Shown piece after piece: positions 1 through 64,000 of a stretch of 64,000 nucleotides of DNA. The position numbers and the translations under genes are program-made. The notes beneath the pieces are model-generated. The model did no database searches. It saw only the letters and a program-made list of their open reading frames with translations, and was not told the DNA's origin. Source of the stretch: Owenia fusiformis (lineage: Eukaryota > Annelida > Polychaeta > Sabellida > Oweniidae); contig CAIIXF020000007.1 in assembly GCA_903813345.2 (NCBI GenBank), positions 29,809,564 through 29,873,563 of the forward strand, given 5' to 3'. The number at the start of each line of letters is the position of its first letter. The first letter of the stretch is position 1.

Positions 1-131
1 CTACCCCCAGGCTCCTCTACATTCACTATATATTTCCTAAATCATAGTCAAGTAAGGAGGGACTGACCCACCTGTCTGCGATTCGTTATGCATGTATAAC
101 CAAAATATGGTTTTCATTTGAGTGTACTGTA

Positions 132-994
132 TAGGGTGTCTCAAAAAAATGTACCCATAAGTATATCATCACCATTGACAAACCAATCAATATTTTCAGA
201 CATTTTTTGCATGGTCTTGTAGATAAAAGAAGAAAGTTTTTTCCCCTATACAAAGTTTTTAATTCAGTTTTGCCTTTTTGATACTTTAACCCGTTACCTC
301 TTACACCACATATTCAATGTAACCTCATATTTCGATGACAGTCTGCATCCTTACTACTACTACACTGTTTATCACATTTGATATATCTGGTGGAATGTTT
401 TGATTTCTGTTCGGATGCTGGTCTTAAGTTGTTCTAGGTCTCTTAGCTTGGGTTTAGCATAAAATGGCTGGGATTCTAGTGTAGCTTTTGTTGTGTGTAT
501 CATTTTGAGACCACTGTGTTTTCATTTGGATATCATTTGGTCTCCAGGCTAGCCTACCTAACTCTGGAAGGTAACTTCTGAATCATTTGCCGATAATTGA
601 CCTGATTATCTGCCATCGTCATCCTCAAACATCTTTCTCTGTGGCTATTTGAAGGAGTGTTTTAATGCCCATTCCAAGCAAAAAGACCTAGAACAACTTA
701 AGGGCAACATACAAAGAGAAATCCAAAACATTCCACCTGAATTATTATCAAATGTGATGAACATTGTAGCAGTAAGGATACAGGCTGTCATCGAAGTATG
801 AGGTTACATCGATTATGTGGTGTAAAAGGTAAAGGGTTACAGCATAAAAAAGACAAGACTAAAATAAAAATGGTGTATTGAGGAGAAAACTTTCATGTTT
901 ACTCTACATGACCATGCAAAAAATGTCTGAAAATATTGATTGGTTAATCTGTGCTCTTGATATACTTTTGGGTACATTTTTTTGAGACACCCTG
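132..994. mobile_element. Palindromic Tc3/mariner-like element, two transposase tails back to back
   Basis: The ends are inverted copies reading AGGGTGTCTCAAAAAAATGT, flanked by TA on both sides. The two arms (about 132-475 and 655-994) are inverted copies of one another. Each arm carries, reading outward, the C-terminal end of a Tc3/mariner-type transposase. On the plus strand from about 682 the frame reads DLEQLKGNIQREIQNIPPEL and then runs on for about 20 residues to a stop; the left arm holds a decayed copy on the minus strand. The DDE catalytic core is absent, so this is a dead foldback derivative made of two 3' ends. It lies just downstream of the last BBS9 exon seen, probably within an intron of that gene. 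Confidence 0.75.
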
Positions 995-1422
995 TATATA
1001 CTAACTCTTGTTCTCCTTCTAGAGTGGGCAATTTTAAGTAACCAAAATCTGCCTTACTATTTTTCTGAAGTGTCTAACTTCTACAATTTCTCTAAATCTG
1101 TCATAACTTCTACGTCTTTAAGAATTGTGACATATGAATACATCTTTTTAAAGCCCATCCATCTTTTGGCATGGTATATCTGGTTCATCTGTGTTATCGT
1201 AGATATTCTCAAGAATGATGCAGTGTCCCATTTCTAATGACTCATTCTCTAGATGTATTATGTAAGTTACTTATTTTCTATATATTTAATATTGCATCTT
1301 CTTTCACATTGGGGAATTTTAAAAAAAACCGTTTGACTTTTGAGAACACAAAATCTGCATGATCTCCCACTAGTGCAAAGCTTATTGGATGGTGAAAATT
1401 CCTACATTTTATTTGTACTTAC

Positions 1423-4400
1423 CAACCATTGGGAACATTAGCACTGGTTTATCTACTACTAGTGGTGGGGCTACATGGATGGTGACATTAACATTATTGG
1501 CAGTCGACTTGGCCTTCAGTTGGATCTAAAACCATACATCATTCACATATACATTTCATTGCATGGATACCAAGTTTAATATACTAATGCAGGAGTTTCA
1601 CTAGAATTTCTCACAATAGGCTAAATAATTGAAAACAACAGGCAAAATTAATGGAAAACATAAATTTAACATGGAAAAATCCCTAAAACAGGCAATTTTG
1701 TGAAAACAACCGGTGAAAATCTCCTGTCGCCTGCTGCTAATGAAACCCCTGCTAATGAATACAATTCTAAAATAATGATTTCACCATGAAAAATCTAAGA
1801 TTGAAAGTTCAGGTTTTCCAAAATCTAAAGAAGCTAGATGCACGAAGGTCGTATTGTCAAGCTATATTTTCCAAATCCTCAACATATTTTAGACTGAAAC
1901 ATGATAGAGAAATATAATGCCATATCAATCTTAGGCTAGTATCAGGTCTTTGTTCCTCCCAGTTATCTATTTTCCTAACCCTATACTAGTGAGCTTAATG
2001 TAAGTCAGATTTTGAATTAATATGAAAACTCACAGTTACTGTTATAGATGGCACTGGGGTGTCTTCATCTGTGATAGATGTCTCCAAAGCTCGCTAAAAT
2101 GTAAACACAGCAATGTATAATACATTCATACATATCATAAGATGAATGCCTCTAAGAAAATAAGGAAATACTATTATAATTAATATGTACTGAAAATTAC
2201 TCAGGTAGTTATTTTATAAGGCCTTCTTTGAGTACATTTTGAGTAAGGACAGGGAGAGGAAGTAGAAGCGAAACATTTAGAGATAAGTAGAAAGTACATT
2301 AATTTCTTTACTTTCATCATTCCATACCTGTTCCCTAAACAAACAAGATGAGGTGTAATATTGAAATGATGACTGATTAGAGGGACTTACTGAAGGAGCA
2401 TCAAGGTTTGGAGGTACACTTGAGATGATTTCGATATCAGTTCCTGATGACTTTGCCACTGGTACTGCAGCTGCAAATACATATTTTTGATTTTTTGTGA
2501 GTGTGAAACTACTATGATGTGACTCGGTAGAATTTAAGACTCGCTTCCACAGAAGGCACATCAGTAATCACCCATGATTGCAATTATTCTTTTAAATTAA
2601 CACAATAACTCAATTGTCAACAAAGCATCATACATAAATACAGTAAGGCATAATTTTGATATATGTACATGTAGATAATTTTAATTTGGAAATATTGTGT
2701 CATCTTCTCTAGTTAATTTCCTCTGCAAAATAAATGAAAGCCTTTGCACATTATTGTCATGGACAGTATTTTTAACATTCCTACCGATAGATTTTGAAGA
2801 TTCTTTGATTTTCTCAGAGAGTGCAGCGAGTTCCTCATCCAGATCATCATAGTTTGTCTCTCTGCTCTCAGAGGCTGGGGTCATAAAGATGGCAGGGTCA
2901 GTACCCAAGTAGCTACAGTCTAGGTGACCCTCATCACTCAGAGACACAATCACACCCTTAAGATCTCTGAAAATATGAAAAAACAAGTATATATTGAACA
3001 CTTCTTTGACTAGTGTTCACAGTGCAAGGTGTTCACATTAACTAGAAACATACCTGTGAGTCTATAGCATCCATATACTAAATTGGAAAAGATATGACTA
3101 TTAAACTACAATGAAATGCTACAACAAACTTACGACTAAACTTCTAGAAAGTCTGTAGTATTATCTAAATGTAGGACGAATGCCACAAACCAAATGACTT
3201 TTCAAGGCTCTTACCCAAAGTTACCCAGTCTGATCTGAACAGGAGTGTGTTGTAACTGAGCAGCCCATTTCAGGGTGATGTCCTGATAGACCATCAGTGA
3301 GTTTGTGTGAGTACCAACTAGTGTATTCACTGTGCCTTCAGTTACTAAATAAAAAAAAAGTTCATAAAATTAACACTTGAAAACATACATTTCTGTACAT
3401 AACAACTTAACGAACTTAAAAATTAATAACAATCACAAGCTAAACCAAGGGTTCAAAATGTGACCTTATAACATGTGATTCCCCTTTATTGTGAACAAGG
3501 TAATTAAGCCGGTCACTATTTTGACATCAATTATTTCTTGTTTATAGTTTTTAAACTAATATCAAATTAAATAATACTCACCAGTTTTATAAGGCAAAAA
3601 GCAGCTAACATTAAACTCAAATTTTTTGGCAAAGCGAAGCTTCCCAAACTCTGTTACACAGTACAAGTTATGTTCTCCTGGAATATAGACAACATTACTC
3701 TTTAATTCATTAAAAAATACAATTCAAGCTACATGCATTTAAATACATGTAAACTTTCAGTATAGGCTTAAAAATATGCAGTGTACCATACACAGATATG
3801 AATGGTATTACACAGTGTACCATACATAGATATGAATGGTATTACACAGTGTACCATACACAGATTTGAATGGTATTACAAATTACACAAAAATAGTTAT
3901 TTGTGAATGTATAAATCTGACAAAACACTTAAACTAGTTAACATCCTTGTCAAAAGTCCCAGGTCAAAAGTTAAGCTCTAAATATAGATTATCACATAGA
4001 AGGACGTACCCAGTACAAATATGCAGACAGGTGAATTTGGAAAGCTTGAGACTGCAATATCCAAGGCTTGTTCTCCTATGTTCAAACTCCAGTCCATCTG
4101 GAAAACAAATACAATGTTTTGTGGAGTATTTGATGAAATTGATTTATCTAAAAAAGAGGATCATGTTATTCTCATTTTTCTTGCATAAATAGAAGGAATT
4201 TTCGATGTGGGAAAATGAGAAAGAAATGAAAAATTTATCGAACTGATAACTGAAATGTATAATTTCAATGAAAAATGTTCTATATGGTCAAAATATAAGT
4301 CTGGCTTTAATCATTTGCAACAACGTATTTCTAAGTGTTGCCTTTTTAATTCGAAGTCAGCTTCCCATAATACTACAAAGAGTAACATACAATACAAAGA

Positions 4401-7400
4401 CAACTAATGTAAAGGTATTAAAGGGCTATCATCTTACTGCAACACGCTTGCCTGACTTGAGACTCTGGGACTCTTCCTTAGTCTTGGAATCAGTGGCAAC
4501 AGCCAGTACTTGGTACCTGAAATGGCAAGGCAGTCAATTCTTAACAAGGGTGAAATAAAAGCAGGCCATGTGAAAGATGGAACAGACATTAAAGGACAAC
4601 TGAAATAGGTTTTCTTAACTTGCAGCTACAAAAATGCGGTTTTCTTTGTTGTAAGCCCAACATAGAGTTCTTGCGATAGCCATTATAAAAGAAATAAGTG
4701 ATCTCTCAAGCAATGAAGTGGGTGAACATTAATTTGCACCAACTTGACAATGTTCAAAGTGACTCAAATCATAGATATTTCTTTTCATTGCTGTTGTTTT
4801 TTGGTTTTATCCCTTTTAGGACATATTCTTACATATGTAGATGTGTTCTAGAGGTGTATGGTATTAACTTACTTGTAACACTCTATGTGTCTACTGCTTG
4901 ATACAGTTATAAAGCTATCAGTTTTAGCCAGGTAAACCAGAGGTCCTGGTAGCAATGCACCAGGGAGAAACCGGCTAAAAGCAAAACTTTCCTGTTCAAA
5001 TACACTAATTGTACCATCCATTGACTGCACACATATGAAGTCACGGCCTGAAAGTACATACATTATCAACCCTAAAATGTATGTCTTTGACACCCAAAAT
5101 ACACAAATCACATTGACAGTCCTACCTTAATGTAAACCATGTAACCTTTTTTAAAGTTTTGTGTCAAAGTTTGTTTCTAAGGATTTACAACATTGATTAC
5201 ACTCCAAAGCCTCATTCCAAAGAGTGTAAAAATGTACACAAGCATTTCAATAATGTCTGCATGAATATTACCTTTTACACCACCAAAAGGTCCATAGCAG
5301 AAGCAGAAAGCTGTTCTCTGTAAATTGTGTTCATAAACGAGACTCAGCTTACAGTGGCTTCCATGTTCAACTGCACCTACCACAGCTGTAATACAAATGG
5401 AGAATATTGGCAAATATGAACAAGACACTGACATGCAAGAGGCTATTTCAATAAGTAAAGGGAGGGTAAAGCCTAAAAAAATTAAAATCAACTTGGGCAT
5501 TTTTAAAATGTCCATAAGTTTGAAATCAGAAGGGAAAAGGCTGACAGTATACCTTGGGATCTCAGCCTGAGAAGATTAATCTTAAATCACAATACATTAC
5601 AATATATTATCAAATGATGGTGAAAGTTCTAGCAATCTGACTGGTTCGTTGTGATGTAAGGTTCTCCTTTATTTTTAATTGATGGGATACAAGATCCACA
5701 TTTCACTCTGACATCATCATTTTCTATTTAAGAACCATTTAAAACACAAAATATACCCAATATGATTGAAAAATGATTATATTGTAACATGACATCCAAA
5801 GATGTATAACTTCTTATAGAGTCTAGTGCAGTACATGTTATACAATTATATGCATTACCTGTTAAAGAATAAACTGCTATTTTCCTTGGGTGAAGTATTG
5901 CAAGGCTAAGGTTTTCATTGTTGCCACTGCCTCTGAAATATCAGATCAAGTCAGTCATGATATTGTGTGTACATTTAAACTTATATTTACATTTATTCTC
6001 ACCTAAATGCTTTAGTCTCATGTGAGTATCAGTCAGTGATCTCCTTTTTATTAAAAGGAATGTAGTCTGATTTATACCCTGTAACAAGATTTCATTTGAA
6101 GGTGTCATTCAGCAAATTAAATCTTTTTTAAATATTACGAGGTTTAGATATTAAAGTAAAAACAAAAATAAGTGTTCCACTTGGAAGGTGTTCCGCTAAT
6201 AGAGGTGTTTCACTTGTACATGTACAGTGGTCTCCACAGGATTTTTTCTCAAGTGGGCGCAAAATTCTAATTTTCACAATTCAGACCAAAATTGGTCAAA
6301 ATATGCCAATTTTTCATAATTTTTCTCATTTTCCAGTGGGTGCAAATGGACTATCAGGTGGGTGCAAGCCTATTTTCAAAATCGCAGGTGTGTGCTGGGC
6401 CCACTTGCTTTAATGCTGGTATGGGGAGATCACTGGTGTATATGTATTGTACTTACGCTATGAAGTGTCCTGCCTCCACTTGCAGGATTGGCTGGGGTAA
6501 CTGCTGCTCTATTAGGACATCTTCTGGCTTGTAACCACTCCATCCAGACTCAGTCTTCAATGGCTGGGGCCTGAATATTCTCAAAACCCCATGGAAACTA
6601 CCAACTATTACTTTATCTGAAAGAATAATGATGTACATAAATAACTCCTGTATTTAATATGGTAATTCTGTAATGTGTAAAAGTAAAGATATAACAATCA
6701 CATGAAATTATATTTTGTATCAAAATTGCTTAGTTTAAAATCATGACTGTCCAATAGAACAGTATTTACTTACATCATCATTGACAAGGGGTGAACGCTC
6801 TTTAATAGCTCAGTTAAGAACTGGTATACTTCCTTTAGCAATAGAAACGGGGAGATTTACTCAACCAAAAACTCCAGTAAACCAAAGACAGTGCCAAATT
6901 TGTAACTCAAATGAAATTGAAAATGAAACGCATTTTGTATTTGAGTGTATTATTCAGAAGCTCGAAACTCTTTCCTTCAAGATTCCTTTAAAGATATCTT
7001 TGAAAATAAAAAATATATTAAATGCTTTGGAAAGTATTTGCAAAAAATATTCTATATAAGGAAAAGAGTTTTATTTAAAAATCAAAATCAATAATGATGT
7101 TGAGCTGAACTGCACTAATTTTATATTTGTATTGTTAAAATTATTATGTATTATTATTATATAACTTATGTAAAATGTGTCTCATAAGCCCAGGTAGGGC
7201 TGGCTATCTTAGATAGGTGACACTTAAATAAATGAATAAATAAATAAATATAAAAATCATAATGAATGTTTGGTATGCATGTAATACATAGTACAATGTA
7301 ATATCATGTACAGCTGCATAAAATTATATTTCTGTCTCATGAAATACATGTACCGGTATTGTACAAAAATATATAAAGATTTTGTTTTCAAATTATATCA

Positions 7401-7564
7401 CTCAATAAGTACTACCTAAATGAGAAACTTAATCCCAGAAAAGACACTATACCTTGTCCGTTTGCTGCATTATCAATATTTGCGACACATAAACACCCAC
7501 AATCGTATTCTTCATCCTCCCCAACAACAGTCGACCACCATTCACGTGCCTTAAACAGCGACAT
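1423..7564 (-). CDS. BBS9: BBS9 (PTHB1), BBSome subunit, N-terminal half; 3' end off window
   Basis: BBS9 is a core subunit of the BBSome, the coat complex that moves membrane proteins in and out of cilia. Thirteen coding exons, in order of translation: 7564-7453, 6616-6457, 5932-5859, 5385-5272, 5047-4873, 4516-4438, 4097-4010, 3677-3582, 3344-3215, 2966-2785, 2470-2391, 2093-2034, 1525-1423. All have AG/GT borders and phases that join without a shift, giving about 484 residues. The start MSLFKAREWWST, the segment VYEHNLQRTAF, the QSMDG..FEQES..F.RFLPG block, DWSLNIGEQALDI and DLKGVIVSLSDEGHL match vertebrate PTHB1 closely. The visible part is the beta-propeller and the start of the following domain; human BBS9 is about 887 residues, so roughly 400 residues lie left of base 1. 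Introns hold a LINE tail (about 6775-7250) and a 34-bp tandem repeat. Confidence 0.96.
3781..3882. repeat. 34-bp tandem repeat, three copies, in a BBS9 intron
   Basis: The unit starting GTGTACCATACACAGATATG repeats at 3781, 3815 and 3849 with one or two substitutions per copy. It sits in the BBS9 intron between exons 4010-4097 and 3582-3677. No function is visible. Confidence 0.9.
6230..6440. repeat. Low-complexity GTGGGCGC/GGGCCCAC repeat in BBS9 intron 2
   Basis: This stretch begins GTGGTCTCCACAGGATTTT and ends GGGGAGATCACTG. It holds repeated GTGGG(C/T)GCAA motifs and AAATT runs, and looks like a decayed MITE. It ends just before the splice donor of BBS9 exon 2. Its family is not recognised. 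Confidence 0.45.
6775..7250 (+). mobile_element. 5'-truncated LINE tail with C-terminal Cys-His knuckle
   Basis: An open frame (6781-7059, ending in TAA) contains RSLIAQLRTGILPL, followed by C-x2-C...H-x4-C (CQICNSNEIENETHFVFEC). This is the C-terminal zinc knuckle that follows reverse transcriptase in Jockey/CR1-type LINEs. Downstream is a short 3' UTR (CAGGTAGGGCTGGCTATC, then GATAGGTGACACTTAAATAA) and a tail of AAATGAATAAAT repeats at about 7227-7250. The insertion is in intron 1 of BBS9, antisense to the gene. Reverse transcriptase and endonuclease are missing, as expected from incomplete reverse transcription. No clear target duplication was found. Confidence 0.8.
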
Positions 7565-7960
7565 CTATTAGCCTAAAAAGAAATTAGTTGTTGGTTAGAT
7601 TCAGTTGAGTAATAACTCGAGATACTACACCAAAACACATGAACATCATCCGGCTAGAAGAACACAACAGCATAAAAACAGACCCAAAACAGCATAAAAA
7701 TAGACCCGAAACTTTAGACCCTAGGTTTTTACCTTCTTCCAGACACATAAAAGAAACATATGTTTTATATATGCTTCTTCAAAAGCCATTCCGGCCTTGC
7801 ATGAGCTATGAAACAACTTGTATTGTATAATATAGATTGTATACAACTTGTATAATGAATAATTACATTCATTAGTTCTCACTTGTGCTTTTCCAATATT
7901 GAACATACCTGAGTGTATCTCTGTCTAGAATGTGAATTCATATACCTGTCTATATATAGA

Positions 7961-8150
7961 GGTTATTTAATGGGAGGGATGGAATATGGATTTTATTCCG
8001 AGGGAAAATATGATATTGGCCAAGGAAAATATCATATTGACCGAGGGCGATAGCCCGAGTGTCAATATGATATTTTCTGAGGCCAATATCATATTTTCTC
8101 AAGGAATAAATCCATATTCCATCACGACCATCAATAACCTATTTATTTCA
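7961..8150. repeat. 190-bp palindromic element with GCCC/GGGC centre
   Basis: The left half runs AGGTTATTTAATGGG...GGAATATGGATTTTATTCC. The right half is its inverse, GGAATAAATCCATATTCC...CAATAACCT. The centre is CGAGGGCGATAGCCCGAG. The inner stem repeats AATATGATATTGGCC and its inverse. No coding capacity. Confidence 0.75.
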
Positions 8151-8309
8151 TAATATTTTAATATTTAATATTTGTCACAGTAATAGACCTTTGTCACAGT
8201 AATAGACGTAAACTAGATGATAATAATTTCAATTTTCCAAACGATTTTTTACTTCCTGTAGAGATGTGCTAGACGAAAAGCGTAAAACTCAAGAGAAATT
8301 ACCGGGAAT

Positions 8310-8412
8310 ATTTCTGATACGGGATCTGATACGGGATTTTTGCTGATACGGGATCCAATACGGGATCTGATACGGGATTTTGGCTGATACGGGATCTGAT
8401 ACGGGATTTTTC
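8310..8412. repeat. Tandem GATACGGGAT repeats
   Basis: At least seven copies of (C)TGATACGGGAT(TTTT) lie in about 100 bp, in mixed 10- and 17-bp spacings. They lie between two palindromic elements. Nothing else is visible here. Confidence 0.8.
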
Positions 8413-8518
8413 AAATAACACTTTTATTCCCTGTTATTTTCCCAGGGAAAACATGTTATTATGGAATAATGGTTGTTATTCATTGTTATTCGAGAGAATA
8501 GCTTAGTTCATATATACT

Positions 8519-8645
8519 GTAAGGGTTATGTACTGGGAGGTTTTGGATACAGGGTTTATCCATCCCAATCCCAAGGGGAATATGTGTACACATATTTCCC
8601 AAGGGATAAACTCTGGATCTGAAACCGGCCGTACATAAAAGATGT
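8519..8645. repeat. Palindromic MITE, copy 1 of the GTTATGTACTGGGAGG family
   Basis: The left arm begins TAAGGGTTATGTACTGGGAG and continues GGTTTTGGATACAGGGTTTATCC. The right arm, beginning GGATAAACTCTGGATC, is a decayed inverse that ends GCCGTACATAAAAG. The same outer sequence occurs inverted at 61800-61939, so these are two insertions of one family. Confidence 0.7.
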
Positions 8646-8839
8646 ATTCCACACCTACAAGCTAAGGTTCTAGGTACATCATACCACATAAATTTCCAAA
8701 ATTCTTAGTTTGTGAGATTTTAACACTCATAATTGCTGGAGCAGATCAATGAATTGATAATAAAAAGTTCAAATGTACTGCATAAGTTTGAAATTTAATT
8801 TTTATTTCGTGAATTGAGTAAAATGTAAATTGAGTTGGC

Positions 8840-9352
8840 AGTATTTTTGTGAACCACATTTTTCCTGAATTACATACCGTTATGAAACCGAACCATACAC
8901 TTTTAGAAACGAACATACCGACGGAGTCCTAACTCAGGTTTGGTTTACAGTAAAATTTTAAATGTTTCGAAATACTTTGAATTAAAAAAATAAACAATCA
9001 AATGATTTACTGCACTCCAGGTAATTTTTTTAATTTAGGGAGTTTCAGCCATGTTAATTTTTTCGAAAATAACGTGGCAAAGAAGCACACAAAAGTCACA
9101 CATATGATAGCCAAACTACAAAGCAAACTAAAATATACAAAAGTTTGGCCATTTACATGTATAAATGTTGATATTTTTACATATACTGTTTCAATAGTCC
9201 TTTGGTTGCTTATTTTTTGGATTCAAGGTACTTTGAAACATTTAAAATTTTACTGTAAACCAAACCTGAGTTAGGACTCGGTCAGTATGTTCGTTTCTAA
9301 AAGTGTATGGTTCGGTCAGAAAAAATGTGGTTCCCGAAAATACTACCATTCA
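8840..9352. mobile_element. 510-bp foldback element, arms about 140 bp
   Basis: The left arm (about 8840-8985) holds CCATACACTTTTAGAAACGA and CTCAGGTTTGGTTTACAGTA. The right arm (about 9222-9352) is its inverse complement (TACTGTAAACCAAACCTGAG ... TCGTTTCTAAAAGTGTATGG). The inner 230 bp are unique and non-coding. No target duplication was found. Confidence 0.75.
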
Positions 9353-9622
9353 CTAAGTGGAATGAAAAGTGTGTGGCATCGAACGGAGAGCATAACTTGA
9401 CATTGTTTTAGCGTCTAAATCATAAAAAGCTAAATTTTTGTTTTATTTTGTTTTTCCAACATTGCTGCTCTGATAGTACATGACCATCGCCATACATCAG
9501 CATACCTAGATTCCATAGCTAGGATAAAGAATAGGCTATAAGATTGACTGAGCTCTGACTCTGAGCTGTAAAAATGATTCCAAGAATTTGGAGACAAGCT
9601 CACTTTTTGTTTTAGTACTTAC

Positions 9623-9785
9623 TTGATTTGTTGCTGGAGTATCACTTATATTTTCCAATCATTCCGAATCATCTAAAGGATAAAATAGTCGTACTATTTG
9701 CGTTATCATGATTCACATAATGTATATGTTGTCAAATGAACGTAAAAATAAATATTTTGCAAATATTTTTCAGATATTTTGTTTT
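9623..9785 (-). other. Putative 5' untranslated exon of BBS9
   Basis: Reading on the minus strand, sequence ending AACAAATCAA is followed by a consensus donor GTAAGTAC at 9622-9615. That donor can join the acceptor eight bases upstream of the BBS9 ATG at 7564. The 5' limit is not defined; transcription probably starts near the NRF-1 site. The exon is inferred from splice signals alone. Confidence 0.4.
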
Positions 9786-9796
9786 GCGCATGCGCG
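9785..9796. promoter_or_regulatory. NRF-1 consensus site, likely BBS9 core promoter
   Basis: TGCGCATGCGCG at 9785-9796 is an exact match to the NRF-1 consensus YGCGCAYGCGCR in otherwise AT-rich DNA. NRF-1 sites commonly lie within tens of bases of the start of broadly expressed animal genes. Its position next to a candidate BBS9 5' exon fits a core promoter. Confidence 0.5.
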
Positions 9797-9969
9797 TTTC
9801 TAGTACAAATTTGTGGTTGTGATTCAGCAATCACGAAATAATCTATATGTGAGCAATGAGCATACAAACTGTAGCACCTCCTTCAATGGTACTGTACTGT
9901 CATAGTTAATATGTTATTAATCTGAATTTATAGGAATTTCATAAAGAGGGGATAGGGACAAGTTTATTG

Positions 9970-10230
9970 ACACTCTGCACTGGCAGATACAGGGGGGGGG
10001 GGCATGAGTTAGCCATCACAATTTCGAATTGGCCCAAAAATTTGGTAGGGTCTCAACTATTGAGCCTCTTTTCACTATTACTTGGCCTTTTGGACCTTAT
10101 TTTTTATTTATAGGCCAAATTATCAATAATGGCCTTCAATTTTGAAAATTTGGTCCCAGATTTATTAGGGTGCAAATTATTTTCGGAGTTAATCTTTGCC
10201 CCCCCCCATTGTTAGTTTCATTGCAATATA
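9970..10230. mobile_element. MITE of the CACTGGCGGATCC family, decayed copy
   Basis: The left end is GCACTGGCAGATACAGGGGG with a G run. The interior has repeated GGCC/AAATT segments, and the right side has a run of nine C followed by ATTGTTAG. It lies directly beside a better preserved copy at 10235-10490. No coding capacity. Confidence 0.55.
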
Positions 10231-10234
10231 CAAG

Positions 10235-10490
10235 GCACTGGCGGAACCAGAAATTATCAAGGGGGGGGGGGGATTTTTAGTCTGGAAAAATTTTGGGCCC
10301 CAACCAAAAATTGGGCCCGAATTTTGAAAAATTAAGGCCCTTTTTGATAAATTGGCACAAAATAGGCCTAACAGGCCAAATTATGCCAAAAATGCCTATT
10401 TTTGAGTCCCTTTTATTTTTCTTCTTTCGTTTGGGGCCCAAAAACTTAAAAAAATTCTGGGTCCCCCGGATCCGCCACTGCATTGTATAC
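10235..10490. mobile_element. MITE of the CACTGGCGGATCC family, intact ends
   Basis: The ends are GCACTGGCGGAACC and, inverted, GCAGTGGCGGATCC. Inside the ends are a G12 run and its CCCCC counterpart, then inverted GGGCCCAAAAATT segments. The short open frames on both strands here are by-products of this near-palindrome. Such ends are seen in hAT-type MITEs, but no target duplication could be fixed. Relatives are at 51010-51265 and, partly, 63303-63384. Confidence 0.7.
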
Positions 10491-10596
10491 TTCAATGAAT
10501 CCATTAATTTTGATAGTCCAAGCGCCGGATAGATCGAGATCCATGATATACCCGATAGGTTTCAGAAGCTCTCTATTAAGAAGCGAAGTCCAACGA

Positions 10597-10730
10597 ATAT
10601 TTATTTATTTATTTATTTAGATATACACTTTTTTAACAGTGGCACTCTTACATCATAAGGTGCATCTAATCGAAAGTATCCACAATGCCATGTTGGTTAA
10701 AAACAGAACATTTTATCAAACTAAAATGAG
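10597..10730 (-). mobile_element. LINE 3' tail, minus strand, (TTTA)n end
   Basis: A run of TTTA units (about 10597-10619) is followed by GATATACACTTTTTTAACAG and GGCACTCTTACATC. Read on the minus strand this is a LINE 3' end closing in (AAATAAATAAAT). No protein remains. The flanking AAGCGAAGTCCAACGAAT recurs in altered form near 43480. Confidence 0.45.
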
Positions 10731-11381
10731 TCTTAAAAAGAATTAAACCATAGGTATGTTAATATTTACTTAAGTAGGGTTGTCCCAGAGAACCTGATGA
10801 TGGGTGATGGATGAAATTTTTCGTTTTGTCTAATTTTATGTTAAACTATATATAGTAGAAAGATATAAAATTTCCCAAAATATTTTATTCTGAGAACCTT
10901 TTTTTGCAAAGTTATGCCATCATTTAGAAATAGGGGTAAACTTCTTAATTTTATCCTGATTTCCAGGGATTTGGGCATTATTTTCAACCCAATCTTACAA
11001 ACATACCCTATTTCACATGCTCTGTTTATATTTCAATTCATGTGCTTTTGCAAATTTCATCTTTTATTATTATTTATAAAACCTTAAATATTAAGGAAAC
11101 AAAAAAGGAATAATAATTTGACATATACTGTATCTTGTATTTTTTCTCCACGTTAGTATGACATACATACCCCTACCTCATAAATTGGTGATTTTTGTCT
11201 ATTTTTACAAAAAAATTATATTTACACATTCTTTCATAAAATCTCAAGTAGAGTTATACATCATTTAGTTTATGGCTTGTGAGAAATTGAGAATGGGTAT
11301 ATGGTGGGCTTCAAAAGAAGCAAAGAAAATAAGTGGAACTCTTGAGTGTTTTTCTGCCACAGATGAACAAAAATCGAGAAA
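10731..11381. other. Gene-free AT-rich stretch
   Basis: No open frame resembling a protein and no repeat structure was recognised. Confidence 0.5.
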
Positions 11382-11583
11382 AAATAGTAAAATTTACCAG
11401 AAATTATGGTAGAATGCCATTTACATATGAATATTAATAGGGAGATATGAGTATGCAAACTTGCATTTCTTTATTACATTTTCAAACTTATTGATGAACT
11501 TTCCAACTAATTCAATAAAATGATATAAAATCTTGAAGATATAAAAGTTCTCCAGCTATTAGGAATATCTGGCAACACTGCTG

Positions 11584-11597
11584 GTTGCCATAGCAAC
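11584..11597. promoter_or_regulatory. RFX X-box motif, copy 1
   Basis: GTTGCCATAGCAAC is an exact fit to the 14-bp RFX X-box (GTHNYYATRRNAAC). RFX factors drive ciliary genes, including BBS genes in worms and vertebrates. It lies about 1.8 kb upstream of the putative BBS9 start, farther than usual for a core X-box. Confidence 0.5.
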
Positions 11598-11969
11598 CAG
11601 CTAACTATAAACAGCGTTAACTAATTTTTTACTTTTCCTGAACAGTTTTCATACAAATCTTTTATAATGATCAATGTGGATGAAGATATGACTTACTGTA
11701 CAATGTTAATGCACACATAAGTCTACTGATTGAATAGATAACCATAGCAACCGGCCTATCATCGGGCAAAATAGTAAAATTTACCAGAAACTATGGTAGA
11801 ATGCCATTTAAATATGAATATTAATAAGGAGGTATTAGTATGCAGACTTGTATTTCTGTGTTATATTTTTAAACTTATTGATGAACTATCCAACTTATTC
11901 ATAAAATTATATATAAATGTTAAGGTATAAAAGTTCTTCAGCTAACAGGAATATCTGACAACACTCTTG

Positions 11970-11983
11970 GTTGCCATAGCAAC
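11970..11983. promoter_or_regulatory. RFX X-box motif, copy 2
   Basis: This is the same 14-bp motif as at 11584, carried 386 bp downstream by the tandem duplication and unchanged in all 14 positions. Confidence 0.5.
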
Positions 11984-12167
11984 CAGCTGACTATAAACAG
12001 CATTGGCTAATTGTTTACTTTTCTTAAACAGGAAAAATCATTTCTCATACAAATCCTTTATAAATATCAATGTGGATATGATTTACCAATACTGCACAAT
12101 GTTAAAGCACACATATTATGTCTATTGATTGAATAGATAGCTATAGCAACTCAGTAGCATAGCAACT

Positions 12168-12646
12168 ATATCATCAATTATCTAAGCTGTATTTTGGCAT
12201 ATTTCTACACTATTTGAAAATCACAATTTCCCCCTTATTAAATTTCCATTATTCTATGAATCCTCAATCTGAATGTCAACTTACATGTAGATAACTCTAG
12301 ACCCCCTTAAGCTTGTAAAATGTTGCCCTATGGCACAAACAGTATACATTAATCATGCCAACCCAATGTCCTGTTTCCAACAATTATTAACAGTATTTTT
12401 CGCGTGCGATTTAGTTTCGAGTTTTTCGCGATTGTGGTAAATTCGTAAAAATTAATCTTCGTGAAATTGTCAATTAAATCCCAGGGGATTTGTGAAATTT
12501 CTTGTTTCCTGGGACTCCATTGCATTCCATGTTTTGTAAAATGTTTGTCAAGTGTTTTAGGTGATAATGGAATACTAAATAACAATGTCTGTTCCACATT
12601 GGCTTATTAGATCAAACTAGATAACGGCAACTCCGCGGAGTAGCAA
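12168..12646. other. Gene-free stretch
   Basis: An 82-codon open frame on the minus strand (12597-12349) has no recognisable motif and no splice context. Nothing else is visible. Confidence 0.45.
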
Positions 12647-13285
12647 ATCCCAACGAACAAAATATCAATTACCGAATTCCAATCAATTATACTCATTACT
12701 TTGGTTAAAATTGAAAAAATTAGATTTTAAAATTGCGAATTCCTGCAAAGCAGCCATTATGAATTTTCTGAGGTACAAATCTGAAAAATAATACCATAAT
12801 TGTGATCTACTCCAAAAATCCTTCAATTTGAGTATAATATAGCCATACTTTGAAGGGATTGAAAAATTATTGCGAAATCGTACATTAGACGGCCATTTTG
12901 AATTTCACGAGGCTCGAATCAGAAAAAAGATACAATATTTGCAATCTGCTCTTAATTGCCTTTCATTTGAGTATAATAAAGCTATACTTCAGAAAGATCT
13001 AAAAATTAGCGAAAATTTCTGTTTTCCTGACCAGGGTCCTGGGTCAGGATGAAAAACACGGAATATATGTGAAATAGATAAATATTGTGAATATACTACC
13101 AAAATTTCAAACAATAATATTAATTACTTTGGTTTAGAATGAAAAATTTATGATTTTTGCGAAAAAGTCCCGTCATTTTTAAAGCGGCGGCCATCTTGAA
13201 ACGGACGGACAGACTGACGGACGGACTGACGGACGGAGGGCTTCACTATATCCCTACCGAACTTCGTTTGTTGGGATAATAAACC
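12647..13285. mobile_element. 640-bp element with inverted ends and (ACGG)n tract
   Basis: The left end is ATCCCAACGAAC. The right end is TTCGTTTGTTGGGAT, its inverse with small changes. Near the right end are GCGGCGGCCATCTTGAAACG and a run of ACGGACGGACAGACTGACGG. Internal TTTGAGTATAATA segments repeat at about 12827 and 12968. This layout (inverted ends plus an ACGG microsatellite) is common in marine invertebrate non-autonomous elements. No transposase is present. Confidence 0.6.
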
Positions 13286-14049
13286 CAAAAATCACGATGT
13301 AATAGAGGTTAAGGTGCAGCATGTTGTGGACCAAGATGACAAAGCTTTAGGTGTACTTAGTGAAAATCACGAAATTTAATAGTCGCAAAATCATGTTTTC
13401 TCAAAATTCGCGAAATTAAAACTCACGAAACAAACCGGAAGTACAGTATTCGTTAAATATCAGTTATTTCAATTTTTTCTGCATTTCTAAACAATCACAT
13501 CCAGAAAAATGCTGACCCCATCAGATACCAACCTACACTTTGACATTTGTGCTGCTCAGCCTATGTATAGTCTGTCACGTGACTTTATGGATGATAGGTG
13601 CGCGAATAGATCGCCAGCCTTTCCACTTCAGGTTTGTCATGATACTTTTAACATATTTTTAGACTTTGTATCTCTGTGAAACTTGCCCACACCATCAATG
13701 TTTAAAGAAGATTTATTTCACCAAATATCTTATTCAGACGTGTCCTGGATAAAGAGAAATTGACACTTTTTTGTCTCAGAAAATAATATTTGGGCTAGTG
13801 AAGCGATTTTCACGAAGAATGGTTGGGCGATCTCTTTAACTTGGACTCGCATGAATATGATACTTGGTGAATTAAACCATCTTTGGACATAGATCGCACG
13901 GGACATTTAAAAAGCTTTTTACTAAAGAGTCGAATAAAACACCATATTCCTGGTCCAAATGAAATATAATTAGGGTAAATTAACAATTGATTTGTGTGAC
14001 GCCAAAAATTACATGTACATAAAATGTGAAAATAAACGAACAGCTATAA
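13286..14049. other. Gene-free stretch
   Basis: No protein-like frame or structured repeat was recognised. Confidence 0.45.
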
Positions 14050-14217
14050 AAAATACAACCATAGATTAATATTTGTGTTTATTAATGAATACTTAGTACT
14101 AAAATACAACCATAGATTAATATTTGTGTTTATTAATGAATACATAGTACTAAAATACAACCATAGATTAATATTTGTGTTTATTAATGAATACTTAAGT
14201 TAGTACTAATATGGCAT
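14050..14217. repeat. 51-bp tandem repeat, just over three copies
   Basis: The unit AAAATACAACCATAGATTAA plus 31 further bases repeats at 14050, 14101 and 14152 with only a few changes. It lies 3' of the lipocalin gene. Confidence 0.92.
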
Positions 14218-14522
14218 TTGCACACTTAGGCTCATTGTCCAGTGTAGATTGTAGATGTAGTAAATTACATGTCAAAATATCCTACTATTCCAACTGTTCA
14301 TTTAAACTGATAAGTTGCATTTGATGTGAACATATTCTGTTTCACAGTAGGGGCCCCAACAGTACGGTGTGGTAACTTTATATAGAAAATAGCATCAAAG
14401 ACCATAATCTATGGAATTCTGGAAAGTGGAAACCATCAGTTTTACATCGAACCGTAGAACACCTGCTTCACGTATATTTCCTTTATAGGCGTATTATTAT
14501 GGTCAAAGTATTGAAGAGGTCG

Positions 14523-14528
14523 TTTATT
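14523..14528 (-). terminator. Polyadenylation signal for the lipocalin gene
   Basis: AATAAA on the minus strand, about 50 bases past the inferred stop codon of the lipocalin. A genuine site at that distance would give a very short 3' UTR. Confidence 0.45.
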
Positions 14529-14577
14529 GTAATTGTAATTATTGCATTGTAATTGTTTTCTTCGTTTTTCTTCTTTC

Positions 14578-17500
14578 TCATTCGAATGCAATGGACACAA
14601 CGGAAAGTGTAATAGCCAGGTAAATCACTGATGTAGCTAAATAGTTCACATCTGTAATAAAAATAAAAATTCTTTCAAAAATCGTTAAGGGATACTTCTA
14701 TATAAATGCCAGCAACATTTTTAAGAGGTATACATTTGGAAAACATGTTCGCTGAAGATTAAGCAGTTAACTTAAATTGTTTCTGATATGGGATAATTAA
14801 GAAGATCATCAGCAGTAGTTCCTTGTTACAGACTAGTCGCATTTGATCCATTCCTACAAGTTTATCGCTTACATTTCATTACACTTTCAATCTTAGTTAA
14901 AGATGTTCCATCCACCATTTTACGTGCAACCACAACTTCAATATCAACTGTAATACATGAGTCCATTTGTACACTCTAGATCTGTTTTACAATATGTCAT
15001 CTTTTTTATTCACCATCTTGATGATTACATAATGATATAACAGTGACTTCTTTGAAAAATAATTTTATGTACAACTGTAGGCGTCACCTGTAGTTGGGCA
15101 AAGCTCTTACCTGCTGCACTTGTTTCAGGAGAGCATTCTGGAAATAAATGTATTTCTGTCATCAGATTAGCCAGGTAAGTTGGAACTAAACACTAATTAT
15201 ACATGGGGAATCACTAAAGGGGATACAGAGATCAGCCCTAATACTTGTAATTAACCTAACCTTCAAAACCTCCTGTAATCCCAGGACTACTTGAACCCCG
15301 GGACAAACTGCTACAATCCAAAACGAGGCATCGATGGATCCACAGTCTATACTATGCCTTGGAATAACATTATACAAAGAGAGACTCCGACAGATCAAAA
15401 TTTTTACACGGCATTAACATACAAAATGCCACAACCTGCCATTTGTTACAGACTCCGAACGCCGACCGCCACCCGCCGAACACTGTCCACAAAAAGTTGG
15501 CGACTATAACAATAACCACTGTGTAAGTGACATATAAATCACTAATATGGATTATCCCACTTAATCTCTGCAACCCCAATTTGTGTTTAGGTCCATAAAA
15601 TGGGGTATGTTGAGCATACGACTCAGAGAAATTGATAGTGTTTACTGTAGATTTACCTTTTTCGTTGACATTAGGCACATACGTTGTCATATTAATACAA
15701 AGTGTTGTATTAAGAAAATCATCGATCATCACCATGGTGTCAACAGGCAGTGTCCATGCCCTGGACCATACCCAGGAATCAACTCCACCAGGGGCACACC
15801 TTCCATCTGGAAGTAATTCTCGACAACCGTACTGCACAGCATAATTATTGTAATCGGTAAGAACAACACATCTATCCGAGCGAGTCGAGTCTAAAATATA
15901 ATATAAATGACACAAGGCATTAACATGACAAAATGTCACCACCTAGTTACTCTTAATATTATTAGTTCAATCTAAAGTCAGATTTGAACTTCTAAAAACT
16001 TGTAAATGATTTCGAAAAGAAATTGATCAATTTGAAGCAAGTTGAAAAATACCTTTTTGACCTTGAGAAGCTCATTGAAGGTAAACTATTTTTTTGACCT
16101 TGAGAATGTCACTGAAGGTCAAATCTTTAGTCAGATTTGAACTTTTGAGAACTTCTAGATGGTTTTGAAATAAACTGGTCAATTTGAAGTAAGTTGAAAA
16201 AATACCTTTTTTTACCTTTTTTACCTTGAGGAGGTCAAATCTCAAATCTAAAGTCAGATTTGAACTTCTGATAACTTGTAGATGATTTTGAAAAAATGGT
16301 CAATATGAAGTAAGTTGAAAAAATATATTTTTGACCTTTTTTTACCTTGAAAGGTCACTGAAGGTTAAATCTTAAATATAAAGTAAGATCTGAACTACTG
16401 AAAACACTTGGATATGATTTTAAAAAAAACTGGAGTCAGTCTAAACAGCATTTGTTAAGTTATTGGAAGTTTTAAGAATTTATTACAGACGCCAACCGCC
16501 TATCGCCAACCACCCACGTGCACCAAACGCCGACCGCCGTCACAACTTTTTGGTTGTGACATAAACCGTTCGATTTTAATTACTAGCATTATTTAATAGA
16601 AGTTCACCAATCTAAAGAGCATTATCCCTGATTCGGACAAATTGATTTTTTACATAATATAGATTTGAATGTCTTCTTTTGAATAGTCATAATTTAATTT
16701 GGGTAATATTTCTAGATTTTTCGCAATTAATATTAGCGCAGTACACTGATGAACTTCTTTCCCCAAATCGAGACTTGTATTTTATTGAATCGGTCTAATT
16801 GAGCGTTATCCCTGCTTCAGACCAATTTGTTATTTTTACATCTTGTAGATTATGTCATCTTTTGAATATTTATAGTTTGATTTGGGTAATATTTCTATAT
16901 TTTTTATGAAAAAATTATTAGCCCAGGAGACTGTTCTCCAAACCGAGAATCGTCCATTGCATTATTAGCGTATACATAGCCTAATACAATGATAAAATAA
17001 ATTCATACTTATTCCTCTACTGTGTTGTAGTTTACCAGGGACATCAGTAGTATGGAGGTAATGTTTTGATTCCTTGCAAAACTCATCTGTTCGTTTGGGC
17101 CTATAATGAGCAATGTATAGTTGACCTACCATTGTAAATACTTTCTTTTAGTTTTCATCAAATAAAGTACTTACTAGTATGCAATCCATGGGAAATATTT
17201 GAGAGTCATGACAAGGAATGATTAATATGAGCCTGAGTAAATCAAACAACAGTATTGGAATTAAAGTTTTTTTGCTGCTTTCTTTGATTTGTCTAATAGT
17301 ATGCTAGAGGCCGGCATCAATGTCCAACCAGTTCAACCAGCTCAAACGAATTACCCCAATGTACCGTAGAGCTAATAAGAGCGTACCCCATCAAAATTAC
17401 GTTTAGGAAGGAACATCGATTCAGAAGAAGTAACTACAAACCTGTAGAATAAAATAATATAATAAAATCAATCAATCAATAAAATAAAATCAATATTAAA

Positions 17501-20500
17501 TTACATTTTCACACAGGAATACCCTGAAAACGGTAAAGTCAGATACCGTTGTCACATATGGCGGACGTAACCGTCGCTTAAACTCTTCAACCACTTGGTT
17601 CCGATTTATTTGGTTCATTATTTGACCGATGTTCATGTTTTAGGCGTGCCAGAAGAATCCTGTAGACAAAACAAGTCAAAAATATTTAACCTTATTTTTC
17701 TTTTTTCAAACTTCTTTCCGCACTTGTAGTGTAACCATATCTAGAAGGGAGGGGGTGGATGGCTTATGTTCACTATGTATTAAACACACAGTTCATGAAA
17801 ATCTAATTGAAGCGACGGATGTCACCCATTTGTGACAACGGTATCTGACTTTAACGTTGTTAGGCTATTCCGGTGTGATTTTGGGACATCGAAATATTAA
17901 CCGGTTCCTTACCTTCCCATGTCGTACATAGAAACCAAATTCTGGCTCTCTTGGGTGAAAGTGACTTGGTAGTCCGTCCATAGTACTTCGCCAGGTATAT
18001 GTGTGAGTGGAATATACTTGATCTCGTACCATTTACCCATGAACTGAAACGGATTTTGAAATATTTTTTTTATCAATGTATCTTTACTTATGAAAGCGAA
18101 ACAAAGTCATATCTAAAATGTTTCAGAAGAAATTACAAAGAAGGTATTTTTCTAAATGGTTGAGATCGGGTCACATGAATGACCTTATTTAGTCTTAGTC
18201 CAGCCCCTCATTATTTTCATTTTGTCAAAACCTGTTTTAAAAATCATGTATTTAATCGCGTAATGAAACGGCAGAGAGAGGCAAGATGGGGTACCCAGGG
18301 GTGTTTTTGCAGCACATATTTTTTATTTTTAAGTCCGTCCCTTTAAACGTTATGTTCACGGGTAGTATCTAAAGCCCCGCTATGATTGAAAAGTCGCGAG
18401 CAAGTTCCAGCTGAAATCGCGAGCATAGTCCTGTTTATTTGTATCACTTTGGAAAATGTACCAAAAAGGATGAAAATACTTATTACCGTTCTTTGATACT
18501 CCAGCAAAACTTTGAAAACAGATATATTTGACAAAAAATGACATGAACAATGATTATTTTTTACTTGCATGGAGGAAAGGGGCGTCAACATGCACGTTTG
18601 CATAATTTACTGTTCATATATTACCTTTATCGTTAAAACAAAGGCAATAAATACGATTTACATACTCCATAATAAATATCCGATCAAGATGGTCTGTATT
18701 GATAAGTAACTGGACAATGACACCTGCCATGGGGGTCGAAATACATTATTAAAGGTGTTCCATTGGCCCCGCTGAAAAAATGAGGAGGCCCCGCTGAAAA
18801 CATGAGGAGACCCCGCTGAAAACACGAGCAAATTTCACGACTACCCGCTTCGATCACGAGGAAAGCTTCATCATTATTCCATGAATATAGTGAGCTTCTT
18901 CATATGAACGTACACGAATGTGCAAATAACGTATTAATGACAATCACATAACATATCATTCTATGGCAACATCACAAATATTTCTTCTTCAACTTCAGGC
19001 AGTCTAATCCATCTGTCAGCGGCATGATCAAATTTTTATATGTAAATAGACTTTGTACATTTCGGAGTTAAATGTACATTCTACATAATTAACTATTCCA
19101 AGGATTATACTTCCGAGGACACATATATTTCATTGGTTTCTTTGTCCGACCGTTCATTCGTGCGTGCATTCGTCCGACCGTTCGTTCGTGCGTGCGTTCG
19201 TCCGACGGTCCGTTCGTTAATGCGTGCGTTCATCCGACCGACTGATCGTTTGTGCGTGCATCGCCCAATCATGCGTTCGTGGCAGCGTTCGTCCGACCGT
19301 CCATTCGTTCGTTCGTGCGTGCATCCGTTCGTGCGATTGTCCGTCCGTTTGTGTGCGCATGCGTTCGTCTGACCGTCCGTTTGTGCTTGCTTTCGTCTGA
19401 CTGCCCTTTCGTTCGTGGGTTCGTCCGTCTAGCCGTCCGTTCGTCCGTCCGTGCGTGCTTTCGTTCAACCGTCCATTCATGCATTCATTCGTGCGTGCGT
19501 TCATTCGTGCGTTCGTTTGTAACTACGTTCTTGCGTGCGTGGGTTCGATCTTTTGTAAATTGTTTTATTCTATCTTTCCTTCATGCGTTCTTTTGTTCAT
19601 CATTGTTTTTTCGGCTGTTCTTCTGTCCATCCGTGCGTTCTTTCCTCGTTCGTTTGTTCGTTTGCAGGTTTTCATCAAAATTTGTCTTTCCACTGCCATA
19701 TGAAAGAATGTAAATAATCAAGAAAGCAAGCAAGCACGTGAGGAAGTAAACAAGCAACGAAGTAAGTAATTGAGTTAGCAAGCAAGTAAAGAAGGAATGG
19801 AGGAAGTAAATAGAAGAAGTGAAGGTGGGTGTAATATAAGTAAGCAAGGAAGGAAAAAAGGAAGGAAGGAGGGAAGGAAAGAAGCAATGAAGGAAGGAAG
19901 CAAGGAAACGAGAAAGCGAGGAGGGAAGAAAGCGAGGAAGCAAGCAAGGAAGCAACTGAGGAAGAAAGGAAGGAAGGAACCGAGGGAGAAAGGAAGGAAC
20001 GATGCAAGTTAAGAATTAAGCAGGGAAGCTAGCATGTAAGGAAGCGAGGAAGAAAGGAAGCCAGGAAGCAAAGAAGGAAGGAAACGAGGAAGCAAGGAAG
20101 GAAGGAAGCAAGCAAAGACGCAAGGAAAGGAAGGAAAAAAGCAAGGAAGTAAGGAAGGAAGGAAGGAAGGAAGAAAGCGAGAATGCAAGGGAGCAAGGAG
20201 GGAAGAAAGCAAGGAAGAAATGAAGCGAGAAAAGAAGGACACGAGGAAAGAATGAAGGAAACGAGGAAACAAGGAAGGAGGAAAGGAGGAAGTGAGGAAG
20301 GAAGGAAGCAAGGAAGGAAGGAGGGAAGGAAGGAATCGATGAAGCAAGGAAAGAAGGAAGCGAGGATGCAAGGAAGGAGGAAAGATGGAAGCGAGGAAGC
20401 AAGAAAGGAATGGAGCGAGAAAGGAAGGACGCGAGGAAAAAACGAAAAAAGCGAGGAAGCAAGGAATGAGGAAAGAAGGAAGCGAGGAGGGATGGAAGCA

Positions 20501-23500
20501 AGGAAGGAGGGAAGTGGGGAAGGAAGGAAGCGAGGAAGCAAGGAAAGAAGGAGGCGAGGAAGCAAGGAAGAAAGCGAGGAAGCAAGGAAGGAAGCGAGGA
20601 AGCATGGAAGGAGGGAATGAAGCAAGAAAGGAAGGAAGAAAGGAAGGAAGTGAGGAAGAAATTTGTGAAGGAAGCGAGGAAGCAAAGAAGGAGGAAAGAA
20701 GGGAGCGAGGAAGGAAAAAAGCAAGGAAGGAAAGAGGGAAACGAGGAAAGAAGGAAGCGAGGAAGCAAGGAAGGAATGAAGCGAGGAAGGAAGGAAGCGA
20801 GAAAGCAAGGTAGGAAGTGAGGAAGGAAAGATTGCGAGGAAGGAAGGATGCAAGAAAGCAAAGAAGGAAGGAAGGAAGCAAGGAAGCAAGGAAACGAGAA
20901 AGCGAGGAGGGAAGAAAGTGAGAAAGCAAGGAAGGAAGGAACTGAGGAAGAAAGAAAGGACGGAAGCGAGGGAACAAAGAAGGAACGATGCGAGGAAGCA
21001 AGGAAGGAAGGAACTGAGGAAGCAAGGAAGGAAGCAAGGAAGGGAACGAGGAAGAAAGGAAGCCAGGAAGCAAAGAAGGAAGGAAACGATGAATCAAGGA
21101 AGAGAGGAAGCAGGCAAAGACGCAAGAAAGGAAGGAAGGAAAAAAGCAAATAAGGAAGTAAGTAAGGAAAGAAGGAAGAAGGCGAGAAAGCAAGGAATCA
21201 AGGAGAGAAGGAAGCAAGGAAGGAATGAAGCGACAAAAGAACAACGCAAGGAAAGAATGAAGGAAACGAGGAAGCAAGTAAGGAGGAAAGAAGGAAGAGA
21301 GGAAGGGAGGAAGCAAGGAAGGGAGGATGCAAGTAAGGAAGGAAGGAATCGAGGAAGCAAGGAAAGAAGAAAGCGAGGAAGCAAGGAAGGAGGAGAGAAG
21401 GAAACGAGGGAGGAAGCGAGGAAACAAGGAAGGAATGAAGCCAAAAAGGAAGGACGTGAGGAAAGAACGAAGGAATCGAGGATGCAAGGAAGGAGGAAAA
21501 AAGGAAGCGAGGAAGGAAGGAAGCAAGGAATGAAGGAGAGAAGTGAGGAAGGAAGGAAGGAAAGAAGGAAGCGAGGAAGCAAGGAAGAAAGCAAGCGAGG
21601 AAGCATGGAAGGAAGGAATGAAGCAAGGAAGGAAGGAGGAAAGGAAGTGAGGAAGAAATTTATGAAGAAAGCGAGGAAACAAAGAAGGAGGAAAGAAGGG
21701 AGCAAGGAAGGAAAAAAGCATGCAAGGACAGAGGGAAGCGAGGAAGGAAGGAAGCGAGGAAGGAAGGAAGCGAGGAACCAAGGTAGGAAGGAAGCGAGGA
21801 AGGAAAGATGCGAGGACGGAAGGAAGCGAGGAAGCAAGGTGGGAAGCAAGCGAGGGAGGTAAGTTGCGAGGAAGGAAGGAAGCAAAGAAGGAAGGAAGCA
21901 AGAAAAGAAGAGGCGAGGAAGAAAGGAAGGTATGAAGCGAGGAAGGAAAGAAGCAATGAAGGAAGGAAGCCAGGAAGGAAAGAAGCGAGGAAGCAAGGAA
22001 GGAAGGAGGGAAAGAAGCAAGGAAGGGAGGAAGCAAGGAAATGAGGAAGCAAGGAAGGAAAGATGCGAGGAAGGAAGTAAGCGAGGAAGCAAGGAAGGAA
22101 GGAAGCAAGGAAGGAACAAAGCGAGGAAGGAAGGATGCAAGGAAGCGAAGAAAGAAGGAAGTGAGGAAGCAAGGAAGGGAGGAAGCAAGGAAGGGAGGAT
22201 GCAAGAAAGGAAGGAAGCAAGGATAGAAGGAAGGAAGGATGCAAGAATGCGAGGAAGCAAGGAAGGGAGGGAGGAAGGAACCGAGGAAGGAAGCGACGAG
22301 GGAAGCAAGAAAGAAAGGAGGGAAGTGAGGAAGGGAGGAAGCTAGGAAGGGAGGAAGCGAGGGAATGAAGTGAGGAAGCAAGGAAGGAATGAAGCAAAGA
22401 AGGAAGGAAGCGAGGAAGGAAGGAAGCAAGGATGGAAGGAAGCGAGGAAGGAAGGATGTGAGGAAGCGAGGAAGGAAGCCAGGAAGCAAGGAAGGAAGGA
22501 AGCAAAGAAGCAAGGAAGGGAGGAAGCGAGCAAGCAAGTAAGCAACAGGAGATTGATATAGGAATAATATTCATAAACATTATTCTGACTAAATCATTTT
22601 AGGTTGACCTAAACGCACGCTTATTCGTGTATCTTACTGAATATCGACTTGTACTCAAAGATGGAACAGAGGGGACAGTTGCAATACAGAGAATACAGAA
22701 TATTTCCTATGGACTATGTAGTAAGATCACACGATAAAAAACGTTATACAACAATTTGAAGCGCAACATAGGATATATTGTGCTCTCGATATGCTGTATT
22801 TCTACTTGATTTCATCTCGTGCAAATACAGAATTTTTTTAGCACAATATATCCTATATTTCTCATTCAATAACTTATATTACTTCAAATTATGAAAATGA
22901 GGTTGAATGTTTAACATTTCGTCCAATCTAATACTCATCACATTTCTCACAGATGATCTTTCTTATTCTGTAAAATGGCATGGAAATATGATACTGCAGT
23001 TTTCCATAACAACGTATCATAATATGAACTATATTAAACAGTTGTGTTTGCTGTTATTGAGAATTGTATTGACAAATAATGTATTCATCAAACTGGGTAC
23101 AATAGTGAGTCAAGGTGGGTACGAAAGTGGGAGATTTTCAGGGTATAATCGGGATTCACTCCGTTTTTGAGAGACACTTGCTCCTGTTTTCAGCGGGACC
23201 TCCTCATGTTTTCAGCGGGGCCTCCTCCTGATTTCAGCGGGATCTTTGCTTAATTGCTCCTGCTAGAAGCGGGGCCTTGAGGGTAAAATTTAAATATAAA
23301 ATGTTCTGTAAAGCTTTAGGAAGTGAAACTCGGTACATCTTTATTTCATATCACTATCGTTATTTCAACCACAGGACAACATCGTTCTTCACCAATAACG
23401 TATATAAATATACAGATAAAGATTCAAAATGATACTTTCCCTCTTCAATTGACAAATAACGAACCACAGAACGACCGCTCGTGATACATTTTTTCCAGCA

Positions 23501-24324
23501 GTTGCTTTTTTAGTCTCAATACCATGTAATCATTGGGAAAAAATAAAAGAAAACGTTTTGTAAATCATACAATTCAAGAACACAAAAAAAGAACCCATGA
23601 CTTCTTTTTATTCCTCGCGATTTCAGCGGGAACTTGCTCGCGACTTTTAAATCATAGCGGGGCTTTAGATACTACCAGTGATGTTGTTCGAACTCAAAAA
23701 TGGAACTCTTTGTCACTTAATACAGGCTTCCTTTGTTGTCAGCTGTAAATATATGTTTACTCACAGGACCTGTAGTAAGTGTAAATGTATATTTACCATG
23801 TACATATATGTAAATGTCACAACAGCGTCTTAGTGAGCAATAAAAACACAAGTACGTTCGGGTAAACTGTATTGTTCGTATGCTAAATGCGTCGTTTAAA
23901 TTGCAAATTGCCTTCAAATTCTTCTAATTACAATTACTAATTAAAAAAGAGTAAGACTGCCTCAGCCAAAAAACTTATGTGAAATTCGAAAACTAATCTA
24001 TCTTTGTCCAAAGTAAGTTATTTTTCCAGCTTTTGGATATAGTTTATTATTTTGAAATCAATGTTCAACAATGGTTACATTTGCGTTCCCGTAACGTATC
24101 CAATTGTGTGATTGCATTATGCAACAAAGGACAAAAATCTTGATCACCCCCATGCAATGATACTCGATTGTTTAGAGTGTTTTTTGTTTTCAATAGATAT
24201 TTACCTTGCCAAGTTGGAAATTCTCCTGAGCAGATATATTTGCGACTTTGCAAGGAGTAACAGCTTGGTACTCTGTAAAGATCAATATGACCATCTGAAT
24301 ATATATGTAGCGTCGCCTGTCCAT
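14578..24324 (-). CDS. Apolipoprotein D-like lipocalin, probable GPI-anchored
   Basis: Lipocalins are small secreted beta-barrels that bind lipids and other hydrophobic ligands. Six exons, in order: 24324-24205, 18043-17913, 17100-17009, 15890-15657, 15137-15111, 14627-14578. Their phases close to exactly 218 codons (217 residues). The model shows a short hydrophobic signal (residues about 6-16), QENF at 33-36 as in ApoD, the lipocalin GxW motif (G43, K44, W45 in FMGKWYEIKYIP), PGKL, and the second conserved block TDYNNYAVQYGC (126-137). Spacing between PGKL and TDY equals that in human ApoD. After the barrel, ECSPETSAA is followed by a 15-residue hydrophobic end (VIYLAITLSVVSIAF), as in GPI signals; insect Lazarillo is a GPI-linked lipocalin. 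Four N-glycosylation sequons are present. Intron 1 holds a 5.3-kb transposon. The start codon and the two smallest 3' exons are the least certain parts. Confidence 0.85.
15405..15532 (-). mobile_element. Short, coreless copy of the TGTCACCACC element family
   Basis: GGCATTAACATACAAAATGC at one side and AACCACTGTGTAAGTGACAT at the other correspond to the two ends of the element at 32873-34163, in inverse orientation. Between them is only the GC-rich module ACAGACTCCGAACGCCGACC. The tandem core is absent. It lies in lipocalin intron 4. Confidence 0.65.
15912..16566 (-). mobile_element. TGTCACCACC element with about four core repeats
   Basis: It starts GGCATTAACATGACAAAATG then TCACCACCT, the inverse of the right end of the 32873-34163 element. 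The core units carry GACCTTGAGAA..TC(A/T)..TGAAGGTCAAATC and AAGTCAGATTTGAACTTCTG. It closes with the GC-rich module ACAGACGCCAACCGCC and TTGGTTGTGACAT. It lies in lipocalin intron 3. Confidence 0.75.
19133..19660. repeat. Satellite of CGTTCGT/CCGTCCGT/CGTGCGTG units
   Basis: About 500 bp are built from 4-bp-phased words (GTTCGTGCGTGC, GTCCGACCGTCC, GTTCGTCCGTCC) with frequent CpG. The apparent reading frames rich in Arg-Ser-Phe-Val or Thr-Asn-Glu-Arg are translations of this satellite and not genes. The array decays into TTCGTTTGTTC words near 19640. Confidence 0.93.
19730..22545. repeat. 2.8-kb purine-only satellite (GGAAGGAAGCAAGGAAGCGA)n
   Basis: The plus strand is almost entirely A and G, with isolated C or T, in imperfect GGAA, AGGA and GCAAGGAA words. 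The minus strand, nearly all pyrimidine, cannot form TAA, TAG or TGA, which explains an 842-codon open frame at 22537-20009. That frame translates to Phe-Leu-Pro-Ser-Ala repeats only and should not be annotated as a gene. Long polypurine tracts of this kind can form intramolecular triplexes and stall polymerases. Confidence 0.95.
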
Positions 24325-24407
24325 TTTTACTTGCTTTGCGATGTCAACTGTGTACCCGGCCACACCTTCCTACTTTGCGATTTTTAGTGACGCTAACACT
24401 AGCCTAT
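24325..24407 (-). promoter_or_regulatory. Remaining proximal upstream region of the lipocalin gene
   Basis: Only about 83 bp separate the inferred lipocalin ATG from the target duplication of a LINE inserted at 24421-26000. Any 5' UTR or proximal promoter is therefore either this short segment or has been pushed 1.6 kb away. No TATA box is evident in it. Confidence 0.35.
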
Positions 24408-24420
24408 AGTACTTGTCAGT

Positions 24421-26000
24421 GACCTAGAAAATTCATCATTTTCTAGGTCAAGTTAAGTCGGTCAAATCAACTCTGGAGTCTCCCAAGGCTCAATATGGGG
24501 ACCGATTTTCTTTTTGTTATATCTAAATGACGTAACGGACGACCTAAACTCTAAATGTTTTATCTATGCGGATGACACGTCACTTTTTTGTCCGGTTGAC
24601 CCAATAAATCACCAAACAGATAGCCAAGTTCTTCAAGAAGACTTAATTCATATCCAAATGTGGTCCCAGAAATGGGGACTAACTTTCGCACCACAAAAAA
24701 GTCACGAGTTGATCTTTAAAACAAATAGACCAATTGAGAGAACATATCCTAAGTTTGTTTTCAACGACACTCCAATAGATCAAATTAAACATCATAAGCA
24801 CCTCGGTCTAATTCTTGATGAAAAGTTAACCTTCAAAACCCATATTGAATATCTAGAAGGTAAAATTCAAAAATTATTAAATCCACTTATGGCACTTAAG
24901 CATAGATTAAATTCCAAACACCTGGAAAAAATTTACTCTTCCTTTATCCTGTCACATCTGGACTATTGTGATATCATTTATGACGCTGCTCCAGCTACCA
25001 GCCTAGCCCAGTTAGACAAGCTACATTATAGGGCAGCTGTTATTTGTTCTGGTGTTATGCAAGGAGCAAGCACAGAAAAAACCCTTGAAATATTAAATTG
25101 GGATAATCTTCAAAATAGACGGGATGAACATAAATTGCGCGTTATGTTCAAGATTCATAACAATTCGGCACCATCTTACGTTAAACGGATTTTCGAACGA
25201 TATAAATCACCTCAGACGCGAGTTCTTCGAACAACCAACGACTACAAATTACCAGCCTCAATTAGTAAAAAAATGGAAACGGGAACAGTTTGCTCAATGA
25301 TAACCTTGTGGAACCGTCTTCCTAGAGACCACAAGGAAACGAACAGCTTCTCACTTTTTAAAAAACAACTAAACGATCACCTCACCAAAAACACCGAACC
25401 TACAATTTCAACCTCCTACATACAGAATCTTGATAGAAAAGAAGAAATTGTACTAAATAAGATAAGAGTAAATCGATATTTCAAATCCGATCTTTTTGAC
25501 CATAATTTCTCTTTCATTAACGATCCATATTGTGACTGTGGAGCTCGAGAGACAGCACAGCATAAACTCTTGTCCTGCCCTCTGAGAGAAACAAATGCGC
25601 TAGCGGTGGTTAAACATGAACTAAACTTAGATGTTACTAAATACAAAACATTAAAAAATAAGACAAATTTCCTACTTTTTGGCGACAAAGATCTGACAAA
25701 TGAAAACAATTCCAAAATCTTTAAGGCAGTTTTGAATTTCATTAAGTAATCGATAACAGCAATTCAAATTCAGGGCACCAACGGGGGTACAGACAGGTAG
25801 AAAAACAGATAGTATCTAAATTATATATTTTTCTTACTCTAATAATGACTTTGACTAAATGTTATATTATATTGTATTTTAAATTCACTTAAAGCGGCAG
25901 TAGAAATGCCCTTTCAGGGCGATTACGCCGTGAATAACAATGAAAATGTATCTATGATTTTAAGAAATAAAGAGTATTTATTATAAAAAAAAGAAAAAAA
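24421..26000 (+). mobile_element. 5'-truncated Jockey/CR1-type LINE with 13-bp target duplication
   Basis: The element is flanked by perfect copies of AGTACTTGTCAGT at 24408-24420 and 26001-26013, directly next to its A-rich 3' tail (TTATAAAAAAAAGAAAAAAA). This is the hallmark of target-primed reverse transcription. The 3' UTR includes GCCCTTTCAGGGCGATTACG and AATAAAG. The 5' end begins in a 30-bp hairpin (GACCTAGAAAAT...ATTTTCTAGGTC), and the coding sequence is entered midway through the reverse transcriptase. The element is on the opposite strand to the lipocalin. Confidence 0.93.
24457..25749 (+). pseudogene. LINE reverse transcriptase, C-terminal two thirds
   Basis: The frame is open for 430 codons, with no stop between the truncation point and the natural end. 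It begins at the RT motif SGVSQGSIWGPIFFLLYLND, followed by the catalytic FIYADDTSLF (YADD), the thumb, and a terminal Cys-His element (CDCGARETAQHKLLSCP). The fingers, first catalytic Asp and endonuclease are missing, so no mobile protein can be made. There is no natural start codon near the break. The intact frame and the perfect target duplication suggest a recent insertion. Confidence 0.93.
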
Positions 26001-26013
26001 AGTACTTGTCAGT

Positions 26014-26600
26014 ATAGCGAAGGTAAACGGCAACAGTCGGTAACGACCTTAGTATTGGTACCCTCATTCATGCTTTTTTGAGGTGAATACCAAGGTTTAT
26101 TTTTTAAGTTATCTTATTTTAATGCATTAAATTTTGGTTATAAGCTGATTACAAGCAAGAAAAGTGATAAGGAAATATGATACAATTGTGATATTACATC
26201 GAGGTATCGGGTATATCAGAGTAGACAATGTAGTGTTAAATCATCTATGATCATAGATTAGTTATATACCATAGGGAAGTTTAATATCTGATTTAAAATT
26301 TCAGAAATAATGTCAGCAAATGGTGACCAGGGGTTCGATTTTTTATGTATCCACAAATCCCCCCCTTCATCGGTGTACCTCACATAAAAGCATTTTTTGT
26401 ATTTGTACATACAATTTACACCACTCCAAAAGTTTGGCAACAATTTGATTTTCTATGTTGAAATAGTTTTTGGTGAATCTTTTACTGAAAAGATATTGAA
26501 ATCTGGTAGCAAAATCATACATTTAAATTTAACATGCACTTGTTTAATTGTTCAATGGAATCCAAATCAAGCGGTTAGCATACATTGAGCCAACTTTTGT
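26014..26600. other. Gene-free stretch
   Basis: No protein-like frame was seen. CACTCCAAAAGTTTGGCAAC near 26422 resembles a Tc1-type terminal sequence that recurs near 27785 and, inverted, near 53645. Confidence 0.4.
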
Positions 26601-26601
26601 T

Positions 26602-27213
26602 TAAGGAATATTCCTTGCCAAACCATCTCTCTCCTTATATGGTAGCTATAACCATATATATGCTTGCCATATTTAGCAAAACACGCAAAAATGTTTTGAT
26701 ATGGACAAATTTGATCACTTAGAAATATGATGCTCAATTCCAGTAAGCTGCCATCTTTTAAAATTTCACACAGGAAGTGATGTCATCGACTCTCAACTTT
26801 GCATATAGCATTAGGTGAGGAGCTATTAAGAATTACAAAACCAGCTAAATATTCTTTTTCAACTTTGCATCTTATTTAATCCTTCTGAAAATCTCTTCTT
26901 TTATTCTAAGTTGACAAGCCCTGAAAATATTTTTGCACAGAAAGTAATGATCACTTGTCTAGAAGTGATTTTGTGCTACTTTCCTATACTGTTATGGGCA
27001 AGGTTATAGAAGTTGAGAGTTGATGACATCACTTCCTGCAAGAAATCTTAAAAGATGGCAGCTCACTGGAAATAAGCACTAGATTATTAAATGATCAATA
27101 TTGACCATGTTAAAACATTTCCCCATGTTTTGCTCAATATGGAAACTATATATATGATTATAGCTACCATATCAAGAGAGAAAGGGTCTGGCAAGGAATA
27201 TTCCTTTAAGGGC
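26602..27213. mobile_element. 610-bp foldback element with TTAA flanks
   Basis: The left arm starts TTAAGGAATATTCCTTGCCA and the right arm ends TGGCAAGGAATATTCCTTTA followed by AGG. Arms of about 190 bp match as inverses: for example AAGCTGCCATCTTTTAA at 26741 against TTAAAAGATGGCAGCTCAC at 27050. The ends sit at TTAA on the left and TTTAA on the right, as in piggyBac- or Kolobok-derived MITEs. No coding capacity. Confidence 0.7.
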
Positions 27214-27871
27214 AAATTATAACATATCTCTAAGGAACATGTTTTTGACGAGCTACCATTGATAAATCGTCATTCCCAATTCATGCTTTAGAGTTCATTC
27301 AAAGATATTCAGACACATGCTATTTTCCAACAATTTTAGATGATTTTTGAAAATAATCCAAATCAAAAGAATTTTATTTGATATTTCATTTTGTAATACC
27401 TCATGAACTTACAGTTATTTACTGAAAACTAGTATATTCAATAGCAAATAGTTTTGAAGAATGTAATCATGGCGCACAATGGCTGCACGAATACTCTCAA
27501 TTGGTACTGACGATAAAAGTGACAGATGACAAATAGTATTGTATTACATATGGAATGAAACATTCGATCACCGTTCCGCTGTTTTTATCATAAATGACGA
27601 GAATCATGAATGTTTTGAGAAATGAAAACAGTTTAGATGAACTTGTGAATCATTATAAACTTTGATTTGTTTTTGAGAAATTAACGTTTTATTATTTTAT
27701 TCAAGAATGCTGCCAAATCCTTTTTAGAGTACACACGATTTCAAACTTGTGGTAGGCCAATCCTCTGTCTTTCTGACAAATACACTCCCCTCCAAAAGTT
27801 TGGCAACCTAAGCTCCCTGCCTCCTCTTTATATTTGATTTTTTATTTACATAACCTGCGGGGAAAATACTT
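27214..27871. other. Gene-free stretch
   Basis: No protein-like frame was found. A possible Tc1-type end, CACTCCCCTCCAAAAGTTTG, is at about 27783. Confidence 0.4.
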
Positions 27872-27876
27872 ATAAT

Positions 27877-28701
27877 CACAGGCTGGTATCGAAATATTTG
27901 TCCGCTGTGACGGAGCATGCTATTTTCATAAAAACACTAAGAATACTTCACGATTTATTTTTTAACTCACATGTTTCGTTATACCATACAAAATTACTTA
28001 CTCCATGCAATGGATATATCATTTGCGGGTAACTTTCATTTCTGTTTGAAGTCCAATTACGCTGGGAAGAAAAGCTATTGAAAATGGCGCCGGAGTATCA
28101 TACTTCAAAATGTACCATTTCTTGTTTAACTTTCTAACGGCACGATATAGTGACACGATAATATTTACACATGGTTTCAGCATAACTATGAAGGTATAAA
28201 TGAGATGTTGATGTATTTGGTCTTTTTAATTCTTTTATAGAAAACAATATTTAATTTTTTTGTCCGCTGTGACGGAGCAGTTGCAAATGTGAACTGTGAA
28301 AATGCTCCGTCACAGCGGACAAAAAATATTAATATTATTTTTTATAAAAAAATTAAAAAGACCCAATGCATTAATATTTCATTAATACATTCAGAGTTAT
28401 GGTGAAAACATATGTTAATATTATCGTGTCACTATATCATGCCATTAAAAAATTAAAAAAGAAATGGTACATTTTAGAGTTTGATACTCTGGCGCCGTTT
28501 TCAATAGATTTTACTCCTAGCGTTATTAGACTTCAAACAGAAGTGAAGGTTACACGCAAATGATATATCCATTGCATGGAGTAAGTAATTATCTTTGATA
28601 TAACGAAACATATGAGTTAAAAAGCATGAAGCATTCTTAGTGTTTTTATGAAAAATAGCATGCTCCGTCACAGCGGACAAATCTTTCGATACCAGCCTGT
28701 G
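27877..28701. mobile_element. 825-bp near-perfect hairpin element, 5-bp target duplication
   Basis: The ends start CACAGGCTGGTATCGAAA and are flanked by ATAAT on both sides (27872-27876, 28702-28706). Two arms of about 390 bp are inverse copies meeting at 28275-28305. A 21-bp motif, TTTGTCCGCTGTGACGGAGC plus A, occurs four times: at the outer and inner end of each arm (near 27898, 28259, 28304 and 28659). No open frame of note. A transcript across it would fold into a long double-stranded RNA. Confidence 0.9.
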
Positions 28702-28706
28702 ATAAT

Positions 28707-30430
28707 ATTGATTAAAATGTAACTTGATTTCATTTCCAATGCGTCCAAATTTTCCCATTTTTTTACTTCTTTTGTTGAAAGTTTTAATCCGTTGGTGATT
28801 ATCAGTGGATCAGTTATTTAGAAAATAAAAAGTGATTATCAGGAAGCAATGCATATATTGGTAGACCACGTGATTTTTTAATATTTTTTATTATGAACTT
28901 TTTCCCTTAACTGTGAAAATGTAATACCCATTCGAAATAATAAATCTAGACTTATTTGATATAATCCTCCTTACGCCTTTGCTTTTTTCAGCAAAAGATG
29001 ACTGCATCTGGCCTTTTTATTGAACAGAACTTTCCACTGCACGTAATGTGTGTACCTTTTACACTTGTATCTAGTACACACAGACATACTCACCTAATTG
29101 CCTTCCTTAATCCATTTATTTGCTAAACATATTATAATTAATGACACAAACGCGCGCGATCGACTAAAGTTTGATATTCTTGAAAATAGAGTAAATACTA
29201 AATACACTGCAACAGCAACATTTTAATCTTAAAATGATCTCCGAGATGAACGTGCATCTGAAAAAAAGCAAAACTGATTTTTTCGCAATCGATTTATTTT
29301 TCCTTAAAAAGTGATGGATAATAAATACCCATTCGATCAAATACTTGTGTTTATAAATGATGCATATGCTTTTAATAATAACTCATTTCAAAATGTTTCT
29401 ATTATTTAATATTTGCTTTTGAGGATTTGTCAGCCCCGGGGACTTAGCAAGATTTTTTTTGTTTGAAATAAGATAAAACGGAGGGGGACAGATTTGAAAG
29501 AAAATGTGTTTTCATCAGTATTAAGACAGTTGGTTTATTTCACTGTAAATGGAGCAGCTTTTAAGTTGGAAAATAAGTTGTGCGAAATTATTGATATTTT
29601 TTCTTTGCATAATGGCATGATGCTCCGGGGTCTTCCCAAAATTAAACAATCCCATCCCGTGCCTGAGGTTGCCAATCTTTTGGAGAGAAGTGTAAATTAA
29701 CTATTTTTATCTACTTGTCATATAAATTGAATATATGTTATTGGTTATTGCAATGAATTTTCCACAAATATTTTTTTGGGGGAAATACCGACCGGGGGTT
29801 CGTCCGAACCCATCGAACCCCCGCTCCCTACGGCTTATGCCCCCTGTAATAAATGTAATTAACAATCTCAAGTTTAATGGTCAAGTTTACAAAATATAAT
29901 GACTTGTCATGTCATGAGATTTTTTCGAATCATCCACCATTTTGAAATTTAGAGGATTAATCAGAAGAAAATGTAATTGGGCATGAATCTACTCAGCTCC
30001 CTGATGAGAGGAAGGAGGTGTAAATAAGTCATAGACCAAATTTATTTATGTATGGCGAACTTTGAACTGAAGAATACGGCGCCGAATGAGAAAAAATATG
30101 GATTTTTCAACTGTCGGACACCATCTGAAAAATATTATACATTATTATATCACTATCTAGCTAGCGACAGTATGATTGGTCAAAACCGGGTCACATGTTG
30201 TGGGATATCTGGCGATATTCAATGGCAATGCTAATCAGATAAGACAACCGTGAGATATCTAGCGATATCCCACGCTCCCGGGAATTTTCAAAGAATTTGT
30301 TTTCGTTCAGTGTAAATAATTTAGTTCAGTTTAAGTCAAAATGGCAGACGAACCGAGTAGATTCGTAAAAATATCTGAAGACTTAATGACTTAATAATAT
30401 TAAGGATGTTTAGCTAGACAGTGATATAAT
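28707..30430. other. Gene-free stretch with small palindromes
   Basis: A 68-codon frame at 29494-29700 lacks motifs and splice context. Around 30200-30275 there is an imperfect palindrome GGGATATCTGGCGATATTC / GATATCTAGCGATATCCC. Around 29790 is a GGGGGTTCGTCCGAACCC motif. No gene is supported. Confidence 0.45.
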
Positions 30431-30436
30431 AAAACA

Positions 30437-30578
30437 AATATTTCACTCTATTTTCGGTGAATACCTGTAGCACTTTCACAAGGTGATATTCCACTTGCCC
30501 TTCGGGCTTCGTGGAATATCACTTGTGAAAGATGTACAGGTATTCACCTCAATAGAGTGAAATATTTGTTCAGTATAC
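30437..30578. repeat. 140-bp palindromic element with CCCTTCGGGC centre
   Basis: The left half is CAAATATTTCACTCTAT...GGTGAATACCTGTA and the right half is its inverse, TACAGGTATTCACCTCAATA...GAAATATTTG. The inner stem is GTGATATTCCAC and the loop is TTGCCCTTCGGGCTTC. It resembles the palindrome at 7961-8150 in design but not in arm sequence. Confidence 0.75.
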
Positions 30579-30644
30579 TATATACATACTGTATACAAAA
30601 ATTTATGTCAGATACCCAGGTCAAAATAATAGCATACATATTCA

Positions 30645-31600
30645 GGGTAATCATTAGCTAATGATTATGAAACAAATAGGTAACAAATAGTATAGCAATT
30701 TGACATGCAAATGAGATAATCATTCAGGGTAATCATTAGCTAATGATTGTGAATTAAATGAAACACTGATTTCTTTCTTCGTTAATCATTCACTAATCAT
30801 TCAGTAATTATTCAGAAACAAATAGTTAATTATTCAGAAACAAATCAATAATTATTCAGAAACAAATCGGTAATTATTCAGAAAGAAACCGTTAATTATT
30901 CAGAAACAAATCGTTAATTATTCAGTAATTATTCAGGTTCATCTGACTCATTTTCTTCTTTATCAAGACCCTGTTGCCTCTCCTGGAGCTGCCTTGTATT
31001 ATTCTGACTAATACATGCTCATATAGAGGTGACATATACTCCAAATTAATTTATATTTATCTGCTCAGGGCTAAAATGAGTGTTTGTGCCTAATCATGTA
31101 TGGGGAACAACCCAAAATTGATCAAATTCAAAAAAATATCTTGAATTCAAATTCATTAGAATAGTAGAGATAAATATGAATAAGTTTCAATCTAAACATG
31201 TTCTACATACCTTTATGATTATGTTGATCAAGTTTCAAGATAGTCTAGCCACCCTTCAGGTTGTTTATGCTCACTTTTATTAGACAAATAATTCTCTCAC
31301 ATCTTTACCAAATTTTAACGTCTGCCAATGTGGGGTTTCTCATTCTAAATCATGGACTTTTAGGTAATCATTCAGAAACAAATCGTTAATCACTCAGTAA
31401 AAATTCGGAATAAAAAATTCCAAGTTAATCATTCAGAAAAAAATCTTTAATTATTCAGTAACTATTCAGATTATTAATCATTCAGAAACAATTCAGTTAA
31501 TTATTCAGAAACTAATCAGATGTTGCTTTTAAATTCTTCAGGTTTTCTGATTAATTCCTGAAGGATTCAATAATCATTAGCTAATGATTATGAAATGATT
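30645..31600. repeat. Minisatellite of TTATTCAGAAACAAATCGTTAA units
   Basis: Units of about 20-22 bp (AATTATTCAGAAACAAATCG and variants) cluster at 30780-30945 and 31365-31530. The region is framed by the small palindrome AATCATTAGCTAATGATT, seen near 30650, 30730 and 31570. The intervening 31000-31360 is ordinary sequence. No coding capacity. Confidence 0.75.
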
Positions 31601-32872
31601 TTTGTGTGGGTATGATTACTCACTTCGAGAGCCATGTTAGATTTTGAAACTTATTATATCAAAGTCCACATAGCTTTCGCACTAGTAAGTAAAGATATGA
31701 CATTTAATTAAGCAGAAGAGAAAATTGCAATTTATGACGTAAATTAAAGGAAAAGTCACATTAGTGAGTTTGTACTGATGGATTCAAGTCTGTAATATTT
31801 GACTGTTGAGTTTTGATTTTGGCGCTCACTGACGTCATACGTTTATGTGTACACAGATGTACATGTAGGTCACTTCACATAAACATAATATTTTTGTCGA
31901 ACAATCTCATGTAGCTGTCACTAATGTTGTTACCACAGTCACACACTTGGATAAGGTATGGACGATAGTTTAAACATATAGCCATTTACTCAGTTACTTC
32001 TTGGTAGTCAGAAGAGTCACAAAGTTCGATTTGATAAAATTAGCCAGTCACCAGGTCACAGGAATCCTGACAGACACGGGAACAAGAGTTCATCCCCCCT
32101 CCCACTCACTATGTATTTAGGTAGAAAGCTATACAGTGACTGGGGGATTTAAATCTTCCTGGGCCTGTGCTGACTCGAGTCTGCCAAATTCTTGATATAA
32201 TTTAAACTCTGCAGTAAATTTTAAATCATTATCATACATGTATCATATCACACTTCTCATTCTCAAGTGATTTTAGCCATATTTGGGCCAAAATTGTCAA
32301 ATGTGAACCCCCCCTGAAAATATTTGAAAACTGAACCCCCCTTGGCAGAGACCCTATCTGTTGCAAGACTTACGCCTGCCACAACCGTCACCATGTTATT
32401 CAGTGTTTTTAAGTATCGCAAGGATCCTGCCATGACCGTGGTAGTGTTATCGTTAAAGCCTGGTATAACCATGGCAATGCTGTATTATATTGCAATGCCA
32501 GATATGACCGTGGTAGTGTACGAGTGCGAGTGCGTCCGAGCCTGGATCACCCCATGGCCTTTCAAGAGATCTCTTGAAAGCCCATAATCGCCCTAATCAT
32601 AACTGCATACTGACTGTGAAGATTTTAATCTGTCGGACACTGGACGGGCTCTTATCGTCTCATTGATTCAATGAGAATTATAATTTAGTTTGCCTTCCTA
32701 GTGATAGTTTCTATATACGTCATATATGGGCACAAACTCACCTCAAAGAAAAAGGTTTGGGGCATAGGCCCGGGGACATGAATAAAAAAAATCGAATGGA
32801 ATACAATACCAATCGAATACCAAGCAAAGAGCGGTAATCTCTACTAAACTTGGTGTATTCGACTCAATTTTT
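31601..32872. other. Gene-free stretch
   Basis: Short frames at 32263-32587 overlap on both strands and show no domain. A TGACGTCA site lies near 31831, in AT-rich DNA. No gene is supported. Confidence 0.4.
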
Positions 32873-34163
32873 ATGTCACCACCAAAAGTGGTGACATATT
32901 GTTATGGTCTCCGTTTTTTTGCGACGGCGGTTGGTGGTTGGAGGTTGGCGGTTGGTGGTTGGAGGTTGGCGTCCGGCGTCTGTAACAATTTCTTACAACT
33001 TCCTATAACTTAACAAATACTGTTTAGACTGACTTCAATTTTTTTCTAAATCATCTACATGTTCTCAGAAGTTCAAATCTGACTTTAGATTTGACATTTG
33101 ACCTTCAATGACCTTCTCAAGGTCAAAAAGGTCTTTTTTCAACTTGCTTCACATTGACTAAATTTTTTTTCAAAATCATCTACATGTTGTCAGAAATTCA
33201 AATCTGACTTTAGATTTGACTTTAGATTTGACCTTCAAATCTGACTTTAGATTTGACATTTGACCTTCAATGACCTTCTCAAGGTCAAAAAAGGTCTGAC
33301 TTCAACTTGCTTCAAATTGACTGAATATTTTTTTCAAAATCATCTACGTGTTCTCAGAAATTCAAATCTGACTTAAGATTTGACTTAAGATTTGACATTT
33401 GACCTTCAATGACCTTCTCAAGGTCAAAAAGGTCTGTTTTCAACTTGCTTCAAATTGACTAAAATTTTTTTTCAAAATCATCTACGTGTTCTCAGAAATT
33501 CAAATCTGACTTTAGATTTGACTTAAGATTTGACATTTGACCTTCAATGACCTTCTCAAAGTCAAAAAGGTCAAAAAGGTCTTTTTTCAACTTGCTTCAA
33601 ATTGACCAAATTTTTTTTTCAAAATCATCTACATGTTCTCAGAAATTCAAATCTGACTTTAGATTTGACATTTGACCTTCAATGACCTTCTCAAAGTCAA
33701 AAAGGTCAAAAAGGTCTATTTTCAACTTGCTTCAAATTGACTAGATTTTTTTTTCAAAATCATCTACATGTTCTCAGAAATTCAAATATGACTTAAGATT
33801 TGACCTTCAATGACCTTCTCAAGGTCAAAAAAGGTCAAAAAGGTCTTTTTTCAACTTGCTTCAAATTGACTTTTTTTTTTTAAATCATCTACATGTTCTC
33901 AGAAATATTTGACCTTTAATGACCTTCTCAAGGTCAAAAAAGGTCTGTTTTCAACTTGCTTCAAATTGACCAGATTTTTTTTTCAAAATCATCTACATCT
34001 TTTCAGAAGTTCAAATTTGACTACAAGTTCTCAGAAGTTCAAATCTGACTTTAGATTTGACCTTTGACCTTCAATGACCTTCTCAAGGTCAAAAGGTATT
34101 TTCCAACTTGCTTTAAATTGACCAAATTGTTTTAGGTGGTGACATTTTGTCATGTTAATGCCT
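32873..34163 (+). mobile_element. TGTCACCACC element with eight core repeats
   Basis: The left end is the hairpin ATGTCACCACCAAAAGTGGT plus GACAT, then a GC-rich module (GCGACGGCGGTTGGTGGTTG). The core has eight tandem units of about 110-160 bp, each with GACCTTCAATGACCTTCTCA (starts near 33100, 33262, 33401, 33539, 33674, 33802, 33911, 34066). The right end is AGGTGGTGACATTTTGTCAT followed by GTTAATGCC. Copies with fewer or no core units are at 15405-15532, 15912-16566 and 59381-59500. Bivalve pearl elements and Helentron-derived elements share this plan, but I cannot assign a family. No protein is encoded. Confidence 0.85.
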
Positions 34164-34943
34164 TGTTTATAAATGTTCCTGTGCCTACATGTATGGTTTG
34201 GGGGAAGTGGCCTATCTGTTCAGCTTCCCGCCTGTGGGTAATACATCCTTTGTAAGGAAAATTTGGGATCTTGCTGACAGGGATGATACCTTTAGAACGA
34301 CTTGTATGTAAATACTCTAGGCACAAGTCTTTACTTTGCTCATATGTACTTATATGTACATGCACAATATATAGCACACCCTGTAAATCCATATGTAACA
34401 GTAGTCTATGGGTCTGTAGCTTTATAGGCCTACAATAATGTAAATTATCAGAGGTGCACACTTTCAGTACAAGACTGTAGACAACACAAAAACTGCTATC
34501 CATCCATTAAAGGGGCAACAAGGCCTGTAGAGAGAAAAATTGAAGAAAAAAAAATTTCTGAGCTATCAGGGCAACATTGGGACATCTTCTTTGACATACC
34601 CATTTTCTTAAAATGTATGGACAAGCTATCAATTTCAGCATTATAAAGAAGTGTAATTTCAGTTCAAAGCTTCTAAAGAGGGAGTCCCACTCATAGATTT
34701 TTAAGATTCACCATGTTTCAAGAGGAATATTAGCTGAAATAATGTTCATCCAGGGGGTTTCTTTGGATAATAAAAATATATGTTAGTCTTAAATAACCAA
34801 ACTTAAATATATTTTGATACTGGTCCATGATCATTGAATGGCCCCTCTCCCCCTGCACTAATTGTTGCTCCTTTAAATGTATGTTTACTTTTAGATGAAT
34901 GCTGGTATGTGCCCAACTAACCTGTTACATCAAATCTGTCAAT
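34164..34943. other. Upstream region of the Rab20-like gene
   Basis: A 117-codon frame on the minus strand (34503-34150) has no motif, no splice context and a poor composition for protein. It is treated as chance. No TATA box was recognised before the Rab start. Confidence 0.4.
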
Positions 34944-36543
34944 ATGTCGAAAAAGAAAGCGTAAGTTTTTTTATTGCTTATTGAGTGCATTACATCGTTG
35001 CATAGTGTATGTTTAGATTTAAACATACAATTTAAACAAAAGTATACTATTATTAGGGTTTGGGTTCTGTATTATTCCAAATGTTTTTCTATCTCAAAGA
35101 CAAATGATATACACACTGTGTTAAAGTACTTTTACAAATGTATGTTTTGGAGCTCAACAAAGCACAACTTTTTAGTTGTATAATATTTCCAACATTTGCC
35201 ATGCTTTCAGAGACCTTAAGGTCTTTATATTAGGAGAAGCTAACGTTGGAAAGACAACATTGCTGTACAGATACATAGAAGGAGTCTTCCAAGATCAGAT
35301 TAGTGTACTGAAAATTAGTATTAAGGCCAGCGTGCATGTTCGGAATTTTGCTTCATTCCTTAATTGAGTCACATGTTATTTTTCAAACAGAAATCACTCC
35401 TTCCCCACATTGTCTACATCTTCCAGTTTTGCACAAATAGTGTACTTATGTGCCTAGAAAAGACTGGTGGGAAGATTTGTTTTGTAAAATGTATAAAAAA
35501 CGAAAAAATGAAAAATAACTTGTGACCCTGCTATTAAGGGTTGCAGCAAAATTCCAAACATGGACCCTGGCCTTAATAAAACTTTATAAAGTGTGCAGAT
35601 TTGGTCAATGATTAGTGTTAAAAAGATTTTCATCAATCCATTAAAGTAACGAATCATTGACTATTGTAAACCTATATCTAGTATTCACAACATGTGACAA
35701 TAAATATGTTTATGATTATAGACAATAGGAGCATCATTTTTCCTGAAACAATGGGGTAAGCGGCATGTGTCATTATGGGACACTGCTGGGGAAGAAAGGT
35801 TTTCTGGCTTGAGTAATCTCTATTGCAGGGGAGCATCTGCTGTTATTATGGCATTTGATGTAACACGGCCATCTTCATTCCATTCTCTCAGGTAAATAGG
35901 TCACTTGGGTACTTATGCTCTTCCTTCATCAGTTCTAAATTGTTGCCATATTTTTCACTCTACAGTTTTTTAGTGATTGTATTGTACACCCATAGTTCTA
36001 ATTTTATCAACTCAATTGATTTTTAATTCATCAAAGGATGTTGTATAATTGAAAGGATGTCACTGTCACATGGCTTAGAGAATGTCATACTAGTATGGCT
36101 GAAAGTTTGATACACTGACGTTTCAGAGTCGGAACAGTATGTTTGAATATTGGAATGTAATTTTAAACAGTGACATTTTCTATTTCAGGAGCAGGTTTTT
36201 ACCACTCGTAGAATATGCAAACCATAACTGCTTAGTGGTAGTGACTGCAACAAAGGTTGACCTTGCAAAAGACACTACACCGATTATAACAATGGCACAG
36301 GGTTTAGAATTCACAAAAACTCTAAACAAAGAACTTCAATTAACAACAGTGCCATATTTTGAAACTTCAAGTAAGACTGGTAAAGATGTTACAGAAGTGT
36401 TTGAATATGTTTTCCGTCATTGTTTTCCTGATGAAAACTTGCATAAGAAAACACCACCAGTCCATATTAAATCAAGATCTAGTACAGTGGACTTAGAGAC
36501 TCAAAGTAATGATGAAGAGACCATGAAGGTGGGGTGCTGTTGA
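34944..36543 (+). CDS. RAB20: Rab20-like small GTPase
   Basis: Rab proteins are GTP switches for vesicle traffic; vertebrate Rab20 acts on endosomes and maturing phagosomes. Exons are 34944-34960, 35211-35304, 35722-35891 and 36189-36543, which close to 211 residues plus stop. Visible motifs are the P-loop GEANVGKT (14-21), switch I threonine in STIGASFFLKQW, WDTAGEERF (D57, G60, E61), TKVD (115-118) in the guanine-specificity position, ETSSK (152-156) and a C-terminal GCC for double geranylgeranylation. FLKQW and LYCRGA are shared with Rab20 rather than with other Rabs. The usual NKxD asparagine is threonine, as in Rac proteins, so nucleotide binding should persist. Human Rab20 is longer (234 residues) because of an insert before the ETSAK motif. 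Confidence 0.92.
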
Positions 36544-37006
36544 ATATTATTATGTGCAATGATGGATTCACGATCGGCTAAGGATATTGAAGAACAAGTT
36601 ACATGTAGAATGTAATTAGTTGCACAGCTATATCGACCAATCACTTTTATTTAAAAATACATAATTTAAAGTATGAAATGGTCTATAATTAGTCAGTCTG
36701 GTTAAAAAGATTCAATATAAAGTGTGGTCAAAAAGTGAACCTCCGAGAAAGTGTTACGTCATGTATGCATTGTAGCTATTCACACTAGATGATAGAATTG
36801 CTGCTTTGCAGCATGGGCTCTACCACCCAGAGCCCATGTTTGTAGGCATATCAGTTCTAGTCAAACTTGTACAATAGTGGCAGGATGGTGACATCACCTG
36901 AATTTGTGGACAATGTGTTCAATCAGTCTGCGGTTTGCAACAATTGGAAGAACACAAGTAACAGAGCAACGTCCATATTGCAGTTGTCAGTTGTGCGGTT
37001 GTGAAA

Positions 37007-37012
37007 AATAAA
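37007..37012 (+). terminator. Polyadenylation signal for the Rab20-like gene
   Basis: AATAAA 464 bases past the stop codon, the first exact match downstream on the plus strand. Confidence 0.4.
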
Positions 37013-37338
37013 AAGGCTATACGCCTCGTTAACATGATTAAAATACATCAAGTGGTGGTTTAATTTTGTATGGAAACTACATGTAGTGTAAAATACGGTT
37101 TAATACACAAAACTATATTTAAATTGAAATAAATGTACGTGAATATGCATACGGCACCGCAAATTATACATTAGGCTATTATAAGTTCAGTAAAATATTT
37201 TGGAATCTTCAACGTTGTAAAACGTTTTCTTATTTTGATGGAGACAAATACATTAAATGCTAACTATTAAAATGATATTGTATTCGTATTTCCTCATATA
37301 CATGAAGGGGTATATGTACAGTATCCTATGCCTACATT

Positions 37339-40112
37339 GTGGTCGGTTGGAAAATGTTGTTTTTACACATTTCCTTTGATCATTCCTCGTCTGTCGTCTA
37401 AGAGTGTCGAATATTTTCGAGAATATGTTTCTATAAACTACACAATTTAGGATGGGTGAAGAGTATTACATATTCATGTATTTATTGTAATTTAAAAGAA
37501 TCAGAAATGTGCGTTATCAACTCCACTGTACGTTGTCCCTGTAATTGAAATTCATGAGATATGCGTAATATTAAACAATGAAATGATTTCATTTCAAAAT
37601 GCATTAAGGTTTTTAATTATGAGTAACAAGTAATTTTTAACAAACATGTTCAAGTTTCCTTTTTTGTACAGATGATTTTAAAGATAAGGTAAATGTGATT
37701 TTTAACCTCTTTTGAGTGCTTTTTCATTTGTATTGTATTGTTGTTGTAGTGGTTGATTTGGTGGCTAATTTGTGGCCATTGGACGTTAGCTTCCACGCTC
37801 TTTGATTATTTGGCATCTATACCTTACGTTTTATTAAGTTACACTGATAGATAGATCTATACTAGCTTATCGAATATGACTTTTAAAAATCCCGTTTATC
37901 ATATATCTGGAAAGTGCTCAATAGTTTCAATCAAATTGAAGTTATACGGTAATTGTTCAGTTTCAATTTTGAATGCTGCCTCCCTGCCTGTTACACGCCT
38001 TACCATCGACAAGGTACAGTCACGTGACAGTGACAAAATATACCGTAGTACACTTTTGATGTACTATGTCACTATTAACTGATTTTAAGCAAAGACTATG
38101 ATGTAGGTTTGATGCAGGTTTTCAAAAATAAATTTGAGGAATACATAAAGCATTTCATGTTTGATTTTGCGTGTATTCGATTTCAAATACATTTATTTTT
38201 CTAATTACGTTAAAAGATCTTCGAGCAGTGCTCGATTTTTTTCGTTGTAAGTCTACCCATACAATTGTTCGGTTGGAAAATGTTGTTTTTTACACATTTC
38301 CTTTGATAATTTTCTCCACTGACGTCTCAGAGTGTCGAATATTTTTATGAGAATGTGTTTCTCTAAACTACACAGTTTAAGACGGGTGAAGATTTAATAA
38401 ATATTCGTGCATTTGGTATAATTTAAAAAATCAGAAATGTACGTTGTCAACTCACAGTGTATGTTGTTCCTGTAATTGAAATTCAACGAACATGCTCCTG
38501 TATCCCTACAGATAAACAGGTAAAAGTGATTTTTCGTTGAATGCTATTTTATTTTATGAAAGTGTTAATATGGTGATTAATATGTGACCATGGCGTGTTA
38601 TTTTCTGACCTCTTTGACCACTCGGCGTCGGTACGTTACGTTATGTTTAGTTGCATGGAGAGATCTATACTAGCTATTCCAAGATGACTTTCAAAATTTA
38701 TGCTACAGGGTGTCCCGAAAGTATGGGCCCCCTAGGCAGACATATAACAATGTCTCCATAGTATGTGTCATATATAGTATCATTTTAAAGCTCATCCAAA
38801 GTTACATTAATTTGCCGAGTATCATGGTTCAACTCACAAATGGAAAAAAGTTACAGGAATTTCAAAAGTTAGTGTTTGGCCAAAATTAAAGTCAGTGTTA
38901 CACCAAAACAATAGTCGGTGTGTCTCCTTAGCCGCCATGTGCATCAATATTTCACATTCAGGTCAGGGCTGTTTCCAGGATACCGAAATCTTTTTGGCAA
39001 AACGCTAATTTTTAAAATGCCTGTTACTTTTTACCATTTGAACCATCATATGTAACTTTGGATAAGCTTAAAAAATGATATTTGAAACATACTACTATGT
39101 ATATGTCTGCCTAGGGGGGGGGGGGGGGCATACTTTGGGACACTCTGTATATCTGGAAAGTGCAGAAGTTCAAAAGCCAGGTTATGGAACACAAAAAAAG
39201 AATTAGTAACAATCATATCAATGACAATTTTATGGATTAACGGACAAAATATTAGAGTAAATATATCTGATATGCCTATCATTATTTATTACTTTATTAT
39301 AAAATATGTTCCTTCTATTACACGTACATTATAGCATTTCATTCACTGTAAAATTAACTGTGAATTGAGATCTGTAAGGCCAATGTGACAACATACATTC
39401 GAGTTGACAACATACATTATCTATTTTTCGTAGTAGCATCCAAAGTAAAAAGCGGTTTTGCATTAACTCTGGATGTATATTTGTATACTTATCTTAAGTT
39501 GTGTTAGTCGTAGTTTGGCTGTTATTTGCATAGCAAAACAAAAATTAGAGAGAATTTTGCGAAATTCAGTCAGGATTTAGAGATCCCTGACGTACTGGGT
39601 AGATCTATAACAAGATATTGAAGTTGCTGAGGATCATTTGAAGTATAGATATGCACATTTGCAAATTAATTACAAATCGAATGCAACAACTACCTGATGA
39701 TGAACTGACACAATATTGATCAAATCAATGCTAGTTCTTGCCTCGCTTCCTCATTCTAGAAAATGGCGATCTACAGATCTAAAATGGCGCAAATGACATA
39801 GTACATCAAAAGTGTACTACGGTATATTTTGTCACTGTCACGTGACTGTACCTTGTCGATGGTCAGGCGTGTGTTAGTGTTATGAAAAATACGTTGCCTG
39901 CATTAGGGTTAGTTGTGAATTGAGTAAGTTCAATAATGGGACGACGTGCATTCGAGTTGACAACGTACACTTATGAAATTTTAAATTATTGCCAAAACGT
40001 TAATACATGATATTAAATCTTCAACAGGCCTTAATTGTGTACTATATTCGACAGTCTTAGACCACAGAAAAGGAAATGTGTAAAAAACATTTTCGAACCG
40101 ACCAATCAAACC
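37339..40112. mobile_element. 2.8-kb inverted-repeat cluster between two genes
   Basis: Outer arms are 37339-38076 and 39793-40112. CGGTTGGAAAATGTTGTTTT at 37344 pairs with its inverse at about 40085. A near-identical 80-bp stretch at 37991-38072 (with ACAGTCACGTGACAGTGAC) is inverted at 39793-39874. A further direct copy of the left arm begins at 38270, offset by 926 bp, and is split by a MITE at 38706-39147. No protein is encoded. The right edge lies 300 bp upstream of the metallophosphoesterase start. Confidence 0.7.
38706..39147. mobile_element. Mariner-type MITE with TA target duplication
   Basis: The ends are CAGGGTGTCCCGAAAGTATG and the inverse of GCATACTTTGGGACACTCTG, flanked by TA at 38704-38705 and 39148-39149. 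Inside is CCCCCTAGGCAGACATAT and its inverse. The unbroken relative at about 37898-37915 (ATATATCTGGAAAGTGC) shows the site as it was before insertion. Confidence 0.88.
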
Positions 40113-40412
40113 TATATCGTTGTCTTTGCTTCAAATCGACTTAATAGTGACACCGTACATCTAAAGTATATTTTGTCACTGTATGTTGTCGATGGTTAGG
40201 CGTGTGAATTATAATGTATAAAATACCCAGTCTCCTAGCCTTCGTCCCGGGCTTTAGTTCAGTACAATCCGTGCCTCGCAACGAACGAAATGAATTTTGA
40301 GAATGCAGGAAGTAAATAAAAAACTTACATTTCATGACCAATATTATTTGAAGGACTTTGGATTGTATGGGAGAGCCATATTAGAGTATAGATGAAACTA
40401 GGATTATGAATA

Positions 40413-41827
40413 ATGAGCAGAATATACACTATATCTGATGTCCACGTGGATTATTTGGAAAACCGTAAATATATTGAACATCTATCAGACCAGAAGTACG
40501 AATCGGATGTTCTGTTACTTGCAGGCGATGTGACAGACAACCTCTCACTACTCAAGACGACTCTTCAGACCCTTAAAAAGAAGTTCAAAGATGTGTTTTA
40601 CGTTCCAGGTACGAATTTAAGCAATAATTGCTGAGCCCAATAACATACATGTATTAAATATAGTACACTATATCTATATGTATGACCATATGCGGAATTG
40701 CATTTTCTATGCAATGATAGATGTCAGCTCGGTCTATAGAATCAGGGTAACACATACCTTCAGCTACATGTACTTGTACTAGTAAGCTCATTCCAAGGCA
40801 TCCTTCGAACAACGGGCTTCGAAGGGCTCCATCCTTCTGGAGAGGGCCCCTGGAGCCTTACGTTCGGAGGATGGTACCAAGGATGATCTCCAGTAATGTT
40901 TCAGTAACACACCCCAACCTATTACGAGTAGTTTGCTCTTGCATCTAAAGGTCTCAAGGTAGAACAGGACGGCAATATAGCAAATTAAGAAAATGCGATA
41001 AAAATTAAACTTAAATATATATTCATGAAAGTGGTCATTTTTCTAAATCACACAATTACGTAGTTTTTTATCACCCATTTCCAGGTAATCACGAACTTTG
41101 GCTGAAAAAGGATGACAGGGAAATGAGGTTCAAAGATTCAATTGAAAAATTCCATGCAATCATCAAACTATGTCATGACACTGGTGTAAAGACTGAACCA
41201 GAGAAGGTGACAAGCACGCAGGGGGATGTCTGGGTCGTGCCACTGTTCGCTTGGTATAGTACACCGTACGATGACCCTCAGGATTCGCTATACGCCGGTG
41301 ATTCAGCTGATGTTCATCAAGATTCCGAAAACATGTGGATGGACAATCACCTATGTCTGTGGACAAGTTTAAAGGACAAAACACGATCACAATATTTCGC
41401 TGATCTGAACAAAGAACCAATATCATTGGTTATGAAAAATAAATCACCTGGTGATGTAGTGGTCTCTTTCAGCCATTTTCTGTCGAGGAAAGAACTTCTA
41501 GGACACACTGAAGCAGAATTTGAGGAATTCAACAAAGAACGCTCTCTTAGGAAACTCCCTGAATTTCAAATTGACAAATCTAAATCCAAACAAATGCAGT
41601 TTGATTTTTCACTATTTGCCGGGTGCAAGGTACTAGAAGAAGCAATCCGAATGTTGGGATCAGTTGTTCATGTACACGGGCATCAACATAGGAATCGGGA
41701 TAGAGAAATAGGGGGAGTCCGCTATGTATCACATTGCTTAGGGTACCCCAGGGAACAGCAAAATGGCTTTACATGGGGTCTCATGGAATGGGATGGTCCT
41801 AAGCAGATATGGCCTAGTACCAAATAG
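40413..41827 (+). CDS. Calcineurin-like metallophosphoesterase
   Basis: Two exons, 40413-40608 and 41085-41827, join in phase to 312 residues plus stop. The five metal-site blocks of the family are present and correctly ordered: SDVHVD (D9, H11), AGDVTDN (D39, N43), GNHE (66-69), FSH (H196) and HGHQH (G264, H265, H267). The protein is therefore a likely active two-metal phosphohydrolase. The substrate cannot be told from sequence. There is no signal peptide or membrane segment, which suggests a cytosolic enzyme. Single-domain proteins of this type occur in bacteria, plants and many invertebrates. The only intron falls between the P of VPG and the GNHE motif. A polyadenylation signal lies 125 bp past the stop. 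Confidence 0.92.
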
Positions 41828-41951
41828 AAGCAGAAAAAGCAGAGTTTAAAGACAGAAATATGTGCTCATTTTGGTTCTCAATCATGTGCGAATTTTTTTT
41901 ACCCATAACAATGCAGCATCACATAGCCCATTGGAATATTTAAAAAACAAG

Positions 41952-41957
41952 AATAAA
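41952..41957 (+). terminator. Polyadenylation signal for the metallophosphoesterase
   Basis: AATAAA in GAATAAAACA, 125 bases past the stop codon. Confidence 0.5.
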
Positions 41958-42769
41958 ACAATAGTGGAATTTCAAGAGAAGCATATGAATTAATTAAATC
42001 ATGATAGTGAACGATAGAGTATCCAAGAGAAAATGATAGACTTTAAACTATTAATGCTGTATTCCATATTACACAATCCAAAATTAAACATCTCTGAAAA
42101 GCAGTTTGATATCTAGAAATCGAACTTGAAGATCTTAAAGTTAGCATCAGAAGGCAATTCCCATAAAATTGTAATAAGCTTCAGACTGATCACTGCTGTA
42201 TCATGATTATCTTTACGAGTCATTCATAGTTAGAAATTTCAACATTTTTGTCAATAGACTAGGTGCGAGAAAATGCGAAAATAGGATAAAAATTGCAATA
42301 TCTTGTTTGAAATATGTATAATAATGTCACCGCTAGCTAAACATTATACCTCCGATTCTAGCTTTATAAATATGAAAAAAGATATTCAATAAAATTAATT
42401 TTAAACCATTAGATATCAAACAGGACATGTATATTGTTATTATTACATGTTGAATAATGGATAATTTGCATAGGTCATTGAAGGCTTGCAATTGAGGGTC
42501 TCGGATAGCTTTCGCGAATTCAACTGCCGGCTGACAGATTGAACTACTATTTTATAGCCAATTTAAATATGAATAGTACCTGCCACTATTATATTTAAAT
42601 GAGTTGAGGACGTTAATCCATCAGCCGTCAATTGATTTTGAAAATGCTACCTTACAGTCACTGCCACATGTAGATATTAGGGGTAGGGGCTCTCCTATTC
42701 TTTCCTGGAGATATTCAATGTTATATATACGTGCCTTTAATATTGAAGCAGAAATATATTCAAATGCAC
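41958..42769. other. Gene-free stretch
   Basis: No protein-like frame or repeat was recognised. The region ends at the target duplication of the palindromic element at 42775. Confidence 0.4.
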
Positions 42770-42774
42770 AAGAT

Positions 42775-43254
42775 CACTGGTGATCCACTCGATTACGCTG
42801 GAACCGTTTCGGTAACAAAATGTCCTTATTTCACACGTTGTAGGCAGAATTCCCACGACATTTTTATCACAAACAGTATCATCACTATGATTAAGAAAAT
42901 GTACACATTTGCGAGCAAATAGTTCAGAAGACAACGGAATCGTCGATTTAATCCCTTACTTAAGTTACCGAAACAGTATTTCGAAAAACAGTTAAGATCT
43001 GCACTTTTAACCCTTACCGTTTATGTAATTTAAGTGAGGAATTAAATCGACAATTCTTTTGTCTTCTGAGCTATTTTTTCGCAAACCTTTTATAAAACAT
43101 ATGATACTGATACACGTTTGTGAGAAAAAATGTCGTGGGGATTCTGCCTACAACGAGCGAAAAAATAAGCAAAAATCGTACCCTCGACGTTCCGACATTT
43201 TGTTACCGAAACGAACCGTTTCGGTAACCAGCGTAATCAAGCGGATCACCAGTG
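42775..43254. mobile_element. 480-bp palindromic element, CACTGGTGATCC family, copy A
   Basis: The left end is CACTGGTGATCCACTCGATT and the right end is its inverse (GCGGATCACCAGTG). AAGAT flanks it on both sides (42770-42774, 43255-43259). Inside, ACCGTTTCGGTAACAAAATG, GGCAGAATTCCCACGACA and others are mirrored by inverse copies, so nearly the whole element is one hairpin. Short frames here are by-products of the palindrome. A second copy is at 53908-54437. Confidence 0.92.
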
Positions 43255-43259
43255 AAGAT

Positions 43260-45151
43260 ATGAATATCTGAGGAAAAGTACAAAGACAAGATCGTCTAAA
43301 ATATCCATAGTTGATGGTTCGTTTAATGCACATGGACATTTCAGTCTTTGTTCTCTTACTATGTCATATCCATGAATTTATTAAATAATTGTAAGTTTAC
43401 AAAATGTTCTAAATTCTAGATGGCGGCAAAGACAAAATATTACCCTGCGTGCAGAGTCTAGTTATAAACGAAGCTCTCTTTAAGAAGTGAAGTCCTACGA
43501 ATGCAAAGGGTAACAAAATATTGTACTGTATATGGTACTGTTAATTTAATATGTACTGTTTAATATCATTATACATTTGCTATCCTAAATATACATATTT
43601 TTGTAACAATCAATTTTACATTACAGCATTTATTTACAATATCAATGAATAATATATTCATTATTTAACATTATTTTGTTCTCACCTGAGTTATCTAGAC
43701 CCAACTGTATTGAACAGAGTTAAATACATTCATCTTATTTCATAAATGATTACAACAACTATTCAATTGAATTATATATAATTTAAGTATATACAGCAAT
43801 ATCATTATTTTCATATCTCAATTTCTGGCAATACATTTTCACAGGCAATCTCAAGAGGCAAAGCTCAGATGTAAATTGAGGAAAAATAAGGTATTTGCTA
43901 CCTTAGTTCAAATTTTTGGGAAAAATTCAGACATTACACAGAAAAGTACAGTATAGTATCCAGAGACACTGCAAGAAACTCAGATGATGAAACATGGCAC
44001 CACTATAGTCTGGAGAATGAAAACAGAAATTAGTTTGTATCTCTCCGTATATTTTGTTGAGGCAATTGCCTCACTTTGCCTCATGCCTGGCAACACCTAT
44101 GCAATCTAGTACAGTTGTTTTTGTTGCACATTGTTTTATTTTAAAAAAATGGAAAAATAACCAAATGAACTCTGATGATAATGTAACAAAGGAAGAAAAT
44201 TGCAAATACCCAACTACTGTACTGACCTTTGACCTCTCAGCTCACCTTAGCCTGGAGAGAGATGAGTTGAGAGCAAATTCTGAAAAAATATCACTTTTGA
44301 AATATTTTTTGTTCTCGTGGCCAACAGATTGAAAAAGTGAATCTCCCTTTTGAATTCTAACAGATTTTGACATTTCTTTAGATTTTAAATATTCCGTAAC
44401 TTCTATATTTAGCAGATATCTATATTTTTCAAGTATGGATTGTAAGGGAAATACTAGTATTGGCATGACTTTGGATTGCTTCGAACAATTTACACTCTAT
44501 CAGTCCCTCCTAAGTTTCATAACATACTTGTACAACAGGCCCAAAGTCAGGGTGGGTTGGGGGGCGTCCGCTCTGGCCAAAAATTCTTTCAAAATCATGC
44601 ATTTCTCACCATTCTGAACACTTTTCCGGTGATTTTGGCCATTTTCAGACCTGAGTTGTCAAATATAAACCCCTCAAGTGAACAAAAAGCCGTCTATGGA
44701 CTGATACAAATAGAAAAGTGGTGAGTTACAGTTTTGATACGTTTGCAAGTACCCAGCTGCACTCAATTGAGCTTTAAAGTGAATATCATTTTGTTCACAG
44801 TTGTGAATTTAAAAATAGAATTGTTCAAATTTGGGATATTTTAGTATTACATAGTACATTAGTAAGAATTGATAAAGTTAGAATTTGCACAAAGTATTGG
44901 AAAATATTCCAAGGGTTATCTATAAATTGGTAAAAATGCATACATAGTATACACAGGTGTCATGTAAAGTTACACCATAAAATAGGTAATTTTAAAGTAT
45001 ATAAATGCTAAAAGGTATATTGTGGATTCCACACAGTATTACATTACTAAAATGACTTACTGTATAGATAGGAATACGATACTGTATCATACAACTAAAA
45101 TTACCTATCATAAAGGACAGTTCCACATGACACAGGAAATATATGAATGTT
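43260..45151. other. Gene-free stretch 3' of the zinc-finger gene
   Basis: No exon-like segment was found. Around 44540-44680 is GGGCGTCCGCTCTGGCC...GGTGATTTTGGCC, a decayed low-complexity repeat. GAAGTGAAGTCCTACGAATG near 43486 recurs near 10578. Confidence 0.4.
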
Positions 45152-48100
45152 TTATAAAATGGGAGACATTGATGTTTTGTTTTCATTGAGGTCATTAAAG
45201 TCCAATGATGGGTTGAATCTTGTCCTTGATATAGGCCCTTCGCAAACCTCCTGATGCATCTTATAAGCAGCATCTAAATAGAATTTTGAGTCACACTTCA
45301 AACAGGTAAATGCTTCATTATGTACTTGAAGATGGTAATAAAGCTTGGTCTGACAACGAAAATCCTTGGGACACAAGGGGCATAAATGACGAGGTACAAT
45401 TTCATGGACTTCAGCCATGTGTCTAGCCAGGGAACCACTAAAGCTTGACTTATATGTGCAATCAGTATCATAACAGGGGAGCTTGGTGCCAGTGTGGATA
45501 CGTAAGTGATTCATCAGAGCAATCTCAGATTCTGTCTCAAAGTCACATTCATGACAAGCATATGGTTTACTTCCTGAATGGGCCTGACGCTTGTGCTTCA
45601 AATAACTATGGTTGTTTTTTAAATGAACATCGCATAACTCACATTTTATTCCTCCTTCCTCCGTTTCATGGTCAGAAGTTGATAAATTATGAGTTGGAAG
45701 CTTGACCTTTAATTTTACTGGCCTTCCTATCTTTCTCTTGGTGTGTTTATTCTCATGTTTTTGAAACAATCCTTGGAAGTTGGATTTAAAGTCACATTGT
45801 GTGCATTTGAACTGATAAATCTGGTGGTTATCTCCTATGTGGAGAGATAGTTGTTTCTTGCTGGTGAATGTATCTGTGCAATGGTCACAAGGGAAAGAAG
45901 CTGATGTTGTTTTCACCTTACATGCAGTCAGATGACACTCATAACCTATTTGATCACTGGCAATGTGGGAACAGAAACAGCACTGGAGAATCCCATGTTT
46001 GATCATATGGTTGATAAACCTGTATCTCCTGTTGGTGCCATAGTCGCATAAGGGACATGAGAACGTTGCTACCTTTTGGTGGACCTCCTTAATATGCCTA
46101 CTTAAACTATAAGCACAATTACTTTTGTAGCCACACTCTTTACAAACAACCTTATCCAGATTGTTATCTGTTGCTTTTGTTGTTGAGGTAGTATTCTGCT
46201 TCTTGCTTTCTTCATTAGCTGGCAGCTCACCTTTGTTCGCCTCTTCTTTGATGTCTTTAACTTTTGTAAAGTTCTTGAGACTAAGTGAGGTTGATGGCTT
46301 ATTAAGGTTGTCCTTCTTGCATTTCAGGATGTCATATTGTTCATTTGGATGGTGACGGAAGACATGCCATCTAACCTTCTCACTTCTGCTGTATTCGAGT
46401 CCACAGACAAAGCATACAAATGGTTTGTAGCCTGTATGGGCATTCATATGTCGATGTAAATGTGATTTATTATCAGTTGTGTATTTGCATTCCTTACAGC
46501 TGTACGCCAGTTTGATACCGGAAACACTACCAGACATCTGCTTCACAGGTCTATCTCCCCAGTATTTTCCTGTGTTCTTCACAACCTCTAAGCCCACTTT
46601 AGCTATGATACCAACTGTTGAGCCTTTAATGCCTGCACTGAGGTCATCATTAATGTCACAATCATCATCACTTATGTAAGCTGAGGCTTCATCATCAGCA
46701 ACTGTTGCTATGATTCGCATGGGTTTATTTGATTTCCTAGATTTACGACTCCTCTTGGGCTGCTGGTAAAGATCTTCGTCAGTCTGAAATGTCATATTAA
46801 CTGAATTTTTATATTTTATTAATTATTTTCTCCCATTAAAAATATAAACAGTCAGTATATTCTGAAATGTGAATTTAATACATGACACATACATGTACTT
46901 TGTTAAATGAATAAATATTGGTAATTTTACATATTATCTTATATTTCTTATATTTCACAAATATTGATGACTACTGTAGATACACTTAAGTTGGCTCCTG
47001 TTTCAATTTGACAGATTGGCGGATTCAGAAAATCTGCCAAATTAAAAATCCGTCAAATTTCAGTTTTGAATTTTTGTCCAATGCACTTCAGAAATTAAAC
47101 TCCAGGGGCCCCTTTTCCAGTCAACATGTCATCAATTCTACATTATTCCAAAGGAAATACAGAACATATCTGAGTAAACACCTGTCCAAATGACATAAAC
47201 ATCTACAAAAATTAAACTTCAGTCCTGAATCAACCGAATTAAATAGCCACCAATATTTGAAATTGAGGAAATCCATCAAAATTAAGTAGCGTCAAAATAA
47301 GTGTATCTACAGTATTACTTTACCTTGCATTACAGAACAGGGATACAAATCTACAAGTTGTATATGAAAGTAGTTAGGCAGTCAAGAATGCATACATTAT
47401 TTCAATGTTCTCACCACACTGGACAATGTCTTATCAAGTCATTAAGACAATTGTATCCATTGACAGAGTCACCTAATGTAACCAGTCTCAATTGACAAAA
47501 ATATATCATTATTGGATAATTTAAACTGAATGAAAAAACAAAAACTCTGTCCTTACAATGATAAGGATGGTACCTTCCTTTGGAAAGTTCTAACATAGGG
47601 TAAAGACATACTGACATAGCAGATAAAGATTAGTGTTAAAGATTGAGGAACTAGCGCATGGTGATCATGCCACTAAATGTTTCAATACATGAAACATGAG
47701 ATCCAATTTTTAAAGTGTCTTAAGTTTTTGTGGTGAGAACCCTGTATTCTGTACACAAACAAACCTACCTCTATTTCTGGTTCTTGTTTCAAAAGAGCCT
47801 TGTTATCAACTTCAGAACATACCACCTTGCCCTCCATCTCCTTGGTATTTACTTCTTCACCACTATTTCTCACAACATCATTTGATAATCGCATCTCAGT
47901 TTCCTCAATATCTGAATTGTCATGTTTTGCAGCTGGGGGAATGCAGTTTTCATCAGGTGTTATATTAGCACAGTCATTCTCAACATCCAAAGTAGGTTTC
48001 GTATCATTACTTGCCCTTTCAGAAATCTCTGATATTTCGGTAAAACCTGAGGCATCCATTTTGACATCATTACATGAGGGGTCTGTCCCCTGTGATCCTT

Positions 48101-48299
48101 TCATCTCAATGTTTGTCTTCATTTGATCATTTGAGGTAGATGGGTTTTCCTCATGAATTGTCTTATTAATAGCATCTGCACATTCCTTTGTATCATGCAA
48201 ACTGTCATCAACATTTTCCATACTGTCCACGGCAGGTCTCTCATCAGCATTGTGTATTATTTTTGCAATGCTAGCCTCTTTTGGATTCAGATGTTCCAT
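45152..48299 (-). CDS. C2H2 zinc-finger protein with about 12 fingers
   Basis: Exons 48299-47769 and 46783-45152 join in phase to 720 residues. The first 177 residues (exon 1) are acidic and low in complexity, with DSMENVDDSLHD and EETEMR, and no known domain. A basic segment, KRSRKSRKSNKP, near residue 186 could be a nuclear signal. About 12 C2H2 fingers follow, starting YSCKECKYTTDNKSHLHRHM, with few TGEKP linkers (TGYKPF, SGSKPY). One finger (FCSHIASDQIGYECHLTAC) ends in Cys instead of His, and the last (FTCLKCDSKFYLDAAYKMHQ) ends in HxxxC. It is probably a DNA-binding regulator of transcription; no orthologue is recognised. An in-frame stop lies 30 bases before the ATG. The intron holds a MITE at 46974-47312. 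Confidence 0.88.
46974..47312. mobile_element. TA-flanked MITE, CTGTAGATACACTTA ends, copy 1
   Basis: The ends CTGTAGATACACTTA and the inverse TAAGTGTATCTACAG are flanked by TA. The interior has AATTTGAC/GTCAAATT motifs. It lies in the intron of the zinc-finger gene. A second insertion, in opposite orientation, is at 55015-55357 with about the same length. Confidence 0.88.
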
Positions 48300-48933
48300 T
48301 GTTGCAAGCAGTGCAAGTCCAGTTACTTACACTAGATTTGCCATCAATCATCTGTGATTCATTCAATGTCAAGTCTTTACCTAAAAATAAAAATAACAAA
48401 TACAATTACACTGCCTATATTTCGATCTAGTTGAAAGCCCATGATTTGATTAAACAAGAATGCAAAATCAAACATTCAAAGGCCGTGTCTACACATCATG
48501 GAATATCGAAGGTATCCAAAGGAGTTCGGATACATGCAGGCTGCACTTGGAAGTTATTTAATATCTTGTACAATTTCTCATTTTATATTTTCAGGGGTTT
48601 CATTAGCAGCAGGGAAGAGTTGATTTTCAACAGTTGGTTTCACAAAATCACCTGTTGTTTTTATGGACTTTTCAACTTTTCCATGTTAAATTTATGATTT
48701 CGATTAATTTTGCCTGTTGTTTTCATTTATTTAGCCTGTTGTGGCAAATTCTACTGAAACCCCAGAGTATGTAGAAATAAGAACAGATTATGGCATTCCA
48801 AAGTTAGCAGTTGAATTGAAGTTAATTTCCTTGTCAATTGTAGGAGACATGAACAAATAGTACGCCTTTTTCCCAGTGTAAAGATTAAAGGAGGACGGAA
48901 AGTATCACAACAGATTTCGGACAGTCATATGTT
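48300..48933. other. Upstream region of the zinc-finger gene
   Basis: On the minus strand, an acceptor-like TTTTTATTTTTAG near 48381 precedes GTAAAGACTTGACATTGAAT and a consensus donor GTAAGTAAC near 48333. This could be a short untranslated exon, or part of a longer 5' UTR that runs into the ATG at 48299. No other gene signal was found. Confidence 0.3.
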
Positions 48934-49573
48934 AGATTTTGACTATTTTCTGAGGATTTAAACAGGTGTATATGTTAGGCCAATGCATTATTAATATCCA
49001 GGAAAAGCACTCATAGAGATGATAAACAATTTCGACTTTGAGACAGGGGAGATGCAAACAACCCACCCACATGTTTTTTTCTGAAATGTTGTCCTGATTT
49101 TCAACCCCTTCCACCCCTGCTTTTTCAATTTTTGTTGCATCAATATGTTGCGTTTTAAGACACAGTTAACTGCTTTAAAGGAATAAGTAATTCCTCTTCG
49201 ATAAAGTGGAAAACAATATTTCCCATGTTATTTTCCATAGGGAAAACTCATGCGATCCATTGCTTTCAGCTCATTTTGGTCATCCATAATGTATATCTTT
49301 AAAACCCCTGAAGGAATTACTTATTCCTTTAATGGGGTTAATTATGTGTCATAACACAAAATATTGATTCATCAAAAATTGAAAAAGCAGGAGTGGAAGG
49401 GGTTGAAAATCAGGACAACATTTCAGAAAAAACATGTGGGTGGGTTGTTTGCATCTTTCCTGTCAAAGTTGAAATTATTTTATGATCTCAGTCTATGAGT
49501 GCTTTTCTTGTAAGTAATGCATTGACCTAATATATGCACCTGTTTAAATCCTCAGAAAATAACCAAAATCCAA
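48934..49573. mobile_element. 640-bp foldback element
   Basis: Left TTCTGAGGATTTAAACAGGT at 48949 pairs with the inverse ACCTGTTTAAATCCTCAGAA near 49537. Further inside, CAACCCACCCACATGTTTTT and TTCAACCCCTTCCACCCCTG have inverse partners at about 49420-49450 and 49390. Arms are about 240-270 bp. No target duplication or frame. Confidence 0.75.
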
Positions 49574-49689
49574 CAAATTGAGGACTTTGAAGATGGTAGC
49601 CCCTGTGAAGTAACATAAACTTGGAAATATTTGATGATATTCTCTGTAAAATAAGAAGTGTGATCATACACACAATTCATATGAAAAAC

Positions 49690-50030
49690 ATCATGTAGGA
49701 TTCCTGGGTATTTTAGCATTCTTTTCGTGTAGTTGAATCCACAATTATCTGGGTATATAGGCAGAATGGGAACATTTTTCTTTTTCATCGAGAGAGATTC
49801 CATCACTTTTCAAGATTGGATTTAAAAAAGGATTCCACGTTTGACTGGCCCGGAAGTGGCCCAGAAGTACCAATAAATGGAGGAATTTGATGGTTGAAAT
49901 AAGTTAAATATTACACGCAAATATTGCGATCAAAAAACAAAAAATTCTTCATTCTGCCGATAAACCCTGACAATTGTGGATTCAACTACACAAAAAGAAT
50001 GCTAAAATACCAAGGAATCTATTGAAGTAG
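49690..50030. mobile_element. 340-bp foldback element next to the preceding one
   Basis: TTTTAGCATTCTTTTCGTGT and AGTTGAATCCACAATTATCT at 49711-49750 are mirrored by AATTGTGGATTCAACTACAC and AAAAAGAATGCTAAAA at about 49972-50008. The centre (49800-49930) is unique. No coding capacity. Confidence 0.65.
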
Positions 50031-50946
50031 GGATCTTAAGTGTAAGAAGCGTAGAAAATTCTCCCATGTTGTAATCGTAGAGGCAAAAGATTGAGACGTT
50101 CTCAGGACTATAGTCCTGGCACGGGATAAATTGAACCCCGACTAGCAATTTTACAATAGTTCACGGTGTTCCACATGAAATTACTCTAGCCAACAATTGG
50201 CTAGAGACTCGAGTAACGATTTGATACCAGTGGGAGAGCACATTCCAAGAAGCCTAGTTTTTTGAAATATTTCAGTTGAAGTTTTGCACCTTTGATCTTC
50301 TATAATAGCTTGATACTGCCTTTCCCTCGGCTAAGCCTATTGGAAACATTACATGTCCAATTTAGAAAGGACATTGACACAAACCATGTGATAAAAGGTG
50401 GCTATAAGGTTGTATGTACTTATATGCCCTTTTGTGCACGGTCAGGATCCAGAGACTCAATGACTTTGAACAAAGGTAAACGTAGTTTTAAAAGAAACAC
50501 TTCAAACAGGAAATGCCATTTCGTGAATTTTTTGTTTGAAATTTCGAATTCAAAAATAATACTATCATTGCAACACATGCCGATCCTATACAATAAAACA
50601 TTTCAATCAATTAGATGTCAATGCAATTTATATAATAACGAGGAGAAATAGTCATATACATTACCCTTTGTGGACACGAACCACGATAATCGATAAAAAT
50701 TATAGATTTTCCAAATTTTGGTTTACTTCCGGTTGCTGACGGATTACGCTACAGGAGAGTCCAAAGGATGGGTGGGTGTCTATTATGAGTTCTAAGGTAG
50801 AATACTTGTTTTTAATCAAAGATGTTTCATGTATCCTGGAATGCTCAAAATTCTTTATCCAATTATTTTCTTGTTATAGCCTGTGGGGTACAATCATGGG
50901 CTTTCGAGTCAAGAAATTTAATTATTAAGCTACACGTACAAGCTTA
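50031..50946. other. Gene-free stretch
   Basis: A 119-codon frame at 50292-50651 shows no motif and no splice context. No gene is supported. Confidence 0.4.
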
Positions 50947-51681
50947 TAGGGTGACCCAAAAAATAGAACCCTCCAAAAATGAAATAATTTCTTTAATACA
51001 TACGTAGTGCACTGGCGGATTAGGGGGGGGGGGCTGGGGGCCCGCCCTCCCCCCTAAGGCCTTAAGGCCCCCAAAAAGTTGGCCTTTTTGGTCATTACTG
51101 GGCCTTTTAAGGCCTTATTTTTTAAATTCAGGCCAAATTTTGAAGAAAATGGGCCTCAAAATTTGGGCCCATTTTTGTGTTTTAGGGGCCCAAAATTTTT
51201 TTTCCGTTTTTTTCTCTGACCTGAAATTTGCCCCCCCCCCTTGTTGGTTCCCAGATCCGCCCCTGTAGTCAGCGTTATTTTTCATGTACATAAACTACAA
51301 TCTATGGATGACAATGTGAGACCAAACTTGTACAGGTGGTCTAAACTGACCATTCAGCTGTCTTATATACATCTGTAATGATTTCTTGAGAATTCATCCA
51401 ATGAAATTCCGTAGAGTGTTTGAGGCATTTCAATCATCTGATCTTCTGCATATCTCATAAAATCTCAAGATATGATTTTGCCTTTGTTGATTTTCCAAAA
51501 ATTGGAAACATGCTAAGATCATCCATGAATGATATCACAAATAATCAATTTTGTGTAACAAACTTGATATCATATTATCATCCATATGCATAAGCTTATG
51601 CATATAAAAATTGGGTTGATAGGGTAGGTATTTAATAAATTATTACACTTTCAGAGGATTCTGTTTTTCGGGGTCACCCTG
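50947..51681. mobile_element. Mariner-like element remnant with nested MITE
   Basis: The ends are TAGGGTGACCCAAAAAATAG and the inverse of CGGGGTCACCCTG, flanked by TA. The inside has no transposase frame. A CACTGGCGGATCC-family MITE (51010-51265) is nested near the left end. Confidence 0.75.
51010..51265. mobile_element. CACTGGCGGATCC-family MITE with G/C homopolymer stems
   Basis: CACTGGCGGATTAGGGGGGG at the left and, inverted, CAGGGGCGGATCTGGGAACC at the right. GGCCCCCAAAAAGTTGGCC and similar GGCC words fill the interior. The flanks are TAGTG and TAGTC, a four-of-five match. Confidence 0.75.
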
Positions 51682-51689
51682 TATATGTA

Positions 51690-52239
51690 CACTGCATAGA
51701 ACTATGTAATTTAAAAAGTTAAACGTCCAATTGAAGTAGTATCTGGGCCTTGTTTCTTATCTGACATATCTTGTGACCACCCCGGGGGCCTGTCAACCGA
51801 TAGCGATGTGAAGGAAATTATGGTCCCCCAGGGATTTTGGTCCCCCTTCTAAACGCCCCTTACTGGCCCTGATTGTGTATAAGATAATGAAGGAAAGAGG
51901 TCACCATATAAATCAATGGAGAATAGGACCATAATTTGATAGGACCTCATACCCTTTTACTAAATAAATAGTGTGATATTCTCTTGTGATACTCTATTGT
52001 TTTTCATTCTATTGACAAGCTAAGAATGGAGTGGTATCGATATGGAAAACTTTTTGAACACACGTTTCTCTTAACCCAGTCATAAAAAATCTAAAAATTT
52101 AACACATCTTCAATTTAATGGTCATCTTTGGAATGGTAACAATATAATTTGAAAAATATATAATATATACTTTCATCTATATTGTTTTAAAAAACACATC
52201 AAACACTTGTTCTTGGTATCATGTTTCCAGAGTGAAATA
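51690..52239. other. Gene-free stretch
   Basis: No protein-like frame or repeat structure was recognised. Confidence 0.4.
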
Positions 52240-52760
52240 TGAAACATCTTTCCGAACCTCATTGGAACAAAACGACATAAACACAACATGTTTAGGTCTC
52301 TCAATATTGTAATTATAAATTGTACATAGGGAAATTTTGGTTGATTTTAAAAAAGTATCTGAGTTAATGAAATAAAAGGTTTATCTTGATTTTTATCTAT
52401 TTTGGGGGATTTTTTTTAATTTTTTGAATATTTTTAAAAAATCAACCCAAATTCCTTTGTATAACTATAATATTGAGAGATCTAAAACATGTCGTATATG
52501 CTATTGTGTTCCAACAAGGTTCGGGAAGACATTTTTACCCCACCACATAGTGAGGGGCCATATTGTTGGCCTAGGCGCGTCCGTCTGTCCGTCCGTCCGT
52601 CCGGCAGTTTTCTCCAAAAACCGCTACAGATATCATCTTCAAATTTTCAGGGATAACTTATGAGTGCATACTACATACAGATGTGGATGAAAAAATTTAA
52701 CTTGATACCTACTTCCTCTCAGCCATTTTGAAGTCAAATGCCACTTAAAATCTAAACTAT
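52240..52760. mobile_element. Foldback segment joined to a (CCGT)n element end
   Basis: 52245-52345 (with CATGTTTAGGTCTCTCAATA) is mirrored at about 52440-52535 (TATTGAGAGATCTAAAACAT). It runs directly into GAGGGGCCATATTGTTGGCC, GCGCGTCCGTCTGTCCGTCC and TCTCAGCCATTTTGAAGTC. That CCGT-plus-CCATTTTGAA combination recalls the right end of the element at 12647-13285. Confidence 0.55.
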
Positions 52761-53902
52761 TAACAGTAACAAAATAACTTTTAATATGTTATACATATAT
52801 TTGGATGAACATCAACTATACAGTTATTGTACATTATAAATGTATGGTAAAATATATACATTCACTAGTTACGTAGGTCGTTCTAAAGGTTTTACCTGTT
52901 TTGTTGCTAAATACAATCAAGACAATTTATCTGTTTGTCATGCAACTGGGGGCAGTTGTGTTAGTAACGTCAAATAAAAGTGTTATGAATACTTGAATCT
53001 TGGAGGCTTTTATATCACTTTCCTTATTCATCAGTTCATTGAGATCATAGTTTTTCATGAGATATGAGATTGGTCCATATGATCGCGACTTCGTCAATTC
53101 TAGATCTATGTATGATACGGTAAAAGTATAATAATTTATGGTATTACAAAGTTGGATTTACACCTTTTTAGGGATGTAGAAATGATCCATAGGCGAGGCA
53201 AAACGTGAGTCAAGTATAACAGAGGCTAAAGGGCGATAGAAATAATTTTTAGATAAAGAGGGCAGGTCAATCAATCAATCTGTGTTTATATTTTTCTTTG
53301 AGAGAAATGTTATATGACCTGCTGCCATCTTTATATCGTCCTAAAGCCTATAATAAATAGAATACTACCACTACTATGATTAATTTTAAGTTTCAAACTA
53401 TGAAATTACTGAAATTTTATAAAATCATTTTTAAGAGGCAAGTGTCTCTTCTGCCAAATCGAACTACACTTTCTTCCATAATTTTGGCAAACGAAAATTC
53501 TCAAATATTGGATAGCATAGCAAACCCTGTCAAAGTTGGAATCTTAATTTTGTTCTTGACTTACAATAGTTCGGATAATCATAGCTTTTGTGATCTTTTA
53601 AATCGCCAAAATAGACTTTGATCCAAAACAGTACTTAGTTCCGATTGCCAAACGTATAGAGGGGAGTGTATTCACCCATAACGTTTTTGCCTTCATTTGT
53701 TTCCAGCCATTTGTTTACACATCCTCATTCAATCAAGCATCCTTTTGTAGTAATTATAGTAATGCCTCGACCTATGTGAAAAGCTCACGTCATGGAAATG
53801 GATAGTATTTCTTAGATTTAGCAAGCAGGTGGAACATCTTGAATAACCCTCGTATATTTACAATTTCTTGCTCATTCGGTTACTTTAATGAGTCTTCAGT
53901 CC
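52761..53902. other. Gene-free stretch
   Basis: An 81-codon frame at 53376-53621 lacks motifs. GCCAAACGTATAGAGGGGAG near 53647 resembles an inverted Tc1-type end. No gene is supported. Confidence 0.4.
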
Positions 53903-53907
53903 TATTC

Positions 53908-54437
53908 CACTGGTGATCCACTCGATTACGCTGGTTACCAAAACGAACCGTTTTGGTAACAAAATGTCGGAACGTCGAAGGCACGATTTTTCTTTTTTCC
54001 TTATTTCACGCGTTGTAGGCAGAATCCCCACGACGTTTTTTCTCACAACGTGCATCAGTATCATATGTTTTAGAAAATGTACATGTTTTCGAAAAAATAG
54101 CTCAGAGGACAACAGAATCGTCGATTTACTTCCTCACTTAAGTTACATAAACGGTTTTTCGAAAAACAGTTAAGATCTGCACTTTTAACCCAAACCGTTT
54201 ATGTAACTTAAGTGAGGAAGTAAATCGACGATTCTGAACCATTTGAATTCGCAAATATGTACACTTTCTTAAACATATGATACTGATACACGTTTGTGTT
54301 AAGAAATGTCGTGGGAATTCTGCCTACAACGTGTAAAATAATGGTAACGAGAAAAATCGTACCTTCCGGATGTTCCGACATTTTGTTACCAAAACGAACC
54401 GTTTTGGTAACCAGCGTAATCGAGTGGATCACCAGTG
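53908..54437. mobile_element. 530-bp palindromic element, CACTGGTGATCC family, copy B
   Basis: It begins CACTGGTGATCCACTCGATT and ends with the exact inverse of that 20-mer. TATTC flanks it on both sides (53903-53907, 54438-54442). The interior mirrors copy A at 42775-43254, including GGTTACCAAAACGAACCG and AAAACAGTTAAGATCTGCAC in the centre. It is a full-length hairpin with no protein. Confidence 0.93.
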
Positions 54438-54442
54438 TATTC

Positions 54443-55014
54443 ACTAATAACGATTGTGTGCGTTGCCAGAACGCATCGTTTCCATTGTACAATTACATTT
54501 CACGGACGTTGTCTGACCTTTAGCCTGTTGTCAACAGTATTAAGGCAAAAAATAGTATGCCTTTACAAGATAATACTTTTAAATTCATATGAAATTATAT
54601 GAAACGTTTATTGTTCTATGAATAGAAGTATCATACCTGGTATGACGTATTAATGATGCCTTAAAATGCTTATAAATTATTCATTTTTATACACAGCAAA
54701 ACATTTTTAGAAGTCGATTAAAATCAATTGGTAATTTTTTTGCAAAGGTACATCTTGGAAATGTACGAAAACCAAGGTTTCAATTTGTACTCTTGCAAAA
54801 TGTTACCAGTTTTTTTTATAATATATTTTGCAATATTTGAAAATATTAAGTACGTCAAAGCAGCCATCATTAATAAGTAAGACCATGTACTCGTTGAAGA
54901 GAATAATGTAACGATCGACGCCATGATTAAACCTAGTACACGGTGTAGTATACGTATATTAGAATGGATTATGGAAATGGTAGACGAATGTTGTAATTTA
55001 TGTTGTCCAGAGTA
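54443..55014. other. Gene-free stretch
   Basis: A 100-codon minus-strand frame (55026-54724) has hydrophobic runs but no splice signals or homology that I recognise. It is treated as chance. Confidence 0.4.
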
Positions 55015-55357
55015 CTGTAGATACACTTATTTTGACGCTACTTAATTTGACGGATTTGCTCAATTCCAAATATTGGATAATTGGTGGCTATTTAATCTGG
55101 CGGATTCAGGACTGAAGTTTAATTTTTGTAGATGTTTAAATGTCATTAGGACAGGTGTTTACTCAAATATTTTCTGTATTTCTTTTGGAATAATGTAGAA
55201 TTGATGACATGTTGACAGGAAACGGGCCACTGGATTTAATTTCTGAAGTTCATTGAACAAAAATTCCAAACTGAATTTGACGGATTTTTAATTTGGTGGA
55301 TTTTCTGAATCCGCCAATCCGTCAAATTAAAACGGAACCAAATTAGTGTATCTACAG
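55015..55357. mobile_element. TA-flanked MITE, CTGTAGATACACTTA ends, copy 2
   Basis: It has the same ends and interior as 46974-47312 but is inserted in inverse orientation, with TA at 55013-55014 and 55358-55359. Lengths of 343 and 339 bp suggest two intact insertions. Confidence 0.88.
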
Positions 55358-55602
55358 TAATTGAATTTCATGTTTAGCACTGCGATATTTTTTTCAAAGG
55401 ATAAGAGGTATATCAAAAATATTCACACGTGACACTGTCCTCTGTACTAGCCACGACTCTAGCGTGATTGACAAATATGGCGAAAGTAGCAGATACAGAC
55501 AAATCGTACTACTGTCATCTCTCTATTTGAGAAAGAATATCAATAAATGCCCCATTGAACGTGGCTGTTTATAGTTTGACATATTGAGAATAGATCATTT
55601 TA

Positions 55603-55608
55603 TTTATT
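55603..55608 (-). terminator. Polyadenylation signal for the TGF-beta ligand gene
   Basis: AATAAA on the minus strand about 90 bases past the stop codon; a second overlapping match lies a few bases beyond. Confidence 0.45.
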
Positions 55609-55695
55609 AATCCACCATAGGATAACTTGAACAACTGTTGTCTATGGGCGACATATTTCTTTGAGGTCGCAATACGGATCTTGGGGTCCATATAG

Positions 55696-58600
55696 CTATG
55701 GGCGGCACCCACAGCCGGACACTCTGAAGTCATCAAATACCGTTACAGCGTGGTCGCCGTTTTCGTCTCTATGTAAAACTGTGAGGGACTTAAGCTTGTT
55801 GGGTGTGCAGCATTTATACTGAAAATGAAACAAGACAGAATAAAAGACGCTCTACACTGAATATATATAATGCTGAAACCTGAAAATAATGTTTGAAAGC
55901 CTCTTTCTGATTACCCATGGATACTTACAGGAATGTAAGTACTATTTTGATGAAAAGAAGAAATTAGGTGAAAATAAAACTAATGAAAATAAATAAACTT
56001 CGTATACTTCGTGTTAAATGTCAGAAATTAGTATGGCAGTCCTGATATCTCTTTTGATTCATTAGGTATTCATAGCCTATATGTTCTACAGTTATCATAA
56101 ATTCGCAGAGGTAATTATCTCATTATGACGATGGGGGGCTTCTATAAATCATGGTTAGTCAATAAGATACACTGTGTTAAAATGCAGTGATATACTTCCT
56201 GTGTCGTTTATAGATGCCACTAACCATAGGTTTAGAAACATTATCATGTATGAGTCAATGGGTTGTGTTCCAAAAGAAGACCTCGTTGACTTATTATAAT
56301 TTTTTTTAATAATATCATCTTCATGATATGAGGCCCAATTTCCAAATTTTGATGATAAATAGTTTTCTAATGATTTGGCTTGGGAGGGTACAAATTGAGA
56401 GTAAAGCGAACCCATCCTAGATAAACAAAATTAATGATCACAGTTCCTATGATTTATGCCATCATTATAGCGTATGTTGGAAATCTGGATGTAGTACATT
56501 AGTCCAGAACTGTCGTATTTCGATGTGAAGATGATCACCATAAATCTTTATTAATGGCTAGTGCCTTTATATAGGAATCTCATGTTTTCAATTCTTAACA
56601 TGCTTGGGAACAGGTGGGGATCCTCCCTACATGTAAGGCCATGAATAATATTTTAGTTTTGGCTATCGTATCCAGGTCTATTTATTTTTTGAAATTGTAA
56701 TATTTGTCATTTTCTGATGTACACCTGGAAATGACAAAATAGCAATCTGTATTTGATTCATTGAAATAGATAAAAGTAATTATTTATCTTTAAACATGTG
56801 ATAGGACAGACGAGATCATATCATTAAAAAAACTGGGAATGATTCATCCTTTCACAATTTCATGGCTTCCTCTATCATGCTTTGAATAAGCATTTTAAAA
56901 ATTTCGGATCCTCCTTTGGTAAAATTTTTACCCCAAGCTAGAAACACTTGATTATTTTTTCTGGCCACACTTTTTGATATTTGTGTTGATTTGAAGAGGT
57001 TAACATAAGTAAAATACCTTTTGTCTGTCCTGTTTTACATACCTGGGCATCTTTGGAAGAGAACGGGTGGATGGAATTTTTGGAATTGACTGACTTCTTC
57101 GCCATCATTGTCGCACAAGTGCCCTTGCAGTAGCCAGTGAAGAATCCTTTTGGCTCCACAATCCAGTGATCCCAGTTCCAATCTGTAATATAATCTCTGT
57201 ATCTGTATTGAATAAACACCGGTAAGTTTTACAATATTTTTTCATACCCTAGGATGAAGAAATCATCCTAGATATATACATTTCATAACATATTTAAAAT
57301 ATCGCTAGCCTACACTTCAAGAAAGGCCATATCTTTTCAAACAATATTGTCCCATAAAACCAAGTGAATTTTTTGGTGCCTCGCGACTACTAAAACCTAT
57401 AGGTCACATAGGCGCACCGCGCCGGCCGATGAGTAGTCATCGGCCGATTTCTAAATCATCCGGGTGCCGGTGACTTTTCCCCTATGTCTTGATTTCGCCG
57501 TGAGTATGGTCACATAAGTACTACGCCCGCAAACAACTAAATCTATAGGATATTGCACGGGTATCGCAAGGCTATCGGCCGATGACCGTACGGCACCCGT
57601 CAGAACATCGGTCGATCTACAGGCACCAGGGAGCCTCTACAGCTATACATATACTCATAAAAAGTTTCTTTCATTTCAGTTTCCAAAATCAATCATTCTG
57701 CATTGACTACATCCTTGGCCCAAGAGTAATTCATTGCATTACATTATCTGCTGTGAAAGCAGTGAAGGACCGATCTTGAAGGATGCATTGACTAAAGACA
57801 TGTCTTTGTATGAGCTGTACATAAAGGTATACATTCTATAACATTATGATGTTGAACTTCATATTTGTTACGCGGTACATGGCATACATTCATGGTTGCG
57901 CGGTATTTGTGATACGGGTGAATATGCCATACTCACCTGCGGTATATGGCATATTCCGCAGGTGAGTATGCGATATTCTGCAGTGAATATGCGATACATT
58001 GGTTTCAGTGAATACCCGATACTCACCTGCGGAATATGTCATACTCACTTGCGGAATATGCCATATACCGCAGGTGAATATGACATATACCGCAGGTGAA
58101 AACGTGATACAGAAAGCCTTGATTTGATTGGTTGCGAGAATCGACTCTAAATGTAAAACTACGCAAACATTTCATGGACATACGTGTTCAACTGATGACG
58201 AAAAATTGTAGAAAAATATGATTTTGCTGTCGAGATATTGCGGTTTTAAAAGTAAGTACGCATTAAAAATGCAGTAAAATGCCGCGATGTACAGTATCTG
58301 ACGTCGTATCAATTCATTGAAAACTATTATATATTTAATGCCAAGACTGACAAGCAGCTAATTAAAAGGACGAAAAGATCCATCCACCCACACAACACAA
58401 CGACCCATATGTGTTATTGTTTTACAATTATATTTCTTTATACAATTCGTTCTTTTATATTTTAGAAAAAGGTTCTGGGCAATTATATTTCCCAAACTTA
58501 TCATGTTTAAAATGTTTATATAATACTAGTAATTATAATTGAGAATTTTCGAACAAATCAGTGTGTAAAGTTAAATAAAATCCCTAGATGACCTTACGAT

Positions 58601-61600
58601 GCCACCGGGAGTCGTAAGATAATCGTGCGATGCCCGGGACACGGATGAGTTTGGTTGAGAAAAAATCGCCAACACATAGCAACTTTTATCTCCTCGATAA
58701 AACTCTGCCCGGCGCCCGGGCGATGTCTAAAAATCGACCGATGGTGCTCGATCATCGCCCGGCGCCCGTACGATGCCCGGGCTCGCCGGCCGATTTTGAA
58801 CAAAATACTCATCGGCCGGGCGCCGTAGTGAAAATCGGGACCTATGTGCCCAAGGCATTAGTTATCAGTGTGAATCATATACGCGTCGGGAATCAATTTG
58901 AAAGTTTTAACATGTTTTGTATTTCTGAGTTTTATGAGATACTATAATGTTAAACAAATTTTAAAGAAAACTTTCCCTACTATAGATACTATACTTACTT
59001 CGAGACTGTGTACCCAGCCCACATGTACTTCAACTTCCCAGCACAGGGGAAGGTGAACTACACAGGGTGGGGGAGGGGAGTACACAGTCTTTAGGCAAGA
59101 CTACCAATACTAGCTAGTATACCTTTGAATCGTATGTATATGGGCTGCCACTTGCACGATGACGCATGCGCAGTACGTCTCTTACGATAAGACAGCGACC
59201 TCTGGGTGGTGTTAAGATGGAGTGTGGGGTACTTAATCTTTGCTGAAACAGAGTATTCAATTGTTCTCAGCGCAACCTTCTCAATTCTTATTTACTGTAT
59301 TCCTGACCCTATGTCCTATTCTTATAACCTTAATACCTGCACTTAATTCAATATCCAAATAACAATAGAAACAAGGTATTAACAAAATATCACCATCTAC
59401 TGTTTTTTACAGACGACGAACACCGACTACCAACCGCTGAACTCCGAACACAGTCTAAAAAACTTGGATTATAACAACACCTCTGATGGTGACATAAAAT
59501 AGGATATGTCATCACTTACTGTCGGCGTCCGAACAATTGAAGCTTTGGAAGATATCATTGGGGTTAATATTATTTCTAAGATTGCTCCTGACTTCAATGT
59601 TCAGTCCATGATTTTTTTTTGGTTTGTTTTTCCATCTTTTGACAATCCGTTTGACATCAAAGATAACTGATTTTGCATCGTGGCCGATTCGTTCCCGAGC
59701 AATGAAGCGCTTTCTGCTGTTTGTTCTGCCTACGAAAAATAAAATTGCATTCATCAAATAAGGACATTACAAACGAAAATATTTTTACAATAATACAACA
59801 GAAATGCAGGTGTTATAACTCGGGTTGTTTAAAATTGATTATAAACATAGAAAAATTAAAATAATATATGCAGAATTAAAACAAATATTTACCTCTCCGC
59901 CAGTGGGCCGTGTGTCTGACAGGATAGAGGTAGCTGTATAAACTGACGGTAAGTATCTCCCCTAGAACGCAAATATATATATACCAACACTGGGTCATAG
60001 TAAGTACAATATGAAGTCGTGTGCCATTTGTAGAATATGTCAAAAAGCCCGAATGACAAGGCCTCACATTCTAATCTAGCAGATGGAAATCGAAATTCAA
60101 AATGTTCTTGCCAATATTCGCTGATCTATCATGGCACTATTGATGGGGGTCTCATTGATTTATCAGAGTTGCCTCGAACAATTTTTTCAAGGTGTGCATC
60201 GACTGAGCTCAATTTTACAGAAAATAGAACTTTGCTGTTAGAATAATACCTACAATTGCATGCAATGATGGCAAATTGCAATCTTACCAATACGCATTTT
60301 GAAAAGTTATGACCATTCTAATTTTTGTATTGGTACTGAAAACCAGGAAACAGTCAACATTTATTACCTTGCAAGGAAGGGGAAATAGAACTAGGACTAT
60401 TCGTACTCGTGCTAGTTACTCTTTCACTCGTAACACTATTACTCGTAGCACTTCCACTCGTGACACTCGTATGTGTATCACCTTCACTCGTTGTCGCACT
60501 CGTAGATCCAACATTGACTGGGTACTTGATCGGTAGTTCAATGTAGGCTGACTCAACATCAACTCGTTTAGTTTTCAAGAAGTCAAAGTCGAAGAAGAGT
60601 CGAAATTGCCCTTTGTCGTACCAGGAATTATCGGCAGTGCGAGGTTTTTTACCTTCAAAAAGAAACACAATATAAGGAAACGTATACATTTGATATATGA
60701 TTCCCCATAATTGAAACAGCGAGTTTAATTAAAACATGTCGATGGTCAGCAGTTGGTGAATCAAGAAACATAGCCTTGAAGTTGACATAAGTAATCAATA
60801 ACAAAAAGTTCGTAAGATTTCATAGCGGAAATTAGAGTGACCATGCTGATGTAGTGGATTGACCGTATGCGTAATCAGTCAACTTCGTTTTATGATTTAC
60901 ACTAAGTAAGTACAGAAGTATCATTCTCATCAATCGTGGTCAAGAACGTTAGTGAGATGCTAGTGTTTTGGGGTAAAGTCCATCTGTAACACCTCGTGAC
61001 GTGAATGATCACAGTTATCCATCAGCTTCATTCTAGTCATTGCTAGTGGTTTGTTTTTTGAGTTTAGGTATGATAAGAATATCTGTGACCCATGTCCTTC
61101 TGGATATTAACACAAGAACTGTACCAAAGCCATGCATCCTTTTCTAAAATAGTACTATTTACACTATTTGCACATTAAATTAACCCGACAATGTTTCGCA
61201 TGTGGACTTCTATAGAGTGGGTCATCAAAACAATTCCTATCCTTCCAACTTTGTTTGAAGTGGAAGTATTGCCGAAATAAGACGCCAATACTATTAGGTT
61301 ATTAGTCTATTATTTTGGAGTGGTATTTTGATATGGCACGTGGAACTTGTTAAGGTTGATTTTATCAGGAGCAGTCACTAGAATCATCAATCGAATCAAG
61401 TGTCAGGTGAGCAACCCTATCTGATATCGAATACCCAGCTGTAAGTCGTAATCGTACTCTTTAAGGGTGGCCCATACGATGGGACACTCATAAAATTTCA
61501 AAATATGTACATTTATCCTATGCCAAGTAGAGTTTTAGGGAGATAAGTTGGTAATCCCGTATCATGATTTTGAGGTTTCCATATCCTGAACCTCCATATC

Positions 61601-63872
61601 TCCCGCTCCAGGGCATATCTTCCCGCTTCGAAAAAGAAATTTGAAAAAATAAGAAAAAATGAAAAAAAAGAAAAATTGTGAAAAAATTGAAAAAAATAAA
61701 AAATTGAAAAAATTAGAAAAATGTGAAGAAATTGAAACAATAAAAAGAAATTGAAAGAAAATTAGAAAACTCTACTTGGTATAGGATAAAGCAGTTATGT
61801 ACGGTCGGTTTGGATATTGGGTTCATCCCTCGTGAGATATGCACATCTACCTTCGGTCCCTACGGTCCCTCAGGTAGATATGCATATCTCCCTCTGGATA
61901 AACCCCATATCCAAAACCTCCCAGTACATAACCCTTATGTACCTAAAATATCCGAAAATGAGCTTGGATGAGATATTGCATATTCTAAACTTTGAAATAT
62001 TAGAAAAAAGGTGGGAAATTATGGGTACTAGAATAGACTAGACTAGTGTGGTTAGATGCCTTAAAAAGAATATGATGGAAAATTTTGTGACTTCTATGAT
62101 ACTACGTATATTGTATATGTTAATGTAACTGCTTTCAAATGTTTTTTTTCTATGAATAAAAAAAGGAATAAAAAATTGGAAAAATGTTCATGCATCTAAG
62201 TTGAATTTCGCCTATTGCTTTGTTTGTATGTTTAATTAAAAGGCTTTTGAGAAAAGTCAACATGATGGCAGTTTTCAGAGAAAATCACGAAAATCACGAA
62301 AATTCTGTCAAAACTACAATTTTACTCTATGAGACTTTCCTCTTTTGGAAAGTTACACAGATATTAGCAAGTGGCCTCAGTATTGCGTGCGTTTGTGCAC
62401 ATGTATTTCCATGAATATAAGCCCACACTTTCTGGACTGTTTCAATGCACAACTTCCTCAAATTGACCTTTATGGAATTTGTAAGTATGCCAAACTATTC
62501 AGAAAAAGCAGTCGGTTCTCCAGAATATGGTTCAATGTTGGGATACCTATGAAAAATGTTTTTCAGAACTTTCACTATTTTAGATTCAGATTCTTCATCC
62601 AAAGAACACATAAGCCATAACACATCACAGTGGAATTAATATAAAAAATGCAGAAACATAGACTACATCACCTCTAAAGTAACAAAGGGTATGCAATTCA
62701 CCCGTCATATATTTTTATACATGCTTTTTAAATGTCATTTCAAGTCAGGAAAAATTTGGGCCCCTAAATCTCAAAATAGGGCCTAAATTTTGAAAATTTA
62801 AAGATGCATTATACCATAGCTTTCTCGCCCAGACAATCAATGATGTCCCTTCGTTATTGCTCATATGATATCTCACATACCATGGATATATCTTGAGAGT
62901 AACTTATGAGTATATTATTGCCGAAATATTGAAATAATCAACAGAACAACCAACCTCCAGAGTTAAACACAATCGATTCCTCGGCTAGCTAGGGGAATCC
63001 CCGTTGAGTCATACATGCGCCTACACGCGCCTTGAAACAAGCAGCCAATCAGGTTCATGATAAACAAATTCAACGACCAATCAGATAACAGGGGGATTTT
63101 CCCGGTATATTTAAACTTCAGATTGAATTAATTTCCGTGAAACAATTAGATCAGCCAGCACAATCGCAAAATTAACACTGAAAGCGGTGATTTGAGACTT
63201 CTTCTTTGGTAAGTAGATGGGTGAATATGTGGTGAAACCCAATATGCAAAAAGGTCCTGAGGGGTCTTGATTATGCTAGCCTATGGTATAGTGCCTCTTT
63301 AAGGCCCATGTTTAATAATTTGGTCTAACTGCCCAAAATGCCAAGTTATGCCGCCCCCCCCCCCACTGGATCCGCCAGTGTTGTCAGAGTCTAAGACATT
63401 ATATGTAGATGAGCCTTTATTTTAGAGAACCAAAATCAGTCGAAACATTGGAACGGGTAAAGTGCGGTAATAGTTCTGGCGGGAGGTTAGGGAACAGACT
63501 GAACTTGGGTCACCTTGTTTGTTTCCCAGCAGTTCGCTATCGTAAATTCTAATTGTTGTCTGATGATTATGATAATGCCTCTCTATTAATAGGACTATCA
63601 CAATAAACTATGGGTTGTATCACGGTGCACTCGGCCTATGCTACATAATAAACTTACATCCAGGTAAATAAGCGTGTATCTTTTTGATGGGTCTTGTTCC
63701 ATCATACAGTGACCGGGTTACTTCGTCCTTCTGTTTATACAGGTTATAGATATTGATCATAGTTCTTTTCTCTTGTGGGGAAAATACTGTTGTGTTGATT
63801 GTCGGGGGACGCCGACGCCCCAATTGTCGCAATATGTCTGCTTGAATCGTAAACAACCTCAATTCCTTGGAT
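55696..63872 (-). CDS. TGF-beta superfamily ligand, seven-cysteine type; 5' end off window
   Basis: Secreted dimeric growth factor, made as a proprotein and cut by furin. Seven exons, in order: 63872-63658, 60652-60368, 59961-59893, 59729-59520, 59242-59123, 57182-57043, 55818-55696; phases agree throughout. The prodomain starts in the usual alpha-1 style (FTIQADILRQLGRRRPP) and continues with QFRLFFDFDFL and VKRWKNKP...NHGLNIEV. The cut site is RKRR, leaving a mature chain of 104 residues with CKWQPIYIRF, WDHWIVEPKGF, YCKGTC, CC and a final GCGCRP: seven cysteines, the cystine-knot set of BMP/GDF ligands including the interchain cysteine. The loop before CC is short (27 residues). Exon 60652-60368 encodes a Ser/Thr-rich linker built from repeated ACGAGT. 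No orthologue is recognised. The signal peptide exon lies right of base 64000. Confidence 0.93.
57397..58853. mobile_element. GC-rich foldback element in a TGF-beta ligand intron
   Basis: The left end GGTCACATAGGCGCACCGCG then CCGGCCGATGAGTAGTCATC is mirrored by CTCATCGGCCGGGCGCCG and CCTATGTGCCC at the right. GC-rich arms (57397-57650, 58600-58853) with GGCCGATGA, GGCGCCCGGG and TGCCCGGG words contrast with the AT-rich surroundings. Inside, 57905-58105 is a set of CCGCAGGTGAATATG repeats in both orientations. No exon is affected. Confidence 0.6.
57905..58105. repeat. Inverted cluster of GGAATATGCCATA / CACCTGCGG words
   Basis: At least eight copies of ACTCACCTGCGG(A/T)ATATG or its inverse, alternating in direction, lie in 200 bp. 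The cluster is itself roughly palindromic and has no coding potential. Confidence 0.7.
59381..59500 (-). mobile_element. Coreless copy of the TGTCACCACC element family
   Basis: AGGTATTAACAAAATATCAC then CATCTACTG at one side, and ACACCTCTGATGGTGACATA at the other, correspond to the two ends of 32873-34163. Only the GC-rich module (ACCGACTACCAACCGC) lies between them. It is in the intron just upstream of the furin-site exon of the TGF-beta ligand gene. Confidence 0.6.
61510..61791. repeat. 280-bp element with 25-bp inverted ends and A-rich centre
   Basis: TTTATCCTATGCCAAGTAGA with GTTTT at the left, and its inverse AAAACTCTACTTGGTATAGG with ATAAA at the right. The middle holds GAAAAAATTGAAAAA words. 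It directly abuts the palindromic MITE at 61800. Confidence 0.75.
61800..61939. repeat. Palindromic MITE, copy 2 of the GTTATGTACTGGGAGG family
   Basis: The right arm GGATAAACCCCATATCCAAA and CCTCCCAGTACATAACCCTT is the inverse of the left arm of copy 1 at 8519. The centre is TACCTTCGGTCCCTACGGTC then CCTCAGGTA. No coding capacity. Confidence 0.7.
62802..63298. mobile_element. TTAA-flanked element holding a promoter-like module
   Basis: TTAA lies at 62798-62801 and 63299-63302. The ends AGATGCATTATACCATAG and (inverted) AGAGGCACTATACCATAG match at 16 of 18 positions. It is inserted inside a CACTGGCGGATCC-family MITE: GGGCCC/AAATT words resume on both sides. TTAA duplications are typical of piggyBac and Kolobok elements. 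No transposase frame is present in its 497 bp. Confidence 0.8.
63045..63115 (+). promoter_or_regulatory. Two CCAAT boxes and a TATA box
   Basis: CCAATCA occurs at 63045-63051 and 63077-63083 and TATATTTAAA at 63106-63115, in correct order and spacing for a plus-strand promoter. A TGAGTCA site is at 63005-63011. About 95 bp past the TATA box is a consensus donor TTTGGTAAGTAG (63209), so a first exon near 63140-63208 is possible. It lies on the strand opposite to the host gene and inside a transposon. Confidence 0.5.
63303..63384. mobile_element. Right end of a split CACTGGCGGATCC-family MITE
   Basis: AAGGCCCATGTTTAATAATT is followed by a C13 run and ACTGGATCCGCCAGTG, the inverse of the family terminus. 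The left part, with GGGCCCCTAAATCTC, lies before the nested TTAA element at about 62745-62797. Confidence 0.7.
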
Positions 63873-64000
63873 CTGAAAAATAAGCAAAAACCAATAGAAA
63901 ATATAAAAAATCAAATGGAATTCATATAAGAAACTGGATATTATATCTCTGGAGAATGCAAAATGGGAAAATTTGGAGTAATAAGAATAAATTCAAGTAG

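Follow-up and report, generated by a model that had tools for sequence, protein, structure and literature searches.

Inverted-repeat transposons with CAC ends and 5-bp target duplications in Owenia fusiformis, and a giant YqaJ-domain protein as their candidate transposase

Six insertions within a 64,000-nucleotide stretch of the Owenia fusiformis genome (hereafter the window, whose own coordinates are used below) are non-autonomous inverted-repeat DNA transposons that have ends beginning with CAC and that generate a 5-bp duplication on integration. This identity rests on many genomic copies for three of the families represented (families 1-3), and on a single copy each for the insertions at 17510-17877 and 37994-39871. 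The genome also holds, in another CAC family (fam4), a complete element whose multi-exon gene codes for a giant protein containing a YqaJ nuclease. We tentatively propose, at somewhat less than even probability, that relatives of this protein mobilize families 1-3 and the other window insertions in trans.

CAC insertions in the window

The initial annotation reported four insertions bounded by CACNGG inverted ends, and their coordinates, ends and exact 5-bp direct duplications were found to be correct in all four cases (Table 1). The elements at 42775-43254 and 53908-54437 belong to one family, and the four insertions therefore represent three families. Chance pairing of such ends was assessed within the window itself. 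Pairs of CACNGG and CCNGTG lying 200-6000 bp apart occur 114 times, five of them with matching 5-bp flanks; the four pairs whose ends additionally agree in at least 13 of 16 bases are exactly the four reported insertions. The reversed window contains 64 such pairs, none with matching flanks and none a full match, and 20 shuffled versions (7-base blocks) together gave 1,444 pairs, of which two had matching flanks and none was a full match.

The CACNGG rule that these insertions had been said to share stands in its CAC and 5-bp parts, but NGG is not general. Two further insertions, at 17510-17877 and 37994-39871, also qualify and lack NGG; the shared signature is therefore CAC with a 5-bp duplication, not CACNGG. 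As read from its one window copy, the former begins CACACA/CACACC and has inverted ends of about 70 bp at 84% identity; the latter, likewise read from one window copy, begins CACGCC and has inverted ends of 78 bp at 98.7% identity. Elsewhere in the window, 24457-25749 holds a 430-residue frame that appears by eye to be reverse-transcriptase-like.

Table 1. CAC insertions and associated features in the window
Feature	Position	Strand	Length	Ends or repeat units	5-bp duplication
Family 1 element	18357..23680	.	5,324 bp	CACGGG/CACTGG	ATGTT (18352-18356 + 23681-23685)
Family 1, first tandem array	19144..19427	.		GTCC/GTTC-type units	
Family 1, second tandem array	19838..22545	.		AAGGAAGC-type units	
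Family 2 fold-back element	27877..28701	.	825 bp	CACAGGCTGGTATCGAAA	ATAAT
Family 3 fold-back element	42775..43254	.	480 bp	CACTGGTGATCC	AAGAT
Family 3 fold-back element	53908..54437	.	530 bp	CACTGGTGATCC	TATTC
Additional CAC element	17510..17877	.	368 bp	CACACAGGAATA/CACACCGGAATA	ATTTT
Additional CAC element	37994..39871	.	1,878 bp	CACGCCTKACCATCGACAAG	TGTTA

Families 1-3 across the genome

Searches of the whole genome returned 287 ends of family 1 (at most 2 mismatches), 1,451 of family 2 (at most 3) and 2,254 of family 3 (at most 1), and in each case the reversed pattern returned none. From the matches listed, 100 per family, we fetched 50 copies that stood in top or first places and had both ends (10 of family 1, 20 of family 2 and 20 of family 3). 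The duplication length, for which genomic copies had been suggested as the check, held: an exact 5-bp duplication flanks 40 of the 50 (7/10, 17/20 and 16/20 for families 1, 2 and 3, respectively). Among the other ten, three show a one-base difference, two agree at 6 bp and five have no 5-bp duplication. One of these last five, a copy of family 2 (L026, G000:C1:17455392-17456245), is flanked by 12-bp sequences that are exact inverted rather than direct repeats. The CACTGG right end of the window copy of family 1 is private to that copy, as all ten other fetched copies have CACGGG at both ends. When window and genome copies were pooled (n = 44), the duplications were found to contain 16% GC, against 35% for the window, and T is the last base in 32 of them. 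Furthermore, 19 of the 20 fetched copies of family 3 have a neighbor at 98% identity or above, the remaining copy having one at 86%, and by this sequence similarity the family looks recently active.

Longer copies of all three families were inspected by eye for coding capacity. No transposase was recognized in the printed frames (at most the eight longest each) of the longer family 1 and family 2 copies L061-L069, nor among the printed open frames of the longer family 3 copies L102 and L103. Low-complexity frames resembling the arrays at 19144-22545 are also present in two of the longer family 1 copies, L065 and L067. Together, these data support the earlier proposal of non-autonomous elements under one end rule: they are inverted-repeat DNA transposons, with a 5-bp duplication in most of the copies read.

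A complete CAC element encoding a giant YqaJ protein

The family fam4 was first met through L079, a hAT locus nested inside one of its members. Its ends (CACTGTGG; CACTGTGGCTAGTCGATC) do not follow CACNGG; the duplication is exactly 5 bp in five of the six copies read and 6 bp in the sixth (L105). Searched against the genome, a frame of about 230 residues carried by fam4 yielded 727 candidates at first look and 151 matches with a score. No Pfam family matched this frame above the cut-off, and its dN/dS-type ratios across four copies were mixed, from 0.25 to 2.47, coding constraint not being evident.

The complete partner of fam4 is a 9,241-bp element (L108:211-9451) on contig 6, with ends that are alike at 20 of 20 bases and with an exact duplication, TTTAA. 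About 2.8 kb downstream of a fam4 frame lie exons of a giant protein that combines a YqaJ nuclease domain with a candidate DDE region; several of the exon borders resemble splice sites by eye. Apart from this giant gene, no long coding region was recognized in the element. Both of the fam4 copies that we compared with it match over 1,051-1,063 bp on the left, a stretch that contains the first coding exon, and over 869 bp on the right, at 95-96% identity. The middle 1.5-1.9 kb of both copies has no match to L108. The notion that fam4 is L108 minus its middle was consequently rejected, the fam4 middle being other sequence. One complete L108 was seen, and it is the one complete element found to combine CAC ends, a 5-bp duplication and the giant protein.

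The fam4 frame is reminiscent of an uncharacterized giant protein of animals, segments of which served as queries. One such segment matches the Pfam RNase H domain PF21787 at 3.3e-6; the others, the YqaJ part included, gave no Pfam match above the cut-off. The segments of this protein that have no counterpart in fam4 identified 15 places in the genome, including open frames of 1,438 (L109), 1,467 and 1,221 residues, and the L108 exon series is collinear with these three frames. An L108 exon matches L109 at 5.9e-38, and L109 matches L110 at 1.6e-125. YqaJ scores above the Pfam cut-off in L108, L109 and L110, and gave no Pfam match in L111. Candidate catalytic residues are a D (E in L111) that precedes an R, an invariant DGQ, and the E of the motif [ST]xxxExxF, which is present in all six loci with the C-terminal part read. 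Pfam and PDB profiles of the genome's own giant proteins gave no support for an RNase-H reading, the PDB matches being at chance level only. YqaJ also matches open frames of 2,362-2,378 residues at G000:C3:16789085, G000:C331:13974 and G000:C486:31968.

Sequence shared between the ends was also examined. The tetranucleotide TCGA occupies end positions 13-16 of family 2, of 37994-39871 and of fam4, and positions 15-18 of family 3; for shifts of 0, 1 and 2, the p values of this sharing are 0.002, 0.018 and 0.0009, respectively, with a 4-mer length that was chosen after looking. TCGA is absent near the ends of family 1 and of 17510-17877. The motif may weakly tie the families of three of the window insertions, together with 37994-39871, to fam4. 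Alignments of the whole ends past the CAC, among families 1-3 and fam4, were mostly not significant (p 0.019-0.48), and the fit of several local hAT ends to family 1 or 3 is as good or better (p 0.013 and 0.028, for example).

These observations provide the basis for a model of mobility in trans. The giant protein, with its zinc-finger-like N-terminus, YqaJ-type nuclease and candidate RNase-H-like DDE core, is predicted to bind the CAC ends and excise the element, and would insert it, with a 5-bp stagger, into AT-rich target DNA; the processing of ends or gaps may fall to the YqaJ nuclease. We infer that the L108 protein is a transposase and that its relatives move families 1-3, a reading in which the catalytic activity and the binding of ends, as well as the extension from fam4 to the other families, are all predictions. 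The initial annotation had named an autonomous relative with a transposase of another superfamily as evidence against its own reading; a complete CAC/5-bp element that encodes another kind of protein was found for the sister family fam4 (L108) only, and none among the copies of families 1-3 that were read. Among the matches listed, of which few long copies were read, the giant protein was not found between family 1, 2 or 3 ends. Similarly, L109-L111 have no detected ends of their own, no family 1-3 ends were found around these loci or beside three more giant-protein loci, and, of 50 YqaJ or giant-protein places, not one lies within 15 kb of the family ends typed from among the matches listed.

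Alternative sources of transposase

A hAT transposase is a doubtful but arguable alternative, in which families 1-3 would be passengers of a hAT5-like enzyme, that is, of a hAT that makes 5-bp duplications. A hAT5 group with such duplications, as in families 1-3, is described in PMC12730594. In the genome, 138 hAT dimerization-domain matches were listed, and the local hAT ends that align with family 1 or 3 (p 0.013-0.028) are in keeping with this possibility. Furthermore, matching 5-bp flanks, CTTTT, surround a DUF4371-type hAT (L077) whose ends are CAGSSGCGTAACCAGG, and 5-bp hATs may therefore exist here. Against this, no hAT transposase has so far been found between family ends: in 32 of the 138 matches, 12 of them read as loci of about 7 kb and 20 in windows of 1.75 kb confined to the 3′ side, none had family 1-3 ends as its own. 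L077 itself begins with CAG, its duplication is T-rich and it is a single copy, and 8-bp duplications accompany TAG-type ends in five of the 12 long loci. A search with DUF4371 gave four matches, and one with DUF659 found nothing, its control being silent as well.

Two loci were considered as hAT genes of CAC elements and rejected. At L078 two separate family 3 copies flank the hAT frame, with no matching duplication; one of the two is cut short beside a LINE-like piece (by eye). At L079 the hAT piece (TAGAGG...CCTCTA) is nested inside fam4, with a duplication of its own, CTCCAGAT (by eye). Beside another hAT fragment, L075:3293-4489 is a 399-residue open frame that is forkhead-like by eye.

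It is also conceivable, although we regard it as unlikely, that the CAC/5-bp families are moved by a different transposase altogether and that the giant YqaJ gene is cargo captured by a fam4 element. The complete L108 is single, the giant-protein loci L109-L111 have no detected ends, the fam4 middle is unlike L108, and the catalytic fold of the giant protein has no Pfam or PDB confirmation, all of which speak for this reading. Against it, the first exon of the giant gene is kept across the many fam4 copies found, and L108 has no other recognized long coding region.

The giant protein was further compared with two known systems. Its order of D, D, a long insertion and E is similar to that of the P element/THAP9 group, for which the P residues D230, D303 and E531 are given in PMC8230255. 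The PF21787 match at 3.3e-6 came from a segment of a related protein only, and the genome's own proteins have no P-type Pfam or PDB match. P elements duplicate 8 bp, according to PMC7776569, whereas families 1-3, fam4 and L108 mostly show 5 bp. The second system, ISL2EU of the PHIS superfamily, consists of DNA transposons that, like L108, encode a YqaJ exonuclease; as described in PMC4482050, these have 2-bp AT duplications and a separate DDE/THAP frame, whereas L108 has 5 bp and carries YqaJ within one giant protein, the lack of a separate frame at L108 being judged from open-frame lists only. In the open-access literature searched, YqaJ led to ISL2EU/Harbinger and unrelated works only, and no element joining CAC ends and a 5-bp duplication to a giant YqaJ/DDE protein was recognizable, although one may still have been published.

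Transib or RAG parentage of the insertions is unlikely, and the reading first proposed, in which a Transib or RAG-like transposase carries the families as its passengers, now appears highly improbable, as the end consensus and target preference of those elements are not seen here and no RAG1 or Transib frame was found in searches that had no positive control. The Pfam model of RAG1 gave no match in the genome at E values up to 1. A 54-residue Transib motif retrieved the solved Helicoverpa Transib (6pqn) at 6.5e-18 and gave no candidate in the genome. With no genome serving as positive control in either search, these results do not establish the absence of RAG1 and Transib. There is a likeness to these elements: Transib makes a 5-bp duplication (PMC3276498) and starts with CAC (PMC7204232), as do families 1-3, and the RAGL/ProtoRAG transposons share the CAC start, the 5-bp duplication and the existence of non-autonomous derivatives, copies of this kind having been published for protostome RAG-like transposons (PMC7204232). 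However, the protostome RAG-like end consensus given in PMC7204232, CACTWMCAAACKTYKBB, has AAA at positions 8-10, which by eye none of the six families compared here has. Likewise, the Transib elements hopper and transib2 target CCANTGG (PMC3276498), whereas the duplications here are AT-rich.

Based on these results we speculate that the elements belong to a superfamily of cut-and-paste DNA transposons of animals that is as yet undescribed; it would have CAC ends, 5-bp duplications and a giant transposase combining zinc finger, YqaJ and DDE parts, and would be the source of thousands of short inverted-repeat elements in this genome, the six window insertions among them; this wider proposal is possible, but we hold it with considerable reserve. 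Elements with CAC ends and 5-bp duplications are readily assigned to RAG or Transib, as in the initial annotation. L108 carries this very fingerprint and its protein gave no RAG1 or hAT match; ends and duplication length alone can therefore mislead. If the proposal is true, the match to Transib and RAG in ends and duplication length would reflect either convergence or a very deep kinship, and the giant YqaJ protein offers a concrete candidate for an undescribed transposase.
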